DNA of 64,000 nucleotides from assembly GCF_014644315.1 (NCBI RefSeq), contig NZ_BMKL01000001.1, forward strand, positions 2,367,001 to 2,431,000. Direction: 5' to 3'. The position numbers were made by a program, and so were the translations under genes. Positions 1-64,000 of this stretch are shown in pieces; the first letter of the stretch is position 1, and every line of letters starts with the position of its first letter. The DNA is from Tsuneonella deserti. Lineage in GTDB: Bacteria > Pseudomonadota > Alphaproteobacteria > Sphingomonadales > Sphingomonadaceae. The notes under the pieces were generated by a model, which saw only the letters and a program-made list of their open reading frames with translations, ran no database searches and was not told where the DNA came from.

Positions 1-618
1 CAGCTGTGGCAGGAACGCGCCAACAAACCGCCCCAGCCCGATCTCATTTCCATGATGATCCACTCGCCTGCGATGAACCAGATGAGCCCGGAAGAATTCA
101 TGGGCAACCTGGTGCTTCTGATTGTCGGCGGGAACGACACTACCCGCAATACCATGAGCGGGATCATTCATGCGTTCGACAAGTTCCCCGACCAGCGCAA
201 GCTGTTTGAAAACGATCCCTCGCTGATCCCCAACGCAATCCAGGAAATCCTGCGTTACCAGACGCCGCTGGCGCACATGCGCCGGTTGGCGACCGAGGAC
301 AGCGAACTGTTCGGACAGACCGTGAAAAAGGGGGAGCGGCTGGTCCTGTGGTACATCTCGGCCAACCGCGACGAAACCGTATTCGAGAATCCCGACGTGC
401 TCGACATCCGGCGCGAGAACGCGCGGCGGCATCTGTCTTTCGGCTACGGCATCCATCGCTGCGTCGGTGCTCGCCTGGCCGAGCTGCAGCTGCGCGTCCT
501 GCTGGAAGAGATGCACAAGCGGCGCATGCGCGTCCATGTGGCGGGCGACGTGGAGCGGGTCCGGGCGAACTTCGTGCACGGTTTCCGCAAGATGGAAGTC
601 GAGATCACCGAATTCTGA
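1..618 (+). CDS. Cytochrome P450, CYP153-like, C-terminal part (5' end outside window)
   Basis: The reading frame is open from base 1, so the N-terminal half lies upstream of the window. The fragment shows the P450 I-helix oxygen-binding motif GGNDTT (bases about 130-147), the K-helix ExxR pair in EILRYQ, and the heme-ligand loop FGYGIHRCVG (about 439-468), whose Cys binds the heme iron. The run LLIVGGNDTTRNTMSG and the short heme-loop-to-end distance resemble CYP153 enzymes, soluble terminal alkane and fatty-acid hydroxylases that use a ferredoxin and ferredoxin reductase. The substrate cannot be read from this fragment. It ends 50 bp before msrB on the same strand. P450 identity is firm; CYP153 assignment is from recalled motif similarity. 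Confidence 0.9.
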   Translation, partial: QLWQERANKPPQPDLISMMIHSPAMNQMSPEEFMGNLVLLIVGGNDTTRNTMSGIIHAFDKFPDQRKLFENDPSLIPNAIQEILRYQTPLAHMRRLATEDSELFGQTVKKGERLVLWYISANRDETVFENPDVLDIRRENARRHLSFGYGIHRCVGARLAELQLRVLLEEMHKRRMRVHVAGDVERVRANFVHGFRKMEVEITEF

Positions 619-668
619 GGACGCATGTTCAGCGGCGGTTGAGCGAGTTGCAGGTAGGGAGAATCCTT

Positions 669-1160
669 ATGCTGGCTTCGAAGAACCGCCGCTCCTTCAT
701 CTCGTGGCTGGGCGCTGCGGCCAGCGTGCCCGTGCTTGCCGCCTGCGGCGGTTCTCCGGCGCAGGCTCGCGCGTGGCCCAAAGGCCTCAGCGATGCGCAG
801 TGGAAGGCGAAGCTAAGCAAGACCCAGTACTGGGTGCTGCGGCAGGCCGGCACCGAGCGGCCGTACTCGTCCCCGCTCAACAAGGAACACCGGAAGGGCA
901 CGTTCGCCTGCGCGGGCTGCGGGAACGCGCTCTATTCCTCCGCGACCAAGTTCGAAAGCGGCACCGGTTGGCCCAGCTTCTGGCAACCGCTTCGCGGTGC
1001 GATCGTCACCGACACCGATTACAAGATCGGCGTGCCTCGGACCGAAGTGCTGTGCGCAGACTGCGGTGGACACCTGGGACACGTTTTCAATGACGGCCCC
1101 AAGCCGACTGGCAAGCGCTATTGCATGAACGGCGCCGCGATGGTCTTTCGCGCCGCGTGA
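669..1160 (+). CDS. msrB: Peptide-methionine (R)-S-oxide reductase MsrB, exported Tat lipoprotein
   Basis: MsrB reduces methionine-R-sulfoxide in oxidised proteins. The 163-residue product starts with a twin-arginine signal (RRSFISWLG, residues 7-15) followed by a lipobox-like LAAC (Cys26), so it is probably exported folded and lipid-anchored, acting outside the cytoplasm. The zinc site is C81/C84 and C129/C132, and the catalytic Cys is C152 in RYCMN. His135 and His138 in GGHLGHVF fit the family. The start at 669 follows an AGGGA ribosome site; a much longer open frame upstream overlaps the P450 and is not credible. Exported MsrB proteins are known in proteobacteria as periplasmic repair enzymes; the Tat-lipoprotein form is my inference from the sequence. 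Confidence 0.93.
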   Translation: MLASKNRRSFISWLGAAASVPVLAACGGSPAQARAWPKGLSDAQWKAKLSKTQYWVLRQAGTERPYSSPLNKEHRKGTFACAGCGNALYSSATKFESGTGWPSFWQPLRGAIVTDTDYKIGVPRTEVLCADCGGHLGHVFNDGPKPTGKRYCMNGAAMVFRAA

Positions 1161-1182
1161 CCGTCAAAGGCGGCATCTGCGC

Positions 1183-1217
1183 AAAAAAATAGCGGCGAGG
1201 GCACGAGCCCCCGCCGC
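1183..1217 (-). terminator. Rho-independent terminator of the glsB-like gene
   Basis: Read on the minus strand, an 11-bp GC-rich stem with one mismatch (1192-1202 pairing with 1207-1217) and a four-base loop is followed by a run of seven T (complement of A1183-A1189). It lies between convergent msrB and the glsB-like gene and fits termination of the latter. Confidence 0.75.
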
Positions 1218-1242
1218 CGTTTCCTGAACTTGGAACTCGTCG

Positions 1243-1509
1243 TTAGCGGACGCGGCCGCGCTGAACGAGGTTGACGATCGCCAGCAGGACGATGGCGCCG
1301 ACGATCGCGACGAGGAACCCCGGGAGGTTGAACGTCTGGATGGTGGTGTCCATGCCGAGGAAGGCGTTGGCGATCCAGTTGCCGAGCAGGGCACCGATGA
1401 TGCCGACGATGATGTTCATGATGATGCCCATCGACGCGTCGCGCGCCATGACCATGCTTGCCAGCCAGCCAGCCACACCCCCGACGATGATAGCGATAAT
1501 CCAACCCAT
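1243..1509 (-). CDS. GlsB/YeaQ/YmgE family stress-associated membrane protein
   Basis: This 88-residue protein is almost wholly hydrophobic, with three glycine-rich membrane segments (about residues 3-20, 28-48 and 60-80) and a basic tail. The pattern GWIIAIIVGGVAGWLAS at the N terminus and GIIMNIIVGIIGALLGNW in the middle are typical of the transglycosylase-associated (GlsB/YeaQ/YmgE) family. Members are often induced by general stress but have no established biochemical function. A strong AGGAGGAA ribosome site precedes the ATG at 1509. It stands alone, with a terminator behind it. Confidence 0.9.
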   Translation of the reverse strand: MGWIIAIIVGGVAGWLASMVMARDASMGIIMNIIVGIIGALLGNWIANAFLGMDTTIQTFNLPGFLVAIVGAIVLLAIVNLVQRGRVR

Positions 1510-1688
1510 AACGGCATTCCTCCTGTTATTGCGCCCCTGGTGCGCATCGTACGCCGCAATAAACGGCGCTTGAGGCAGAGCGTTCCCCAGCCTCGTTGGG
1601 CCGGTATTCAGGAGAATATCGCAATCGGGCCGGATTACCTAATCGCCCGCCGCTGCGGCAGCCGCCGGTGGGTCCTCGCGCGAGCGGG

Positions 1689-1988
1689 TCAGTACTTGAG
1701 CTGGCGCTCGTAGAGATCGCGGTAATGCTGGATCCGCGTCACCCGCAGACCCTGCATTCCCGAGCGGTCGACAGCACGCTGCCACGACGCGAACTCTTCG
1801 AGGGTGAGGTTATAGCGCTCGAGCACCTCGTCGATCGTCAGCAGGCCGCCATTGACGGCCGCGACCACTTCCGCCTTGCGGCGAACGACCCAGCGCTGGG
1901 TGTTCGGCGGCGGCAAGTCCTCGATCCCGAGCGGCTCGCCGAGAGGGCCAATCACCTGCGCCGGACGGATTTTCTGGTTCTCGATCAT
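1689..1988 (-). CDS. sciP: SciP-like CtrA inhibitor (DUF1153)
   Basis: The product (99 residues from the ATG at 1988) matches the DUF1153 pattern: IGPLGEPLG and DLPPPNTQRWVVRRKAEVV, then a helix-turn-helix-like part with LTIDEVLERYNLTLEEFASW. In Caulobacter SciP binds the response regulator CtrA and prevents activation of its targets, and it is found across Alphaproteobacteria that have CtrA. The longer open frame starting at 2018 adds residues not expected for the family, and the ATG at 1988 overlaps the stop of the upstream gene as TAATG, which argues for 1988 and for translational coupling. Expression may therefore depend on the gene before it. Confidence 0.88.
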   Translation of the reverse strand: MIENQKIRPAQVIGPLGEPLGIEDLPPPNTQRWVVRRKAEVVAAVNGGLLTIDEVLERYNLTLEEFASWQRAVDRSGMQGLRVTRIQHYRDLYERQLKY

Positions 1989-2281
1989 TACTTGTCCCGG
2001 TCGCCACAGCCCACCCACGGGGCAGCGGCGGCAATTGTGACACCTGCGCCTTTGCCAGCCGCTAAAGCAGGAAGGTTAACACCGCGTTCGCCCTCCACCG
2101 CGCCGGCAATGCCTGCCGCCGCTTCGGGCACGAACCCGCCGCCCGCGCCGACAGGACGGGCCAGCACGGCGCGCAGATCGCGAGTGGCGGAAAGCCGCGC
2201 GACGATCTCGCTCCAGTCGAGCGTGCGCAGGGCGCCCTGAGAGCGGAAATCCGCGTCGGGAAGGGAGACGGCTTCGAACAT
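1988..2281 (-). CDS. Conserved sphingomonad protein of unknown function upstream of sciP
   Basis: The 97-residue product begins MFEAVSLPDADFRSQGALR and I recognise it as a family seen in Sphingomonadales, but no function is known to me. It has no signal peptide, membrane segment or Cys residues except one near the C terminus, and the C-terminal half is rich in Ala and Gly. Its TAA stop overlaps the sciP start (TAATG), so the two are likely co-translated. The open frame can be extended to 2329, but ATG at 2281 gives the family-like start. It is transcribed away from mnmA across a 105-bp gap that must hold both promoters. Confidence 0.72.
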   Translation of the reverse strand: MFEAVSLPDADFRSQGALRTLDWSEIVARLSATRDLRAVLARPVGAGGGFVPEAAAGIAGAVEGERGVNLPALAAGKGAGVTIAAAAPWVGCGDRDK

Positions 2282-2386
2282 GAGCGTGGGTTTAGGGCCC
2301 CATCGGTCAAGAACCGGTAAAGCGCCCATTTACGTCCGGTTAGGACTAACTGCCTGCTGCTCTGGCCTGCACGGGGCGCCGGGTGT

Positions 2387-3607
2387 ATGGGCGCCGCCGT
2401 GAACGCCCTGTCCAGCCTCGCCCCGCCCCCGGCCGAAATGCTCGATCCGCTTTCCGCGGCGACGCTGTTCGACCTGCCGCGCCCGGCATCGGCTTGCCGG
2501 ATCGTGGTGGCGATGTCGGGCGGAGTGGACTCCTCCGTCGTGGCCGCCCTCGCTGCCGCCAGCGGGGCAGAGACCATCGGTATCACGCTGCAGCTATACG
2601 ACTACGGCGCCGCCACAGGGCGCAAGGGCGCCTGCTGCGCCGGCGACGATATTCGCGATGCGCGCAACGTGGCCGACAATCTCGGCATCGCACACTATGT
2701 GTTCGACCACGAAAGCGCCTTTCGCGAGGAAGTTGTCGAGCGCTTTGCCGACGATTATCTCGCTGGCCGGACGCCGGTCCCCTGCATCCGCTGCAACATG
2801 GGGCCCAAGTTCACCGACCTCCTGGCGATGGCGCGCGAGCTAGGTGCCGACTGCCTGGCCACGGGCCATTATGTGCGCAGGGTCGCCACTCTCGCAGGGC
2901 CGGAACTGCACCGCGCGATCGATCCCGCACGGGACCAGTCCTACTTTCTATTCGGCACCACCAATGCGCAGCTCGAATTTCTGCGCTTTCCGCTGGGTGG
3001 CCTCGAGAAGCCGCTCGTGCGCCGGCTCGCTGCCGCTTCGGGGCTGCGCAATGCAGCCAAGCCCGATAGCCAGGACATCTGCTTCGTCCCTGACGGAAAC
3101 TACGCCGGGATTGTCGAGAAGCTGCGTCCGCAGGGTGCCCGCGGCGGCGCTATCGTCCACGCTGCGACCGGCGAGACGCTCGGCAGCCACAAGGGCGTGA
3201 TCCATTTCACCGTTGGTCAGCGCCGCGGCCTGGAAATCGGCGGGCAGCCCGAGCCGCTCTATGTCGTGGATATCGATGCCGCCGCGGCCGAGGTGCGGGT
3301 CGGGCCCAGGGCGATGCTGGCGGTGGCGTCCGCACGGCTGGTCGAGACAAATCGAATCGGACCGCTGCCCGGCGAGCCGCTGACCGCCAAAGTGCGCAGC
3401 CTCGCAAAGCCGGTTCGAGTTTTCCTCGAAGGCACGCTTGGCGAGGGTAAGGACGTGACGATCCGCTTCGCCTCACCCGAATATGGCGTGGCACCGGGTC
3501 AGGCGGCGGTGCTTTATGCCGGAGACCGGGTGGTCGGCGGCGGCTGGATCGAATCGACCCAGGGTGCCGGTGATCAATCGTCCCAGCGATCCAGCACGCA
3601 GCCGTAG
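2387..3607 (+). CDS. mnmA: tRNA-specific 2-thiouridylase MnmA
   Basis: MnmA adds sulfur to uridine 34 of Lys, Glu and Gln tRNAs using ATP and a persulfide relay. The 406-residue product has the PP-loop SGGVDSS (residues about 44-50), the first active-site Cys region in [11 protein letters not shown], and the second catalytic Cys in DSQDICF. The tRNA-binding DQSYFLF segment and the C-terminal barrel with GQAAVLY also match. The start is uncertain: ATG 2387 gives an N-terminal extension of about 40 residues before the PP-loop, and ATG 2438 is an alternative. The 3' end overlaps the convergent gene at 3574 by 34 bp. Confidence 0.95.
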
Positions 3608-3936
3608 CCTTCACGATAGGTAGCGGTATCGCTGGCGAGGATCAGCATCCGCGCGGTTACGCTTTTCGCCTCGGCGTCTTCCGACAGGCTGACCAGCTCC
3701 ATTCCCGGAACCTTGTCCTTCGCGCAATCGTCAAGGCTGCGGCCCGCGACGAAACGGCAGGAACAGGCCACCCGCGCTCCATACGCAGAACCGGCACGGG
3801 CATAACCGAGCGCTGCCGAGCCAAAGGCGGCCCATAATGCCAGCAGCGCGACCGTGACGCCGCCGAGCCACAGCAAGCGATTGCCATTGTTCCGTCGGCT
3901 AGACGCCTTTGCCGTTGCCAAGCGGGAATCCTCCAT
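3574..3936 (-). CDS. Membrane-anchored protein of unknown function
   Basis: The product is about 120 residues with a basic N terminus, one membrane segment ([21 protein letters not shown]) and an extracytoplasmic tail holding Cys residues (CSCRF, DDCAKD, GYGCVL). The tail pattern [14 protein letters not shown] recurs beside serine hydrolases in related genomes as far as I recall, but no function is known. The start is ambiguous: GTG 3948 and ATG 3936 are open, and TTG 3921 has the best ribosome site (GGAGGA seven bases before). It is divergent from the serine hydrolase gene with almost no spacer, and its last codons overlap the 3' end of mnmA. A disulfide-containing periplasmic domain is inferred. 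Confidence 0.65.
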
Positions 3937-3959
3937 GCGAATGCGCACCAGCCTTGTCG

Positions 3960-5081
3960 ATGCGCTTGCCCTCTCGCCTTATCGCCACGCTCGCCGTGCT
4001 GCCAGCCCTCGCAAGCTGTTCTTCGGAAGGCGATTCGCGGCCGCCGCTGACGAAAGAGGCGCTTGCGGCAATCGCGCAGGAACCAGGCGCGCCCATCAGG
4101 CAGCTGGCACGCGAGGTGGACGATCTGTTCTCCAAGGAGGACCTCGGCGAGACCCGTGCGCTCGTCGTGATGCACGGCGGCACCATAGCTGCCGAACGCT
4201 ACGCTCCGGGCTATGGCCCGGACACGCGCTTCGTCAGCTGGTCGATGGCCAAGACGGTGACGGCGGTCCTCATCGGCATGCTGATAGCCGACGGCCGGCT
4301 CCGTCTCGATGAGACGCCGCCGGTGCCGCGCTGGCAGCGCCCGGGCGACCCGCGCGGCGAGATCACATTGCGCCAGCTCCTGCAGATGCGCAGCGGGCTG
4401 CGTCATTCCGAAGCGATCGACCCGCCATACGAATCGGGCGAAGTGCGGATGCTGTTCCTCGACGGGCGGGACGACATGGCGGAATTCGCCGAGAGCCAGC
4501 CGCTCGAGGCCGAACCCGGTTCCAAGTTCGAGTATTCGAGCAATACGACCGTCATCCTCGCCGACATCGCGGCGCGCGTGCTCACCCGCAGCCGGGATCC
4601 CGATGTGCGCCGCCGGGCGGTCTCCGATTACCTCCACAACCGGCTGTTCCGCCCGCTGGGGATGAATTCGATGGTCCCCGAGTTCGACCGCGCGGGCACG
4701 TTGATCGGCGGCAGCCTGATTCACGGCACGGCGCGCGACTGGGCACGCTTCGGCGATTTCCTGCGCAACAAGGGCTCGTACAAGGGGACCCAGCTAGTCC
4801 CCCGCCGGTGGATCGAGTTCATGGTCACCCCCAGCCCGCGGCGTGGAAACTACGGCGCGCAGACCTGGCTCAACCGGGATCCGCCCGCAGACGACGATCC
4901 CCTCTTCGCAACGCGCGGCCCAAGGAGCCTGTTCGCGATGATCGGTCACATGGGCCAGTACGTGCTCGTCGCGCCCGACAGGAAACTCGTCGTCGCGCGG
5001 CTCGGCCATTCCGATGAGACCGAGCGCCCGCCGATGGCGCAGGAACTCGCCGATATCGTCGCTCTCTACCCGGGCAGGTAG
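3960..5081 (+). CDS. Lipoprotein serine hydrolase, class C beta-lactamase-like
   Basis: The 373-residue product begins with a signal peptide and lipobox (LPALASC, Cys about residue 20). It carries the serine-hydrolase nucleophile motif SMAK (Ser95/Lys98) within FVSWSMAKTVTAVLIG and a YSSN segment matching the second motif of the beta-lactamase-like esterase / penicillin-binding fold. LRQLLQMRSGL is the typical family block after the nucleophile. Most relatives act as esterases or D-aminopeptidases rather than true beta-lactamases, so the substrate is open. The start at 3960 is chosen because it gives a clean lipoprotein signal and avoids overlap with the divergent gene; an upstream start at 3909 would not. 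Its end overlaps the convergent phzF-like gene by 16 bp. Confidence 0.88.
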   Translation: MRLPSRLIATLAVLPALASCSSEGDSRPPLTKEALAAIAQEPGAPIRQLAREVDDLFSKEDLGETRALVVMHGGTIAAERYAPGYGPDTRFVSWSMAKTVTAVLIGMLIADGRLRLDETPPVPRWQRPGDPRGEITLRQLLQMRSGLRHSEAIDPPYESGEVRMLFLDGRDDMAEFAESQPLEAEPGSKFEYSSNTTVILADIAARVLTRSRDPDVRRRAVSDYLHNRLFRPLGMNSMVPEFDRAGTLIGGSLIHGTARDWARFGDFLRNKGSYKGTQLVPRRWIEFMVTPSPRRGNYGAQTWLNRDPPADDDPLFATRGPRSLFAMIGHMGQYVLVAPDRKLVVARLGHSDETERPPMAQELADIVALYPGR

Positions 5082-5860
5082 AAGCTTCCTTCCACCACCG
5101 TCGCGCATGGGCCGCCAAGCCATGCGCGATTTCCTTCGAGCCGGCAGGCGAGATCCCCGCCGCGCCTGGAAGCCTGGTGCGCGGTGAAGCTTTCCCGCCC
5201 GAATCGTGACGCCCAGAATGGTGTCAGCGCCGCATGGGCGGAGCCGGTGACCGAATCCTCATCCACTCCGCCGCCGGGCACGAACACCCGGCTGACGACA
5301 TCGAAATCGCGGCCGGGCGCGGTGCAGATGTACTGGTGATCGCCAAGCGCGCCCAGCCCTCTCAGGTCGGGTTCCAACGCCCGGACTTCGTCCTCGTTTG
5401 CGAACAGGTAAATGCCGTAGCGGTCCGGGCTGAGCCACACTTCCTGCGGCTGTGTCCCGAGCAGGGCAACTGCCTCGGCGAACTCGCCGCGCGTCGTGGG
5501 GATGGCCGGGAGAGCCAGTTCGTATCCGGCATCGCTTCGACGCACCTCGAGAATGCCGGCATTGCGCGTGCGGAAAGTCATCCGGTCGCCGCCGTCGCGC
5601 GTCAGCAGGACATGTCCGCTGGCAAGCGTGGCGTGGCCGCACAGGCGGATCTCGGTTACAGGAGTGAACCAACGCAATTCCCAGTCCGCTTCCCCCGTCT
5701 CGTCGGGCACGACGAAGGCCGTTTCAGCGAAGTTGTTCTCCTCCCCGATCGCCTGCAGCGTCTCATCCGGCAGCCAGGCATCCAGCGGCATCACCGCGGC
5801 CTGGTTACCGGCGAAAGGCTGGGCAGCGAAGGCATCGACATGCCAGTAGGGCAGCTTCAT
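5066..5860 (-). CDS. PhzF family isomerase/epimerase-like protein
   Basis: The 264-residue product has the PhzF signature at the N terminus (HVDAFAAQPFAGNQAAV) and the catalytic Glu46 in NNFAETAFV. LCGHATLASGHVL and a C-terminal DEDSVTGSAHAALTPFW block give the second half of the two-domain diaminopimelate-epimerase fold. PhzF itself isomerises a dihydroanthranilate in phenazine synthesis, but no other phenazine genes are present, so this is a generic PhzF-like isomerase with unknown substrate. It is the last gene of a tightly packed minus-strand operon and overlaps the CDF transporter gene by four bases (ATGA). Confidence 0.9.
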   Translation of the reverse strand: MKLPYWHVDAFAAQPFAGNQAAVMPLDAWLPDETLQAIGEENNFAETAFVVPDETGEADWELRWFTPVTEIRLCGHATLASGHVLLTRDGGDRMTFRTRNAGILEVRRSDAGYELALPAIPTTRGEFAEAVALLGTQPQEVWLSPDRYGIYLFANEDEVRALEPDLRGLGALGDHQYICTAPGRDFDVVSRVFVPGGGVDEDSVTGSAHAALTPFWASRFGRESFTAHQASRRGGDLACRLEGNRAWLGGPCATVVEGSFYLPG

Positions 5861-6828
5861 CGGGTGTATCCTTGCGCTTCGGCCGGGAGCAGTTCTTCGG
5901 CTGCCGGGCCTTCCTCGTTGACCAGCCCCTCCGGATCGGGATGTATCAGGACTTCGACGCCGGGAAATTCCGCTTCGATCCGCGCTTCCAGCTCGTCCAT
6001 CACCCGGTGCGCCTCGGCGATGGTCATGCGGGGGTCCACGGTGGCGTGGAACTGGACGAAGTCATGCATCCCCGAAGTCCGTGTGCGCAGGTCGTGGACC
6101 CCGCGCAACTCCGGGTGATCGGCCAGCGCGGCGACGAAAGCGGCGCGTTTTTCCTCGGGCCATTCCTTGTCCATCAGGTGGTCGATCGCTTCGGAAGACG
6201 CGCTCCACGCGCTCCACGCGAGCCAGCCCGCGATGGCCAGCCCGAAAGCAGGGTCCGCCCGCGCAAAGCCGAGAAAGTGATCGAGCACCAGCGCGGCGAT
6301 TACCGACACGTTCAGATAGAGGTCCGACTTGTAGTGGATATTGTCCGTGCGGATCGCGACCGATCCGGTGCGGGCGATCACGTATCGCTGCCATCCAAGG
6401 AGCACGAATGTCGCCAGGATCGCGATGACCGAAACGGCGATCCCCTCCTCTGCCGAGGTGACGCGGCTTCCCGCCAGCAACTGGTCGGTCGCCCGAAACG
6501 CGAGTCCCGCGGCCGACAGCGCGATCAGCACGACCTGGAACATGGCCGCCAGCGCCTCGGCCTTGCCATGTCCGAAGCGGTGCTCTCGGTCTGCCGGCTG
6601 GGCCGCGATCCACACTCCGACGAGCGTCGCGATACTGGCCACGAGGTCGAGCAGGGTATCGGCAAGGCTGCCGAGCATGGCGGTCGAATCGCTGCGCCAC
6701 AACGCCCACAGCTTGAGCGCCCCGAGAAAGGCCGCCATCGCAATCGAGGCGTATGCCGCTCCGCGGGTCAGCGCGCCGTGGTTGGCGCGCGAGGAAGGCT
6801 CGCGCCCGGGGGCCGCGGATGTGCTCAT
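5857..6828 (-). CDS. Cation diffusion facilitator (CDF/FieF-like) metal efflux transporter
   Basis: The 323-residue protein has six predicted membrane segments and a cytoplasmic C-terminal domain. The metal-binding pairs are visible as D..D in SLADTLLDL (segment 2) and H..D in HYKSDLYLN (segment 5), and HRFGHGKAEALA after segment 2 is the standard CDF signature. The C-terminal MHDFVQFHATVDP and VLIHPDPEG form the dimerisation domain with its His ligands. Proteins of this type exchange Zn or Fe for protons and protect against excess metal; the actual ion is not clear here. It overlaps both neighbours by four bases, indicating co-translation with pdxH and the phzF-like gene. Confidence 0.93.
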   Translation of the reverse strand: MSTSAAPGREPSSRANHGALTRGAAYASIAMAAFLGALKLWALWRSDSTAMLGSLADTLLDLVASIATLVGVWIAAQPADREHRFGHGKAEALAAMFQVVLIALSAAGLAFRATDQLLAGSRVTSAEEGIAVSVIAILATFVLLGWQRYVIARTGSVAIRTDNIHYKSDLYLNVSVIAALVLDHFLGFARADPAFGLAIAGWLAWSAWSASSEAIDHLMDKEWPEEKRAAFVAALADHPELRGVHDLRTRTSGMHDFVQFHATVDPRMTIAEAHRVMDELEARIEAEFPGVEVLIHPDPEGLVNEEGPAAEELLPAEAQGYTR

Positions 6829-7433
6829 GGGTAAAGCAGGGTGCTCGTCCAGCGGTCATCCGCGGCGCGGGTGAACAGGCGGCGATCGTGCAGCCGGTTG
6901 GGCCGGTCGAGCCAGAACTCGATTTGCCGGGGCGCGAGGGTAAAGCCGGTCCAGTAAGGAGGGCGCGAAACCTCGCCCGCACCCTTGCAGGCCTCCTCCA
7001 GCGCTTCGACCCGCGCGATGTAGGTGGCGCGGTCATCGAGCGGGCGCGACTGATCCGATGCCGCGGAGCCGACCTGGCTGACGAACGGGCGCGAGTGGAA
7101 ATAGGCATCCGCCTCGACCGGCGATACCTCGGTCAACGGACCCTCGATGCGGATCTGCCGGCGCAGGCTCTTCCAGTGAAAGAGCAGCGCTGCCTGCGGA
7201 TTGGCGAGGATTTCGCCGCCCTTCCGGCTCTGGGCGTTGGTGTAGAAGGTGAAGCCTTCGTCGCCATAGTCCTTGAGCAGCACCATGCGCACCGACGGGG
7301 CGCCACCTGGCGAAGCAGTGGCGAGCGCCATGGCGTTGGGATCGTTGGGCTCGCTCTCGCGCGCTTCGGCGAACCACGCGGCGAACAGGACCATCGGATC
7401 GAGATCGGGCACTGCGCTCTGGCTGTCGTTCAT
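6825..7433 (-). CDS. pdxH: Pyridoxamine/pyridoxine 5'-phosphate oxidase PdxH
   Basis: PdxH oxidises pyridoxine or pyridoxamine phosphate to pyridoxal phosphate using FMN and oxygen. The 202-residue product shows PSVRMVLLKDYGDEGFTFYTN and SRKGGEILANPQAALLFHW for FMN binding, QIRIEGPL, and the C-terminal oxidase block PPYWTGFTLAPRQIEFW with a final LYP. Length fits the family. It is the first gene of the three-gene minus-strand operon and its stop overlaps the start of the CDF transporter. The 147-bp gap upstream, shared with the divergent gene at 7581, should contain its promoter. Confidence 0.95.
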   Translation of the reverse strand: MNDSQSAVPDLDPMVLFAAWFAEARESEPNDPNAMALATASPGGAPSVRMVLLKDYGDEGFTFYTNAQSRKGGEILANPQAALLFHWKSLRRQIRIEGPLTEVSPVEADAYFHSRPFVSQVGSAASDQSRPLDDRATYIARVEALEEACKGAGEVSRPPYWTGFTLAPRQIEFWLDRPNRLHDRRLFTRAADDRWTSTLLYP

Positions 7434-7580
7434 CGGTCGGCACTAGCCTGCGCAGGGCGCCTGGAAAAGCTCCTCGTAATCTCGGGTTCCGTATCTCACT
7501 GGTCTGCTTGCCTATCCGAAAATTGGGTTCGTTTGGAAATCCCGTTTGCCCGATCTTTTTCATTAGCTTAGCCCGAAGTC

Positions 7581-8042
7581 ATGACCACTGATCGCCAACG
7601 TGAATCCAATCGTCGCAACGCACAACGCAGCACCGGACCCAGAACACCAGAAGGAAGGGCCATCAGCAGCCAGAATGCCAGGAGGCACGGCATACTAAGT
7701 GAAAGATCAACGTCTGCGGACGAAGATCGCCAACTATTTGATGACCTTCTAAATAGTATCGCAGGTGAGTTTGCGCCGGATGGTCCTATGGAAATACTTC
7801 TTGTAGAACGTCTGGCCAACTTGTTTTGGCGCGAGCGGCGCTTAGTTCACACGGAGACGTTATCATTAAATAGAATTCAAGCGGATAACTCGGATCATTT
7901 TAATGGTCCCCCAGCGATACTAGCTCTTCCTCTCTTTGACCAACTGCTGTTGGGAAGATATCAGACGATGCTCACCAATCAGATTAACTCGACCATTTCT
8001 CAGCTTGAAAACCTTCGGTCTCGGCGACTGAATGACGAATAG
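7581..8042 (+). CDS. Small protein with STGPRT/NARRHG N-terminal motif, function unknown
   Basis: The 153-residue product opens with an Arg/Asn-rich segment RRNAQRSTGPRTPEGRAISS followed by QNARRHGILSE. This STGPRT...G...N..RHG block recurs in many unrelated bacterial genomes as an orphan protein, in my experience, but no function is established. The rest is helical and acidic without Cys or membrane segments; the end is basic (LRSRRLNDE). The coding sequence is visibly more AT-rich than pdxH and dnaJ, which suggests recent acquisition. It sits alone between two housekeeping blocks; no transposase is nearby. Confidence 0.7.
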   Translation: MTTDRQRESNRRNAQRSTGPRTPEGRAISSQNARRHGILSERSTSADEDRQLFDDLLNSIAGEFAPDGPMEILLVERLANLFWRERRLVHTETLSLNRIQADNSDHFNGPPAILALPLFDQLLLGRYQTMLTNQINSTISQLENLRSRRLNDE

Positions 8043-8288
8043 CCGGGCACCTCGCCTGCCTTGGCCCAAATTGCTTGCGAGATAGCCAGCGCAACTGACG
8101 AACCGGGTGCAAACCACGATTCACCATCGCGGGTCTGGGCCAGTGCGCAAAATCCAGTCGACCGACCTGCCACCGTGCCCATCCTGCCATGTAAGGCGAT
8201 GGCATCTCGACCCAAATGGCTCTAGCGCCGACAGTCGACGGGCGCAGGGTGCGCGGACACTTCACCGATCTTGGGCACTTAGCCAGCC

Positions 8289-8624
8289 ATGAGCATTGCC
8301 GACCTGTACCATCGGTTCATTTTGTGGATTGGCGACGGAACCGGTGCTTCCGATAGCCTGCTGCATGTTCACGCCGGAATGGCCGTCTTGCTCGCAGCAA
8401 GGCTGGTTACGGGCCGCTCCTTGGCCACTCCTCTTCCTTTCTTGGTAGTCTGCATTGCCGAGTTGGCGAATGAGGTCCTCGATCGCGCTTACAGCGGAAC
8501 CTGGCTGTGGGGGGATACCTCGCTAGACATCCTGAACACGCTGTTCTGGCCCTTCGTGCTGATGGTCGGCCTGCGAGCCAGGCGGTCTCGAGAGGCTCGC
8601 CGCATACGCGCCTCAGGCAGATAA
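8289..8624 (+). CDS. Small membrane protein of unknown function
   Basis: The 111-residue product has about three hydrophobic stretches (residues 24-42, 45-62 and 78-95) and a strongly basic tail (RARRSREARRIRASGR), suggesting an inner-membrane protein with its C terminus in the cytoplasm. His26-His28 (LHVHAG), Glu57-Asn60 in AELANEVLD and a polar SGTWLWGDTSLD loop are conserved-looking. I do not recognise a named domain; VanZ-like topology is a possibility. It lies 246 bp after the orphan gene at 7581 and 150 bp before dnaJ. Confidence 0.62.
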   Translation: MSIADLYHRFILWIGDGTGASDSLLHVHAGMAVLLAARLVTGRSLATPLPFLVVCIAELANEVLDRAYSGTWLWGDTSLDILNTLFWPFVLMVGLRARRSREARRIRASGR

Positions 8625-8774
8625 GCGTAGCGGTTCCAAGCGTCTCGCGTTCGCAGGATTACCGAAGCCCATCCTCGGTCCATGACACTCCAGCATTCAC
8701 CCGCTGGGCTCACGCGAGGGCGATAGGCGGATCGTCGCTTGCCCTGCACGACTGCCTCACCTAGCTAACACGCC

Positions 8775-9752
8775 ATGGCTGATCCCTATACGACCCTGGG
8801 CATAGCGCGCAGCGCGAGCGAAAAAGAGATCAAGAGCGCTTATCGCAAGCTGGCCAAGGAGCTGCACCCGGATCGCAACGCGGACAATCCCAAGGCCGCC
8901 GAGCGCTTTTCCGAAGTGACCCGCGCCTACGATCTCCTGTCGGACAAGGACAAGCGCGCCCAGTTCGACCGGGGCGAGATCGATGCCGACGGCAACCCCG
9001 CCAACCCTTTCGCCGGGATGGGCGGCGGTTTCGGTGGCGGTGGCGGGAGAGGTTTCCGCCCCGAAGATCTGCAGGGCATGGGCGGGGCCGAAGGAGTCGA
9101 CCTTGGCGACCTGTTCGAAGGACTGTTCGGCGGCGGCGGCGCGCGTTCGGCGCGTTCGAGCCCGTTCGGCCAAAGCGGCGGTTTCGGCGGCGGCTTCGGC
9201 GGTCAGCAGCAGCGTCGCCCTCCCCCGCCGCGCAAGGGCGCCGACATCGCCTATCGCCTGCGCATCTCCTTCATCGACGCCGCGCGGCGAGCGGACCAGC
9301 GCATCACGCTCGCCGACGGCAAGACGATCGATCTCAAGCTTCCCGCAGGCGTCGAGGACGGGACGCAAATGCGCCTCAAGGGCAAGGGTGAGCAGGGCCC
9401 CGGCGGCGCGGGTGATGGGATCGTGACGATATCGATCGACAGCCATCCCTTCTTCCGCCGTGAAGGCGACAACGTGCGGCTCGATCTGCCGATCACGCTC
9501 GACGAGGCGGTAAGCGGGGGCAAAGTGAAGGTACCGACGGTCGACGGCCCGGTCATGCTGACGATCAAGCCCGGTTCGGGAAGCGGCACGACGATGCGCC
9601 TTGGCGGGAAAGGCTTTTCGAAGAAGGACGGCCAGCGCGGCGACCAACTGGTGACGCTCGAGATCGATCTTCCCGAGGACGTTACGGAACTGGCCAAGCG
9701 GCTTGAGGGTTGGCAGGACACGCGAAACCCGCGCAGCCGGCTCGGGGTCTGA
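8775..9752 (+). CDS. DnaJ/CbpA-type J-domain co-chaperone without zinc finger
   Basis: The 325-residue product has an N-terminal J domain with the HPD tripeptide at residues 31-33, which stimulates DnaK ATPase, then a Gly/Phe-rich linker (about 75-155) and two C-terminal substrate-binding beta domains (about 160-310). No CxxCxGxG repeats are present, so it is the type II (CbpA-like) class rather than full DnaJ. It probably acts with DnaK on specific clients or under stress. It is followed after 23 bp by the yihY gene and then fabI, all on the plus strand. Confidence 0.92.
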   Translation: MADPYTTLGIARSASEKEIKSAYRKLAKELHPDRNADNPKAAERFSEVTRAYDLLSDKDKRAQFDRGEIDADGNPANPFAGMGGGFGGGGGRGFRPEDLQGMGGAEGVDLGDLFEGLFGGGGARSARSSPFGQSGGFGGGFGGQQQRRPPPPRKGADIAYRLRISFIDAARRADQRITLADGKTIDLKLPAGVEDGTQMRLKGKGEQGPGGAGDGIVTISIDSHPFFRREGDNVRLDLPITLDEAVSGGKVKVPTVDGPVMLTIKPGSGSGTTMRLGGKGFSKKDGQRGDQLVTLEIDLPEDVTELAKRLEGWQDTRNPRSRLGV

Positions 9753-9775
9753 CCCAAAACCACGCTCGGGGGAGC

Positions 9776-10813
9776 ATGAGCGAAGAAATCCTGCCCCTTC
9801 CCCAGGAACGCGAGATCCACACGCTCTCTCCGGAAGAGCGGCGGCAGGACGCGCTTCGCCACCGGGCAGGCTTTCGCAGCCGGGTGCTGAGCGAAGTGGG
9901 TCCGGGCACGCGGGCGTTCGAGATTGCCAAGCGGGTTGCGGTCGGCGCCTATAACGACGGCTTCATCCACGCCGGCAACCTTGCCTACATGACTATCCTG
10001 GCGATCTTTCCGTTCTTCATTCTGGGCGCCGCGATCTTCTCGATCATCGGCGAGGAGGGCGAGCGGGCCGCCAGCATCAACGCGATCCTCTACGCGCTAC
10101 CCCCTCTGGTGGCGAACGTCATCGAGCCGGTCGCCCGAAGCGTTGTCGAGGAGCGCAGCGGGCTATTCCTCTGGCTGGGCGGTCTCGTGGGCCTGTGGAC
10201 CGTGTCGAGCCTGATCGAGACGATCCGCGACATCCTTCGGCGGGCCTACGGCACCCGCGCCACTCACGCCTTCTGGAAGTATCGCCTGTTTTCGGCCGGG
10301 GTGATCTTTGGCGCGGTGGTACTGCTGATGATCAGCCTACTCGCGCAAGTGGTCATCGGCACCGCCCAGGAAGTTATCGACGCCTACTTGCCTGCACTCA
10401 GCCATGCGGTTGGCGAACTGCGCCTGACGCGGATCGTGCCAGCGTTCGGATTGTTCGGCTCGCTCTACCTGCTGTTCTACACTCTGACGCCGAAGACCTA
10501 TCGAAGCCGCCGCTATCCCAAGTGGCCCGGTGCGCTGGCGACGGCGCTGTGGTGGATTGCCGTCACCGTCGCCCTTCCGCCCGCCATCCGCAGCTTCTTC
10601 AGCTACGACGCCACCTATGGCAGCCTCGCTGGCATCATGATCGCGCTTTTCTTTTTCTATCTCGTGGGCTTAGGGATGGTCATCGGGGCCGAACTGAACG
10701 CGGCGCTGGCGGAAACGCCCGAAGAAGCGGAGAACCGCATCGGCCAGGCCGACGACCGTGCCAGAGCGACCGCGCGTGAACTTGAACGAATGCAGAGGGA
10801 AGGTATCGGATGA
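9776..10813 (+). CDS. YihY/BrkB family inner-membrane protein
   Basis: The 345-residue protein has about six membrane segments after a 60-residue cytoplasmic N terminus. The first is YMTILAIFPFFILGAAIF, preceded by NDGFIHAGNLAY, which corresponds to the family signature. Other matching parts are LWTVSSLIETIRDILRRAYG, YTLTPKTYRSRR and SYDATYGSLAGIMIALFFFYLVGLGMVIGAELNAAL. The family was once called ribonuclease BN by mistake; the real function is unknown. ATG 9776 has a GGGGAG ribosome site and is preferred over an in-frame upstream start inside the dnaJ gene. It overlaps fabI by four bases (ATGA). Confidence 0.9.
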   Translation: MSEEILPLPQEREIHTLSPEERRQDALRHRAGFRSRVLSEVGPGTRAFEIAKRVAVGAYNDGFIHAGNLAYMTILAIFPFFILGAAIFSIIGEEGERAASINAILYALPPLVANVIEPVARSVVEERSGLFLWLGGLVGLWTVSSLIETIRDILRRAYGTRATHAFWKYRLFSAGVIFGAVVLLMISLLAQVVIGTAQEVIDAYLPALSHAVGELRLTRIVPAFGLFGSLYLLFYTLTPKTYRSRRYPKWPGALATALWWIAVTVALPPAIRSFFSYDATYGSLAGIMIALFFFYLVGLGMVIGAELNAALAETPEEAENRIGQADDRARATARELERMQREGIG

Positions 10814-11613
10814 GCGGTCTCATGGCAGGCAAGCGCGGGCTGATCATGGGGCTTGCCAACGACAAGTCCCTTGCCTGGGGCATCGCCCGCAAGCTTTCAG
10901 AGCACGGCGCAGAGCTGGCCTTTTCCTATCAGGGGGATGCATTGGGCAAGCGGGTGATCCCGCTCGCAGCGCAGCTCGGCAGTGACTTCTGCTTCGACTG
11001 CGACGTTTCCGACATGACGGCGCTCGACGCGGCTTTCGGCCGCCTGAAAGAACGCTGGCACAGCCTGGACTTCGTCGTCCACGCGATCGGATTCTCGGAC
11101 AAGAACGAGCTGCGCGGCAAATACCTGGACACCAGCCTCGACAATTTCCTCATGACGATGAACATCAGCGCCTACAGCCTGGTCGCCGTCGCGCAGCGCG
11201 CCGCGGCCATGATGAGCCCCGGCGGAAGCATCGTGACCTTGAGCTATTACGGGGCCGAGAAGGTGGTCCCTCACTACAATGTAATGGGGGTGGCCAAGGC
11301 CGCGCTCGAAACGAGCGTGAAGTATCTCGCCAACGATCTCGGTCCCGACGGTATCCGGGTGAACGCGCTGAGCGCGGGGCCGATCAAGACGCTCGCGGCC
11401 AGCGGGATCGGCGACTTCCGCTACATCCTCAAGTGGAACGAGCTCAATTCCCCGCTGCGCCGCAACGTGACGACCGACGATGTCGGCGGCGCCGCGCTGT
11501 ACCTACTGTCGAATCTCGCCAGCGGGGTGACCGGAGAGGTGCACCACGTCGACGCGGGATATCACACCGTCGGCATGAAGCAGGAAGACGCGCCCGATAT
11601 CGCGCTGGATTGA
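10810..11613 (+). CDS. fabI: NADH-dependent enoyl-[acyl-carrier-protein] reductase FabI
   Basis: FabI carries out the last reduction of each fatty-acid elongation cycle. The 267-residue short-chain dehydrogenase has the FabI cofactor loop GLANDKSLAWGIA and the catalytic Tyr156 and Lys163 in HYNVMGVAK, with Tyr146 in LSYYG, at the same positions as in E. coli FabI. SAGPIKTLAASGI is the substrate-binding loop region that closes over triclosan-type inhibitors. It overlaps the yihY gene by four bases and is the last intact housekeeping gene before the decayed island that begins about 380 bp downstream. Confidence 0.96.
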   Translation: MSGLMAGKRGLIMGLANDKSLAWGIARKLSEHGAELAFSYQGDALGKRVIPLAAQLGSDFCFDCDVSDMTALDAAFGRLKERWHSLDFVVHAIGFSDKNELRGKYLDTSLDNFLMTMNISAYSLVAVAQRAAAMMSPGGSIVTLSYYGAEKVVPHYNVMGVAKAALETSVKYLANDLGPDGIRVNALSAGPIKTLAASGIGDFRYILKWNELNSPLRRNVTTDDVGGAALYLLSNLASGVTGEVHHVDAGYHTVGMKQEDAPDIALD

Positions 11614-11992
11614 TAGCCCCCCACGACAGCTTCCATCCTTTCCCGAGAAGTCTTCCAGAGTTGATCATCCCGCATCGGTGGACGGGCCTGTCAGCTCTCG
11701 TCCTACTGCTCGGCGGCGTCTCGTCATTGGCGCCAAAAATCAACATCGGGACCGCTGGGCCAACCCGCTGCAAATTCCCTGCTATCAGGGAAATCAACAG
11801 GGAAATCAGCGAGGGAGGGGCTTTTGCGCATTTCCCTCTAGCCCATCGCCATAGAAACTTGGGCCGGTTTTACCTCGGCCGCCCCTATCATAATCGCATT
11901 TCTCTCGGCCCAGCTCAGAATGTGCTGCGCAAATAAGCAGGGAATGGTACAAACAGGGAACGCAGCCGGGGGGCTGCAAAAAGGGGGTATAT
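11614..11992. other. Intergenic stretch with TTCCCTG/CAGGGAA repeats, left edge of the decayed island
   Basis: No credible gene is seen in these 379 bp. Several short copies of CAGGGAA or TTCCCT occur (around 11775-11792, 11798-11805, 11830-11837, 11939-11945 and 11953-11959). Open frames crossing the region have no family-like content. It appears to be the boundary between the fabI block and the mobile-element remnant. Confidence 0.6.
11775..11792. repeat. Inverted repeat TTCCCTG-CTAT-CAGGGAA
   Basis: Perfect seven-base arms separated by four bases form a small hairpin. Half-site copies nearby in both orientations suggest a repeated element or operator-like site, as is seen beside some insertion remnants in sphingomonads. 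No U-tract follows, so it is not a standard terminator. Confidence 0.55.
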
Positions 11993-12402
11993 ATGGACGG
12001 ACAGGTGGGATCTGCTGGTGGACCGCGCAGCAAATCTGGCGATGACGAGGTCGGCTAAGGCAAACCGCCGGTTGCCAAACGGTTCCAGAGAGTGGCCGCC
12101 CCAAGAAGCAAAAAGCATTTATCGAGGAGTTCGGCGACACGCTCTCGAAAGCGGTGGTCGTGCGGCGCAACGGTAAAAACGTGCGGGTAACCATGCGCAG
12201 GTTGGCGGCCGAACAGCTTGCGCTGAAAATGGCCGAAGGCGATTTGGCAGCGATAAAGTTGGCCCGGAACATGGACCTGTATTTTGCGCCGCCTGCCGAG
12301 GACGACGATACCATGATCGAGTTCACGCTGAAGCTCGAAGACGATGATCCGCGCCCGCACTGGCAGGTCATCCAAAATGGCTGTGTGGTCGACCAAGGCT
12401 AG
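11993..12402 (+). pseudogene. DUF5681 domain protein, disrupted
   Basis: Read across frames the region spells a DUF5681 protein, a family linked to phages and integrative elements. The first frame (ATG 11993) ends GDDEVG then TAA (12056-12058), where the family has the Tyr of VGYGKPP. The same frame continues GKPPVAKRFQ. About 12088 the reading moves to another frame as SGRPKKQKAFIEEFG, apparently with loss of the usual PGQSGNP segment. That frame then runs KAVVVRRNGKNVRVTMRR and LAIKLARN-like sequence to TAG at 12402. One in-frame stop plus one deletion/frameshift make it a pseudogene. The family has no established activity. Its 3' end overlaps that of the convergent pseudogene. Confidence 0.68.
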
Positions 12403-13869
12403 CATCCAGCAGCGCCTCGCCGGTTTCGATGATCTTCGTGCGCGAGGCGAGGCGCTCGAGCCAGGGCGCGGGGATGGCTCCAAGCCCGTACAAGGCGCCT
12501 GCAAGCTGACCGGTGATCGCCGCGGTGGTGTCGGCGTCCTCGCCCAGGTTAGCCGCAAGGAGGACGGCCTCGCGGAATGAAGTCGTGCGGGCGGTCGCCC
12601 AGAGCGCCGCCTCGAGCGAGTGGGCGACGTAACCCGATGCGCGCAGCTGGAGGCGCGGCTTGGTGCGCCATGACCCTTTCATGATCTTGGCTATGGCACT
12701 TGGGTAGCCATTAGTGCGGGGTGCGAAGAGGCGCTGCGTGGGCGACCTCTGATCGCGTCGGCAAGGAGTTCCGCGAACGCGGCCGAGGCAGCAAGTGCTT
12801 AAGGCGCAGCATGGGTCGTTGCGCTCTGCCGCAGGGCAACCTCAGAAAGCTTGGCAGGTCATGCCACCATCGCAGCGCTACTGGCGCGAGCCGCATGAGC
12901 GCGCCGTTCCCTGCGCTCATCGGGTCGGCGGAGCCGACCAGGGGGTTTCGGGTGCGGCGCCACCGCTGCAGCGCGGCTGATACGGTGGCGCCTATGTCGA
13001 AACAGGAACCGGTACACGAATAAGTGCCGTCACGCCGCCATGACCAGAAACGCGCCATGAGGTCAGCCGGGTCGAGGCTAGGATTAGCGTGGAGGCTTTC
13101 GGCATGCGCGAGGGCCATTGCCGTGTCGTCGGTCCACTGCCCGGGAGCCAGGCGGAAGGGGCCGCCGCCGACGATGTCGGTAAGCGGTTCGTAGCTATCA
13201 CGGGGGCGGAACTCCAGCGTGGTGCCAAGCGCGTCTCCCACCGCCAGCCCGACTAGGGCCCCGAGTGCGCGGCCACGAATCGCTTCTGGCGAGGTGGTGG
13301 CCGAGGGTTCTGGGATGGCTTGCACCGAGCGCACGTGTTCTTCTTGCGCCCGGGTCTCGCTCGCGCCCGGGCGCGCCGTGCGTACCATCGCGATGGCCGT
13401 ATCGGCGTCAACGCCAAGCTCAGTGAGCAGGCGGGCTGCGATCATGCCTGCGCGCCCCAAGCCTCCCTTACAATGGACGAGCACGCCTAGGCCGCTGCGC
13501 AACCGCGCGTGGAGAGGGGGGCATTGAGCCGCCAAGCTCCTTCGAACCTGGCGCAAGGGACCGAGACATCGCGGATAGGCAGGTGCAGCCAGTCAATGTG
13601 CTCGGCCCGCACAGCCTCGCCGAGTGAGGGAACATGGAGCGCGTTAAGCTCGGCGGACTCGAGGAGGGTGACCACTGCGGCGGCGCCCCAGTCACGGATC
13701 ACGCCTACGTCTGCAGCGAGGTCGCGCTCCCAAGCCCGGTGAAGGCACTCGCCTGGTGTTTACCCGGGCAAAAGGTGACCCCGATGCGCCCCCCGAAGCA
13801 GGGCAAAGCGATGGTGGCAACCTCGAGGCTGGTGCGTGGCACACGGGTATTCGGTGTCGTTCGGGTCAT
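12368..13869 (-). pseudogene. Phosphatase-ADP-ribosylglycohydrolase fusion, multiply frameshifted
   Basis: A single ancestral gene can be followed through three frames. From ATG 13869 it reads MTRTTPNTR...QASAFTG, shifts near 13740 to WERDLAADVGVIRDWGAAAV, and shifts near 13520 to LHARLRSGLGVLVHCKGGLGRAG. That last segment contains the CX5R catalytic loop of dual-specificity/tyrosine phosphatases. The same frame enters an ADP-ribosylglycohydrolase domain with RGRALGALVGLAVGDALG and the metal motif GQWTDDTAMALAHAE, then NGALMRLAP. Near 12850 the frame shifts again, an in-frame TAA follows, and after another shift the last part gives NLGEDADTTAAITGQLAGALYG, the second metal site. At least four frame changes and one stop rule out a full product. 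Intact relatives would remove ADP-ribose from proteins; the fused phosphatase is unusual. Confidence 0.8.
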
Positions 13870-14197
13870 AGGCTCTGCGGGCTCTCAGTGGCGGTTTGCG
13901 GGGCAGCCAAGGCCAAGCAGCGGTGGCGCTTTTGACTCGTTAGTCGGTCTGTAGGGCATGCCCCTTGCTTGCTCCTCACCGGGGCCAGGAGCCATGGGGC
14001 ATATGGCACTCCGCTCCGCTTGGGCGCACGAATGAGCGAACCAGTCACCCCGAAGAGACAGCACCACTGCATAAAATGGTCCGCCTCGCTGCGTTCTCTT
14101 CCGTTCGCCTTCCCCTGCCCGCTGAAGCGAGCAAATCCCGAAGCGCCGACCCCAGCAGCGAGGGGCTCGGCATCACAAAAAAGCGAAGGAGCCCCCC
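13870..14197. other. Intergenic stretch upstream of the YqaJ-type nuclease gene
   Basis: This 328-bp stretch contains no gene I can support. It should hold the divergent promoters of the pseudogene at 12368-13869 and of the nuclease gene. A perfect 10-bp palindrome GGGCATGCCC lies at 13954-13963. AAGCGAAGGAG just before the ATG at 14198 is a good ribosome site for the nuclease gene. Confidence 0.55.
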
Positions 14198-15190
14198 ATG
14201 ACCATGACCAGCACGGCCGTGCCCACCGCGAAGAAGGCACCGCGGCGGCGTGCGCCCGCCCTTCCCCCGCCGCCCGCGCAACCCGCATGGCTACCTGGGA
14301 CGCCCGCAGAGGTGCAGCCAGCTCCTAGCCTTCCCTCGCCTGCCTTACCTCAAGCTGCCCGCTTCCTTGCACCGGCATGGCCATCCCTCGAGGGTCTCGG
14401 CCTTTCGCCCGCAGCCCGCGCAGCGCGGGCCCGGTTCATAGGTGGCAGCGACGCGAATGTAATCTTTTTGGGCTCGGACGAGCGCGTGCTGCGCCTATGG
14501 CGCGAAAAGCGCGGGGAAGAGGCGCCTGAAGACCTCTCGGGCAACCTCGCGGTTATGCTTGGCAGCTGGAGCGAGGCGTTTAACCGACAGTGGTATGAGC
14601 GTGCCACCGGGATGCGCGTGACCCGGGTGAGCGACCAGGTTACCTGCCCGCTGCATGGTTGGCGCGGGGTGACCCTCGACGGCTACCTCGACCATGAGGG
14701 CGCGGTGTGGGAAGCCAAGCACACCAACGCCTTTACCAAGTCCGACGAGGCCCTCGCCCGCTACATGCCCCAACTCCAGCACGCCATGGCGGTGACCGGC
14801 TCGCAGTGCGCGGTGCTCTCCGTCATCTTCGGCAACGCCAAATGGGAAGTGTTCGAGGTAGCCGCCGACTGGCTTTACCAGGAAGACCTCCTGGAAGCCG
14901 AGCAGGCCTTCTGGCGCTGGGTTGAAACCGGTGAGGCCCCGTCCACCCTACCCCCGCCCCCGGTGCCGAAACCGGTCGGGGTGCGAGAAGTTTGCCTGGA
15001 AGGCAGCAACGCGTGGGCCGCAGCTGCAGCGGACTGGCTCTCGCACAGGGAGGCAGCCCGCAGTCACCAGGCGGCCGCGACAACGATAAAGGCCTTGGTC
15101 GAACCCGACGTCGCCCGCGCTTTCGGGCACGGGATCGAGGCGAAGCGCAGCAAGGCCGGCGCGCTCACCATTAAGGAGCTACAAGCGTGA
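14198..15190 (+). CDS. YqaJ-type (lambda-exonuclease-like) recombination nuclease
   Basis: The 330-residue product has a Pro/Ala-rich N terminus (about 1-55) and then a YqaJ-like PD-(D/E)xK nuclease core. The visible motifs are IGGSDAN (residues 81-87), LGSWSEAFNRQWYE with Glu126, the metal-binding Asp161 in TLDGYL, Glu172-x-Lys174 in WEAKHTN, and MPQLQHAMAVT (190-200). Enzymes of this family resect dsDNA 5' to 3' for phage-type recombination together with a single-strand annealing protein. An ERF-type annealing gene follows immediately (four-base overlap), which is the expected phage Red-like pairing. This gene appears intact although its partner is broken. It has no membrane segment or signal. 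Confidence 0.82.
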   Translation: MTMTSTAVPTAKKAPRRRAPALPPPPAQPAWLPGTPAEVQPAPSLPSPALPQAARFLAPAWPSLEGLGLSPAARAARARFIGGSDANVIFLGSDERVLRLWREKRGEEAPEDLSGNLAVMLGSWSEAFNRQWYERATGMRVTRVSDQVTCPLHGWRGVTLDGYLDHEGAVWEAKHTNAFTKSDEALARYMPQLQHAMAVTGSQCAVLSVIFGNAKWEVFEVAADWLYQEDLLEAEQAFWRWVETGEAPSTLPPPPVPKPVGVREVCLEGSNAWAAAAADWLSHREAARSHQAAATTIKALVEPDVARAFGHGIEAKRSKAGALTIKELQA

Positions 15191-16070
15191 TTGCGCGGGT
15201 CTATAGCGCGATCACCGCGGTGGCTGGTGCATTGGCATGCGACGGGGTGGCCAAAACGCGGCTGAATACCCGCGACCAATACCTTTATCGCAGTATAGAC
15301 GATGTGCTCGAACGCCTGGCACCGCTCTTGGCCCAGAACCGCCTATGTATCTTACCACGTGTGCACGAGCGCCACACCACCGACGGTTCGACGAGGGCGG
15401 GACGTTACTGGTGGCGGTAAGCCTGAAGGTCGCGTTTGACCTCGTGTGCGCCGACGACGGCTCGTGCCACACGATCGAGGCCTATGGCGAAGCGCTCGAT
15501 GCGGGGGACAAGGGCACGCCGAAGGCAATGCAATCAGCCTACAAGTACGCTGTGCTACAGGCATTCTGCGTGCCGGCGGTCCAGCACGAGGATGCCGATT
15601 CAAACTCGTTCCGGATCGCAAGGGCAACTAGCTCAACCGGTTCTCCTGACGCAGTTGCGTAGTGTGGCCCCCATGGAGCTGGCCCTTTAGCCGCCGAGCC
15701 GCCGGAGGGATGGCCTGATTGGTGCGATGGTTTCCTCGCGGCTGCCCGCACGTGCAACCACATGGATGCCGTCACTGCCCTCAAAGCACAGGCCCGCCCG
15801 CTCCTTTTGTCGCTCCAGTGCGAAAGACCCGAACTATACAGGCAGGTGGGTGAGGCGCTCGCAGGGCACGCGGGCAATCTCGCGGCGCAAGACGGGAGGG
15901 GCAAAACAACGCTCCCCGGTACGGAGGAAGACACCCCGGCCGGCACTCCAGCGGCGCAATCCGCGAAGGGGCGGTCACCGGTGCGACAGCGCCGGAACGT
16001 CCGCCCCGCCATTCCCCCGTCCGGGCTTGCCTCAGTCTCCAAGCCTAACGGAGGAGCCGCCCATGGCTAG
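15187..16070 (+). pseudogene. ERF-family single-strand annealing protein, disrupted
   Basis: The start (ATT/GTG-like overlap with the nuclease stop, first usable codon at 15187) gives IARVYSAITAVAGALACDGVAK...RSIDDVLERLAPLLAQNRL, an ERF N terminus. It stops at 15420. Around 15385-15400 a one-base shift restores the family frame as LLVAVSLKVAFDLVCADDG, then EAYGEALDAGDKGTPKAMQSAYKYAVLQAFCVP, the ERF core. That frame meets TAG at 15660-15662 but continues on the other side as EPPEGWPDWCDGFLAAARTC and a helical tail to 16070. One frameshift and one in-frame amber stop therefore disrupt it. ERF proteins anneal complementary ssDNA made by a YqaJ/lambda-type exonuclease. The exact end of the ancestral gene is uncertain. 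Confidence 0.75.
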
Positions 16071-16416
16071 TGTCCGCCTCCCTGCGCGCATCAAGCGCCC
16101 CCGCAATCGTCTGCCGCGCCGTTCCTGTCCTGCGCACTGCGCTTGGGTACGGCGCCACCGTTGCTGCGTGCCGGGCTGCAAAAACTTGCCCACCGAGTGT
16201 GCCCACGTGCGTTCAGGCACCGATGGGGGCACCGGGCTCAAGCCTTCCGACCGGTGGACGATCAGCCTGTGCCGAGCCCATCACGCCGAGCAGCACCGGA
16301 TTGGCGAAGCTGCATTTGAAGCGTGCTATACGATTGACCTCAAGGCAGTCGCAGAGCGTTTCGCGCAAGCGTCGCCCCATTGGCTCAAACTCGAGGCGCC
16401 TGGAGAGCCAATATGA
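16063..16416 (+). CDS. HNH/DUF968-like putative nuclease
   Basis: The 117-residue product has a basic N terminus and a zinc/HNH-type core: CCVPGCKN (Cys35, Cys39), CAHVRSGTDGGTGLKPSD (Cys46, His48) and ISLCRAHHAEQH (Cys70, His73, His74, His78). This is the arrangement of DUF968-type phage HNH proteins, possibly acting in recombination or packaging. A GGAGGA ribosome site sits just ahead of ATG 16063. It overlaps the next gene by four bases. The reading frame is intact, in contrast to the broken genes before it. Nuclease activity is inference from the motif only. Confidence 0.78.
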   Translation: MASVRLPARIKRPRNRLPRRSCPAHCAWVRRHRCCVPGCKNLPTECAHVRSGTDGGTGLKPSDRWTISLCRAHHAEQHRIGEAAFEACYTIDLKAVAERFAQASPHWLKLEAPGEPI

Positions 16417-16682
16417 TCGCCCTCTGTGACACCTGTGCATTGCAGTACCGCCGCGGGGAGCGCCTTGACGACCTCAAGGCCTACGGCGTTCTCATTATAC
16501 TCGTAAACACGCTAGAGCGCCTGTCCGGCCAGTGCTGGTCGAGCGCGCCGGCAGGTGCGTTCAGCGCCAGCGCGAAAGTGCTCAGGGCGCTCGCGAGCGC
16601 GTTACAAATCAAAGCTCTCAAATTCACGCGCGAGGAAGGCTTTGATTGCGCGTGCGGAGGAAACGAGCCACTAGCGCCGTGA
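16413..16682 (+). CDS. Small Cys-containing protein of unknown function in the island
   Basis: The 89-residue product begins MIALCDTCALQYRRG, with a CxxC pair, and ends GFDCACGGNEPL, with a second Cys-x-Cys pair, so a small zinc site joining both ends is possible. The centre is an amphipathic helix. ATG 16413 overlaps the stop of the HNH-like gene (ATGA), and its own stop overlaps GTG 16679 of the following transporter. I do not recognise a family. Its place in the run suggests a phage-derived accessory protein. Confidence 0.5.
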   Translation: MIALCDTCALQYRRGERLDDLKAYGVLIILVNTLERLSGQCWSSAPAGAFSASAKVLRALASALQIKALKFTREEGFDCACGGNEPLAP

Positions 16683-17467
16683 ATGTACGCTCTCGATTTT
16701 ATCAATTTCACCACGCCTTAGCGGGCCTTCTCGTAGGCTTTTTGGTGGGCCTAACCGGGGTTGGGGGAGGCTCGTTGATGACTCCGCTACTAGTGCTGGT
16801 GTTTCATGTTAAGGTTCAGACCGCTGTCGGCACCGACTTGCTATTTGCCGCAGTCACCAAGGTCGTAGGGGCCGGAGTCCATCAAGGTCATGGGGCGGTC
16901 GACTGGCGGATCGTTCGATGTCTAGCGTCGGGCAGCATGCCGTCGGCATTCTTAACTCTGATCGCGCTCAACACGTTCGTTCACATGAGCCCTGGGGCGA
17001 ATGACTTAATCTTGATCGCGTTAGGCATCTTGCTGGTAGTGACATCCATTGGTCTCCTCTTTCAACGGCGGCTGCTGACATTAGGTGCGGCCCATGCCTT
17101 CGTGCACAGCAAGACTCTGGCGCCAACCGTTGGTCTCGGCGCATTGCTCGGTGTGGTGGTTACCGTCACATCAGTCGGCGCAGGAGCGGTCGGTGCGACG
17201 ATCCTGCTGCTCATCTATCGGCGCATACCCGTTGCACGGATCGTGGGCACTGACATCGCGCACGCGGTTCCATTAGCGTTGCTGGCAGGAGCCGGGCACT
17301 GGCTCATCGGCAGCGTAGACATCAAGCTCCTGAGCGCTCTTCTGATGGGTTCGATTCCTGGGGTGATTTTTGGGAGCCTCTTATCTTCGCGTTCACCAGA
17401 TCGCCTAGTGCAGACTGCGCTTGCTGCGCTCCTTGCAGTCTCCGGCCTTCGCCTGCTGCTGCCTTGA
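16679..17467 (+). CDS. TauE/SafE family membrane transporter (sulfite/anion exporter type)
   Basis: The protein of about 262 residues has eight or so membrane segments and the family block LVGFLVGLTGVGGGSLMTPLLV near the N terminus, repeated in weaker form as GVVVTVTSVGAGAVGATILL. TauE/SafE proteins are linked to export or uptake of small sulfur or carbon anions such as sulfite and sulfoacetate, but most members are uncharacterised. GTG 16679 overlaps the stop of the previous gene by four bases (GTGA); ATG 16646 is a longer alternative. It sits between the mobile-element remnant and the sulfate-activation genes, so a link to sulfur metabolism is possible but could be coincidence. Confidence 0.85.
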   Translation: MNVRSRFYQFHHALAGLLVGFLVGLTGVGGGSLMTPLLVLVFHVKVQTAVGTDLLFAAVTKVVGAGVHQGHGAVDWRIVRCLASGSMPSAFLTLIALNTFVHMSPGANDLILIALGILLVVTSIGLLFQRRLLTLGAAHAFVHSKTLAPTVGLGALLGVVVTVTSVGAGAVGATILLLIYRRIPVARIVGTDIAHAVPLALLAGAGHWLIGSVDIKLLSALLMGSIPGVIFGSLLSSRSPDRLVQTALAALLAVSGLRLLLP

Positions 17468-17689
17468 TCAAAGATTTTTAGGATTTCTGATAAACCCTGA
17501 TCGGCAGGGCGAACCAGTGGATTTCTGCTCCTTGCGCCGTCGCAGGCTTGGTTCGGGCGACGCCACTAGGGCGCCGTGCTTTAGTGGTTTCAGCACTGCG
17601 TTAGACTTGTGCCGCTTAACTCCGGGTTTCAGCATCAAATCAACTTTTGCACCTTGTCCCTAGGGCGTATCTGGCCGAGATGGCGCGCG

Positions 17690-18604
17690 ATGACAGCGCA
17701 GCTTACGCACCTCCAGCGGCTCGAGGCCGAGGCGATCCACATCATGCGCGAGGTCGTCGCCGAGGCGGAGCGGCCGGTCATGCTCTATTCGGTGGGCAAG
17801 GACAGCGCGGTCATGCTGCACCTCGCGCGCAAGGCATTCTACCCGTCGCCGCCGCCCTTCCCGCTGCTTCATGTCGATACGACCTGGAAGTTCCGCGCGA
17901 TGTATGAGTTGCGTGACCGGATGGCAGACGATTCCGGCATGCAACTGCTGGTCTGGCAGAACCGGGAAGCGGCTGAGCGCGGCATAAACCCGTTCGATCA
18001 CGGTCCGCTGCACACCGACATGTGGAAGACCGAAGGGCTGAAGCAGGCGCTCGACCATTACGGCTTTGACGCTGCGTTCGGTGGCGCCCGGCGCGACGAG
18101 GAAAAGAGCCGTGCCAAGGAGCGGGTTTTCTCGTTTCGCACGGCCAGTCACGGCTGGGATCCCAAAAACCAGCGGCCCGAGCTGTGGAACCTCTACAACG
18201 CCCGAAAGAACAAGGGCGAGAGCATCCGCGTCTTCCCCATCAGCAACTGGACCGAGCTCGACATCTGGCAGTACATCATGGCCGAGGGGATCGAGATCGT
18301 ACCGCTCTATTTCGCCGCGCCGCGTCCAACGTTCGTGCATGACGGGCTGCTGCTGATGGCGGACGACGTCGAGCGGCTCGAGCGCGTGCTCGGTTACCGG
18401 CCCGAGATCACCGAGCGCTCGGTCCGCTTCCGCACGCTGGGCTGTTTCCCGCTCACCGGAGCGGTCGAGAGCGAGGCGGCGAGCCTGAGCGAAGTCGTCC
18501 AGGAAACGCTGCTCACCACCACATCCGAACGGCAGGGCCGCGCGATCGACAAGGACGCCGGGGGCGCGGGCATGGAAGTCAAGAAGCAGCAGGGATACTT
18601 CTGA
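17690..18604 (+). CDS. cysD: Sulfate adenylyltransferase subunit 2, CysD
   Basis: CysD makes adenosine 5'-phosphosulfate (APS) from ATP and sulfate, driven by GTP hydrolysis in CysN. The 304-residue product has the PP-loop SVGKDSA (residues 34-40), [27 protein letters not shown] and the interface end [13 protein letters not shown] 17690 gives the usual [19 protein letters not shown] start; an upstream in-frame ATG at 17609 adds unrelated residues. It is followed two bases later by cysNC and then cysQ, with no cysH, cysI or cysJ, which points to PAPS use for sulfation as much as for assimilation. Confidence 0.95.
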
Positions 18605-18606
18605 CG

Positions 18607-20517
18607 ATGAGCGAGCCGATCTACCAGACCGATGCGCTCATCGCCGAGGACATCGAGGCCTATCTCGACCAGCATCGCAACAAGACGATGCTGCGCTTCA
18701 TCACCTGCGGCAGCGTCGATGACGGCAAGTCCACCCTCATCGGGCGCCTGCTCTACGACAGCAAGATGATTTTCGAGGACCAGCTGGCCGCGCTCGAAAG
18801 CGACAGCAAGCGGGTCGGCACGCAGGGGCAAGAAATCGACTTCGCGCTGCTGGTGGATGGTCTTGCTGCCGAACGCGAGCAAGGCATCACGATCGACGTC
18901 GCCTATCGCTTCTTCGGAACCGAGAAACGCAAGTTCATCGTCGCGGACTGCCCGGGGCATGAACAGTACACCCGCAACATGGTCACCGGTGCCAGCACCG
19001 CCGACCTCGCGGTGATCCTCGTCGATGCACGCAAGGGCGTGCTCGTCCAGACCCGCCGCCACAGCTACCTTTGCCACCTGATCGGCATCCGCAACGTGGT
19101 CCTCGCGGTCAACAAGATGGACCTCGTCGATTACTCGCAGGAGGTATTCGACAAGATCGTGGCGGACTACTCGGCTTTCGCGTCGAGCATCGGCATCGAG
19201 AGCTTCACAGCGATTCCCATTTCCGGGTTCCGGGGCGACAACATCACGCTCGCACCGAGCGCGAACACGCCTTGGTACGCGGGGCCGAGCCTGGTCGATC
19301 ATCTCGAGACGGTCGAATTGCGCACCGCGGCCGACGCCGAAAAGCCGTTCCGCCTCCCGGTCCAATGGGTCAACCGTCCCAACCTGGACTTCCGGGGGTT
19401 CGCAGGACTGGTCGCGACCGGCCGCATCGCGCCAGGAGATCCGGTGCGCGTGCTGCCTTCCGGCAAGACCACCTCGGTGGAGCGGATCGTCACGCTGGAG
19501 GGCGACCTCGGCGAAGCCGTCGCCGGACAATCGGTGACGCTGACTTTCGCGGACGAGATCGACTGCAGCCGCGGCAACGTCATCGCTGCAGCCGGCGACC
19601 CGCCCGAGGTTGCCGACCAGTTCGAAGCGACGGTGGTGTGGATGGCAGACGATGCCATGCACGTTGGCCGCGGATACTGGCTCAAGCTTGCTACGCAGAC
19701 CGTTTCGGCCACCGTCGCGCAGCCGAAATACGAGATCGACGTCAACAGCCTCGAGCACCTCGCTGCCAAGACGCTGGAGTTGAACCAGATCGGCGTGGTA
19801 GAGTTGACCACCGACAAGCCGATCGTGTTCGAAAACTACGCCCAGAGCCGCGCGCTGGGCGGGTTCATTCTGATCGACAAGCTGACCAACGCCACTGTCG
19901 CAGCCGGGATGCTGCACTTTAGCCTGCGCCGCAGCCAGAACGTCCACTGGCAGCCGACCGACATTGGCCGCGACCACCACGCGGCGCTCAAGAACCAGAC
20001 GCCGAAGGTGCTGTGGTTCACCGGCCTTTCGGGATCGGGCAAGTCAACCATCGCCAACGAGGTCGAGAAGCGTCTCGCGCTGATGAACCGGCACACCTTC
20101 CTGCTCGATGGCGACAACGTTCGCCACGGGCTCAACAAGGATTTGGGCTTTACCGAGACCGACCGGATCGAGAACATCCGCCGCGTGGGCGAAGTGGCGC
20201 GGCTGATGGCGGATGCCGGCCTGATCGTGCTCACCGCCTTCATCAGTCCGTTCCGGGCGGAGCGCGAGATGGTCCGCGCCATGTTGCCTGCGGGCGAGTT
20301 CGTCGAAATCTTCGTCGATACCCCTCTCGAAGTCGCCGAGGCACGTGACGTGAAGGGTCTCTACAAGAAGGCCCGCGCCGGTGAGCTCAAGAACTTCACC
20401 GGCATCGACAGTCCTTACGAACCGCCGGAAAACCCGGACATCGTGGTCGACACCGTAACAATGACGGCCCAGGAAGCTGCGCAACACATCGTCGACAGGC
20501 TGCTGCCGCTCAAATGA
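18607..20517 (+). CDS. cysNC: Bifunctional CysN/CysC: GTPase subunit of ATP sulfurylase fused to APS kinase
   Basis: The 636-residue fusion performs the GTP-dependent half of sulfate adenylation and then phosphorylates APS to PAPS. The N-terminal EF-Tu-like GTPase shows G1 GSVDDGKST (35-43), G3 DCPGHEQY (about 119-126) and G4 NKMD (about 168-171), followed by beta-barrel domains. From about residue 460 it becomes APS kinase with P-loop GLSGSGKST (about 473-481), [15 protein letters not shown], and [15 protein letters not shown]. Such NodQ-type fusions supply PAPS, the sulfate donor for sulfotransferases. It sits between cysD and cysQ and overlaps cysQ by four bases. Confidence 0.96.
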
Positions 20518-21272
20518 ACGATCACGAACTGGCCGCCCACCTCGCGTCCGAAGCCGGGCGCATCCTTCTCGAGGTACGTGAGAGCGGCAAGCATCACGGC
20601 AAGGACCTCGGCCGTGCAGGCGATGCCGAAGCGAACGCGCTGCTGGTCGCGGCACTTCGCGAATTGCGGCCCGACGACGGATTGTTGTCGGAGGAGGAGA
20701 AAGACAGCCCGATGCGCCTCGGCAAGCCGCGCACGTGGATCGTCGATCCGCTCGACGGTACGCGCGAATATGGAGAGGGCCGGAGCGATTGGGCGGTCCA
20801 CGTCGCCCTGGCAGTGGAAGGACAGCCTGCGATCGGTGCGGTCGCCCTGCCAGCGCTGCGCGAAGTCCTGCGCACCGATCGCCCCTCTTCAATGCCACCC
20901 GCAGTCGCGACGCCGCGCATGGTAGTCAGCCGCACCCGCCCCGCGCGCGAGGCGGAACTGGTGGCTGAAGCACTGGGCGCCGAACTGGTGCCGATGGGGA
21001 GCGCCGGGGCCAAGGCCATGGCCGTGGTGCGGGGCGAGGCCGAGATCTACCTCCACACCGGCGGGCAATACGAGTGGGACAGCTGCGCGCCCGCCGCGGT
21101 GGCCCTGGCGCACGGTTTCCACGCGTCGCGCATCGATGGCAGCCCGCTGCTCTACAACCAGGCCGATGCTTACATGCCGGATCTGCTGGTCTGCCGCCCC
21201 GAGCTGGCCGAGCGCGCTCTGGCAACGATTGCACAAGATGCTTTGATGGTCTGTCGCAGCGCTGGCAGCTAG
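20514..21272 (+). CDS. cysQ: 3'(2'),5'-bisphosphate nucleotidase CysQ
   Basis: CysQ hydrolyses PAP, the by-product of sulfotransfer and PAPS reduction, to AMP. The 252-residue product belongs to the inositol-monophosphatase superfamily, with EEEKDSP (about 62-68) and the Mg-binding DPLDGT (about 78-83), and the final metal motif in [10 protein letters not shown]. It overlaps cysNC by four bases, so PAPS synthesis and PAP removal are co-translated. A PAP-removing enzyme is required when several sulfotransferases work, and four are encoded in the following 22 kb. Confidence 0.93.
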
Positions 21273-21308
21273 TCTACTACGTTTCACTTTACCCCTATGC
21301 GAGCCGAC

Positions 21309-22340
21309 ATGGACCAGAATATCATCTTGATCACCGGCGGTACAGGTTCCTTCGGAAAAACCATCTTACGAGATTTGCTCCAAGCCAACGTTGACGAGAT
21401 CCGCATCCTCAGTCGAGACGAGGAAAAGCAGGATGCCCTCCGCAACTTAATTAATGACCCCCGCGTTCGCTTCTATATTGGCGATGTACGGGACCGGGCG
21501 AGTGTTGACCGGGCAGCGAAAGGAGTCGATGCAATTTTTCATGCTGCTGCGCTCAAACAGGTACCGAGTTGCGAGTTCTTCCCACTTGAAGCAGTGCGCA
21601 CCAACATCCTTGGCTCCGAAAACATCATTCGTTCGGCGATCGAGAACGTAGTACCAAGCCTCGTATGCCTGTCTACGGACAAGGCGGTCATGCCGATCAA
21701 CGCAATGGGAATGAGCAAGGCGTTGCTTGAAAAGGCCGCCCAAGCTGCTGCACGTGAAATCGGCCCTCAAGCAAGGACCACGATTAGCTGTGTGCGCTAT
21801 GGCAACGTCATGTATTCGCGCGGATCGGTCATCCCGCTCTTTGTCAAGCAAATAAAGGAAAGTCGTGCGATTACCGTGACCGAGCCGAAAATGACCCGGT
21901 TCCTCATGCCTTTGCGCGACAGCGTGGCCCTAGTACGTTTTGCCTTCACGCATGCACGGCAAGGGGACTTATTCGTTAAGAAAGCTGCCGCCTCGACCAT
22001 TGCGGACCTGATCGAAGCGCTGAAGGAATTGTTCGGCGTGCCGGACCACCCCGTCGAGGTGATCGGCTGGCGGCATGGCGAGAAGCTCTATGAGACGCTG
22101 GCGAGCGCCCAGGAACTGGCGACCGCCGAGGACATGGACGAGTACTGGCGCCTGCGGCTCGACGCGCGCGACCTCAACTACGCGGCCTATTTCGACGAAG
22201 GCGAGCGCGAGACGGCGACGCTGCAGGACTACCACTCGCATAACACGCAGCGGCTCGACGTCGCCGGGGTGCGCGACCTGCTGCTGACGCTGCCCGAGAT
22301 CCAGGCCGAGCTAGCTGATTGGACGGCGAGCCGGGCATGA
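21309..22340 (+). CDS. capE: UDP-GlcNAc 4,6-dehydratase/5-epimerase CapE (FnlA/WbjB type)
   Basis: First enzyme of UDP-N-acetyl-L-fucosamine synthesis: it dehydrates UDP-GlcNAc at C4/C6 and inverts C5. The 343-residue short-chain reductase has the nucleotide loop TGGTGSFGK near the N terminus, the AALKQVPSCEFFP segment, STDKAVMPINAMGMSK with the Met-x3-Lys active-site pair that replaces the usual Tyr-x3-Lys in this subfamily, and WRHGEKLYETL. ATG 21309 is preferred by family length; ATG 21297 is also open. It begins 36 bp after cysQ and overlaps capF by four bases, so the sulfate-activation and sugar operons may be one transcript. Confidence 0.92.
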   Translation: MDQNIILITGGTGSFGKTILRDLLQANVDEIRILSRDEEKQDALRNLINDPRVRFYIGDVRDRASVDRAAKGVDAIFHAAALKQVPSCEFFPLEAVRTNILGSENIIRSAIENVVPSLVCLSTDKAVMPINAMGMSKALLEKAAQAAAREIGPQARTTISCVRYGNVMYSRGSVIPLFVKQIKESRAITVTEPKMTRFLMPLRDSVALVRFAFTHARQGDLFVKKAAASTIADLIEALKELFGVPDHPVEVIGWRHGEKLYETLASAQELATAEDMDEYWRLRLDARDLNYAAYFDEGERETATLQDYHSHNTQRLDVAGVRDLLLTLPEIQAELADWTASRA

Positions 22341-23467
22341 AGATCGTCGTCACCGGCGCGCGGGGCCTGCTCGGCTGGCACGCCGCCGCGCGGCTGCACG
22401 CACGCAACTGCGACGCACGCTTCCGCGGCGATGCGGAGCCATTTGAGCTGGTGTGCCTCGACCGCGATGCGTTCGGCGACGACGCGAATCTCGCCGCAGC
22501 GATCTCCGGAGCGGACGCTGTGCTGAATTTCGCCGGCATCAACCGCGGCACCGACGACGATGTCGAGGCCGGCAATCCGGCAATCGCCACGCGGCTGGTC
22601 GAGGGCTGCAAGGCCGCCGGCGCCGCGCCGCATATCGTTTACGCCAACAGCGTCCATTGCTCGCGCGACAATTCCTACGGTCGCTCGAAAGCCGGGGCGG
22701 CCCGGATCCTGCGCGATTTTGCCGGTTCAAAGTTCACCGACCTAGTCCTGCCGCACATCTTCGGCGAGTGCGCGCGACCTGACTATAACAACGTCACCGC
22801 CACGCTGATCGACCGGATTGCGAGAGGCGAGACGCCCGAGATCAACCCGAACGGCGCGGTCGAGCTGCTCCACGCGGGAGAAGCGGCCGACCTTGCGATC
22901 GCCGCCGCGCTTGAGGGCGGACCAGACCTGCTCGAACCGCAGGGCCGCAAACTCAAGGTGAGCGAGCTCTACGACACTCTGCTCGGCTTCCACGCCAGCT
23001 ATACGGGGAACGTCTTTCCCGACCTTTTGGACCCCTTCGACCTAGCGCTGTTCAACAGCTACCGCACCGGGCTTTACCCGCAGCACTATCCGCGCATGCT
23101 TAAGCTCAACTCGGACGCGCGCGGCACGCTGTTTGAGGCGGCCAAGGGCGGCAATGCATCGCAGAGTTTCCTATCCACAACCGCGCCCGGCATCCGCCGC
23201 GGCGACCATTTTCACACCAGCTTGGTCGAGCGGTTCCTCGTGGTGCGGGGCGAGGCGGTCATCCGCATCCGCAAGGTGCTGACTGACGAGGTCGAGACCT
23301 TCACCGTGTCGGGCCGCGAACCGGCGGCAATCGACATGCCGCCCTTGCACACTCACCACATCGAGAACACCGGCAAGGGGGAACTGCTGACCTATTTCTG
23401 GGCCCATCGGATGTTCGAACCGCTAAATCCCGACACCTTCGCCGATCCGGTGCTAGGGGCCGATTGA
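22337..23467 (+). CDS. capF: CapF-type reductase/epimerase with C-terminal cupin (FnlB/WbjC)
   Basis: Second enzyme of UDP-L-FucNAc synthesis, converting the CapE product towards UDP-2-acetamido-2,6-dideoxy-L-talose. The 376-residue protein has an N-terminal NAD(P)-binding fold beginning MKIVVTGARGLLGWHAA, an active-site segment NSYGRSKAGAARIL (Tyr-x3-Lys type), and a C-terminal cupin domain (about 255-370) with RRGDHFHTSLVERFLVVRGEA and DMPPLHTHHIENTG. This two-domain arrangement is diagnostic for CapF. The ATG overlaps the capE stop by four bases and the gene shares one base with capG. Confidence 0.92.
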   Translation: MKIVVTGARGLLGWHAAARLHARNCDARFRGDAEPFELVCLDRDAFGDDANLAAAISGADAVLNFAGINRGTDDDVEAGNPAIATRLVEGCKAAGAAPHIVYANSVHCSRDNSYGRSKAGAARILRDFAGSKFTDLVLPHIFGECARPDYNNVTATLIDRIARGETPEINPNGAVELLHAGEAADLAIAAALEGGPDLLEPQGRKLKVSELYDTLLGFHASYTGNVFPDLLDPFDLALFNSYRTGLYPQHYPRMLKLNSDARGTLFEAAKGGNASQSFLSTTAPGIRRGDHFHTSLVERFLVVRGEAVIRIRKVLTDEVETFTVSGREPAAIDMPPLHTHHIENTGKGELLTYFWAHRMFEPLNPDTFADPVLGAD

Positions 23468-24621
23468 TGGGCAAGCTCAAGATCACTACAGTCCTCGGTA
23501 CGAGGCCGGAAATCATCCGGCTTTCGCGCGTGCTCGCGCGGCTCGACGAGTACGTCGATCACCGCATCGTCCATACCGGGCAGAACTGGGACTACGAACT
23601 CAACGAGGTGTTTTTCAGCGACCTTGGCGTGCGCGCGCCGGACAACTTCCTCGGCGTCGATACCTCCAGCCTCGGCACGGTTCTGGGCGGCACGCTGATC
23701 GCCATCGAGCAGGAATTCCGCGTGCACCGGCCCGACGCGATGCTGGTGCTGGGCGACACCAATTCCTCGATCGCCGCGATCATGGCGCGGCGGATGAAGA
23801 TCCCTATTTACCACATGGAAGCAGGCAACCGCAGCTTCGACCGCAACGTGCCGGAAGAGACCAACCGCCGGCTGGTTGACCACATCGCCGACTTCAACCT
23901 CGTTTACACCGAGCATGCGCGGCGCCACCTGCTGAGCGAAGGCATCGAGCATCGGCGGATCTATCTCACCGGCTCGCCAATGCGCGAGGTGCTCGACCAT
24001 TACCGCGATGCTATTGCCGCCTCCGGCGTGCTGGGCGAGCTAGGGCTGGAAGAAGACGGCTACTACGTCGTATCGATGCACCGCGAGGAAAACGTCGACA
24101 GCCACGCGCGGCTCGCCTCGCTTGTGGCCACGCTCAACGAACTGGCTGCGCGCTACGATATGCCCGTCATCGTCTCGACACACCCGCGCACGCGCAAGCG
24201 CCTCAAGGAGCTCGAGGATGTCGAGCTCGACGAACGGGTGCGCTACCTCAAGCCTTTCGGCTTCCACGACTACAACCGGCTGCAGGCCTCCGCGCGCTGC
24301 GTGATTTCGGACAGCGGAACGATTGCCGAGGAGAGCTCCATCCTCGGGTTCGCCGCGATCACCCCGCGCGACGCGATCGAGCGGCCCGAGGCGATGGACA
24401 CCGGCAACATCATCGTCACCGGATTCGACCGGGAAACGATCATGGCCGCGATCGAAGCGGCGGTCGCCTTGCAGGGCGAGCGAGATGCGAGCGGCAAGGT
24501 GCCGGCGATCCCGGCCGAATACGAGGTTACGAACACCTCCGAGCGGATGCTCAAGCTTATCCTTGGCACGGCGAGACTGTCGAACGGATGGGACGGGATC
24601 CGGCTGCACGACCATGTGTGA
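23467..24621 (+). CDS. capG: UDP-N-acetylglucosamine 2-epimerase family protein CapG (FnlC/WbjD)
   Basis: Third enzyme of the UDP-L-FucNAc pathway: it epimerises C2 of the talose intermediate to give the L-fuco sugar. The 384-residue product has the non-hydrolysing 2-epimerase signature VLGTRPEIIRLSRVL at the start, VLGDTNSSIAA and HMEAGNRSFDRNVPEETNRRLVDHIAD, and MHREENVD in the second domain. The order capE-capF-capG is conserved in the Staphylococcus, Pseudomonas and E. coli loci. Its stop lies inside the start of the next gene (overlap of eight bases). Confidence 0.92.
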   Translation: MGKLKITTVLGTRPEIIRLSRVLARLDEYVDHRIVHTGQNWDYELNEVFFSDLGVRAPDNFLGVDTSSLGTVLGGTLIAIEQEFRVHRPDAMLVLGDTNSSIAAIMARRMKIPIYHMEAGNRSFDRNVPEETNRRLVDHIADFNLVYTEHARRHLLSEGIEHRRIYLTGSPMREVLDHYRDAIAASGVLGELGLEEDGYYVVSMHREENVDSHARLASLVATLNELAARYDMPVIVSTHPRTRKRLKELEDVELDERVRYLKPFGFHDYNRLQASARCVISDSGTIAEESSILGFAAITPRDAIERPEAMDTGNIIVTGFDRETIMAAIEAAVALQGERDASGKVPAIPAEYEVTNTSERMLKLILGTARLSNGWDGIRLHDHV

Positions 24622-25846
24622 CCGTGCCGGGACCGCCCCACGCCGCGTGCTGATCCTCTATCGCCACTACCGGCCGGACAGCCCGCCCTATGCGACCATG
24701 CTCGCGATGCTGGCGGAGCGGCTGGCGGGGGAGGGCCACGCGATCAATGTCTGGACCGAGCAGCCTAGCTACAAGTCGAACGATGCTGCGCTCAACTTGC
24801 CCGGCGGGTCTAACGAAGGCGGCGTGAGGGTCGAGCGCATGGCGCGCCTGCCGCTCTATGGCCGCCTCGGCGCGATGCGCCTGCTCGACAAGGTGCTGTT
24901 CCCGCTGCGGCTGGTGCTCAAGGCGCTGCTTCGCTGCCTTGCGGGTGAGCGCTACGACGTCGTCTGGACCGCAACCATCCCGCCGATCGCACAGGGCCTC
25001 GCCGGGCGCATGGTCGCGCGCATCTTCGGCGCGCGGTTCGTTTATCACTGCCAGGACTTGTACCCCGAGATCGCGGTCCACGTGGGTCTTTGGCGCGGGG
25101 GCGGCCTGCTGCATTCGCTGAGCCGCAGGGTCGAGCGGGCGACGCGGTCAAAGGCTGATCCTCTGGTCACGCTCTCGCCCGACATGGCCCGGACAGCGAC
25201 GGCCTTAACCAAGCCTCGCTCGCTCGTCGTCCTTAACAACTTCGCGCTGGAGGAACTCGGCGACCCGGCGGAATTCCCAGAGCGGGGATTCTCGCTCGAC
25301 GCGTCGTTGAAGCTGACCTTCGCCGGCAACCTCGGACGTTTCCAGGGCCTCGAATTGGTCGCGGAGGGTGTCGCGCAGGTCGACCAGCAGCGCTGCCCGG
25401 TCCAACTGCAGTTCATCGGCGAAGGCACCGCGCTTCCCGCGCTTCGCGAGCGTGCGCGGTCAGTCCCCGCGATCGGCTTCGAGCCGCACCGCCCGTTCGC
25501 CGAGGCGCGTCCGCTGATCGCCGCTGCGCACGTCGGGCTGGTGGCACTCGAGCCGGGCATCATCGATTTCGCGTTTCCGTCGAAGACCATGACTTACCTC
25601 TCGCTCGGCCTGCCGATTCTCGCGCTGGTCGAGAGGGATAGCTCGCTTGCCGCCATGCTTGCCGAGCGCCGGCTCGGTTGGACTATTTCGCGCCGCGAGC
25701 CGGAAGCGGTGGCGGATATCCTGCCAAGGGTGCGCAGCGAGGTGCTGGCGGGAGGCTATACCCGCGACCGGATCATTGCCGAGGCAAGCGACCTGTTTGC
25801 CTTCGATCGCGCCGCGCAGGTCTGGGGGCGCGACATTCTGCGCTAG
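24614..25846 (+). CDS. WbuB-like GT4 glycosyltransferase
   Basis: The 410-residue product has a GT-B fold with RVLILYRHYRPDSPPYATM at the N terminus, ARFVYHCQDLYPEIAVHVG, TFAGNLGRFQGLE, and GLVALEPGIIDFAFPSKTMTYLSLG for the UDP-sugar site. The YHCQDLYPE run resembles WbuB, which transfers L-fucosamine in loci with CapEFG, so it is a good candidate to use UDP-L-FucNAc. ATG 24614 lies within the end of capG. Its 3' end meets the convergent DUF1501 gene with a four-base overlap, so the capE-to-wbuB operon ends here. Confidence 0.87.
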   Translation: MCDRAGTAPRRVLILYRHYRPDSPPYATMLAMLAERLAGEGHAINVWTEQPSYKSNDAALNLPGGSNEGGVRVERMARLPLYGRLGAMRLLDKVLFPLRLVLKALLRCLAGERYDVVWTATIPPIAQGLAGRMVARIFGARFVYHCQDLYPEIAVHVGLWRGGGLLHSLSRRVERATRSKADPLVTLSPDMARTATALTKPRSLVVLNNFALEELGDPAEFPERGFSLDASLKLTFAGNLGRFQGLELVAEGVAQVDQQRCPVQLQFIGEGTALPALRERARSVPAIGFEPHRPFAEARPLIAAAHVGLVALEPGIIDFAFPSKTMTYLSLGLPILALVERDSSLAAMLAERRLGWTISRREPEAVADILPRVRSEVLAGGYTRDRIIAEASDLFAFDRAAQVWGRDILR

Positions 25847-27003
25847 GTAAGGCTGACCTGCGTCAAGCCGTTTTGGCCCGGGTACATCGTGCGAATCGCC
25901 AGCGCCGGGTCCAGCACGAAGTGATGCGCGACGAGCGAGGCCAGCACCGCCTCGGTGTGCAGCGTCGTGCGCAGGTCTCGGTTCTCGAACAGCTGCGAGG
26001 GCGCGAGGCCGGGCCAGTCGGCCTTGATCCCGCTACGCGGCAGGTTACCGCCGAGCGCATAGAGCGCGCTGCCGGTGCCGTGATCGCTCCCGGCAGTGCC
26101 GTTAGTCCGTGCGGTGCGGCCGAATTCGCTGACGATCGTCACCAGCGTGCTGCGCCATTGTTCACCCAGCCCAGCGTGCAGCGCGTCGAGCGTGGCCGAC
26201 AGCTGCTCGGTCAGCCGGTCCAGCCGGCCCAACTGGTTGCTATGCGTGTCCCACCCGGTGCTTTCGATCATCACCACGTCGGGTCCGTCGGGCCGCTTGA
26301 GGAAGCCGCTCGCCAGCGTGCCGAGCCGCTGTGCTAGGCCTTGGTCCGAAACGTCCTGCTCCTGCCCAGCGGTGCGGGTTTGCACCGCGCGCTCCCACAT
26401 GGCGCCGAGGCTCGGGTCGCCGCGGCCGAGTAGGCCGGCGATGCGGCTGTAGTAATCCTCGTCGAACCCGGCGGATGCCGCCGGATCGTAGCTCGCCACC
26501 GCGCCGGGTCCGGCCAGTGAGGGCGGGATCTCGTGCGACAGCGCCAGCGCCGAAACCTTGCCGGGTGGCAGCGCCAGCATGCGGTTGAGGACGCCGATCT
26601 TTTCCGAATAGGGGCGCGGCCCGCCCGTCTCGAGCAAGTTTTGCGCATCGAAGTGCGAGCGACTCGGATTGCTCAAGCCGACCGCGTGGAACAGCAAGGC
26701 TTCGTTGGCGGCAAATCGGTCGGCAATGCTCGTCAGCTTTGGGTGCAGCGCAAACATCGAATCGAGCTTGTGCCGCCCGTCCTCCTCGGCCAGTGCGCCG
26801 CGCGTTTTGGCGAAGTCCGGGTCTCCGACCGGCGCGAGCATCGAGAGCCCGTCGGCCGCGCCGCGCAGCAAGACGAACACCATTTTGCGGCCGGTTGCCG
26901 CGCCGTTTGCGGCGAGCAGCGGGCCGCCGGCGACGGCATAAAGCGTCCCGGCGGCGCTTGCTGCGAGCATGTTGCGGCGGGTAATCGGGGTTATCAGCGC
27001 CAT
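25843..27003 (-). CDS. DUF1501 Tat-exported protein
   Basis: The 386-residue product starts with a twin-arginine signal (ITRRNMLAASAAGTLYAVAGG) and then KMVFVLLRGAADGLSMLAPVGD, HPKLTSIADRFA, IESTGWDTHSNQLGRLDRLTEQL and VSEFGRTARTNGTAGSDHGTG. These are the DUF1501 signatures; the metal-ligand-like D/H pattern suggests an alkaline-phosphatase/sulfatase-like fold, as proposed for the family. A sulfatase-like role on a sulfated polymer is tempting but unsupported. It overlaps the DUF1800 gene upstream by 10 bases. ATG 27003 is chosen because it places the Tat signal at the N terminus; an upstream extension to 27204 is antisense-like low-complexity. Confidence 0.9.
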   Translation of the reverse strand: MALITPITRRNMLAASAAGTLYAVAGGPLLAANGAATGRKMVFVLLRGAADGLSMLAPVGDPDFAKTRGALAEEDGRHKLDSMFALHPKLTSIADRFAANEALLFHAVGLSNPSRSHFDAQNLLETGGPRPYSEKIGVLNRMLALPPGKVSALALSHEIPPSLAGPGAVASYDPAASAGFDEDYYSRIAGLLGRGDPSLGAMWERAVQTRTAGQEQDVSDQGLAQRLGTLASGFLKRPDGPDVVMIESTGWDTHSNQLGRLDRLTEQLSATLDALHAGLGEQWRSTLVTIVSEFGRTARTNGTAGSDHGTGSALYALGGNLPRSGIKADWPGLAPSQLFENRDLRTTLHTEAVLASLVAHHFVLDPALAIRTMYPGQNGLTQVSLT

Positions 27004-28331
27004 TGGAAGTCTCGGCTCATGAGCAGGAGAGATAGACCCTGCGCCTTGTCGCCCGCGGCGGCGACCGCGCCTCGCGTCACATCGCTCAGCTGGTCGCCGA
27101 AAGCGTGAGCCGCGATATCGCGCGGGTCGTAGGCGCCGCTCTTGCGCATCGAGATGATCTTGGCGAGGTTGGCGCGCTTTATCAGCCCGTCGGACGCGAG
27201 CCATTCAGCCTGGATGTCGGGGAAGCCCGCCGGCGAGCCCGGCTCCCAGGTTGACTGGCCGAGGCGGCCGAGCCAGGTGGCAATGAAATTGCCCTTTGGC
27301 GTCTCGACACCCGCGGTGCGCAGCGCCGATACCGTCCAGTCCCATGGCGACTTGTACTTGAGCATACCCGGCTGCCAGGCCGCGTCCTCGTTTATCAGCG
27401 CGAGGTAGGTCGTCTTGAGGTCCCCGCCGCTCGAATGGAAGGCATCGGCGATGCGGCTCACGCAATCCGCCGGGGGGGCGTCGGCGAAAAAGTGCCGGGC
27501 GAGCTTGGTGGCAACAAAACTGGCGGCCGACTGGTGCGCGGCGATGTCGAGCAGGATCGCGCGAGCCTGGTTCGCCTCGCCGGGCGGGTAGGTTTTGCCC
27601 ATGAGCACGCGCGAGCCAGGCTCGTGTCGGTTGGCTTCGAACACGAAGCCGCCGGCGTCACCATCGTCCATCGCCTTGGTGCCGCCCGCCAGCCCTGCGA
27701 CGGTGTAGCCAGTCAGCGCCTTCGCGAGCTCGATGACATCGGCTTGGACATAGCCAGAGCGCACACCCAGCGTGTGCAACTCCATTATTTCCCGCGCTAA
27801 ATTCTCGTTGATCCCCGAGTTGCGCCGCTCCTGGGCGCTGCGCCATCTGCCAAGCACGCTGTTCGGCCCGACCGAGCGCGACTGGTCAAGGAAGACCAGC
27901 ATCGCCGGGTGCGTTTCGGCTGCCAGCACGAGGTCGGCGAACTTTCCGGTCACGTGAGGGCGGATCGCGCTGTCCTCGTAGTCGGGCGCGAGCGAGCGGG
28001 TGACCTTGGTGTCGGCCGAAACCGCGAAGTGGTTCGACCAGAAGTTTACGAGCCGCTCGACGAACGGCGTTTGCGTGATCCGCGCCCGCTCGACCCGGTC
28101 TGCGATCCGCGCGCGGTAGGCGTCGTAGAAGTTGCGCCGCATGTCGGCATCGGCTGCCGCTTGCATCTGGCTGACGAGCTCCGCGGGGTTTCCGGGCGAT
28201 GTCGCCACCGCCGGATCCCATCCGGCCAGCTGCTGGATCAGCCAACCCTTGGGGTCGCTGCTCGGTTGCTCGTTGGGTGCGAGCCCGTAACCGAAGCGGT
28301 GATGCGCGATGTATGACCGTTGGTCGACCAT
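26994..28331 (-). CDS. DUF1800 domain protein, partner of DUF1501
   Basis: The 445-residue product has the DUF1800 blocks AHHRFGYGLAPNEQP near the N terminus, RLVNFWSNHFAVS, VLGRWRSAQERRNSGINENLAREIMELHTLGV, and the end QGLSLLLMSRDFQWR. DUF1800/DUF1501 pairs are common in many bacteria and seem to function together outside the cytoplasm, but their activity is unknown. No signal peptide is visible here, in contrast to its partner, so export may rely on DUF1501 piggy-back. The pair is transcribed against the surrounding polysaccharide genes and shares a 128-bp divergent promoter region with the acyltransferase gene. Confidence 0.92.
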   Translation of the reverse strand: MVDQRSYIAHHRFGYGLAPNEQPSSDPKGWLIQQLAGWDPAVATSPGNPAELVSQMQAAADADMRRNFYDAYRARIADRVERARITQTPFVERLVNFWSNHFAVSADTKVTRSLAPDYEDSAIRPHVTGKFADLVLAAETHPAMLVFLDQSRSVGPNSVLGRWRSAQERRNSGINENLAREIMELHTLGVRSGYVQADVIELAKALTGYTVAGLAGGTKAMDDGDAGGFVFEANRHEPGSRVLMGKTYPPGEANQARAILLDIAAHQSAASFVATKLARHFFADAPPADCVSRIADAFHSSGGDLKTTYLALINEDAAWQPGMLKYKSPWDWTVSALRTAGVETPKGNFIATWLGRLGQSTWEPGSPAGFPDIQAEWLASDGLIKRANLAKIISMRKSGAYDPRDIAAHAFGDQLSDVTRGAVAAAGDKAQGLSLLLMSRDFQWR

Positions 28332-28459
28332 GCCGGCAGAATCATACCAGCGGACTTAACCTAAGCAAAATGCGGCGGTCAGATTGCCGCGCACTTGTTG
28401 CATTATGGCATTTGGCCTAGCAGAAGCCGTCGCAGAAACCGTATCAGGGGAGCCAAGAG

Positions 28460-29497
28460 TTGATCGAGAAACCGGCCGGCCGCGCGGCAGCGCTCGACCT
28501 AGGCCGTTTCATCGCAGCGCTCGCTGTATATGGCTATCACATGCTCTATCTCGACGTGCAGGTGGGCCGCATACCGTGGGCCAGCGCGCTCGGGCCGATC
28601 ATGTCCTACGGATACCTCGGCGTGAATTTCTTCTTCATGCTGTCGGGCTACGTCATTTGCCGTTCGGCCGAGGGCGCCACCCGGTTCGAATTCGCGCGCA
28701 ACCGCGCAACCCGGCTCTATCCGGCCTTCGTCATCTGCGGTGTGCTGACCAGCCTCATGCTGATCGTCGCAGGTCACGGTGTGTCGCCCCTGCGGTTCGT
28801 CGCCAACATGACGTTCCAGGCCAAGGCGCTGGGCTTTTCCTTCCTCGACCCGGTCTATTGGTCACTTGCCGCCGAGACGCTGTTCTACGCCGCTGTCTTC
28901 CTGATCGTCATCGGCCCGGCTCTGCGCTCGCGGCTGCGGATGGTGCTGGTGGTCTGGGCCGTACTGGCCGTGCTGCCGATCGGCGGTCCGGCGGCGATCC
29001 TGCTTAACCTCAAATGGGCGCCCTATTTCGGCGTCGGCATCGCGCTGCACCTGATCCAAGCCGACCGGCGCGGTTTCGACAAGGGACTGTTCGCGCTCTA
29101 TGCGCTGCTCGCGCTTTACGGGGCATGGAGCGAGGCCGGGACTGTCGGCAAGCAATTCGACTTGCGGCCGGCCCCGCTGGTCGCGGCGGTGCTCGTGTTC
29201 GCCATGGCAGCGATCCTACCGTGGCTCAGCCGGGTCGAGCTTTCGAAGAGAGGATACACGGTCGCCTTCGTACTCGGAGGGATGAGCTACCCCCTTTACT
29301 TGCTGCACAATCAGTTCAACCGCCCGCTGCTCATCGCCAGGTGGGAGCACGGCTTGCTCGCCGTGCTGGTGGAGAACGCGGGTCTGATGCTGTTGTGCTA
29401 TCTAGTGTTCAAGTTCGAGGAGAAGATCCGCCGCTCGCTGCGTGCGCTCGATTTCGCGCGCTACAGGCCCGGGCGGCGGGTCGAGACCGGTGCCTGA
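28460..29497 (+). CDS. Integral membrane acyltransferase (AT3/OafA type)
   Basis: The 345-residue protein has about ten membrane segments and the AT3 signature ALDLGRFIAALAVYGYHML followed by GYLGVNFFFMLSGYVI and FARNRATRLYPAFVI. Such enzymes transfer acetyl or other acyl groups from the cytoplasmic side to sugar residues of lipid-linked or exported glycans. TTG 28460 after a GGGGAGCC ribosome site is the likely start. It begins the second part of the locus and is followed after 12 bp by the initiating sugar-phosphate transferase gene, so O-acetylation of the same polymer is inferred. Confidence 0.88.
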   Translation: MIEKPAGRAAALDLGRFIAALAVYGYHMLYLDVQVGRIPWASALGPIMSYGYLGVNFFFMLSGYVICRSAEGATRFEFARNRATRLYPAFVICGVLTSLMLIVAGHGVSPLRFVANMTFQAKALGFSFLDPVYWSLAAETLFYAAVFLIVIGPALRSRLRMVLVVWAVLAVLPIGGPAAILLNLKWAPYFGVGIALHLIQADRRGFDKGLFALYALLALYGAWSEAGTVGKQFDLRPAPLVAAVLVFAMAAILPWLSRVELSKRGYTVAFVLGGMSYPLYLLHNQFNRPLLIARWEHGLLAVLVENAGLMLLCYLVFKFEEKIRRSLRALDFARYRPGRRVETGA

Positions 29498-29509
29498 CGG
29501 GGCCGAGCG

Positions 29510-30103
29510 GTGACCCGCTATCAGGAAATCCTCAAGCGTGCGTTCGACGTCGTGGTGTCGGGGCTCGCGATCCTGCCCGCCGCTCCGGTCATCGCCGCCT
29601 GCGCGCTCGCCGCACGACGCGACACCGGAGCGAGCGGGATCTTCAGCCAGCAGCGCGTCGGGCGCGGCGGCAGGCTTTTCACGGTCTACAAGATCCGCAC
29701 TATGCGCGCGGTCGGCGGGCCGACGGTGACAACCGCGGGTGATGCCCGTATCACCCCGCTCGGGGCGAAGATGCGGCGCTGGAAGCTCGACGAGCTGCCG
29801 CAGCTGTGGAACGTGCTCAAGGGCGACATGAGTTTAGTTGGCCCGCGGCCCGACGTGCCGGGGTTCGCCGACAGGCTGACGGGCGAGGAGCGCGACATGC
29901 TGCGGCTGCGCCCGGGCATCACCGGCCCGGCCACGCTCAAGTACCGCGACGAGGAAACCCTGCTCGCCGGGCAGGCCGATCCCGAGCGCTACAACGCGGA
30001 GGCTGTCTGGCCGGACAAAGTCGCGATCAACCTTGCCTACATGAACGACTGGTCGCTGGGCCGCGACATCGCGCTGATCTGGCGCACTGTGGCCGGGTCC
30101 TGA
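29510..30103 (+). CDS. Initiating sugar-phosphate transferase (PglC/WcaJ-domain, monotopic PGT)
   Basis: The 197-residue product is the short form of the polyprenyl-phosphate sugar-1-phosphate transferase superfamily. It has the re-entrant membrane helix KRAFDVVVSGLAILPAAPVIAA, then SQQRVGRGGRLFTVYKIRTM, the catalytic Asp-Glu pair in RRWKLDELPQLWNVLKGDMSLVGPRP, and RPGITGPA. The length matches PglC-type enzymes, which commonly use UDP-diNAc-bacillosamine or related sugars, rather than the long WcaJ form. It attaches the first sugar to undecaprenyl phosphate. GTG 29510 is the start; a sulfotransferase gene follows two bases after its stop. Confidence 0.92.
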   Translation: MTRYQEILKRAFDVVVSGLAILPAAPVIAACALAARRDTGASGIFSQQRVGRGGRLFTVYKIRTMRAVGGPTVTTAGDARITPLGAKMRRWKLDELPQLWNVLKGDMSLVGPRPDVPGFADRLTGEERDMLRLRPGITGPATLKYRDEETLLAGQADPERYNAEAVWPDKVAINLAYMNDWSLGRDIALIWRTVAGS

Positions 30104-30105
30104 GC

Positions 30106-30999
30106 GTGAGCGGTGCCGTCTGGACCCCGGTTGTGATCCTCGGCGCGGGGCGTTCTGGGACCAACATCCTGCGCGACTGCCTAGTGGGCCTACCGGGCTT
30201 CGCGACCTGGGACTGCGACGAGATCAATCCGGTCTGGCGGGTCGGGCAGGCGCGGCGGTCGGACGACGAGTTCTCCCCCGCCGACCTGACCCCGACGGCG
30301 CGGCGAGTCATCGGCCACGCCTTCGCGCGGATCGCCACCCGCGACCCCGGAACGCGGTTCGTGGTCGAGAAGACCTGCGCCAACAGCCTGCGTCCCGGAT
30401 TTGTCGATGAAGCGCTCGATGGCGCGCGTTTCATACAAATAGTGCGCGACGGACGCGACGTCGTTCCGAGTGCGATGAAGCGCTGGCGCGGAGAGCTCGA
30501 AGTTGACGGCCGCTCATACTTCATCGCCAAGGCGCGCAATACGCCGCTGCGAGAGCTGCCTTACTATCTGTGGCAATTCGCCGTCCGTCGGCTTGGTATG
30601 CTCCTCGGCAGGAGTGAGCGGCTGTCGCGCTGGGGGCCGCTCTATCGCGGGCTGGAGGATGACGCCAACGTCCCGCTGTCGCTGATCTGCGCGCGGCAAT
30701 GGGCGAAGAGCGTCGAGCGGACCAACGACTATCTCGCAACCCTGCCGGCCGAGCGCTGGTACTGTCTTGCCTACGAGGATTTCGTGGCCGACCCGGCGGG
30801 TGAATTGCGGAAAGTAGTGCAATTCCTCGGCGCTAAGGTATCCGACGATCAGCTGGCCAGTGCGGTCGGTACAGTCCGCACGAAAAAGGGCGGTAGCGGG
30901 AAGGGCCTCGATCTGCTCGATGCGGCGGAACGCGAACCGGCATTAGCGACAATGCAGCCACAGCTGGAGCGGTACAGATACCTAAGGAACGCGGTATGA
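30106..30999 (+). CDS. Sulfotransferase, cytoplasmic, PAPS-dependent type
   Basis: The 297-residue product carries the 5'-phosphosulfate-binding loop ILGAGRSGTNILRD near the N terminus and the 3'-phosphate-binding segment IQIVRDGRDVVPSAMKRW in the middle. The order and spacing fit the general sulfotransferase fold. It would move sulfate from PAPS to a sugar or lipid hydroxyl. GTG 30106 gives a start two bases after the PGT stop; the longer upstream frame overlaps that gene and is not credible. It overlaps the DegT aminotransferase gene by four bases, so it is clearly part of the polysaccharide operon. Confidence 0.88.
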   Translation: MSGAVWTPVVILGAGRSGTNILRDCLVGLPGFATWDCDEINPVWRVGQARRSDDEFSPADLTPTARRVIGHAFARIATRDPGTRFVVEKTCANSLRPGFVDEALDGARFIQIVRDGRDVVPSAMKRWRGELEVDGRSYFIAKARNTPLRELPYYLWQFAVRRLGMLLGRSERLSRWGPLYRGLEDDANVPLSLICARQWAKSVERTNDYLATLPAERWYCLAYEDFVADPAGELRKVVQFLGAKVSDDQLASAVGTVRTKKGGSGKGLDLLDAAEREPALATMQPQLERYRYLRNAV

Positions 31000-32126
31000 G
31001 GATCTGGCTTTCGCGGCCACACATGGGCGAGAAGGAACAAGAGTATGTGAGCGAGGCCTTCGCCGACAATTTCATTGCGCCGGCCGGCCCGCAGCTCGAG
31101 GGGTTCGAGCGGGCGATGGAGGAATATCTCGGGGAGAGCGTCCACTGCCTCGGCGTGGCGAGCGGCTCCGCCGCGCTGCATCTTGCGCTGCATATGTGCG
31201 ATCCAAACCCCGGCGACGAGGTGTGGGTTAGTTCGATGACCTTTGCCGGCGGGGTTTTCCCGATCCTTTATGCCGGGGCGACGCCGGTCTTCTTCGATCT
31301 CGACGAGGCGAGCTGGACGGTCGATCCAGAGTTGCTGGCTGACGCGCTGGGCAAGGCGTCGCAGGCGGCCAAGTTGCCAAAGGCAATCGTGCCGGCCGAC
31401 CTTTATGGCCAGAGCTGCGACATCGACGCATTGGAGGCAATCGCTGCTCGCTACGAAGTGCCGTTGGTGATCGATAGCGCTGAATCCGCCGGGGCCTCGT
31501 GTCGCGCACGCAAGGCCGGAACCGGTGGAGAGATGGCCATCCTCTCATTCAATGGCAACAAGATCATCACCACCGGCGGCGGCGGAATGCTGGTTTCGCG
31601 CAATGCCGCGCGGATTGAAAAGGCACGATTCTTATCCACACAGGCGCGCGAACCTGCACCGCATTACGAGCACAAGGAATACGGTTTTAATTATCGACTG
31701 AGCAACGTCTCGGCGGCAATTGGCCTCGGTCAGCTAGCGGTGCTCGACAAGCGCGTCGCGGCGCGGCGACGGATCTTCAAGCGCTATGCTCGCCTGCTGG
31801 GCGACCTGCCGGGCATCGCCTTCATGCCCGAGCCGCAATGGTCGTATTCTACGCACTGGCTGACCACGCTGACAATTGACCCGGCGCAAAGTGGGGGAGT
31901 TACCCGCGAAAACCTGCGGCGCGCGCTAGCAGAGCATGAGATCGAGAGCCGACCACTTTGGAAGCCAATGCACCTGCAGCCACTGTTCCAGGGCACCCGT
32001 TATGTAGGGCGCGGGTTCGACGAACGGTTGTTCCGCGACGGATTGTGCCTGCCTTCAGGCAGCGACCTGACTGATGTCGAGCAAGACGAAGTGATCGGTA
32101 TTGTGAGAGCGTTTTTCAGAGCCTAA
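30996..32126 (+). CDS. DegT/DnrJ/EryC1/StrS aminotransferase (PglE-like)
   Basis: PLP-dependent enzyme of 376 residues that aminates a 4-keto nucleotide sugar. Visible are the N-terminal MRIWLSRPHMGEKEQEYV, FIAPAGPQLEGFERAM, VASGSAALHLAL, VIDSAESAGASC, and the PLP-binding Lys in SFNGNKIITTGGGGM. The N-terminal pattern is like PglE, which makes UDP-4-amino-4,6-dideoxy-GlcNAc from the PglF product. The PglF-type dehydratase at 48880 could supply that substrate, and the PglC-like PGT at 29510 could use the product. Substrate is inferred from context. Confidence 0.92.
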   Translation: MRIWLSRPHMGEKEQEYVSEAFADNFIAPAGPQLEGFERAMEEYLGESVHCLGVASGSAALHLALHMCDPNPGDEVWVSSMTFAGGVFPILYAGATPVFFDLDEASWTVDPELLADALGKASQAAKLPKAIVPADLYGQSCDIDALEAIAARYEVPLVIDSAESAGASCRARKAGTGGEMAILSFNGNKIITTGGGGMLVSRNAARIEKARFLSTQAREPAPHYEHKEYGFNYRLSNVSAAIGLGQLAVLDKRVAARRRIFKRYARLLGDLPGIAFMPEPQWSYSTHWLTTLTIDPAQSGGVTRENLRRALAEHEIESRPLWKPMHLQPLFQGTRYVGRGFDERLFRDGLCLPSGSDLTDVEQDEVIGIVRAFFRA

Positions 32127-32127
32127 A

Positions 32128-33132
32128 ATGGTTGCCGTCGTCCATTACGAACGCGTCTCTCGCCCAAATCGCTTCAGTATCGAGCGTGTCGCTGAGCTAC
32201 TGCGCAACAATCTCCCGAGCGACATCGCGGTTACCGTGTGGTACGCCGGCGACGGGCTTCGCTCGTGGGTCGGTCGCTGGAGCGATGCGCGAGCGGCTGT
32301 CCGCGCTCAGGGCGAGGTGAATCACATCCTCGGCGATGCACACTACCTTGGCTGGCTACTCGATCCTCGGCGCACCATTCTGACGGTGCACGACACGGAG
32401 TCGCTCGACCGGATGCGCGGGTTGCGGCGCGCTGTGTTCCGATATCTATGGTACACGCTGCCGTTAGCGCGTTGCGCGAAAGTGGTGACGATTTCGCAGG
32501 CTACGCGCGATTCGCTGCTGCGGCACGTCTCGGTACCCGAGCATCGACTCGTTGTCATTCCCGATCCTGTCGCACCACTCGCTGGATCTGAGGGCCGCTC
32601 GGATGAGGCCAGATCTCGTCCGCGCAGGATTTTGCACATCGGCACCAAGACAAACAAGAACCTCGTGAACCATGTTGCCGCCCTCGCTGGCCTCGATGTC
32701 GAGTTGTGGGTCGTCGGGCGGCTGGATACGGCGCAGCGAGTACTGCTCGATGCCTCCTCATTCAAGTACAAGAACTTCGTTAACATTACCGAGGTGGAGC
32801 TCGGCCGCCTTTACCGAGAGGCCGATTGCCTGCTGTTTGCCTCCCTCGTGGAAGGCTTCGGAATGCCCGTTGTCGAGGCACAGTTGATCGGCCTGCCAGT
32901 CGTTACTAGCAATCTTTCCTCACTTCCAGAGGTGGCAGGCGAAGGCGCGCTGCTGGTCGATCCGCGCGACCCGGAGGCGATCCGCGCAGCGGTCAAGCAA
33001 GTCCTGACAGACCCGGATCTGCGCGCCTGGCTGGTAGCGGCAGGTCGGGACAATGCCCGGCGGTTCGCCCCGGCCACTGTAGCCGAGAGCTACGCGCGGC
33101 TATACCGACAAGTAGCTGCTACCGCCGCATGA
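32128..33132 (+). CDS. GT4 family glycosyltransferase
   Basis: The 334-residue product has a compact GT-B fold. The N-terminal domain contains YERVSRPNRFSIERVAELL and TILTVHDTESLDRMRG; the C-terminal domain begins RILHIGTKTNKN and has the retaining GT4 Glu-x7-Glu motif in SLVEGFGMPVVEAQLIGLPVV with SSLPEVAGEGALLVDP for the nucleotide sugar. Acceptor and donor are unknown. It starts one base after the aminotransferase stop and overlaps the next transferase by four bases. Confidence 0.9.
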   Translation: MVAVVHYERVSRPNRFSIERVAELLRNNLPSDIAVTVWYAGDGLRSWVGRWSDARAAVRAQGEVNHILGDAHYLGWLLDPRRTILTVHDTESLDRMRGLRRAVFRYLWYTLPLARCAKVVTISQATRDSLLRHVSVPEHRLVVIPDPVAPLAGSEGRSDEARSRPRRILHIGTKTNKNLVNHVAALAGLDVELWVVGRLDTAQRVLLDASSFKYKNFVNITEVELGRLYREADCLLFASLVEGFGMPVVEAQLIGLPVVTSNLSSLPEVAGEGALLVDPRDPEAIRAAVKQVLTDPDLRAWLVAAGRDNARRFAPATVAESYARLYRQVAATAA

Positions 33133-34343
33133 CTCGTCCGGTCGTCATGCTCTTCTGCCGCACGTACCTGCCGGGCTTCCGTTCAGGCGGACCGGTCCGA
33201 ACGTTAGCGAATCTCATCGACGCCTTGGGCGATGAGTACGATTTTCGCGTGGTCACGCTCGATCGCGACTGGGGCAGCAATGAGTGCTATCCAGGCGTTG
33301 ATCACGACCGCTCTATGCCGGTCGGCAAGGCGCACGTGCACTATCTCGATCCTGCACGCATCAGTCCCGCGGTGCTGCGCAGCCTCGTGCGCATGGTACA
33401 GCCAAGCCTGATCTACCTCAACAGCCTGTTCGACCTTGCGCTCGCCCGCCGCGTGCTGTTGCTCCGGCGCTTCCGGCAACTGCCAGAAGTGCCGGTGCTA
33501 CTCGCGCCGCGGGGCCAACTCAATCCGGGCGCGCTGGAACTCAAGGCGGCGACCAAGCGGGCCTATCTTGCGCTTCTCAGACACGGCGGGCTGCTCGACT
33601 GCGTGCACTGGCAAGCGACAGGCGAGCCGGAAGCGCAGGCGATCCGTGAGGCGTTGGGTGAGGGATTCATTGCGCGCAACACCGCCGGGTTACACGTTGC
33701 ACCCAACATCAGCTGCGCGCGCTTCGGTGATCCTGAAAAATGGCAGCCGCGCGCATCGAACGAGCCCCTCCGGATCGTCATGCTCGGCCGCGTAGCGCCA
33801 ATGAAGAACGTCGATTTCGCCATAAAGGTGCTTGCCGCGATGGAGGAGCCGGCGCGGCTCGACATCCTCGGCCCGCTTGAGGACGCAGATCACCTCGCGG
33901 CTTGCCGCGAGGCTGCCAAGAGGATCGGTCCGCGCAGAGAGGTCCACTTTCGCGGCCCGGTCGAACCGGCGGACATTCCCGACCTGCTGGCAAGCTACGA
34001 CTGTTTCCTTTCACCCACGCGCGGCGAGAATTTCGGGCATGCCATCGCCGAGGCCCTGTCGTCCGGGCTGCCAGCGATAATCAGCGACCGTACGCCGTGG
34101 CAGGACCTCGCCAAACAGAAGGCTGGGGAGGTCATCCCGCTTGGCAATCCGGTGGCGTTTGCCCAAAAGCTAGACGAACTGGCCCGAATGCCCGGCAACG
34201 AATTGCGGCAACTACATCGCTATTGCATCGATTACGCAAAGGCGTCACTGCGGCAAGCTGCGATCCTGGACGCTAACCGTGCGCTACTCGACATTGCGCG
34301 GGGACGGGGCGAATCCGAGCTGAATAGGAAAACGTGGTGCTAA
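33129..34343 (+). CDS. GT4 family glycosyltransferase
   Basis: The 404-residue product shows the GT-B/GT4 pattern: RTYLPGFRSGGPVRTLANL at the N terminus, LAPRGQLNPGALELKAATK in the first domain, LGRVAPMKNVDFAIKVL at the domain boundary and the Glu-x7-Glu motif in PTRGENFGHAIAEALSSGLPAIIS. The GGPVRTLANL start is common in capsule GT4 enzymes. Its sugar is not known. It overlaps its neighbours by four and one bases (TAATG with the dehydrogenase gene). Confidence 0.9.
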   Translation: MTRPVVMLFCRTYLPGFRSGGPVRTLANLIDALGDEYDFRVVTLDRDWGSNECYPGVDHDRSMPVGKAHVHYLDPARISPAVLRSLVRMVQPSLIYLNSLFDLALARRVLLLRRFRQLPEVPVLLAPRGQLNPGALELKAATKRAYLALLRHGGLLDCVHWQATGEPEAQAIREALGEGFIARNTAGLHVAPNISCARFGDPEKWQPRASNEPLRIVMLGRVAPMKNVDFAIKVLAAMEEPARLDILGPLEDADHLAACREAAKRIGPRREVHFRGPVEPADIPDLLASYDCFLSPTRGENFGHAIAEALSSGLPAIISDRTPWQDLAKQKAGEVIPLGNPVAFAQKLDELARMPGNELRQLHRYCIDYAKASLRQAAILDANRALLDIARGRGESELNRKTWC

Positions 34344-35677
34344 TGCGCAGCAAAGCCGCCGAACGTCTGCGGAACCTGATCGAACGCAAGACCGCCACCG
34401 TCGGCATCATAGGTTTGGGCTACGTCGGCTTGCCGCTCGCAGCCGCCTGCGCGCGGGCCGGCTATAAGACGCGGGGCTTCGACATCGACAGCGCCAAAAT
34501 CGATGAGCTCAACGCTGGAAGATCGTACATTGACGCCGTGCCGTCGTCGGAGCTTGCGGCGCTTGTCGAAAAAGGCATGTTCACCTCGACCGCTGACTTC
34601 GCGCATTTGGAGGAATGCGACATCGTCATCATATGCGTGCCAACGCCACTCGCGCCCGGGCATGAGCCGGATCTGAGCTACGTCGAAAAGTCTACCGCTG
34701 CTATCGCGAAGACACTGCGCGCGGGACAGATGGTGGTGCTCGAATCGACGACTTATCCCGGCACCACGACCGAGGTAATCAAACCGACCCTGGACGCAGG
34801 CGGATTGAGCGAGGGCACGGACTACTTCCTTGGGTTCTCACCTGAGCGCGAGGACCCGGGTAACCACCGGTTCAGCACCACGACGATTCCCAAGATCGTT
34901 TCGGGTGAGAGCACCATTTCAGCCGATTTGGTTTCCGAATTCTACAGCCGGGTGATCAAGAAGGTTGTACGTGTTTCAAGTACCGCTGTCGCCGAGGCAA
35001 CCAAGATCACAGAGAACGTGTTCCGGGCCGTTAACATTGCGTTGGTGAACGAGCTCAAACAGGTCTTCGACGTGATGGGCATCGATGTATGGGAAGTAAT
35101 AGATGCAGCGTCGACAAAGCCCTTTGGCTTCATGCCGTTTTATCCCGGACCGGGGCTAGGCGGTCATTGCATCCCGATTGACCCGTTTTATCTCTCGTGG
35201 AAAGCGCGGCAGCATGGATTTCCCACACGGTTCATCGAGCTGGCGGGGGAGATCAACCACTCTATGCCGGCCTACGTGGCGTCGCGCCTCACGGAAGCAC
35301 TGGATTTACACTTCGCGCTCCCAGTGGACCAAGCTCGCATCTTCGTGCTCGGATTAGCGTACAAGCCAAATGTTTCGGACACCCGCGAAAGTCCGGCACT
35401 GAGCCTCATCCAACTCTTGGAGAGACGTGGCGCCCGTGTCGATTTTCACGATCCGCTTATTGGTACTATTCCGAACACCCGCGATTACCCTGAACTCGCC
35501 GGACGCACTTCCTCACCTTTGGAAGTAGGGAAGTTGTCCAGTTATGACGGCGTGTTAATTGTCACCGATCATTCATCCGTAAACTACGATCTGGTGGCCA
35601 AAGAGGCCAAGATGATTGTGGACACCCGCAATGTAATGCGTGGCCGGCTGTGCACGGGCATATTGGTCAAAGCGTAG
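34343..35677 (+). CDS. UDP-N-acetyl-hexosamine 6-dehydrogenase (WbpA/WbpO type)
   Basis: NAD-dependent enzyme oxidising C6 of a UDP-HexNAc to a uronic acid. The 444-residue protein has the Rossmann start VGIIGLGYVGLPLAAACARAG, STTYPGTTTEVIKP, FSPEREDPGN, the central KITENVFRAVNIALVNE, and the catalytic Cys in GPGLGGHCIPIDPFY. The GGHCIPIDP segment is typical of the HexNAc dehydrogenase subgroup (WbpA/TviB/WecC) rather than UDP-glucose dehydrogenase, which is encoded separately at 60476. The product could be UDP-GlcNAcA or UDP-GalNAcA. ATG 34343 overlaps the previous stop. Confidence 0.9.
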   Translation: MRSKAAERLRNLIERKTATVGIIGLGYVGLPLAAACARAGYKTRGFDIDSAKIDELNAGRSYIDAVPSSELAALVEKGMFTSTADFAHLEECDIVIICVPTPLAPGHEPDLSYVEKSTAAIAKTLRAGQMVVLESTTYPGTTTEVIKPTLDAGGLSEGTDYFLGFSPEREDPGNHRFSTTTIPKIVSGESTISADLVSEFYSRVIKKVVRVSSTAVAEATKITENVFRAVNIALVNELKQVFDVMGIDVWEVIDAASTKPFGFMPFYPGPGLGGHCIPIDPFYLSWKARQHGFPTRFIELAGEINHSMPAYVASRLTEALDLHFALPVDQARIFVLGLAYKPNVSDTRESPALSLIQLLERRGARVDFHDPLIGTIPNTRDYPELAGRTSSPLEVGKLSSYDGVLIVTDHSSVNYDLVAKEAKMIVDTRNVMRGRLCTGILVKA

Positions 35678-35728
35678 TGACCGGGGGCGGGAGGTTGACA
35701 ACCCTTCTTTATTAGGGGCCTGAGTGAA

Positions 35729-37204
35729 ATGCTTGCAATCAATGCAATTATCCAAAAGCACACGGCCTTCATGCTCGTATTGTTACTGGTGGCGGCGCTG
35801 ATTTCGCCACTTAGCCTTACTAGTTCTACCATTCTGATATGCCTTGGCGGACTCTTGTCGGTCTTCATCGCCGGCGCCGGCCTCACAACCGTTCGATTAT
35901 TGAAACTGGACGGTACACTTGTCTGGATGCCAATTACGATATTTGTCATATCGTCGGCTTTGTTTTATGGCTTTGGGCCTCTGGCTTTTGTGTTCGGAAG
36001 CGAAGGTACGAAGGCATACCTAGCGCTTAGACTCGTGCGAGCGTCGCCCGAGGACTTGCTCCGTGCAACGCAATTGAGCTTTCTTGGCATTACGCTAGTG
36101 TTCGCGGGCGCCGCCGCGGCATTAACTTTCTTGGAACGGGAAGGAAAAGCGAAAGCTAAGGACGTCGCAAGAAGTCCGTTTTCTCCCGGAATGCTCGCGG
36201 CCGTATTCCTGATAGTAGGCTTGGTCCTGAAATACGCAATATGGTACCCGGCAACATGGGGTGTAGTGGACTTTACTGTGCCTGGTTTTGTGGCACTTTT
36301 CGCCGCCCTTGCGGCACTTGGTTTTGGACTTTTCGCCTTTGTAGCCTTTTCACGGGGAGGCGCACTAATTGGCGCTTTTTTTGCGCTCTGGTTGATAGAC
36401 TTTTTGTGCACGACACTTAACTTTGCTAAATTCGACCTTATGTTGGCGATTGCCTTTCCCTTGGCGGGGTATTTTCTAGCCACTCGTAACTTTGCAGTAA
36501 CGACTTTCGCGGTTATGGCGGCTCTCGCAACCTACTCCTATTCGCAGCCAATGATGAATTACGCGCGGTACGTAGGGGTGACGGACGAGAACGCTGCTGG
36601 TTACGCTGAGCGGGCGGAGACGATCTACTACTACGTTACCGAGCGTCCAGACATAATACAAAACGCAAACTATCTGGATTCGCAGAGATGGTGGACGAGG
36701 TTCGAGTTCGCCGCGAAACAGGCCTTTGCCATGAATCTTCGTGATAACGGCGTGACAAGTCAATCGCTTGCGCAGCTTCCTACGGTGTTCATTCCGCGAA
36801 TCTTCTGGCCCAATAAACCTGAGTTACGCAGCCCCGGCCAAGACTTTTACTACCTGGTCTCCGGTCGCACTACGACGCGAATGTCAATTTCGGTCTACGC
36901 AGATCTATATTGGCAATTCGGATGGGTCGGCGTCATCTTGGGCTCGCCGCTGATAGGCATCGGCCTGGCATTGATGACGAACAAGCTCTTGCCGCACATT
37001 CGCGCGCGAGACTTCGCTTATTTTCCTCTCGTTCTCATCGGCGTTAGATACGCTTTGGTCGATCCTAACAAATATGTGATAAATGGCGTTCTCTCAACGG
37101 CCGCTTTCTTCATACTTTACGCAGTTGCCATCCAGTTCGCGGTCAGAGTTGTAAGCGAGAGCTTCCGAGACAGCGCTTCCAAACATGCTTCCCAAGTTCA
37201 CTGA
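35729..37204 (+). CDS. Candidate polysaccharide repeat-unit polymerase (Wzy-like)
   Basis: The 491-residue protein has roughly eleven membrane segments and a large polar loop (about 280-380) with YYYVTERPDII, RWWTRFEFAAKQAF and PTVFIPRIFWPNKPELRSPG, a layout typical of O-antigen/EPS polymerases. Primary sequence is poorly conserved in this group, so the call rests on topology and on its place just before the Wzx-like flippase. Base composition is clearly more AT-rich than the upstream genes, as is usual for wzy genes. Confidence 0.75.
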   Translation: MLAINAIIQKHTAFMLVLLLVAALISPLSLTSSTILICLGGLLSVFIAGAGLTTVRLLKLDGTLVWMPITIFVISSALFYGFGPLAFVFGSEGTKAYLALRLVRASPEDLLRATQLSFLGITLVFAGAAAALTFLEREGKAKAKDVARSPFSPGMLAAVFLIVGLVLKYAIWYPATWGVVDFTVPGFVALFAALAALGFGLFAFVAFSRGGALIGAFFALWLIDFLCTTLNFAKFDLMLAIAFPLAGYFLATRNFAVTTFAVMAALATYSYSQPMMNYARYVGVTDENAAGYAERAETIYYYVTERPDIIQNANYLDSQRWWTRFEFAAKQAFAMNLRDNGVTSQSLAQLPTVFIPRIFWPNKPELRSPGQDFYYLVSGRTTTRMSISVYADLYWQFGWVGVILGSPLIGIGLALMTNKLLPHIRARDFAYFPLVLIGVRYALVDPNKYVINGVLSTAAFFILYAVAIQFAVRVVSESFRDSASKHASQVH

Positions 37205-37213
37205 ACCTTTTAG

Positions 37214-38563
37214 GTGCGAAGTCTCATCAAGATTTGTGCGCGCCTTGGCGCAGTGGCAATCCGCGCAGGACGGACGACGTCTGCCTTAATGCTCGCGATC
37301 GGTTTTCTAAACCTCGCAATCGGCCTTCTAACGACTGTACTCCTCGCGCAGCTCCTGCCAAGGGCGGGCTACGGAGAATACGTCTTGGCCTTGAGCGTCG
37401 CTAGTATAGCTGCGCTGCCCGTAGAGCTTGGACTGCCCACCCTCATGATGCGGGAGATCGCCAGGTTTCGCGCCGAGGACAAGAATGAACTCATAGCGGC
37501 AATCATAGCCTGGGTATTGGCGTTCGTATCATGTTCCTTCGTGTTCATCGCAGTTGCTTTCCTTGTGTACTACATCACAGTGCGGTCGGAGAAAGTCTCA
37601 GAATGTCTCCAGATCCTATCAATGCTCCTTTTGCTCCCGCTTGCGCTTATGAATTGGGCCCGCGGTATTCTCCAAGGGTTTGATAAACCTGTGCAATTTG
37701 CTTTGCCGGACAGTATATTTCGCCCCGTGCTTTTGTTAATTTTCGTCGGCCTACTAGTGGTCGCGGGCGCTCTGTCCCCTATGATGGTGATGGCTGCCCA
37801 TGTAACGGCCGTCTCACTCTGCTTCTGGTGGTCGATTTCTCGCGCCGCGAAGATCTTGAGATCTTCCGGCGTGCGGTGGCGATTTAACCGCTCCGATCTG
37901 CGCGCGCGAGAATGGCTGGCTTCTCTGCTGCCGATTACCTTGGTCTCCGGCGTCCGCGTGGTTAACCGGCGCATCGACATTGTGATTGTGGGGGCTCTAA
38001 GCTCTACCGCGACGGTTGCCGTCTATAATGTATCTCTCCAGATTACTAGTGTTGTTCTGGTGGCCCAGACAATCCTCAATCAGTCGCTTGGACCCAAGGT
38101 CGCAATGGCACACCACAAAGGTAATACCGAGCAGCTGCGCCGGGAAATCGCCGCCAGTTCGATAATTTCCGCTTCTGCCGCGGTGATTTTCAGCGCGACT
38201 ATCATCTTGGGAGGAAAGTGGGCTATCCCCCGGATCTTTGGTGAGGATTACGCGCATTCCTATAGCCTCGTGTGTATATTGTGCCTTGGGCAACTTTTCA
38301 GCGCACTGATGGGTCCTACAGCATTGCTTCTGAACATGTCTCGGCTCGAGGGAAAGACACTACGCACGGGCATCCTCTCTGCGATCGTTGGCATTTCTCT
38401 CGCAGCGCTCCTTGTTCCGCCTTTGCATGGTGTAGGCGCAGCCATTGCCGCGAGTGCGACGTTAGTTGCGATCCAAGCCCAGAGATGGTGGATGGTAAAA
38501 GAACACATTGGAGTGCGGTGCGATATATTTTCCGCCGTGTCCTTTCTTTTCCACCGAACTTGA
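37214..38563 (+). CDS. Oligosaccharide flippase (Wzx/MOP superfamily)
   Basis: The 449-residue protein has 12 or more membrane segments, beginning LMLAIGFLNLAIGLLTTVLLAQLLPRAGYGEYVLALSV, a common start of polysaccharide flippases, and LGLPTLMMREIARF in the first loop. Wzx moves undecaprenyl-linked repeat units across the inner membrane for polymerisation by Wzy. It follows the Wzy candidate after nine bases (GTG 37214). AT-rich codon use continues here. A sulfotransferase-like gene follows after 15 bp. Confidence 0.88.
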   Translation: MRSLIKICARLGAVAIRAGRTTSALMLAIGFLNLAIGLLTTVLLAQLLPRAGYGEYVLALSVASIAALPVELGLPTLMMREIARFRAEDKNELIAAIIAWVLAFVSCSFVFIAVAFLVYYITVRSEKVSECLQILSMLLLLPLALMNWARGILQGFDKPVQFALPDSIFRPVLLLIFVGLLVVAGALSPMMVMAAHVTAVSLCFWWSISRAAKILRSSGVRWRFNRSDLRAREWLASLLPITLVSGVRVVNRRIDIVIVGALSSTATVAVYNVSLQITSVVLVAQTILNQSLGPKVAMAHHKGNTEQLRREIAASSIISASAAVIFSATIILGGKWAIPRIFGEDYAHSYSLVCILCLGQLFSALMGPTALLLNMSRLEGKTLRTGILSAIVGISLAALLVPPLHGVGAAIAASATLVAIQAQRWWMVKEHIGVRCDIFSAVSFLFHRT

Positions 38564-38578
38564 GAGGAACCAAGCGAA

Positions 38579-39394
38579 GTGCATTATTCTGATGAACTAA
38601 TCTTTTTACACCTCCAAAAAACCGGGGGCAACCATGTCGTCTCCTTACTGGAACAGTATTTCAACTTGTCACAAAAAGGGAAGCATACTGGCATCCTGGG
38701 GGGAGTCTCACGTCCGCATGTTTGGGTAGGCATCCGAAACCCTTGGGACTGGTATGTTTCATTGTGGGCCTACGGTTGCCAGTCGGAAGGTAGTCTATGG
38801 GCATACCTCACTGCCAGCCGAGTGCAGAGTATGATTAGGCTGACAGGGCTTTATGGCGGACGACCGCCTAGCTGGCCGATAGGAATTCGGCAACTCAAGG
38901 CTGTCCCATTCAAGGACGCCGACGCATGGAGGGAGCTTTACAGGGACGCAAGCGATCCTCAGGCCTTCCGACGCTGGCTCCGGCGGCTCCACAGCCATCC
39001 TGGTCAACGGCAAACCGGTGAAGACTATTCCGCGATGCCCCTGGCGTCTACTTGTGGGCTGATGACTGTGAGGTATTTGGAAATCGTCAGTGACGATCAC
39101 AACTGGAAACAGCACCGACTTCAGTTGCGATCCCCCGAGGATGCAGAAAATTATCGCGCAAAGTACTCAGCAGCCACCCGGTTTATCAGAACTGAGAATT
39201 TAGAAGCTGACCTTGCTGTTGCGCTCTCGGACACCAATCGGCATGTTCCAGTCAGGGAACTACGTAAGGTACCTACCAATCGATCTCGTCACCACTCCCC
39301 AGCTTATTACTACGATGACGAGACTAGATCATTAGTCGCGCATAGGGATCGTGTCATAATAGAAACGCACGGGTATTCTTTTCCTAACCCCTAG
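38579..39394 (+). CDS. Sulfotransferase-like protein
   Basis: The 271-residue product begins ELIFLHLQKTGGNHVVSLL, a P-loop-like 5'-phosphosulfate site of the carbohydrate sulfotransferase (Sulfotransfer_2-like) group, and has VGIRNPWDWYVSLWAYG as the likely 3'-phosphate-binding segment. The C-terminal half is polar with TCGLMTVRYLEIV. No signal or membrane segment is seen. GTG 38579 is the likely start. It is the last gene of the long plus-strand operon and overlaps the convergent sulfotransferase gene by 11 bases at the 3' ends. Confidence 0.8.
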   Translation: MHYSDELIFLHLQKTGGNHVVSLLEQYFNLSQKGKHTGILGGVSRPHVWVGIRNPWDWYVSLWAYGCQSEGSLWAYLTASRVQSMIRLTGLYGGRPPSWPIGIRQLKAVPFKDADAWRELYRDASDPQAFRRWLRRLHSHPGQRQTGEDYSAMPLASTCGLMTVRYLEIVSDDHNWKQHRLQLRSPEDAENYRAKYSAATRFIRTENLEADLAVALSDTNRHVPVRELRKVPTNRSRHHSPAYYYDDETRSLVAHRDRVIIETHGYSFPNP

Positions 39395-40142
39395 CCGCTT
39401 GGTCGCATAGCGCTTGGTACTTGGACGCGAGTTCAGGGTCGCGTTCAAGGAGCGGAGACGCGAGACCACTTTCTGCGTCTCGGACTGCGCGAGAAGGATC
39501 AATAGAGGTGCGACCGCGATATTGCGGCGTGTGCCGGAATCCCTCAAGGACGCAGGGATCAAATGGAAGGTTCAGAAACTCCAGAGCGGCGCGTATTGCC
39601 ATTTCAGGCCGCTGAACGAGGTCATCAAAGTGCAATATTGAAAGTTTTGGCCTGTGGTCGAGAGAAGCGCTCAACTCGTATAGGATTTCAACTAAACGTC
39701 GCCACCGATACTCTGCTGTGCCCCGCGACTGATTTCCACGCCTCCTAATGGACGATATAACTTGTTCGGGGCCCCTAATAATTCCTATAATGTGCAGATC
39801 GGGGGCGCGGCGCTGGTAGTCCTTAATGCTAAGCCTTGATTTGCGAAATCCGCCTAAAGGAATAGGGCTTCCTCGAAGGTGGCGCACGATATTAGATGCC
39901 TTTCGCAACTGCATACCGACCCAATCTCGTAGTCGCATTTGAATCGTATGATTTAATTCGATTTGGTGCGGAGCACATAATTTAACCCCGCTGACGGGCT
40001 TGGCAAGTATTCGCAAGGATGCGCCCGTTAGCTCTTCGTTAAGCAAGCTAATATCTGGATGACAACTAAGCATAGCTGCCAGGAGCGTCGTTCCAGAACG
40101 AGGAGCGCCCAAGACCAATAAGTGAACGTTTTTAGAGCTCAT
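39384..40142 (-). CDS. Sulfotransferase family protein
   Basis: The 252-residue product has the classical PAPS loop LVLGAPRSGTTLLAAML at the N terminus and a 3'-phosphate motif IIGIIRGPEQVISSI. The centre contains SILHFDDLVQRPEMAIRAALEFLNLPF, a conserved sulfotransferase ending seen in bacterial members. It overlaps the start of its minus-strand partner (FkbM methyltransferase) by four bases, suggesting the two modify the same product. Acceptor unknown. Confidence 0.87.
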   Translation of the reverse strand: MSSKNVHLLVLGAPRSGTTLLAAMLSCHPDISLLNEELTGASLRILAKPVSGVKLCAPHQIELNHTIQMRLRDWVGMQLRKASNIVRHLRGSPIPLGGFRKSRLSIKDYQRRAPDLHIIGIIRGPEQVISSIRRRGNQSRGTAEYRWRRLVEILYELSASLDHRPKLSILHFDDLVQRPEMAIRAALEFLNLPFDPCVLEGFRHTPQYRGRTSIDPSRAVRDAESGLASPLLERDPELASKYQALCDQAARG

Positions 40143-41020
40143 AACGGAACTGCAACGTTTGCATGGTCAAAAGCCATAACATTAGCTCCAGTCCGCTCAA
40201 TTATATCCTCTCGGATCAAAACAAAGTTAGTTTCGAAAAATCTCTCGAGCTCTGGATGCCAAGCCTGGTGAATCTCGACGCCTTCTGATGTAAGGGCTCC
40301 GAGTTTGTAATTGCGCCCTTCAATCCAATTGAAGACATCCCTCAAATTGTACCCAAAGTCCATCCATCGCCAGTTGTACTCGAACTGGCAAATTTCAATG
40401 CGTGCAGCGTCAAAGAGTTTTTTCGCGCCCTTTATCACATTAAAATCATTACCTTCGGTGTCAATTTTGATTAGCCGGATGGGGCCGTTGAATGAATTTA
40501 GTGGGTATTCATCCAATCGGATCAAAGGAACATCAATGAGATGTCCACGCGCCTCAGGCCCCGCTATTCCGCTGTTACCCGTCTTTTCACCGGTTACGTC
40601 GAAAGAAGCCCACCCGCTGTTATCGCTGACAGCAACCCTCTCAAGAGCGACGCAGGCTCCGGATGACGCTTGTATCAGTCGAGATTCCGCCTCACTGGCC
40701 TGCGCTGGGGCGGGCTCAAAAGCCCAAAGGAAGGTACGTGCGCGGTCGCTGCCAAGCCTGCGCAAAAGGGCTACGCTCCAGTCACCATGATTAGCGCCCA
40801 CATCCAAAAATGCCAAGTCACCCTCGGCCGCGCGCCACCAGGGCAACATTTTATCGAGGAGACCGTACTCCCCGTTAACCTCAGGGTGATTGATTAGGTC
40901 CCTACGAGCTCCTTGATAAAGGAAGCGCCCCAACTGCCAGATCCGCCGTCTGGGAATGAGCCTCTCGATGGCACCATAGAGGGCCAACTTTCTACGTGCG
41001 TTGGACTGGGTTGCTCTCAC
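40139..41020 (-). CDS. FkbM family methyltransferase
   Basis: The 293-residue product has the SAM-binding motif AFLDVGANHGDWSVALLRR and the FkbM block VPLIRLDEYPLN...GPIRLIKIDTEGNDFNVIKGAK. FkbM-type enzymes O-methylate hydroxyls in polyketides and polysaccharides, so methyl ether formation on a sugar is likely here. GTG 41020 is the start. It heads a two-gene minus-strand operon with the sulfotransferase at 39384, divergent from the CgeB-like transferase gene; the 127-bp gap must hold both promoters. Confidence 0.9.
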   Translation of the reverse strand: MRATQSNARRKLALYGAIERLIPRRRIWQLGRFLYQGARRDLINHPEVNGEYGLLDKMLPWWRAAEGDLAFLDVGANHGDWSVALLRRLGSDRARTFLWAFEPAPAQASEAESRLIQASSGACVALERVAVSDNSGWASFDVTGEKTGNSGIAGPEARGHLIDVPLIRLDEYPLNSFNGPIRLIKIDTEGNDFNVIKGAKKLFDAARIEICQFEYNWRWMDFGYNLRDVFNWIEGRNYKLGALTSEGVEIHQAWHPELERFFETNFVLIREDIIERTGANVMAFDHANVAVPL

Positions 41021-41147
41021 GGTTCGGCCGTCTAGGTTGTTCGGCTAAGCAGCACCAGAAGTTTTTGAGCGCGAGTAACGCCCGATCTGGAACGTGGCGA
41101 CAGCAACGGTTAGAGGCTGCTGCAATCTCCTTCAAAGGAACAAGACT

Positions 41148-42215
41148 TTGACCTCTCGCACGTATGATCGGCGCCCGCTGCTAATCTTCGCGTCGGATTT
41201 CTGGGATGGCAGTACGGGTGCCGGATTATGTGAGGGGTTTCGACGCTTAGGTTGGGTCGTCCACCAGATAGAACTAAGGGAATTCGTTGGCCGCAGATCG
41301 CGGGGCCCCCTTGGAAAACTGCTCAAGAAGGCGCAACTCATCGACGGCCCCAAGGAATATCGAGCCGCGATCATCGAAAGTTGCCGAGAACTGCACCCAG
41401 ATCTTTTTCTCACAGTCAAAGGCGTAGCGATCACAGCATCCTTGCTCAAAGCCATTAGAGACATTGGCGTGCCCACCGCAAATTACTATCCTGACGTAGA
41501 CTTCGGCCATGCGAATATACTTGAGGATGCGATCGCCAATTACGACTATTTCTTTACGACGAAGAGATTTCATGAGAATTTTTTATCTCAACTATACTCT
41601 TCTGATCGCTGGAAGTTCGTGCACCACGGTTTTGTGCCGGGTGTGCACGTCCCCCTTTTCCCATCTAACTCCGTCCCGTACCGTTGCGACGTAGGATTTG
41701 CCGGAAATTATTCGATCGCCAAGTCTTCGGCCTTAGACGAGCTGGTGGGGCTCAAGCCTTCGATAGATCTGCTTATCACAGGCCCCAACTGGGGCCGCTT
41801 GAAAAATTCACCTGGCCTGCGTGGCCGAATTGACCGTGTGGAGAGGCGAGGAATCGCCTATGCCGATTTCGTCCAACGTTGTCGGATAAACGTAGCCATG
41901 CATCATGGTGTGGGCCAGCATGGGTGGGAGGATCAGGTCTCAACGCGTACTTTCGAGATCCCCGCATGCGGAGGGTTCATGCTTCATATCGACAATGAGG
42001 AGGTTCGCGACTTATTTTCGGTAGGCACGGAGATCGATACTTTTTCATGTGTCGAAGAGCTGTCAGATAAAATTGACTTCTATCTGACAAAAGACGATCT
42101 ACGCCGAAAAATGGTGGCGCGCGCATATGCTCGCGCAACGAGCGAGCATTCCTATACTCGACGAGCAATCGAAGTTGACCGTGCCTTACACCCCCTCACC
42201 ATTCGCGAGGCATAG
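41148..42215 (+). CDS. CgeB-like glycosyltransferase
   Basis: The 355-residue product has an N-terminal segment PLLIFASDFWDGSTGAGLCEGF, then VPTANYYPDVDFGH and DYFFTTKRFHENF, and a C-terminal glycosyltransferase part with NVAMHHGVGQHGWEDQVSTRTFEIPACGGFMLH, which is the CgeB/GT4-like signature (GG-FML). The TTG at 41148 has a good AAAGGA site eight bases before it; GTG 41094 in the same frame lacks one, so 41148 is preferred. It is a single plus-strand gene between two minus-strand groups and its end overlaps the next sulfotransferase gene by 20 bases. Confidence 0.82.
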   Translation: MTSRTYDRRPLLIFASDFWDGSTGAGLCEGFRRLGWVVHQIELREFVGRRSRGPLGKLLKKAQLIDGPKEYRAAIIESCRELHPDLFLTVKGVAITASLLKAIRDIGVPTANYYPDVDFGHANILEDAIANYDYFFTTKRFHENFLSQLYSSDRWKFVHHGFVPGVHVPLFPSNSVPYRCDVGFAGNYSIAKSSALDELVGLKPSIDLLITGPNWGRLKNSPGLRGRIDRVERRGIAYADFVQRCRINVAMHHGVGQHGWEDQVSTRTFEIPACGGFMLHIDNEEVRDLFSVGTEIDTFSCVEELSDKIDFYLTKDDLRRKMVARAYARATSEHSYTRRAIEVDRALHPLTIREA

Positions 42216-42963
42216 ATTCCCACGGGCTGAATCTTCTGGCTCCCTGCTCATAAAGTATCTCGCCGAGAGTCCTGGTCGTCTTGTCTGGGGATAGATCGCA
42301 GGAACCCACCACGCTTACATCATCACTATACCCAAAAAGTCGGAAGTCGACTTGGTAAAGTCGGTGCAAAATATTTTTTGACGCTTGCGAAAGCTCCCAC
42401 GACGGCGCGTCAGGGGTCACATTCAATTGCGGGACAGACGTTTGCACACCCAAGGCGCGGAAAATTGGTTCGATCTCGACGTCGAGATTTTCAACGCGCG
42501 CTACTGTGTTTGCGAGCAGCGACCCGTCATAAGCGATCAATAATGAGCACTGCGGCGGAATGCGCAATGTGGGCAAGAGTTCCACAAACCCATCGAGCGA
42601 CGTAATCGATCGATAAACTGCTCCGTAGACCTGCTGAAACCTTTGATCGTCCCGATGCCGCAGCACGTGATCGAAGAGCGAGCGTGTACGCGCGTATGGA
42701 TGCCGCACAACGCTGAAGCAGAACATTGCGCTGAAACGGTCGGGCCCAAGCACTTCGCGTGCGGCCTCCAAACCCCAGTGGGAATGAGCACGGAAATCGG
42801 TCAGCATCGGATGTCCCGCGCGCGGAAACAGGCGGCGCGCGCATTTTCCTATCAGGGAACGGTCACCAGGCCGCCTGAGCGGCTCCAACGCTGCGGAGAC
42901 GCTCGTACTCCCCGTTTTAGGGATCCGTACGTAGATAAACTTCCTCGCGTCAGAAACGATCAC
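42196..42963 (-). CDS. Sulfotransferase, carbohydrate (Sulfotransfer_2) type
   Basis: The 255-residue product starts RKFIYVRIPKTGSTSVSAAL, the PKTG[ST]S-type PAPS loop of carbohydrate sulfotransferases, and contains CFSVVRHPYARTRSLFDHVL as the 3'-phosphate site. This subgroup resembles heparan/chondroitin-type enzymes more than the AxRSGTT type at 39384, so it probably acts on a different position. It is the last gene of the minus-strand export operon running from the ligase-like gene (48641) to here, three bases after the preceding stop. Confidence 0.85.
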   Translation of the reverse strand: MIVSDARKFIYVRIPKTGSTSVSAALEPLRRPGDRSLIGKCARRLFPRAGHPMLTDFRAHSHWGLEAAREVLGPDRFSAMFCFSVVRHPYARTRSLFDHVLRHRDDQRFQQVYGAVYRSITSLDGFVELLPTLRIPPQCSLLIAYDGSLLANTVARVENLDVEIEPIFRALGVQTSVPQLNVTPDAPSWELSQASKNILHRLYQVDFRLFGYSDDVSVVGSCDLSPDKTTRTLGEILYEQGARRFSPWESMPREW

Positions 42964-42966
42964 AAA

Positions 42967-44184
42967 TTATCGCTCGGTAATCTTAAGGGCCGCTAATGCT
43001 CCACTCTTCATTTCGCGGCCCGCGCGACCGCGCACCTCCGCCCACTGGAGAGGACAGCCTTCGGGTACTGAAAAGCTTTTATCTGCGGCATCGGGCGAAC
43101 CATCTCCAAGCTTCAACGCGGTCAGCTCAGTCGAGGTGTTGGCGCATTTCAAATCTATGCGCAGGCCTACATCCTGAAGGGACTTGGGCGGCTCCGGTGT
43201 TTTTGCAAGTATCCGGTAAGGTCCTGGAGCTAGGCGGAGTAGCCGCCGTGCGATTACGTGCTCCCCGCCTCGAGTGATTGTAAATGAAATCCCACCTTCA
43301 GCCGCTGGCCCGATCGTTATTTGGCCTCCTGTGGCTATCTCCCAATCGATAGGAGGCCACCCGTCCTTTATTATAAACGGTTCTGCTACTTGAGTTGTCG
43401 CGGTCCGCTGCCCTGTTAGACTCTCGTAGGTTGAAACGGCGAGCCCGGCTCTTCCCATTTGCACTAACTTCCGGACCAACGTGCGCTGACGAGCCGGATC
43501 AAGGCCAGCAGCCACTTCAGGATGATCGGTGACAACTTGCCCGAGCACGGGAGTCGCGGCGCTATGGCTCGTAGCAAATGCCGCATAGTCACCAGTCCAA
43601 TCCGCTCGCGCAAGCGTAGGAGCGATCTGATTTGCCACCTCCCTGTTAGCGAGCACCTTTGTCAGGGCGGGGAAGACCACCTCCTGCACGTTTTCATTTA
43701 CCCGCAAGGCCCGATCGAGAAGTGCGAGGCCGCGCGCGATATTTCCGCGGCGAATGGCATCTTCGAAAAGCGCAAGATCGACCATAGCGTCCCGCCGGCC
43801 GGTCTTTTCTGCTAATAGAAAATATCGGCGAGCGGCGTCTGGCCGGTGAGCTATCACCATCGAAAGCCCGGCATTGCGCAAGGCAGGACCATTCAACCCC
43901 TGACTCTGGATAGAGCGTTTCGCGTAAGCCATTAGATCGTCTGGGTCTGCCTTAAACCCGTTCTGAGCCAGTAGGAATTCGGCGAGCCCATCGTTGGCCG
44001 GCGCATTACTGGGGGAAATCTTGGCGGCGATCGAGGGGGAGAACGTTTGCGTTACCTGCCTTATTGTCAACGCGCCAGTCCACGCGAGCGCACAGATCGT
44101 CAGGCTGAGAAAGAGGATTAGCCGAGCCCGCGATTCACGATGGGCTACGTGCATTTTGCGCCGATCGCCAGCTTGGCCCATCAT
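42967..44184 (-). CDS. Membrane-anchored protein with TPR-like helices, function unknown, in the wzc operon
   Basis: The 405-residue product has one N-terminal membrane anchor (LILFLSLTICALAWTGAL), a helical TPR/Sel1-like part (about 65-220) with AGLSMVIAHRPDAARRYFLLAEKTGRRDAMVDLALFEDAIRRG, and a C-terminal beta-rich part (about 280-400) with two Cys. Architecture suggests a periplasmic scaffold. I do not recognise a named family. It lies three bases after wzc and three before the sulfotransferase, so it should act in polymer export or modification. ATG 44184 is the first of two adjacent Met codons. Confidence 0.75.
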   Translation of the reverse strand: MMGQAGDRRKMHVAHRESRARLILFLSLTICALAWTGALTIRQVTQTFSPSIAAKISPSNAPANDGLAEFLLAQNGFKADPDDLMAYAKRSIQSQGLNGPALRNAGLSMVIAHRPDAARRYFLLAEKTGRRDAMVDLALFEDAIRRGNIARGLALLDRALRVNENVQEVVFPALTKVLANREVANQIAPTLARADWTGDYAAFATSHSAATPVLGQVVTDHPEVAAGLDPARQRTLVRKLVQMGRAGLAVSTYESLTGQRTATTQVAEPFIIKDGWPPIDWEIATGGQITIGPAAEGGISFTITRGGEHVIARRLLRLAPGPYRILAKTPEPPKSLQDVGLRIDLKCANTSTELTALKLGDGSPDAADKSFSVPEGCPLQWAEVRGRAGREMKSGALAALKITER

Positions 44185-44187
44185 TGC

Positions 44188-46398
44188 TTAGCCCTCTGCC
44201 TCAGGCCGATCCTTTCCGTAGCCGTAGCCGTAGCCGTAGCCGTAGCCGTAGCCGTAGCCGCCGCTGCCTTCGCGCAGGCGCGTTACAATCGCCCCGTAGA
44301 GTGGGCGCCTAGCAGTCCGCAGTCGCTCGAGCGATTGCTGCAATCCGCGCATCGCAACGCGGTCATACTGAACGACGAATAGTGCACCTTCAACCGCTTG
44401 CGCGATGAGAGGCGCGTCGGCCAAACCCAGAAGCGGGGGAGCGTCGATCACCACATGATCGAATTGCCCAAGCAAACGATCAACCAAGTTTTGCATACGC
44501 GGCCCCCTCAGCAACTCTGCTGCGCTGGGGGGGGTGGGCCCGGCTGTCATTACCTTCAGGTGCGGGAGAGGGCCGTCTTGGAGAAGATCGTCAACGGTTT
44601 CATGACCCGCCAGAAAGTTGCTTAAGCCGACGGTATTCACAACCCCAGTCATTTCCTGAAGTGAGGGCGACCGCATGTCGCCATCAATTAGGATCACCCG
44701 AGATCCGGTACGCGCGAGTACAGCAGCCAAAGCCACGGCACTGGTGCTCTTGCCTTCGGCCGGCTGAGTGCTCGTGAGCAGAAAACTGCGTGGAACCCCG
44801 TGGTCTGTTGCAAACCCAAGGTTCGAGACGATGGTGAGATATGCCTCTGAAACGTCCGACTTCGGGTCCAGGACTTCCGTAATAAGCTCCGAACGATCTT
44901 CTCCGGCATCGGGCACGCCGCCGAGCAACGGGACCCCCAAGCGCATCTTCACATCGTTGAGGTCGCGCAGGCCCTCGTCGATCTGCTGGAGACCAAAGAC
45001 CGCGAGCCCCGCTAGGACCGAGCCAGCGAACAGGGACAAGAGAATATTTACGAACAGGTTTGGCGAAGAGGGCCGGTTCGGTATCTCTGCGAGGTCGATC
45101 ACCGCAATGTTGCTCATTCCGACCCCTGCAACCCCTATCTCCTTGTAACGTTGAAGAAGCGCCTCGTAGAGTTGCCGGTTCGTGTCCGCTTCGCGCTGAT
45201 AGATGTTGTACTGAATGCCCGCACCGCGCTCTTCAGTGATTTGGCCCTTAAGGGCGTTAACCCGCTCTTTTAAACCAGATTCTCGTGCAACCGCCTCGCT
45301 GTATTCCCCCTTAATGCTGGCATTAACACGAGCTTCCTCCTCAGCAATCGCTGACGATAAAGACTTTATTTGCCGTTGCAAAGCCTGTGCCGATGGATAA
45401 CCAGGCTCAAATTGAACCATCATCTGTTCGTATTCGGATCGCGCGATCGCCAGACGCTGGCGCAGTCCCGAAATAGTCTGGTTCGATAGCTCTTCCGGGC
45501 TGGAGCCCAATGCACGCAGTCGCCCTTCGGCTTTAATCCGGTCGGCGGTTGCCTGAGCAAGAGCCGCGTTGAGAGCTGTGAGATCATCGGTCGTCAGCGT
45601 TCGACGCCCCTCGGTAGTTGTAGACTGCGTGTCCTGACCGCCTGCGTTGATGGTAACGATGCCCTTATTGCGGGCATAAGTGACCAGAGCTCGCTCTGAG
45701 TCCTCCAAGCGCGAGCGCAATTCATTCAGGCGCGTCTCGAGGTACTGCCGGGCATCTCCGGTGGATTCGAAGCGCCTGTCAATACTCTCCTGGATGAATT
45801 GCTGAGCCCAAGCATTCGATATTTGGGCCGAAAGGGCCGGAGACGCACTGGTGTAAGAAATATCAACCAAGCTCGACCCGCGGACGGGGGTTATCTGCAC
45901 ATGGTTCAACAACATACGAACAGTTTTGTTAAGCGACCCCTCCGATCCAGACGCGCTTTGCCCGGAATTCTTACCCTCATCTCCGTCGGCCCCATGGGCC
46001 TTAAAAAAGCTTTCGTTTTGAGGAAGCTGCAGCGACCGAGCTACTCGTTCCGCCAAGGAACGAGCACCCAACAGTGCATACTGGGTCTGATAAAACTCCA
46101 AGCTGGAGCCGATCTGGTCATCCTCGAGACCCTGGACGTTGGTAACGTTCTGCTGCTCCCGCTCGATTTGAATGCGAGCCTGAGCAGTGTACTCCGGTGT
46201 TGTCAGGAACGTGAGCACGAGTCCCGCGAGAAGCGAGAGAAGGATAATCGCGCCGATCACCCACTTGCGTCGCCTTACGATCTGCCAGTAGTTAACTAGA
46301 AGCGGAATGCCGAGCCTCGCGTGGGTCTCGGTCACAATCAGGTCAGAGGGCACAGGCTGAAGAGCCACGGGGGCGTTCATGGCGATATGGGAACTCAT
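44188..46398 (-). CDS. wzc: Polysaccharide co-polymerase with tyrosine autokinase (Wzc type)
   Basis: The 736-residue inner-membrane protein controls chain length and export. It has an N-terminal Wzz domain with the first membrane helix (WVIGAIILLSLLAGLVLTFL), a long periplasmic coiled coil (about 190-430), the second helix (about 455-475), then a BY-kinase domain. Kinase motifs are Walker A PAEGKSTSA (about 545-553), Walker A' VILIDGDMRSP (about 565-575) and Walker B HVVIDAPPLLG (about 646-656). The C terminus is a (Gly-Tyr)7 run (about 714-727) serving as the tyrosine cluster. wza lies 10 bp upstream. Confidence 0.94.
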   Translation of the reverse strand: MSSHIAMNAPVALQPVPSDLIVTETHARLGIPLLVNYWQIVRRRKWVIGAIILLSLLAGLVLTFLTTPEYTAQARIQIEREQQNVTNVQGLEDDQIGSSLEFYQTQYALLGARSLAERVARSLQLPQNESFFKAHGADGDEGKNSGQSASGSEGSLNKTVRMLLNHVQITPVRGSSLVDISYTSASPALSAQISNAWAQQFIQESIDRRFESTGDARQYLETRLNELRSRLEDSERALVTYARNKGIVTINAGGQDTQSTTTEGRRTLTTDDLTALNAALAQATADRIKAEGRLRALGSSPEELSNQTISGLRQRLAIARSEYEQMMVQFEPGYPSAQALQRQIKSLSSAIAEEEARVNASIKGEYSEAVARESGLKERVNALKGQITEERGAGIQYNIYQREADTNRQLYEALLQRYKEIGVAGVGMSNIAVIDLAEIPNRPSSPNLFVNILLSLFAGSVLAGLAVFGLQQIDEGLRDLNDVKMRLGVPLLGGVPDAGEDRSELITEVLDPKSDVSEAYLTIVSNLGFATDHGVPRSFLLTSTQPAEGKSTSAVALAAVLARTGSRVILIDGDMRSPSLQEMTGVVNTVGLSNFLAGHETVDDLLQDGPLPHLKVMTAGPTPPSAAELLRGPRMQNLVDRLLGQFDHVVIDAPPLLGLADAPLIAQAVEGALFVVQYDRVAMRGLQQSLERLRTARRPLYGAIVTRLREGSGGYGYGYGYGYGYGYGKDRPEAEG
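44218..44259. repeat. Hexanucleotide tandem repeat, 7 x GTAGCC, coding Gly-Tyr
   Basis: Seven perfect copies of GTAGCC on the plus strand (GGCTAC on the coding strand) run without interruption inside the 3' end of wzc and encode seven Gly-Tyr pairs. Because the unit is six bases, slippage changes tail length by two residues without shifting frame. Confidence 0.93.
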
Positions 46399-46408
46399 TT
46401 TGAGGCAA

Positions 46409-47158
46409 TCAGCGCAAGATCGCCACGACAGGCGCGGTGATCAGGCCTGAAGCACTGATGATGTCACGAAAGAGGCGCCTACCAGGCGAATCGCCGACCA
46501 CAACGATGTCATTTGGGAAAAGCTCTGGATCGTCATAGTTACCGCGCCGAATACCTTCGAGATTATAAAGCGCAAGGTACTTCTGACCGTTTACAGAGCG
46601 CTGCACCACTACATCCTGCAGTCGAGCGTATTCACCCGTCCCGCCCGCGGTCGCTACAGCGCGGAGCAGCGTCATGTGACCCATGACCGGATAGAGACCG
46701 GGACGGTCCACCTCACCGTCAACGGTGACGACTCGGCTTGTGGTGGACTCGAGGTTGACTGTGACTTGGGGGTCCCGAATGTAGCGGCCGCGGAGCTTTT
46801 CCTCAATGCTAGCAGCCAACTCTGAAGGGGTGAGTCCGCCTGCCTGTACCGAGCCGATCAACGGGAAGCTAATCTGGCCACCTGCGTCAATTTGCACACG
46901 CCGCTGGGCGAGGCCCTCGATACCATAAACATCCACCGTCAGTTTATCGTAGGGACCAATGAGGTACGGCCGCTCTTGCGCAAGAACATCCGCACGCTCA
47001 GGGGGAGGAAGAGCATTATTCGTGGCCAGCTCAATTGAGGGCGACTCCGCATACGTCCGCGGCGCGCTGACGCACCCCGCCGATGGAATGAGGGCAACTA
47101 TCGGCGCAATTAACCTAAGTGCATTCGCAAAACGCAACGTAGCATCCTTCAAGCTCAT
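46409..47158 (-). CDS. wza: Polysaccharide export outer-membrane lipoprotein (Wza type)
   Basis: The 249-residue product has a lipoprotein signal ending IPSAGC (Cys29), then the PES domain RPYLIGPYDKLTVDVYGIEGL and QIDAGGQISFPLIGSVQAGGLTPSELAASIEEKL, followed by one SLBB-like repeat with VDGEVDRPGLYPV and NDIVVVGDSP. It should form the outer-membrane exit for the polymer. It is shorter than E. coli Wza and ends in a hydrophobic RDIISASGLITAPVVAIL helix. It lies 19 bp after the ligase-like gene and 10 bp before wzc in a single operon. Confidence 0.92.
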   Translation of the reverse strand: MSLKDATLRFANALRLIAPIVALIPSAGCVSAPRTYAESPSIELATNNALPPPERADVLAQERPYLIGPYDKLTVDVYGIEGLAQRRVQIDAGGQISFPLIGSVQAGGLTPSELAASIEEKLRGRYIRDPQVTVNLESTTSRVVTVDGEVDRPGLYPVMGHMTLLRAVATAGGTGEYARLQDVVVQRSVNGQKYLALYNLEGIRRGNYDDPELFPNDIVVVGDSPGRRLFRDIISASGLITAPVVAILR

Positions 47159-47177
47159 AGCAGGTCGCGCTTTCGCC

Positions 47178-48641
47178 CTAGCCGCTGGGGCGCCTTTTGC
47201 GCGAGCCAGCGAAGAGACACAAGGCCGAAAGCGCAGAGAACGCCGCTATCGATGGCGTGCGCAGGGGGTAGTCGGCGATGCTAAACAGCGCGAGAATAAC
47301 GAGAATGGAGGCAGCGCCAAGGGCTAAAGGCCGGTCGGCCTGCTCAGCGGCTGGAAGGGCGACTGCACGCCAAGCACAACGACCAAGAGCGGCTAACGCG
47401 GCGGCGACAATCGCCAGAGCTGGAATCCCTCCGCAAACGGCAAGCTCGAGCCAATCATTGTGCGCATGGTTCACGAACTTAGGTCCAAGCAGACGATCAG
47501 GCTCCACCACCTGGTACACCTCGACAAACGTACCGATGCCGGCTCCGCTCCAGCCATACTGGGGGACAAGATCGGCTATGGGCCTCCAAATCTGCAAGCG
47601 CAGTTCTTCTGATTGGTCGAGATCACCCAAGCGTTCTACAGATTCGTTCTGACTGAAGAAGGCGATAAGAATAAGGAGGCCTGAAAGGGCCCCGAATGCG
47701 AACAGATAAAGCATTCGCGGGTGCCTTTTCCATAGACGGCCGCGAAAGTTTGACGCCAGCGCGGCCAAGGTGGAGGCGACCGCGACTATCGCGGCAAGCA
47801 GACCAGCTCGCGACCCTGTGCTCAGTATGCCGAGCGCAAGGAAAAAGATGATACCCGCCCCTAACCCTATCTTGGCCCCGACGGAGGAGGTATACCTTGA
47901 GCCTCGGGGGCTTAGATCGCCGTAGTCACCTTCAATGGCAGATCGCGTGATCCACAAGCCCACAATCGGAATGCAGCATGCCAAAAACGCAGCGTTGTGA
48001 TTCCGATTGGAGAACAGGCCAACGGCGCTTTCAGGGTTTGTCACGCGGTAGAAATACAAAATGTTTCCCTCCGGTCCCAACATCTGCAGCATGCCGAGGG
48101 TCGCACTGGTTAGGCCAATGCCGATGAGCGCACCTGTCAGGAGGCGGTTCTCTTCAAGTTGAACTCGCGCGGCGAGCAGAATGGCGGCCCAAGGCACCCA
48201 GAGAGACAAGAGTGCGTTTGTCGTTCGCCATGGAATGACCGAAATCGGGCGCCACGGCTGCGGGACTCCTACAGCGTCAGCTGTGGCGACCAGAAGTTCG
48301 CGGCCCTGCAACGCGGTCCACATACCCGGGGGCAAGGGGATGAGTTGTACGGCGATCCAAACAGTGAATGCGAGGAAGATGGCAATCGGGAGCCAGTATT
48401 GCCTAAGCGTACCCGGAGGTGAAAAATAGAGCGCGTATGCCACCCCCGCCACGGCGATGATGCGGAGCAGCGGAAGGGACAAGATGTCATAGCGCGACCC
48501 CCCCCCAAGCAGGAACGTCGCCACGAGAAAGCCGATAAGCACCGAGGTCGCACCGACTTGACCTCGGCCCCTCGATGTACGCCCCGCACCTTTTGCTGAA
48601 TTCGCCTTTTGGCGAGGAGACTGACTTCGGATTGCAGACAT
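47178..48641 (-). CDS. O-antigen ligase / polymerase family membrane protein (Wzy_C)
   Basis: The 487-residue protein has about 12 membrane segments and the Wzy_C/WaaL-type periplasmic loop with FSNRNHNAAFLACCIP and PKFVNHAHNDWLELAVCGG; the NHAHND..L pattern with its His is typical of this family. It may polymerise or ligate polysaccharide units. It heads the minus-strand export operon. ATG 48641 is preferred because an AAGGA site precedes it; ATG 48662 in frame lacks one. The 238-bp gap upstream separates it from the divergent pglF-like gene. Confidence 0.88.
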   Translation of the reverse strand: MSAIRSQSPRQKANSAKGAGRTSRGRGQVGATSVLIGFLVATFLLGGGSRYDILSLPLLRIIAVAGVAYALYFSPPGTLRQYWLPIAIFLAFTVWIAVQLIPLPPGMWTALQGRELLVATADAVGVPQPWRPISVIPWRTTNALLSLWVPWAAILLAARVQLEENRLLTGALIGIGLTSATLGMLQMLGPEGNILYFYRVTNPESAVGLFSNRNHNAAFLACCIPIVGLWITRSAIEGDYGDLSPRGSRYTSSVGAKIGLGAGIIFFLALGILSTGSRAGLLAAIVAVASTLAALASNFRGRLWKRHPRMLYLFAFGALSGLLILIAFFSQNESVERLGDLDQSEELRLQIWRPIADLVPQYGWSGAGIGTFVEVYQVVEPDRLLGPKFVNHAHNDWLELAVCGGIPALAIVAAALAALGRCAWRAVALPAAEQADRPLALGAASILVILALFSIADYPLRTPSIAAFSALSALCLFAGSRKRRPSG

Positions 48642-48879
48642 GTGGGTCCGTCCTTGCGTCATTTATGACAGGTGAAGCGGTCATAGGGGAAGTCCGAGGT
48701 CCTCGCGAGGAAGCCGCCCACGAGTCAGCTTTGTTCCTCCGAGAACCGCTCACTGGTAAGAGCCAGCGCGCCGAGGTCCAGTCAACCTGAAAGTCCGACG
48801 AGGCGCGAGTTATCGCTTCTCAAAGGAGCTAAGTGCGATATCAGGCACACATTTTGGGCGGGAGGTAAGAACGCACGCG

Positions 48880-50778
48880 ATGAAGATAGTCCTGCCGATG
48901 TTGGAGTACCTCGCGCGCCTGCGGCGCGGTTACAAGCAGAGTATCGTTATATTGACAGACGCACTGCTCTGTTATCTGGCGATAATCGTCGCGTTCGCCT
49001 TTCGTATCGAAGTTCTTTCGTACTGGAATCGCCCAGTTGAGAACCTTCTGTCTATTTCGCTGCCCCTCAGCCTCGTCACCTTCTGGGTGATGGGTGTGTA
49101 CCGCGCTGTCTTTCGCTACGCGGGGATCGGCATGATGCGAACCCTTTTTAGGGGCTTCGCGATTTACACGCTCTTGCTGTTGGGTTTTTTTGCTGCCTTT
49201 CGGCAAGGGGAGGTATCCCGCTCTATAGTCCTGCTGCAGCCAATCATTTTCCTCATGTTGGTTGCCCTGTCGCGCATCACCGGACGTTATCTGTTTGTTG
49301 ACCTGCTAGGCCGCGGGAGATTTCGCGGGAACGTGCGCACGGTTGCGATCTACGGAGCGGGTGGGGCGGGGCAGCAACTCGCAGGATCGGTCATGAGTGA
49401 GCCAGGAACACGTCTCGTGGCCTACATCGATGATGATCCGCGTCTCCACGGACAGAGAATCGATGGTATTCCGATCAAATCACATGACGAGGTCAGCGCG
49501 CTTATTGATCGCCACCGCCTGACCGACGTGTTACTGGCTATACCCTCGTTAACCCGGAGTGCTCGCCGGGAAATCGTCGACCGACTTGCCCACCATCCCA
49601 TCCATGTTCGCACGCTCCCGCAGATGAACGAACTTCTCGATGGACATGTTTCTGTCAGCGATATTCGCGACCTCGACATCCAAGATTTGCTGGGGCGAGA
49701 GCCGGTTCGCGCCAATCATCTTCTGCTCGCACGCACCGTTGTCGGAAAAACGGTTCTGGTGACCGGAGCCGGGGGCTCAATCGGAAGCGAGCTGTGCCGC
49801 CGCATCCTTGACGTCGGCGCGAGAAAGCTTCTCCTCGTGGAAAATAACGAGTATGCGCTGTACGCGATCGACGCGGAATTGAGGCAATTGGCAGCCGGCC
49901 AAAAAGCACGCACGGAGATTGTCCCCTTTTTAGGCTCTGTAACTGACGCCCAGCGCCTCAACTACATCTGCTCCAATTACCGGCCCCACACGCTCTTTCA
50001 CGCGGCCGCGTATAAGCATGTCCCTCTGGTTGAGGCGAATCCGATTGAGGCCATTCGCAATAACGTGTTCGGTACGCTCGAAACGGTCAAAGCCGCAATG
50101 GCGGCGGGGGTAGAAAATTGCATTCTCGTAAGCACAGATAAAGCAGTCCGACCGGCCAACGTTATGGGTGCGACAAAGAGGTCTGCGGAACTTATCTTCC
50201 AAGCAGCAGCTGAATTGGGCGTGGATACCACCTTCTCGATGGTTCGGTTCGGAAACGTGCTCGGTTCTTCGGGATCGGTCGTCCCCCTCTTTCGGCGGCA
50301 AATTGCGGCCGGGGGCCCGATCACGCTAACGGCGAAAGGCGTCACCCGCTATTTCATGACGATTCCTGAAGCAGCAGAGTTAGTCATCCAAGCCGCCGGC
50401 CTCGCGCGCGGAGGGGAGGTTTTTGTCCTGGATATGGGACAGCCAGTGCGCATCGAGGACCTGGCCAGAACCATGATCCGCTTGTCCGGCCTTTCCGTCC
50501 GCGACGATCAAGATCCTGACGGCGACATTGCCATTCAGGAGGTCGGGCTCCGACCCGGAGAAAAGCTCTTCGAGGAGCTCCTTATCGGGGACGACCCCCA
50601 GCCCACTCTCCACGAAAGAATCTTCATGGCAAGGGAGGCTTCCCTGCCATGGGCAGACTTGACCTCCGCGCTAACAGAGCTTGAAAGCTGCGGAAGCGAG
50701 CTGCAAGCGGTTCACCTCCTGGAAAAACTCGTTCCTGAATTTGCCGACCAAAAACGCAAGCAGCTCACGAGCTCCTGA
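48880..50778 (+). CDS. Membrane nucleotide-sugar 4,6-dehydratase (PglF/WbpM/CapD long type)
   Basis: The 632-residue protein has four N-terminal membrane segments (about 18-130), a CoA-binding-like Rossmann domain with TVAIYGAGGAGQQLAG, and a C-terminal SDR domain with VLVTGAGGSIGSELCRRI, FHAAAYKHVPLVEANP and the active-site Met-x3-Lys in STDKAVRPANVMGATK. Such enzymes make UDP-4-keto-6-deoxy-GlcNAc, the substrate for PglE-type aminotransferases such as the one at 30996. RFGNVLGSSGSVVPLF and GLRPGEKLFEELL complete the family pattern. It is transcribed alone, divergent from the export operon. Confidence 0.93.
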   Translation: MKIVLPMLEYLARLRRGYKQSIVILTDALLCYLAIIVAFAFRIEVLSYWNRPVENLLSISLPLSLVTFWVMGVYRAVFRYAGIGMMRTLFRGFAIYTLLLLGFFAAFRQGEVSRSIVLLQPIIFLMLVALSRITGRYLFVDLLGRGRFRGNVRTVAIYGAGGAGQQLAGSVMSEPGTRLVAYIDDDPRLHGQRIDGIPIKSHDEVSALIDRHRLTDVLLAIPSLTRSARREIVDRLAHHPIHVRTLPQMNELLDGHVSVSDIRDLDIQDLLGREPVRANHLLLARTVVGKTVLVTGAGGSIGSELCRRILDVGARKLLLVENNEYALYAIDAELRQLAAGQKARTEIVPFLGSVTDAQRLNYICSNYRPHTLFHAAAYKHVPLVEANPIEAIRNNVFGTLETVKAAMAAGVENCILVSTDKAVRPANVMGATKRSAELIFQAAAELGVDTTFSMVRFGNVLGSSGSVVPLFRRQIAAGGPITLTAKGVTRYFMTIPEAAELVIQAAGLARGGEVFVLDMGQPVRIEDLARTMIRLSGLSVRDDQDPDGDIAIQEVGLRPGEKLFEELLIGDDPQPTLHERIFMAREASLPWADLTSALTELESCGSELQAVHLLEKLVPEFADQKRKQLTSS

Positions 50779-50922
50779 TCAGCGCAGCCGCTTGGACGAC
50801 TGAAAGCGCGTTGCGTTTGACTAACCGCGGCTCTCGAGTCGACCGGTGCGCTAAGGATGAATGCCGTAGCAGAACGGTTAACGACGGGTTGCGATGGACC
50901 TAAATTGTCGTTTTTTTGCATT

Positions 50923-50941
50923 GCGTTCTGATTGCGAACGC
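50923..50941. promoter_or_regulatory. Short inverted repeat GCGTTC-N7-GAACGC upstream of the RTX gene
   Basis: Perfect six-base arms with a seven-base spacer lie about 90 bp before the RTX start, within the 251-bp gap after the pglF-like gene. It could be an operator for the RTX gene. No clear -35/-10 pair was recognised; AAGGAG precedes the RTX ATG. Confidence 0.25.
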
Positions 50942-51029
50942 GTAAACCATTGACCAGGCTCGCTGCGCATCGGCGGAGCTTTAAGAATTGCGGGCGCGAT
51001 AGAATTAGTAGGCTTAAGGAGCAGGAAAA

Positions 51030-53186
51030 ATGGCTACCATTAACGGAACTAACACCGGCGAGGTGCTCGTAGGCACGCCGGAAGCCGACCTCATCAACGG
51101 ACTGGGTGGCAACGACACGATTACCGGTAACGCCGGTAGCGACGAGATTCACGGCGGCGACGGCGGCGATTCGATCACCGGCGACGATGGCGATGACACG
51201 ATCACGGGTGACGCCGGCGACGACACTATCTCCGGTGGCCTGGGCGACGACGTCATCACTGGCGATGATGGCGCCGACACTATCACCGGCAATGAAGGCA
51301 ACGACCGGATTAGCGGCGGGCTTGGCGATGATGTCGTCCGGGGTGGTTTGGGCGACGACTCGGTGCAGGGCGACGAAGGCAACGACCAAGTCTTTGGCGG
51401 CGCCGGTGACGACTTCCTCGCCGGCAATGCTGGCGATGACACCATCGACGGCGGCACCGAAAACGATACGGTGACATTCTCGGGGGCCACTGGACCGGTC
51501 TCCGTATTCCTCGATCGGGGCTTCGCAGTCGGCGAAGGCAACGACACCCTTCTGAACGTAGAGAACGTCGAGGGTTCGGCCTACAACGACTTCCTGTACG
51601 GTGATGCGAACAACAACATCATCATCGGCGGCCTCGGCGATGATGTGATGGAAGGCAATGCCGGCTTCGACTACGTGTCGTTCCAGGGCGGCCCGGGCGT
51701 CACCGTCCAGTATAACACCGACGGCAGCGGCACCGCCACCGGCCAGGGCTCTGACACGTTCACTGGCTTCGAGGGCGTCGGCGGCTCCGACAACGACGAC
51801 TATGTCACGGTCGAAGACACCTCGGGCGCCGACTTCCAGCTGGGCGGCGGCGTTGACACGCTGGATTACACGTCCGCATCGGGGTCGCTTTATATTAACA
51901 TGGGCAACATCGTCGCGGGTGAGCAGGACAACGGCCAAGTCTACAATTATTCGACTGGCGTGTCCGACTCTTTCTCAGGAGTCGAGACTGTCGTTGGAAG
52001 CGACTTCTGGGATTACGTCGTGGACAACGCGGGGGACAACACCATCCGGACCCGTGGCGGCGACGACTACGTAATTGCCGGTGACGGTAACGATACCGTA
52101 CTCCTCGGTGAAGGCGACGATTACTTGGTCGCTTACGGCGCCGGCACCGATGTGTACGACGGCAAGGAAGGTATCGATACGCTCGACCTCAGCGGCGCAG
52201 GGCAGGTCGTCGTTGACCTCGCTGCAGGCGCGATGCGCGACGAGTACAACGGCACCGGCACCACCGGCGCGGCATATGCCTCGCTCGACACCGTCCTGAA
52301 CTTCGAGAACGTCTACGCCGGCAGCGGCAACGACAAGCTGCTCGGAAGCGCTGCAGACAATGTCATCGATGGCGGCGCCGGCAATGACCGCATCACCGGT
52401 CGCGGCGGTGCGGACTTCCTGCACGGCAACGACGGAAACGACGACATTCTCGGCAACAACGGCGATGACTTCCTGTTCGGTGAGAACGGCGATGATCATC
52501 TTCGCGGCAACGCTGGAGATGACACTCTCGATGGCGGGTTCGGCAACGATGAGCTGAGCGGCGGTCGCGGAAGTGACACGGCTCAATTCCTCCAGGACGT
52601 CGATGTCACCGTGAACCTCAGCACCGGCACTGCGACCGGTGAAGGTTCGGACACCCTGCTCGGGATCGAAAACGTCACCACCTCGGGTGGTAACGACACC
52701 ATCCGCGGCAACGCGCTCGACAACATCGTCACCAGCGGTGCCGGCGACGACAACGTGTTCGGCGGCGCGGGCAACGATGCGATCAACGGACAGGACGGGG
52801 ACGACAACCTGTTCGGCGATGATGGCAACGACACGTTGGTCGGCGGCCTCGGAGCCGACGACCTTGTTGGCGGAAACGGAGCCGATACGTTCGACTACAA
52901 CGACGTTGCGGAAGCGCAGGGCGACCACGTGCTTGACTTCAGCCAGGCCGAAAACGACGTGCTCGACTTCTCGAGCATCGATACGAGCGGTGCGCTGGGT
53001 GATCAGGCATTCTTGTTCGTCGGCAATAGCGCTTTCGACGCTTCGGGTGATGCGGAGATCCGGTACAACTTCACCAGTGATGGCGATACGCGTATCCAGA
53101 TCGACATCAACGGCGATGGCACAGCGGACGCGACCATGTTCCTCGAGGGGCAGATTACGCTGACGGCGGACGATTTCGTCCTCTAA
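51030..53186 (+). CDS. RTX calcium-binding repeat protein, type I secreted
   Basis: The 718-residue product is rich in Gly and Asp, lacks Cys and has no N-terminal signal. It contains over 20 nonapeptide repeats GGxGxDxxx in several blocks (about 20-140, 325-365, 425-510 and 570-625), which bind calcium and fold into beta rolls outside the cell. Spacer segments such as SVFLDRGFAVGEGNDTLLNVENVEGS carry the serralysin-like linkers. The C terminus has the M10/serralysin export domain (DTFDYNDVAEAQGDHVLDF...) and ends ADDFVL, the hydrophobic T1SS signal. No enzyme domain is visible, so a surface-layer, adhesin or matrix role is likely. It has its own terminator and is followed by its probable exporter. 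Confidence 0.92.
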   Translation: MATINGTNTGEVLVGTPEADLINGLGGNDTITGNAGSDEIHGGDGGDSITGDDGDDTITGDAGDDTISGGLGDDVITGDDGADTITGNEGNDRISGGLGDDVVRGGLGDDSVQGDEGNDQVFGGAGDDFLAGNAGDDTIDGGTENDTVTFSGATGPVSVFLDRGFAVGEGNDTLLNVENVEGSAYNDFLYGDANNNIIIGGLGDDVMEGNAGFDYVSFQGGPGVTVQYNTDGSGTATGQGSDTFTGFEGVGGSDNDDYVTVEDTSGADFQLGGGVDTLDYTSASGSLYINMGNIVAGEQDNGQVYNYSTGVSDSFSGVETVVGSDFWDYVVDNAGDNTIRTRGGDDYVIAGDGNDTVLLGEGDDYLVAYGAGTDVYDGKEGIDTLDLSGAGQVVVDLAAGAMRDEYNGTGTTGAAYASLDTVLNFENVYAGSGNDKLLGSAADNVIDGGAGNDRITGRGGADFLHGNDGNDDILGNNGDDFLFGENGDDHLRGNAGDDTLDGGFGNDELSGGRGSDTAQFLQDVDVTVNLSTGTATGEGSDTLLGIENVTTSGGNDTIRGNALDNIVTSGAGDDNVFGGAGNDAINGQDGDDNLFGDDGNDTLVGGLGADDLVGGNGADTFDYNDVAEAQGDHVLDFSQAENDVLDFSSIDTSGALGDQAFLFVGNSAFDASGDAEIRYNFTSDGDTRIQIDINGDGTADATMFLEGQITLTADDFVL

Positions 53187-53207
53187 CGGTGAATTGATCA
53201 GTGATTG

Positions 53208-53240
53208 GGGCCGGGGGAGCAATTCCCCGGCCCTTTTTTT
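53208..53240 (+). terminator. Rho-independent terminator after the RTX gene
   Basis: Stem GGGCCGGGG (53208-53216) pairs with CCCCGGCCC (53225-53233), loop eight bases, followed by seven T (53234-53240). It lies 22 bp after the RTX stop and should separate that transcript from the exporter operon. Confidence 0.88.
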
Positions 53241-53499
53241 CGGCAAATTAGCTTCTGAGGAAGTCGGCTCGCAGGATTTGATGACGGCGGCCGGTTCCGC
53301 GACAATCGGCCTGGCGTCGCCGCAGATTGTTTATGATTCCCGGCGCCTTAATGAGCCGCATGAGGCGGATGACAGAATTGCTAAATGGTGTAATTAGAGA
53401 TCAAACCCCGCTCCAGTCCGCGATGATCGGATCTCGCTCGGCTAGAGCGAGGGGCGGCCCGAACCCCCTGCGAGCCGAGAAACTGACGGGCCGAACCAG
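53241..53499. other. Intergenic stretch upstream of the T1SS exporter operon
   Basis: No supported gene is present between the RTX terminator and the ABC transporter start. The stretch probably holds the exporter promoter. A short inverted repeat CTCGCT-N7-AGCGAG is visible near 53430-53450. Small open frames here show no family-like content. Confidence 0.5.
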
Positions 53500-55227
53500 A
53501 TGATTCATACCTCCGTTTCCCGACAGCTTATTAGCCGCTTTCTGGGCCGGTACCGCAGCACGGTCCGGGTAATTGTCGCAGCGACGATCCTCCTCAACCT
53601 GACCCTGTTTGCCGGCGCGATCTACATGCTGCTCGTGTACGATATGATTTTGCCGAGCGGTAGCGTCGCCACCCTTATCGCGCTGTTCGGCATGCTCATC
53701 CTCGTCTATCTGTTTCAGGGGATCATTGACGCAGCCCGGAGCGAGTTGCTGCTCCGACTGGCGCGCGGTATCCACCATGACCTGGCTCCGCTTGTTCACC
53801 ACGCGGCGGTGACGTTACCCTTGCGTCGGGGCGTGCCCGCGGGCGACGGCGCCCAGATCGTCCGCGATCTCGATCAGGTTTACGGTTTTATCGCGAGTCC
53901 TGGCCCAGTGGCACTTATCGACCTGCCGTGGGTGGCATTGTTCCTTATCGTGCTGACGCTTCTCCATGTTTGGCTGGGGGTTGCCGCTCTGCTCGGAATT
54001 ATCGCGATGGCTGCGATAGCTTGGTATGCCAGCGTAAGGACGCAAGATGCGTCGCGCGACCTGGCCCAGATTACCAGCGAACGTAATGCGCGATTGAATA
54101 CGGAACTGCGGCTTTCCGAGGTCGCCACCGCAATTGGCATGCGGCAACGGCTTTCTGCCCGCAGCGCGGAGGCCGATGAGCGGTACCGAACCGTTCAGGG
54201 AGCTCTTTCTACTATTGTAGCACGGTTCGGTGGTGCTGGCCGGGTATTCCGCATTTTCGTGCAATCCCTGATCCTAACCGTTGGCGCGCTGCTGGTCATG
54301 GATAACGAGGCTTCGGGCGGAATCATCATCGCTTCTTCTGTCCTCGCAGGGCGGGCGCTAGCGCCGGTGGATCAGGCTATCGCCACCTGGCGGGGTTTCG
54401 TCGCCGCCCGGACCGGGTGGGAGCGCATAGTTCAGGCCATCAGTGAATCACCGCCGCCGTCAGCGAGAGAGGTCCAGCTTGACCCGCCGTCGCGCAGTAT
54501 CTCGGTAAACGGCTTATGGCTCGCTCCGCCCGGCTCGCGAGAGCCGGTCGTGAAAGGAGTAAGCTTTACGCTTCAGGCAGGCGAAGCCCTCGCGATTATC
54601 GGTCCAAGTGCGGCCGGGAAGACCAGTTTCATCAAAGCGCTGCTCGGTATCTGGACCCCATTGCGGGGGGAGGTGAGATTCGACGGCGCCCTGCACTCGC
54701 ACTGGGATGCGGATGTTCTCGGCGCCGCGATCGGTTACGTCCCTCAATCAGTAGAACTGGTCGACGGAACCGTCGGTGAGAATATTGCTCGCCTGGATCC
54801 CCTCGCATCCTCGGGCCAGATCATTGAGGCGGCGCGGAAGGCCGGTTTACACGAAACCATTCTTGCGCTCCCAAACGGCTACGATACGCGACTGACATCG
54901 GGAGGACTCGAACTCTCTGCTGGCCAGAGACAGCGTCTGGGACTCGCCCGCGCGCTTTTTGGCGATCCCTTCCTCCTGGTTTTGGACGAAGCAAATTCAA
55001 ACCTCGACCAGGATGGAGACGCCGCCTTGGCCCGCGCGATCTTGGCGCACCGGCAAAAGGGGGGAATCGTGGTAATGATAACTCACCGACCCGCCACTTT
55101 GGGGCCGGTAACACATCTAGGGGTAATGAGAGCAGGTCAACTCGCAGACTTGGGCAGCAAAGATGACGTACTTCAGCGGACATTCAAGCAGCCAGCTTCT
55201 GTATCCACCCAAGACGCTGCGGCGTAA
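53500..55227 (+). CDS. Type I secretion system permease/ATPase (PrtD-like)
   Basis: Inner-membrane ABC exporter of 575 residues. It has a transmembrane part with about five to six helices (residues 20-290) and no N-terminal C39-like domain, so it is the PrtD class used for serralysin-like RTX proteins. ATPase motifs are Walker A GPSAAGKT (about 368-375), signature LSAGQRQRLGLARAL (about 470-484) and Walker B LLVLDEANSNLD (about 489-500), with the H-loop in MITHRP. It should drive export of the RTX protein encoded just upstream. The hlyD-like gene follows after 17 bp. Confidence 0.95.
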   Translation: MIHTSVSRQLISRFLGRYRSTVRVIVAATILLNLTLFAGAIYMLLVYDMILPSGSVATLIALFGMLILVYLFQGIIDAARSELLLRLARGIHHDLAPLVHHAAVTLPLRRGVPAGDGAQIVRDLDQVYGFIASPGPVALIDLPWVALFLIVLTLLHVWLGVAALLGIIAMAAIAWYASVRTQDASRDLAQITSERNARLNTELRLSEVATAIGMRQRLSARSAEADERYRTVQGALSTIVARFGGAGRVFRIFVQSLILTVGALLVMDNEASGGIIIASSVLAGRALAPVDQAIATWRGFVAARTGWERIVQAISESPPPSAREVQLDPPSRSISVNGLWLAPPGSREPVVKGVSFTLQAGEALAIIGPSAAGKTSFIKALLGIWTPLRGEVRFDGALHSHWDADVLGAAIGYVPQSVELVDGTVGENIARLDPLASSGQIIEAARKAGLHETILALPNGYDTRLTSGGLELSAGQRQRLGLARALFGDPFLLVLDEANSNLDQDGDAALARAILAHRQKGGIVVMITHRPATLGPVTHLGVMRAGQLADLGSKDDVLQRTFKQPASVSTQDAAA

Positions 55228-55244
55228 GGATCTGTGGGATAGAC

Positions 55245-56588
55245 ATGGTTAATCGCAATCTCTTGAGCACTGCAGCTCTACCCGACCTTCTTTCAACTTC
55301 AGAGCCGCCAGCAACCGAGGACGCGCCCCGCGCTCGCCGCACAATCTACGTTGCGGGTGGAATTATCGCGCTCCTTCTGCTCCTTGCGTTTGTGGTTCCT
55401 ATAGCGGGAGCGGTGATCGCCCCCGGCAGAGTGGGCGTGGAGGATCAGGTCAAACGTGTGGCACACCCGACGGGCGGGGTCATCGCGGAGATCCTCGTCC
55501 AGAACGGCCAGCACGTCAGCAAAGGGCAGCTGTTGATGCGTCTTGAAGACACCGTGTCCGGCGCCGCTGACATATATTCAAGCATGACCGTCGAGCAACT
55601 TCTGGCGCAGCGCGCGCGGCTTGAAGCCGAACGACTGGGCGCGAATCGAATCTCTTTTCCGCGTGAGCTCACCACTGCCGCTAATGGCACCGCCCGAGAA
55701 GCCATGGCCAACGAGGCAAAACTTTTCGCTCTTCGTCGCAGCGAGGAAAGGCAATTACAAGCCCAACTCCGCGCACGCATTACTCAGAGCAACCAGCAAA
55801 TTCGGAGCTATCGCGCGCAGATTGCGTCGTTGGTGCGCCAGCAGGAACTGATAAGACCTGAACTTGCGGGTGTGCGGGACCTCTGGGCAAAGGAGCTGGT
55901 CACTATCAACCGGTTGAACGAGCTGGAGCGAACCCAAGCAAGTCTCGAAGGCAACATCTCCTCGCTTGAGGCTGACATTGCGAGAGTCGGTGCCCAAATC
56001 ACCGAATCCAACGAGCGCCTCATCCAGCTTGGTGAGTCGCGTCGGGCAGAGGCCGCGACGGCATTGGCTCAACTCAATACGCAACTGAATGATCAACGCG
56101 TGCGCAACGTGTCAGCTGGTGACCAACAGGCGAATCGCGAAATTCGCGCGCCCTACTCGGGCACGATAGAAAAGGTCGCATTCGCCGCTGTCGGCGACGT
56201 GGTGCGGCCAGCTGAACCGATCATGGAGATTGTGCCCGACGCCGGCGCGATGGTCGTAGAAGCGATGGTTCGCCCCGAAGATGTGGACCGGCTGCAGACT
56301 GGCCAAGCCGCTCGTACGCGGTTCACCTCGTTCAGTCGCGCTGCTACACCCGAATTCGCTGGGCGCGTAACCTATGTCGCTTCTGACCGCACAGTAGACC
56401 CCGAGGCGAACGTCGCATTTTTCATGGCACGCGTGAGTATCGACGCCGAGGCGGTTCGCCGAGAGGGGCTTGATCTTCGCAGCGGCATGCCTGCTGAGGT
56501 TTACATCGAAACCGGGAGCCGGCCTCTCGTATCCTATCTAGGTAAGCCGCTGCGCGACCAGCTGGCCCGAGCGTTCCGTTATGATTAG
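55245..56588 (+). CDS. HlyD family periplasmic adaptor of the type I exporter
   Basis: The 447-residue product has one N-terminal membrane helix (about 36-58), a lipoyl/biotinyl-like half AHPTGGVIAEILVQNGQHVSKGQLLMRLED, a long helical coiled coil (about 110-290) and the second half REIRAPYSGTIEKVAFAAVGDVVRPAEPIMEIVP. The C-terminal LRSGMPAEVYIETGSRPLVSYLGKPL is typical of PrtE/HlyD. It bridges the ABC transporter and the TolC-like channel. It overlaps the TolC gene by eight bases. Confidence 0.95.
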   Translation: MVNRNLLSTAALPDLLSTSEPPATEDAPRARRTIYVAGGIIALLLLLAFVVPIAGAVIAPGRVGVEDQVKRVAHPTGGVIAEILVQNGQHVSKGQLLMRLEDTVSGAADIYSSMTVEQLLAQRARLEAERLGANRISFPRELTTAANGTAREAMANEAKLFALRRSEERQLQAQLRARITQSNQQIRSYRAQIASLVRQQELIRPELAGVRDLWAKELVTINRLNELERTQASLEGNISSLEADIARVGAQITESNERLIQLGESRRAEAATALAQLNTQLNDQRVRNVSAGDQQANREIRAPYSGTIEKVAFAAVGDVVRPAEPIMEIVPDAGAMVVEAMVRPEDVDRLQTGQAARTRFTSFSRAATPEFAGRVTYVASDRTVDPEANVAFFMARVSIDAEAVRREGLDLRSGMPAEVYIETGSRPLVSYLGKPLRDQLARAFRYD

Positions 56589-58179
56589 CCGCTTCTACCT
56601 GTGCATTCCCGCGATATCAGTATTTCTCCTCATCCGGCCGAGCGCGGCAGAAGCACAAGAAGACCCCTCAGGATCCAGACCGGTTATCGAAACCCAGGGC
56701 GTTTCGTTTTCCGTCCCTAATACAGCAACCAGTGGGATTGATTACAACACGCCGGTCACCACTCTGACCGATGCGATAGAGCGCTCCTACCTGACTGACC
56801 CCGCGCTGATGGCGGAGCGGTCGCGTACCCGTGCGTCGGAGTATCGGCTCGTTGAAGCGAACGGAGCATTCGGACCGCGCGCTGACTATCAACTTCGGTA
56901 TGGCTACCAATGGGATCGGGCTGATATAGTCTCTGATTTGTTCATTACCCGATCGGGGTGGTCCGCAGCTGCGTCGGTAGCTCTCTCACAACCCATTTTC
57001 ACCTTTGGTCGGCTAACAGCCGACCGGCGCCAAGCGGAAGCACTCCTGAAACTGCAGTCGGCTTTGGCGCGCGAGGCTGAGCAGGAAACAGTCTTTCAGG
57101 TGATCTCCGCGTATATTGGTGTCCTCAGAGATCGCAATGCGTTACAAATTTCCGAGGACAATCGTGCGATACTCGGACAACAGTTCGAAGACACAAAGTC
57201 TCGATATCTAGCTCGAGAGGCCACCGTTACCGATCTGCGCCAAGTCGAGACACGAATGGAATTTGCGCAGGCTCAGACTTCAATCGCAAAGGGGGCGCTC
57301 GCAGCGACTGAAGCTGATTTTCGCGCCAGCACAGGATCACCTGCAGGAGACCTCGCCCCGCCAAACCCGCTTGTGGTGCCTCCACGCACGCTCGAAGATG
57401 CACTGCGTATAGCCGAGAATGATAACCCTTTGCTTGCGGCGGCGAATGCAAGAGAGCAAGCCTCGCGCGCGGTCGCGGCCGGAGCTGCAGCTGCCCGCGC
57501 TCCAAGAGTGGACTTCCGTGGACAAGCCGACCTAAATCCGGTCAGCCCGTATAGTAACGAACGGCGACAGACTGGCCTGTCAGGCCAAGTTGTGGTATCA
57601 GCGCCCTTGTTCGACGGTGGCGTGCTTGCTGCGCGGGTCGAGCAGGCTCGGGCCGCTAATGATGCGGATTGGCACCTAGTGGATCGAACCCGGCGCGAGT
57701 TGGCTGCAGAGCTTAATCAGTCATGGGCGGCATGGATATCTCAAGAAAAGGCGCTAGCCGATCTGTCAGCTGCGGTAGATGCAGCCCAAAGTGCTTACCA
57801 AGGCGCACTCGAGCAGCAACGGGCCGGATTTGTCACAACGCTTGATGCTCTTACTCTGGCGCGTGAGCTTCTCACGGCGCGCTCCACACTTAACACGCTA
57901 CAAGCCGATACGTATATTTCGCGGGCCCGTACGTTGCGAGCCCTTGGCCTATTGAGGGTTTCTTTTTTGCTGCCGGATTTCCGGAACGGTAGTGCTCCCG
58001 GCCACAGAAATGGCCCCCCGCTTTGGGGTGTACTCAACCCGCTAACCCCCCTCTTTCGCCAATTCGATGCCCTCTTCCCCCCCCCCGTTAGCCCGAGGCA
58101 ATCGAGAGATGTTACTGACCCACTCGATCCAGCGAGTATACGAACCCAGGGAGAATTTGCCGAGCGGCCCGCAGACTGA
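56581..58179 (+). CDS. TolC family outer-membrane channel
   Basis: The 532-residue product begins with a signal peptide (cleavage near SAAEA, residue about 25) and has two internally related halves of coiled-coil and beta strands: TDAIERSYLTDPALMAERSRTRA and EDALRIAENDNPLLAAANAREQ as repeat starts, with FTFGRLTADRRQAEALLKLQ and YQGALEQQRAGFVTTLDALTLARELL for the helical barrel. It completes the tripartite exporter. The C terminus has an extra polar, Pro-rich tail of about 60 residues (from SFLLPDF on) compared with standard TolC, possibly surface or periplasmic. Confidence 0.92.
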   Translation: MISRFYLCIPAISVFLLIRPSAAEAQEDPSGSRPVIETQGVSFSVPNTATSGIDYNTPVTTLTDAIERSYLTDPALMAERSRTRASEYRLVEANGAFGPRADYQLRYGYQWDRADIVSDLFITRSGWSAAASVALSQPIFTFGRLTADRRQAEALLKLQSALAREAEQETVFQVISAYIGVLRDRNALQISEDNRAILGQQFEDTKSRYLAREATVTDLRQVETRMEFAQAQTSIAKGALAATEADFRASTGSPAGDLAPPNPLVVPPRTLEDALRIAENDNPLLAAANAREQASRAVAAGAAAARAPRVDFRGQADLNPVSPYSNERRQTGLSGQVVVSAPLFDGGVLAARVEQARAANDADWHLVDRTRRELAAELNQSWAAWISQEKALADLSAAVDAAQSAYQGALEQQRAGFVTTLDALTLARELLTARSTLNTLQADTYISRARTLRALGLLRVSFLLPDFRNGSAPGHRNGPPLWGVLNPLTPLFRQFDALFPPPVSPRQSRDVTDPLDPASIRTQGEFAERPAD

Positions 58180-58257
58180 GCGGGCGAGCGCACCTGGGTC
58201 GCCAATGGTCGCAATGCGTCTTTCCGAGTCACGCTAACATGGGCTTTGAGGATAATT

Positions 58258-58425
58258 ATGAAATTCTATCAGCGCCTTAAATGCCTATTAGGTCGCCACC
58301 AGAGATCCAAGGGAAGAGCTTATCATCTCGAATCGGGTGGAGTTCGCAGTTACTGTCGGTACTGCGGCGTAGCCATGCTTCGGCAGAACCGTGTTTGGAC
58401 CGTGGACAAGGAAGGGTCTGGCTAG
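58258..58425 (+). CDS. Short zinc-ribbon-like protein (55 residues)
   Basis: A 55-residue frame starts at ATG 58258 with a GAGG site seven bases earlier and ends at TAG 58425. It has the putative metal ligands Cys9, His14, Cys33 and Cys36 (CLLGRH ... SYCRYCG), followed by a basic VAMLRQNRVW. The pattern C-x4-H ... C-x2-C-G is that of a small zinc ribbon seen beside surface-polysaccharide genes in sphingomonads, as far as I recall. It is too short for common ORF filters and may be missed in annotation. Function unknown. Confidence 0.6.
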   Translation: MKFYQRLKCLLGRHQRSKGRAYHLESGGVRSYCRYCGVAMLRQNRVWTVDKEGSG

Positions 58426-58738
58426 CATGCCAAGGGGCCTTTCGAGCAAACGCACCGGTCTTCCCACGCGAGAATTTGTACATTTCGTCCAATATTCGAC
58501 CATCAGGCCGCCCGTCCGCCTTGCGCCAAAGGAGATAACTCCATTCTTGCTTGGAGAATCTGACAACACTAGGCTCTGCTGCCTGGGTTTACCCTAGCCT
58601 ACAATCTTCGTCGCAATGTCAGTGGTTGGAGGGACAAGGCATACTGCTTATTGCAGTCGAGGTTTTATTGATAAAAAGGGCATTGCGGCGCCTCATTGGG
58701 TTATTAGCAGCGAGCCCCACCAGTGATGGAATTTTAAG
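58426..58738. other. Intergenic stretch before the small exported protein gene
   Basis: No supported gene is seen in these 313 bp, which are more AT-rich than the flanks. A possible hairpin AGGCT ... AGCCT with CTAG parts lies near 58570-58600 (TAGGCTCTGCTGCCTGGG ... CCCTAGCCTA). A promoter for the gene at 58739 is likely here, but I cannot point to clear boxes. Confidence 0.45.
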
Positions 58739-58942
58739 ATGAAAAATTTCCGCCGCCTGCTTCTGGCTTCCCTACTTTTGTCGACGCCCCTGCACGCACA
58801 AGTGGCGGAGCGAGATACGAGTGAACGGCAGGAGGCAACAACACGGCTCTCCACTTCCTGGATTACCTCAGTTATTTCTCTCGCCACCTTGGTGATTGGA
58901 GTCTTACTTATAACTGATGAAGGTGCGCCCAAAAGTCCCTAG
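58739..58942 (+). CDS. Small exported membrane protein
   Basis: The 67-residue product has a clear signal peptide (KNFRRLLLASLLLSTPLHA), a short Arg/Thr-rich linker and one C-terminal membrane helix SWITSVISLATLVIGVLLI followed by TDEGAPKSP. This signal-plus-one-helix plan with an acidic/Pro-Ser tail is common in small proteins near sphingomonad polysaccharide loci; no function is known to me. ATG 58739 lacks a strong ribosome site, so the start or even the gene is not certain. Confidence 0.55.
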   Translation: MKNFRRLLLASLLLSTPLHAQVAERDTSERQEATTRLSTSWITSVISLATLVIGVLLITDEGAPKSP

Positions 58943-59427
58943 AGCAAGACTTCTCTACGTACTCGCGTGACACCTCCGCCGCGTTGGATCGGTATTTCAA
59001 CGCATATCGGAAATGCGGCACCCGACCTGAGACTAACGAACGAGGTTGCTCTCATCTCCGTTATTAAATTCACGTGTGGTCGGCCGCTGCCTTTAATTTG
59101 TCTGACCGGATAATTTCTGAAGACCGGCGAGGTTGTTTGTATCGCGACCCGCGTATTTAACGGACCGCCGGTCAATATTCGCGATTGGAGACAAGTTGGT
59201 CAAGAGTCTATGAGGGAAGATCATCACGGCGCTTCTCACGTTGGACTGCGCCCAAATCTTTTCAGCCGTGAACTCCTTTTTTACACCATCGTAGGGCGAT
59301 GGGGCGCGCCTTGCCCAAGGCTTGAGTTCGTGCTCGCGGCGTCCATACCTAATCTTTGTGTCGAGCCGGCAGCTTTGCCTCCAAGATGGCAGGCATTGAT
59401 TGGCGGCGTCGTTGGATAGGAGGGTCG
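58943..59427. other. 485-bp gap between the small exported protein and the epimerase gene
   Basis: No gene could be supported. A 69-codon frame (59210-59419) lacks a ribosome site and family-like content. The AT-rich part 59040-59170 may hold the promoter of the epimerase/Ugd operon. AGGAGG just before ATG 59428 belongs to the epimerase gene. Confidence 0.5.
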
Positions 59428-60438
59428 ATGAAGATTCTTGTCACGGGCTCTGCAGGCTTCATCGGCTTCCATCTCTGCCGGTTGTTGCTCGCTGAGGGTT
59501 GCACAGTGGTCGGTTTTGACGGAATGACCGATTACTACGACGTTCGAATAAAGGAACGGCGGCACCAGATCCTCCTTAAGAACCAGTGCTTCTCGGCTCA
59601 TGTCGGCATGCTTGAGGATTTCGCCAAGCTCGGCACACTGGCTGCGGCCGAGAAGCCGGACGTGATTGTTCATCTCGCAGCACAGGCGGGCGTTCGGTAC
59701 AGCTTGGAAAACCCGCGTGCCTATATAGAAGCCAACATCGTCGGCACTTTCAATGTGATGGAGTGCGCCCGAGAACTTGGCGTTGATCACTTGCTGATGG
59801 CATCCACCAGTTCCGTCTACGGCGCGAACGAACACATGCCTTTTGACGAGCGCGACAAGTGCGACACGCAGCTCACACTCTACGCCGCGACTAAAAAAGC
59901 AACCGAGAGCATGGGGCATTCATACGCTCACCTTTGGAACCTGCCGGTCACGATGTTCCGCTTCTTCACCGTCTACGGCCCTTGGGGCCGGCCCGACATG
60001 GCGCTGTTCAAGTTCACCAGGGGAATTCTCCAAGGTACGCCGATCGACATATACAATCACGGGAAGATGTTCCGCGACTTTACCTATGTTGTAGATCTCG
60101 TGCGCGCTATCCGACTGCTGATCGAGGCAGTGCCTGTGCGCCCCGGGAGCAGCGAAACGATCAAGCCGTGGGACAGTCTCAGCCCTGCCGCTCCCTTTCG
60201 AGTGGTTAACATCGGCAACAACGAAACGGTGCGGCTCGAAGAATTTGTCGATGCGATCGAGGAGGCGTGTGGCCGCAAGGCGGTTCGCCGCTATATGGCT
60301 ATGCAAAAAGGCGACGTGCCAGCTACTTGGGCGGACGCAACACTCCTAGAAAAACTCACTGGCTATCGCCCACGAACTGGAATGAGAGAGGGCATCAGCC
60401 ATTTCGTTGCCTGGTATCGGGAATATTATCGCGTCTGA
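59428..60438 (+). CDS. UDP-glucuronate 4-epimerase-like NAD-dependent epimerase
   Basis: The 336-residue SDR protein interconverts UDP-GlcA and UDP-GalA, judged from family features. It has MKILVTGSAGFIGFHLCRLLL, HLAAQAGVRYSLENPRAYIEAN, STSSVYGANEHMPF, the catalytic Tyr-x3-Lys in LTLYAATKKATE, and RFFTVYGPWGRPDMALFKFT. The YGPWGRPDMA run is typical of UDP-GlcA 4-epimerases. ATG 59428 follows AGGAGG and is preferred over an upstream extension. It lies 37 bp before ugd, and the two together would give UDP-GlcA and UDP-GalA for the polymer. Confidence 0.92.
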   Translation: MKILVTGSAGFIGFHLCRLLLAEGCTVVGFDGMTDYYDVRIKERRHQILLKNQCFSAHVGMLEDFAKLGTLAAAEKPDVIVHLAAQAGVRYSLENPRAYIEANIVGTFNVMECARELGVDHLLMASTSSVYGANEHMPFDERDKCDTQLTLYAATKKATESMGHSYAHLWNLPVTMFRFFTVYGPWGRPDMALFKFTRGILQGTPIDIYNHGKMFRDFTYVVDLVRAIRLLIEAVPVRPGSSETIKPWDSLSPAAPFRVVNIGNNETVRLEEFVDAIEEACGRKAVRRYMAMQKGDVPATWADATLLEKLTGYRPRTGMREGISHFVAWYREYYRV

Positions 60439-60475
60439 TTCGTTCAGCGCGGGACGACAACATGAAGAGAGCGCA

Positions 60476-61786
60476 ATGAAGATCGCGATGGTGGGATCCG
60501 GCTATGTGGGCTTGGTTTCCGGCGCCTGTTTTGCCGATTTTGGCCACGAGGTGGTGTGCATCGACAAGGATGCCTCGAAGATCGAGCGGCTCGAGAACGG
60601 GGTTATGCCGATCTACGAGCCGGGGCTCGATGCGCTGGTTGAGGTCAACGTGAAGGCGGGGCGGCTGTCGTTCACGACCGATTTGGCAGAAGGTATCAAG
60701 GGCGCCTCGGCAATCTTCATCGCGGTCGGCACGCCGAGCCGGCGCGGCGATGGCCACGCAGACCTGTCGTTCGTCCACGCGGTCGCGCGCGAGGTGGGCG
60801 AGAGCCTGGTGAACGATGCGGTGGTGGTCACCAAGTCGACCGTGCCGGTGGGAACCGGCGACGCGGTCGAGCGGATCATCGCCGAAACCGGATGCAAGCA
60901 CCGGGTGTCGGTCGTCTCCAACCCGGAGTTCCTGCGCGAGGGCGCCGCGATCGGCGACTTCAAGCGTCCCGACCGGATCGTCATCGGCGCCGAGGACGAG
61001 TGGGCACGCGAGGTGATGCGCGAGGTCTACCGCCCGCTGTTCCTCAACGAATCGCCGATCCTGTTCACCAGCCGCCGGTCGAGCGAGCTCATCAAGTACG
61101 CCGCCAACGCGTTCCTGGCGACCAAGATCACCTTCATCAACGAGATGGCCGACCTGTGCGAGAAAGTCGGCGCCAATGTGCAGGACGTTTCCCGCGGGAT
61201 CGGCATGGACGGGCGCATCGGTGCAAAGTTCCTGCACGCCGGGCCTGGCTACGGTGGCAGCTGCTTTCCCAAGGACACGCTGGCGCTCCTCAAGACCGCG
61301 GAGGACTATGAAAGCCCGATCCGCATCGTGGAGGCGGTCGTGGCGGTCAACGAGAGCCGCAAGCGGGCGATGGGCCGCAAGGTGCTCGATGCGCTCGGCG
61401 GTATGGAAGCCGCGCGCGGCAAGAAAGTCGCGCTGCTGGGACTCACCTTCAAGCCCAACACCGACGACATGCGCGACAGCCCGGCGATCGCCGTCGCCCA
61501 GGCGCTGACCGATGCCGGTGTGAAGGTCGCCGCCTTCGATCCCGAAGGTATGGAGCAAGCCCGCCCGCTGATGCCCGAAGTCGAAATGTCCGCCAGCCCT
61601 TACGAAGCGATCGAGGACGCCGACGCGATTGCCATCGTCACCGAATGGGACGCGTTCCGCGCGCTGGACTTCGCGCGCATCAAGAGCGTTGCCAATTCCC
61701 CGCTCCTCGTGGATCTCAGGAACATCTATCGTCCCGAGGATATGCGGGCGGCCGGGTTCGACTACATCAGCATCGGGCGCGGCTAA
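60476..61786 (+). CDS. ugd: UDP-glucose 6-dehydrogenase
   Basis: Oxidises UDP-glucose to UDP-glucuronate with two NAD. The 436-residue product has MKIAMVGSGYVGLVSGACFADFGHEV, STVPVGTGD, NPEFLREGAAIGDFKRPDRIVIG, the central helix YAANAFLATKITFINEMADLCE and the catalytic Cys in GPGYGGSCFPKDTLAL. The GGSCFPKD sequence assigns it to UDP-Glc dehydrogenase rather than the HexNAc type encoded at 34343. ATG 60476 follows AAGAGAG. GC content returns to the high housekeeping level here. Confidence 0.96.
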   Translation: MKIAMVGSGYVGLVSGACFADFGHEVVCIDKDASKIERLENGVMPIYEPGLDALVEVNVKAGRLSFTTDLAEGIKGASAIFIAVGTPSRRGDGHADLSFVHAVAREVGESLVNDAVVVTKSTVPVGTGDAVERIIAETGCKHRVSVVSNPEFLREGAAIGDFKRPDRIVIGAEDEWAREVMREVYRPLFLNESPILFTSRRSSELIKYAANAFLATKITFINEMADLCEKVGANVQDVSRGIGMDGRIGAKFLHAGPGYGGSCFPKDTLALLKTAEDYESPIRIVEAVVAVNESRKRAMGRKVLDALGGMEAARGKKVALLGLTFKPNTDDMRDSPAIAVAQALTDAGVKVAAFDPEGMEQARPLMPEVEMSASPYEAIEDADAIAIVTEWDAFRALDFARIKSVANSPLLVDLRNIYRPEDMRAAGFDYISIGRG

Positions 61787-61836
61787 GCAAGCAGGCGCCT
61801 AATCCAGAGAGCCCCCAGCGTCACTACATCCGGCGA

Positions 61837-62415
61837 TCACGGCTGCGGCGGCTGGGCGGTTCCAGGTTCGTTCGAGGTTGCGGACGGCTGTTCGCCAGGC
61901 AGCGTGCCTTCCCGCTCTTTCTCGAGCCGATCCATGTACTGTTTCTCGAGCTGTTCGACCCGCGCCTGCGTTTCGGCCGCTTCGGCATCGATGGTCGACA
62001 AACGCTCGGCCCGGGCAGCCGCAATCAGTGCCGAGAAACGAGGATCGGCGCCTTCCCGCTTGTCGGCATAGGCCGCATCGATCAACTGCTGCGTGCAGCC
62101 GGTGAATCCGCCGGCACCGGCCGGCGAGCACGACATCGTGCCGAACGATCCGATCATGTCGAGCTTCTCCACCCGGCGAGCCCAGGCCATGTTGGCGGGA
62201 TCATCACTGAAGCGCAGGGTCTCGGGGATGCGATAGCGATCCGCCTCGGGCAAATGGGCGACAACCACGATCTCGTCGCCTTCCGGGGGAGGGACAGGAT
62301 CGTTGCCGTAGACGATGACCATCCGAACCTTGTCGCCGCCCGAATCCTGCGCCGCGGCGGGGACAGCGAAGGCTGCAAGCGCCATGAGCGGAATCACAAG
62401 CAGTCGGCGGGTCAT
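61837..62415 (-). CDS. Secreted protein of unknown function
   Basis: The 192-residue product has a clear signal peptide (MTRRLLVIPLMALAAFAVPAAAQ), then a region with IVVVAHLPEADRYRIPETLR, two Cys in the middle (TMSCSPAGAGGFTGCTQQ) that may pair, a helical charged stretch (about 135-175) and a Pro-rich tail. This architecture is common in sphingomonads, but no function is known to me. An AGGAGGA site precedes ATG 62415. It follows coq7 by 86 bp on the same strand. Confidence 0.75.
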   Translation of the reverse strand: MTRRLLVIPLMALAAFAVPAAAQDSGGDKVRMVIVYGNDPVPPPEGDEIVVVAHLPEADRYRIPETLRFSDDPANMAWARRVEKLDMIGSFGTMSCSPAGAGGFTGCTQQLIDAAYADKREGADPRFSALIAAARAERLSTIDAEAAETQARVEQLEKQYMDRLEKEREGTLPGEQPSATSNEPGTAQPPQP

Positions 62416-62501
62416 GTTCTGTCCTCCTCGATCGTGTGCGGGCATTACGGGCTTGCGCCACTGAACATCGGGTGAAGCGCGCGGGCCCGTAGGCCGGTTC
62501 C

Positions 62502-63023
62502 TCAGATACGCTCCGCCAGCCGGATAGCAAAGCGGCAACCCAGCCGGATGGCCCCCGCGAGCAGCGGGTAGGCGGGCGCCTTCTCGGCCCCGGCGGCGAT
62601 GGCCGCCGCATGATGCTCGCGCTCGTCTTCACGAAATTCCGCGACCATGGCCGTCAGCTCGGGATCGTTGCCGGACCTCTCGAGCTCGTCGAGCTGGTCG
62701 GAATAGTGCTTGTCGATTTCTTCTTCGACAGCCGCAGTGCACGCCATCGCCGCTTCCGGGCCGATGAGGGCGGTTGCCGCCCCCAATGCAAACCCGGCGA
62801 CCGACCAGAACGGCTGAAGCGCCGTGGGCCGTACGCCGCGCCGCGCCATCAACGCATCGAACTTTGCGCGGTGAGCCGCTTCCTGGCGCGCCATCGCGGC
62901 AATCTCGCCCGAATGCGGCGCACGGTTGCCCATGACCGCCAGCTGGCCCGCGTAGATGCGCGTCGCGCCAAACTCACCGGCCTGGTCGACCCGTATCATC
63001 CGGTGCGATGCAGGTTCGGTCAT
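62502..63023 (-). CDS. coq7: 3-demethoxyubiquinol 3-hydroxylase Coq7
   Basis: Di-iron monooxygenase of ubiquinone synthesis. The 173-residue product has the metal-ligand motifs AGEFGATRIYAGQ (Glu), RQEAAHRAKFDAL (Glu, His), AVEEEIDKHYSDQL (Glu) and FREDEREHHAAAI (Glu, His), arranged as two similar halves of a four-helix bundle. The start at 63023 gives the family length; a frame to 63119 overlaps dsbB further. It overlaps dsbB by four bases, so the two are probably co-translated. Confidence 0.93.
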   Translation of the reverse strand: MTEPASHRMIRVDQAGEFGATRIYAGQLAVMGNRAPHSGEIAAMARQEAAHRAKFDALMARRGVRPTALQPFWSVAGFALGAATALIGPEAAMACTAAVEEEIDKHYSDQLDELERSGNDPELTAMVAEFREDEREHHAAAIAAGAEKAPAYPLLAGAIRLGCRFAIRLAERI

Positions 63024-63490
63024 GCGGGCTTCCTTCGCAGCAGGAGAAGTATCGCTACCCCGGCAACGCTCGAGATAAGGAAATTCCACCCGGCGAGCGA
63101 GATCCCGAAGAGGCTCCATTGCACTTCATCGCAGCGCACCAGCGGCGCGTTCATGATAGCCTCCAGCGGATCGCCGCCGCCGAGGGTCGGCGTGCTGCAG
63201 GCGGTGAGCCCTTCCCACCAGCCATACTCGACCCCGGCGTGGAAGGCGCCGATCGCACCCGAAATCAGGATCGCCAGCGCGGCGAGTGCGATCCACAGCC
63301 GCTTCGGTTCGACGACAGTGGACAGCAATGCCAGGCCGATCGCCGCGAAATGGGGATAGCGCTGCCACCAGCACATCTCGCATGGGTATAGCCCGAAGCC
63401 ATACTGGCTGAGATACGCCCCGCCCAGCAGCAGTGCCGGTACACCCAGCGCGAGCCGCTGGGCCAGCTTCGCCGAAGGATGCAGCGTCAT
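63020..63490 (-). CDS. dsbB: Disulfide bond formation protein DsbB
   Basis: Inner-membrane quinone-linked oxidase that re-oxidises DsbA. The 156-residue protein has four membrane helices, the first periplasmic Cys pair in YPCEMCWWQRYPH (the CxxC that contacts quinone) and a second Cys pair in the following loop (TACSTPT and PLVRCDE). The ATG overlaps the stop of the S41 protease gene by one base (TGATG). It precedes coq7, which supplies ubiquinone; the coupling is suggestive but may be chance. Confidence 0.93.
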   Translation of the reverse strand: MTLHPSAKLAQRLALGVPALLLGGAYLSQYGFGLYPCEMCWWQRYPHFAAIGLALLSTVVEPKRLWIALAALAILISGAIGAFHAGVEYGWWEGLTACSTPTLGGGDPLEAIMNAPLVRCDEVQWSLFGISLAGWNFLISSVAGVAILLLLRRKPA

Positions 63491-64000
63491 CAGTTGCGCT
63501 TGGCCATCGCGTTTGGTGAAGTCCTGCGGAGAGTCTCCAGCGCGTAGTCGAGCTGGAAGTCCTCTATGCCCTGAGCCTTGAGCTCCTCGGCCGTGAGCTT
63601 GAAACGCGGATCGTCCTTGCGATCCTTTTCCAGATCCTCGTCCTTGAGCGCCGCCTCGTTGACCAGGTGTCCGCGCAGGTCCGATTCGCGCAGGCGGAAC
63701 TTCTCGCGCTTGGCAAGGTCCGGATCGCTGAGCTGCGGCACTTGGATATCGGGATCGATGCCGCCTTCCTGCACCGAATGGCCCGAGGGGGTGTAATAGC
63801 GCGCGGTCGTGAGCTTGAGCGCAGCGGTCTCGCCGAGCGGCAGCAGCGTCTGAACGCTGCCCTTGCCGAAGCTGCGCTCGCCCATGATGACCGCGCGGCG
63901 GTGATCCTGCAGCGCGCCGGCGACGATCTCACTGGCCGAGGCGGAGCCGGCATCGATCAAGACGACCACCGGCACGCCCGCCGCCATGTCGCCCTTGAAC
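63490..64000 (-). CDS. CtpA-type S41 carboxy-terminal processing protease, C-terminal part (5' end outside window)
   Basis: The frame is open to the end of the window, so only the C-terminal 170 residues are present. They show the S41 catalytic Ser in [18 protein letters not shown] and the Lys in [16 protein letters not shown], then [24 protein letters not shown], typical of CtpA-like periplasmic proteases. The last part is charged ([17 protein letters not shown]). It heads the visible minus-strand operon with dsbB and coq7. Confidence 0.94.

Follow-up and report, generated by a model that had tools for sequence, protein, structure and literature searches.

A second sulfate-activation module at a candidate sulfated-polysaccharide locus in Tsuneonella deserti

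Why do the sulfate-activation genes cysD, cysNC and cysQ stand at the front of a polysaccharide locus with four sulfotransferase-like genes? We addressed this question in a stretch of 64,000 nucleotides from the genome of Tsuneonella deserti (G000; contig NZ_BMKL01000001.1, here C1), which we call the window. Our analysis makes it likely that the locus produces a Wzx/Wzy-type surface polysaccharide to which up to four PAPS-dependent sulfotransferases add sulfate, and that the PAPS comes from the cys module at the front, a second, nearly identical copy. A preliminary description of this DNA had already proposed a sulfated surface polysaccharide. This is the best reading of the gene content, and it is from the genes that we infer the sulfation of the polymer; sulfate in the polymer itself is a prediction.

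The gene content of the locus is given in Table 1. As first described, the cys module lies directly 5′ of capE, capF and capG, and profile matches confirm four glycosyltransferases, Wzx, Wzc and Wza. The assignment of Wzy is weaker, and a separate protein of the Wzy_C/O-antigen ligase family lies further downstream. The locus had been drawn from 17690 to 42963; cysD, cysNC and cysQ are real genes, but the end was set too early, as the locus reaches to about 50778. The genes that characterise a sulfated-polysaccharide cluster with embedded PAPS genes are present: PAPS synthesis genes, sulfotransferase genes, and genes for sugar nucleotides, glycosyltransferases and export. Among the genes scanned at the locus there is no sulfate permease gene.

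Table 1. Features of the polysaccharide locus, in positions of the window.
Feature	Position	Strand	Evidence
cysD, ATP sulfurylase small subunit	17690..18604	+	NF009214/TIGR02039 above cut-off; from start codon identical to copy at C1:2079.4 kb
cysNC, ATP sulfurylase large subunit fused to APS kinase	18607..20517	+	NF004035 1065 bits; 0 differences to second copy
cysQ, putative PAP phosphatase	20514..21272	+	PF00459; TIGR01331 109.6 bits, below cut-off 228.8; second copy differs from 21002 on
Tract without mismatch to housekeeping copy, 3318 bp	17684..21001	+	Starts 6 bp 5′ of cysD start codon
capE-like, UDP-GlcNAc 4,6-dehydratase/5-epimerase	21297..22340	+	PF02719; FnlA 447.8 bits, below cut-off 730
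capF-like, two-domain reductase (epimerase + Polysacc_synt_C)	22337..23467	+	PF01370, PF14667; ATG at 22337
capG/wecB-like non-hydrolysing UDP-GlcNAc 2-epimerase	23464..24621	+	TIGR00236 above cut-off
Glycosyltransferase (family 4-like)	24614..25846	+	PF13579, PF13692; ATG in frame at 24614
DUF1501 protein; TRR motif at N-terminus (possible Tat signal)	25843..27003	-	PF07394
DUF1800 protein	26994..28331	-	PF08811 6.5e-110
Acyltransferase family 3	28460..29497	+	PF01757
Initiating sugar-phosphate transferase	29510..30103	+	PF02397
Sulfotransferase 1 (ST30)	30106..30999	+	PF13469 (3.6e-21)/PF00685; motifs GAGRSGT, RDGRDVVPS align with relatives
DegT/LegC-like sugar aminotransferase	30996..32126	+	PF01041
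Glycosyltransferase	32128..33132	+	PF13692
Glycosyltransferase	33129..34343	+	PF00534
Nucleotide-sugar 6-dehydrogenase	34334..35677	+	TIGR03026 above cut-off
Putative polymerase Wzy (weak)	35729..37204	+	PF14296 (O-ag_pol_Wzy) E 0.012; position kept in G189/G132
Wzx flippase	37214..38563	+	PF01943
Sulfotransferase 2 (ST38), predicted; family without Pfam model	38579..39394	+	Fold and motifs
Sulfotransferase 3 (ST39)	39384..40142	-	PF13469 3.6e-17; PDB: protein-tyrosine sulfotransferase 3.7e-11
FkbM-type methyltransferase	40139..41020	-	PF05050
Glycosyltransferase	41094..42215	+	PF13524
Sulfotransferase 4 (ST42)	42196..42963	-	PF03567 4e-10, above cut-off; motif RIPKTGSTS aligns with relatives
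Uncharacterised protein	42967..44184	-	Place conserved in G189/G132
Wzc, chain-length/tyrosine autokinase	44188..46398	-	PF02706, PF13807; TIGR01007 above cut-off
Wza, outer-membrane export	46409..47158	-	PF02563
Wzy_C/O-antigen ligase family protein	47178..48662	-	PF04932
CapD/PglF-like UDP-HexNAc 4,6-dehydratase	48880..50778	+	PF02719 with CoA_binding_3

All four sulfotransferase-like genes hold up, three by Pfam and ST38 by predicted fold and motifs. No Pfam family matches ST38 even at E 10, a PDB sequence search with its profile gave E 0.11 at best, and Foldseek alone with its model found no PDB match at E 0.001. The predicted model nevertheless has a sulfotransferase fold, recovered by VIA only, and its top fold matches are heparan sulfate sulfotransferases. 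ST38 carries the motifs QKTGG and RNPWDWYVS, which we take to be the 5′ and 3′ phosphate-binding motifs; in an alignment of 54 sequences (12 of 65 homologues were omitted by choice) R53 and S61 are invariant and K14 and T15 are conserved in at least 90%. The fold is supported by prediction, and ST38 is a putative PAPS-dependent sulfotransferase. For ST42 there was no match to PDB sequences at E 1. The four genes are intact, and their order and strand are conserved in two genomes of another genus (G189 and G132), hence their grouping is more than chance. Three of them are 49–60% identical to their counterparts there; for ST30 the identity is 30–36%, and that counterpart may not be an orthologue. 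The PAPS-site motifs align with those of both genomes, the first motif of ST30 having been compared with G189 only. An in-frame query against six loci also found the DUF1501 gene in both genomes. Region L119 gave no match to genes of the window.

One could also argue that the sulfotransferases act on another target, such as LPS, a glycolipid, a protein glycan or carotenoids. Erythrobacter flavus belongs to the same order as T. deserti. This species produces sulfated carotenoids (PMC6627997), hence other uses of PAPS exist in the group. Among solved structures ST39 is nearest to protein-tyrosine sulfotransferases, and the locus has a ligase-type protein. We still consider another target unlikely: in two genera all four genes are interspersed with those for glycosyltransferases, Wzx, Wzc and Wza, and the best folds for ST38 are enzymes that act on heparan sulfate.

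The sugars of the polymer can be predicted in part. L-FucNAc, as proposed earlier, is plausible from the capEFG-like genes, which occur in order and include a CapF of two-domain build; of the UDP-L-FucNAc equivalog profiles, wecB exceeds its cut-off whereas FnlA and WbcJ stay below theirs. The proposed uronic sugar could well be an amino-sugar uronate instead of GlcA, because UDP-ManNAc/GlcNAc dehydrogenase models outscore the UDP-glucose ones for the 6-dehydrogenase, all of these scores being below cut-off.

The module at the front is not the only one in the genome. A second, housekeeping cysD-cysNC-cysQ copy lies at C1:2079.4 kb, 305 kb away. The two agree at 3318 of 3318 bp, then at 196 of 207 (94.7%) and then at 25 of 63. 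The 207 bp that follow the identical tract are homologous, about 5% diverged and contain one amino-acid change. CysD and CysNC are the same sequence in both modules; the upstream DNA differs, the flanks are unrelated and the cysQ ends diverge. Both CysD and CysNC exceed NCBIfam cut-offs, and CysQ exceeds the Pfam Inositol_P cut-off but not that of NCBIfam CysQ. The genome has two APS kinase domains, both inside CysNC. An exact identity of 3.3 kb is a classic spot for misassembly. An artefact is nevertheless very improbable, given the unrelated flanks, the different cysQ ends and the near-identical pairs that G107 and G169 also hold.

We rejected the distant copy as the sulfation copy since it lies next to genes for NnrS, a B12-type ribonucleotide reductase, MoaA and a TonB receptor. 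This receptor also lies 3′ of the single copy in G126 and is absent there in G047; in G021 one cys copy has a 58% relative on its other side.

Does cysteine synthesis compete for the PAPS? The window lacks cysH and cysI, as first reported; the genome has a single cysH and a single cysI-like gene, both at C1:1811-1814 kb. A [4Fe-4S] APS reductase is marked by cluster cysteines in a CC and a CxxC pair. The genome's CysH has CC and CxPC aligned with the P. aeruginosa APS reductase 2goy, and these are missing in 2oq2, 7rge and 6vpu. It exceeds the cut-offs of the generic phosphoadenylyl-sulfate reductase models PRK02090 and TIGR00434 (NCBIfam) and scores below cut-off with both TIGR02055 (APS reductase; 173.1 vs 235.3) and TIGR02057 (PAPS_reductase; 151.2 vs 254.2). 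Because of these cysteines, cysteine synthesis may be independent of PAPS, and their presence agrees with PAPS production for sulfation.

The dedicated PAPS supply of the preliminary description holds only with qualifications. The cysD-cysNC-cysQ set occurs in ten of ten relatives' loci, and G189 and G132 have it in their single copies; six of these 12 loci are single copies. We therefore rejected the gene set as a sign of dedication: the six single-copy relatives examined have it too. It is the place of the second copy, at the cluster, that does show dedication. Since CysD and CysNC of the local module do not differ in sequence from the housekeeping enzymes, dedication is possible only in location and control. 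Moreover, G189 and G132 have the cluster but lack cys genes at its front. Hence the module is not required for the cluster, and the local copy is an optional extra rather than a special enzyme. Of 52 loci surveyed, many end early at contig ends.

A sulfate-activation operon could simply have ended up next to a polysaccharide cluster with which it has nothing to do, and the PAPS it yields would not be meant for the four sulfotransferases. The module has the gene order of single copies in relatives, and the cluster without it in G189 and G132 fits this too. However, the housekeeping copy is still in the genome, the module is only 24 bp from capE, and in five of seven two-copy genomes (four of six without the window's own) one copy has a sulfotransferase gene of PF13469, the only such family counted genome-wide, within 10 kb, with distances computed from match positions and a 25-kb threshold picked once they were known. 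This two-copy set leaves out G151, G162, G245 and G389, with two matches each. The count is zero of five in other genomes, which were those at hand rather than a random draw and mostly have fewer PF13469 genes (2 to 6 vs 3 to 11). This reading is quite improbable.

The preferred reading, a module that supplies the sulfotransferases, is consistent with the spacing. A gap of 2 bp separates cysD from cysNC, cysNC and cysQ overlap by 4 bp, and no terminator-like site was found between cysQ and capE. Against this reading, a sigma-70 scan of 17400-25900 returned no promoter-like site, either 5′ of cysD or elsewhere in the range. The module, a second copy of the ordinary operon, is probably near enough to capE for a joint transcript. 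Its closeness to capE and its different upstream DNA suggest that it contributes dose and local control rather than another enzyme. CysD and CysNC would supply PAPS, and CysQ would remove the leftover PAP. Repeat units would be built on a lipid carrier, then flipped, polymerised and exported via Wzc and Wza; sulfation probably takes place in the cytoplasm, prior to assembly or in its course.

How do two copies 305 kb apart stay alike? The cysD-cysNC copies cluster by genome in six of seven two-copy genomes (the exception is G323), whereas cysQ retains an older paralogy in at least three of the seven. In G021 and G169 cysQ pairs between species by copy type, and in G114 the two cysQ belong to separate clades. 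Uniform cysD-cysNC with diverged cysQ is also found in G107 and G169, and over part of the tract in G021 and G313; G021, G107 and G169 belong to one genus and hence are not independent cases. Grouping of cysD-cysNC by genome and of cysQ by paralogue, the pattern by which gene conversion is recognised and which G021 and G169 show, points to gene conversion, which we infer as the cause of the likeness and which would span cysD-cysNC and fade within cysQ.

Alternatively, the housekeeping operon could have been duplicated recently to give the local module, with no gene conversion involved, and the diverged cysQ end could stem from recombination at the junction. The perfect 3318 bp, the second copy in only one of 11 genomes of the genus and the sister relationship of the two cysQ in G000 are all in line with this. 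A recent duplication is doubtful, though, because the 207 bp leading up to the break show homology yet 5% divergence, with one amino-acid change, and because the four other genomes repeat the pattern in whole or in part.

That in Sphingomonadaceae a second cysD-cysNC-cysQ marks sulfated-glycan loci, and that repeated conversion homogenises cysD and cysNC while upstream DNA and cysQ diverge, is a proposal we would give even chances. If true, a housekeeping enzyme under a second control serves sulfation and no isoenzyme has evolved for it; undescribed sulfated polymers of the order could then be sought by looking for genomes with a second cys copy. The homogenised copies are also a natural experiment on whether sulfate activation for cysteine and for sulfation is separated by control or by enzyme. 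In the open-access literature searched we found no described case of a sulfated exopolysaccharide in Sphingomonadales. The locus is a concrete candidate for one, with four sulfotransferases, one from a family without a Pfam model.

Related arrangements are known. In rhizobia, nodPQ with nodH/noeE are extra CysD/CysNC-type copies that feed PAPS to a glycan sulfotransferase. Here, too, an extra copy lies beside putative glycan sulfotransferase genes, but the rhizobial genes serve to make a lipo-chitooligosaccharide signal rather than a surface polymer. Two NodQ genes are reported for Sinorhizobium (PMC1780047). In Cobetia marina KMM 1449, cysNC, cysD and cysQ likewise lie in a capsule cluster with sulfotransferase and glycosyltransferase genes, and the polymer was shown to be sulfated; this cluster differs in its ABC-transporter kps export and sulfate permease gene, where our locus has Wzx/Wza/Wzc, four sulfotransferases and L-FucNAc-type genes (PMC11766843). 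Vibrio sp. KMM 8419 also has second copies of cysC, cysN and cysD in its cluster for a sulfated capsule, and the authors of that study call PAPS genes with sulfotransferases a hallmark of sulfated polysaccharide synthesis; there cysC and cysN are named separately, export is of the ABC type and the sugars include rhamnose (PMC11641403). The synechan xss cluster of Synechocystis similarly combines exopolysaccharide machinery with more than one sulfotransferase, but has two, and the account of xss consulted names no PAPS genes for it (PMC13125312).

For gene conversion of nodPQ or of sulfate adenylyltransferase we found no account in the open-access literature searched. CysN and the tuf products belong to the same GTPase superfamily, and the distant tuf paralogues of Salmonella are reportedly held alike by gene conversion. 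The cys copies resemble them in being distant, alike and of the same proposed cause, but tuf encodes translation factors, whereas here it is a metabolic operon whose likeness fades in the third gene. Sulfated-capsule clusters with PAPS genes are already published for other marine bacteria (Cobetia, Vibrio); less expected is the manner in which the two cys copies remain alike.

Our results show that the cluster is real, intact and conserved, and its product is probably a sulfated surface polysaccharide. The four-sulfotransferase polysaccharide locus of the preliminary description is borne out by its retention in two genomes of another genus (G132 and G189). Together with T. deserti, these are the only 3 of 397 family genomes in which ST38 was found (E 1e-8); the same family-wide search found none in the remaining 10 genomes of its genus, where Wzc is present at best identities of 38–52%. 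Both G132 and G189 carry capEFG, DUF1501, DUF1800, ST30, an aminotransferase, an initiating transferase and glycosyltransferases, as well as Wzy, Wzx, ST38, ST39, FkbM, a glycosyltransferase, ST42, the 42967 protein, Wzc, Wza and the 47178 protein. A CapD/PglF counterpart was seen in G189, and no counterpart of the acyltransferase was found in either genome.

Between the glycosyltransferase at 32128 and position 48662, G132 and G189 keep the gene order of the window, except for the dehydrogenase, whose counterpart lies before capE. The part before the 32128 counterpart is rearranged. Because ST30, the aminotransferase, the initiating transferase and one glycosyltransferase stand there in a different order and share 30–36% identity with those of the window, they may not be orthologues. 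Identities are 57% for ST38, 59–60% for ST39 and 49% for ST42, and the sulfotransferase motifs align (the start of ST30 in G132 lies outside the stretch compared). Relative to conserved flanks, the block from capE to CapD (17690–50778 against loci L113, L057 and L114) is inverted between the two genera, here T. deserti and G189.

Features of the window and of related loci (C1, T. deserti contig; L051, locus of G021)
Feature	Position	Strand
cysD	17690-18604	
cysNC	18607-20517	
cysQ	20514-21272	
capE-capF-capG	21297-24621	
DUF1501-DUF1800 pair	25843-28331	opposite to surrounding cluster
Acyltransferase	28460	
ST30	30106-30999	+
Nucleotide-sugar 6-dehydrogenase	34334	
ST38	38579-39394	+
ST39	39384-40142	-
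ST42	42196-42963	-
Uncharacterised protein	42967	
Wzy_C/O-antigen-ligase protein	47178	
CapD/PglF	48880-50778	
RTX protein, ABC transporter	51030-55227	
Distant cys copy	C1:2079.4-2083.0 kb	
cysH, cysI-like gene, small gene	C1:1811-1814 kb	
Further PF13469 genes	C1:562316; C1:1976579	
Alkyl-sulfatase-like gene	L051:5579-7441	

GC content is 61–68% in the first 34 kb of the window versus 52–58% at 34–50 kb, and stays at 55–61% on to 60 kb, so that the drop ends without a sharp boundary on the right. The low-GC stretch (34000–50000) holds polymerase, sulfotransferase and export genes, and its composition suggests a horizontal origin. The DUF1501-DUF1800 pair shows 55–57% identity in both G189 and G132. 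Such a pair also adjoins bacterial chitin synthases (PMC5122149), and periplasmic polymer editing is a candidate role. RTX repeats (PF00353) occur in 13 stretches of a protein encoded beyond the cluster; this protein and the ABC transporter that follows it are perhaps a type I secretion set. The ST38 family has no name; its 52 named loci (L057–L108) are spread over Proteobacteria, cyanobacteria, Bacteroidota and archaeal MAGs.

The less expected part of the locus is a homogenised second sulfate-activation module. The local and distant cys copies differ by 15 mismatches over 3538 matched bp, all confined to the two ends of the match: there are none in 17684–21001 (3318 bp) and 11 in 21002–21208, past which 25 of 63 bases are alike. 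If the 3318 bp had diverged at the same rate as 21002–21208 (207 bp), the probability that no base changed would be about 2e-79. Upstream, the copies cease to be similar 6 bp ahead of the cysD start codon, and hence the control regions of the two copies differ; a sigma-70 scan of 17400–25900 located no promoter in the local cys region. The distant copy neighbours NnrS, ribonucleotide reductase and a TonB receptor. Because the single copy in G126 is likewise followed by this TonB receptor, the distant copy probably marks the older site. Among 11 genomes of the genus, only T. deserti has a second cys-linked cysQ or a second CysNC.

Two CysNC matches (E 1e-200) occur in 11 of the 397 family genomes, of which seven were examined. 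G079 was rejected as a two-copy genome, its two matches being halves of one frame. In six of the seven, the cysD-cysNC copies are identical or group by genome (support 100/99 or 100/100); the exception is G323.

Identity between the two cys copies, and distance from the closer copy to the nearest sulfotransferase-family (PF13469) gene, in the seven two-copy genomes
Genome	Identity between copies	Distance (kb)
G000 (T. deserti)		9.6
G021	98%, dropping to 74% within cysNC	5.5
G107	cysD 98.3%, cysNC 99.1%, cysQ 84.2%	23.6
G114	less uniform: cysD 88.3%, cysNC 83.3%, cysQ 72.0%	1.1
G169	cysD 99.9%, cysNC 99.5%, cysQ 70.7%	1.0
G313	cysD 96.0%, cysNC 85.1%, cysQ 70.4%	4.3
G323	cysD-cysNC ~76%, not grouped by genome	22.3

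In the cysQ tree, one copy of G021 pairs with one of G169 (99/98) and the other two pair likewise (96/95), while the two of G114 fall in separate clades; the duplication of these modules is therefore older than the separation of the species. Despite this, their cysD-cysNC genes have the look of young copies, and old cysQ paralogy with young-looking cysD-cysNC is the hallmark of gene conversion. In T. deserti and G107 a later duplication instead of conversion is possible, since in both the cysQ copies are sisters.

In two-copy genomes, one of the copies tends to lie near a sulfotransferase gene. A PF13469 gene lies within 10 kb in 5/7 two-copy versus 0/5 single-copy genomes (one-sided Fisher 0.027), or 4/6 versus 0/5 with T. 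deserti left out (0.045). PF13469 genes tend to be more numerous in two-copy genomes, and we therefore added a random-placement test with two copies per genome; the chance of at least 4/6 is about 3e-4, the three genomes that share a genus being counted as independent. With the limit set post hoc at 25 kb, the counts are 7/7 and 0/5. For the other copy of each two-copy genome, either the nearest PF13469 gene is more than 80 kb away or its contig has none. Among the single-copy genomes, G126, G047, G136 and G119 have their nearest PF13469 gene at least 55 kb from the cys module, and G079 lacks one on the contig that carries the module. A sulfotransferase gene directly adjoins cysD in G114, and an alkyl-sulfatase-like gene (Lactamase_B and Alkyl_sulf_dimr) adjoins one cys copy of G021.

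The four-sulfotransferase cluster of G132 and G189 is counter-evidence, as it lacks a cys module, the single one lying about 60 kb away. A CysNC/CysC match of at least 53% lies within 10 kb in 4 of the 52 ST38-relative loci (L068, L070, L076, L090). The proposed dedicated PAPS supply holds only in part: a second copy does stand at the front of the cluster, but its CysD and CysNC are no different from the ordinary enzymes of the cell, and what the local copy would add is a higher dose, coupled to polymer synthesis. One transcript probably joins the genes for PAPS synthesis and PAP removal to those for L-FucNAc-type sugars, because cysD, cysNC, cysQ and capE are spaced by 2, −4 and 24 bp and no terminator-like site lies between cysQ and capE. 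The two further PF13469 genes of T. deserti lie outside the cluster and score higher, and are therefore other likely PAPS consumers.

The suggested genome search for reduction genes yielded a single cysH and a single cysI-like gene (every NCBIfam match below cut-off), grouped away from the window's cys genes with one small gene that we take to be DUF934. The genome has two cysD and two APS kinase domains, both within CysNC. The CC and CxPC cysteines of the P. aeruginosa APS reductase 2goy are present in CysH, as they are in 7lhr (a PAPS reductase according to its deposition, and presumably an M. tuberculosis APS reductase); in the alignment these cysteines are missing from 2oq2, 7rge and 6vpu. 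Generic cysH NCBIfam models score above cut-off, the APS-specific and PAPS-specific ones below theirs. If CysH is an APS reductase, cysteine synthesis would not need PAPS.

That sulfated exopolysaccharides are poorly described in Sphingomonadales agrees with the open-access literature searched, in which we found no described locus. In the portions available, a review gives gellan-type sphingans alone for Sphingomonas (PMC4189415), and sulfotransferase genes of Erythrobacter flavus 21-3 are mentioned without a tie to any polymer (PMC7608252). Carotenoid sulfation is another PAPS use within the group, as described for E. flavus KJ5, the responsible sulfotransferase being unidentified (PMC6627997). 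Sulfated-capsule clusters with embedded PAPS genes are a kind already known, because that of Vibrio sp. KMM 8419 holds second copies of cysC, cysN and cysD (PMC11641403) and that of Cobetia marina KMM 1449 includes cysNC, cysD, cysQ and a sulfate permease (PMC11766843). The Cobetia cluster and ours are alike in holding cysNC, cysD and cysQ inside the cluster.
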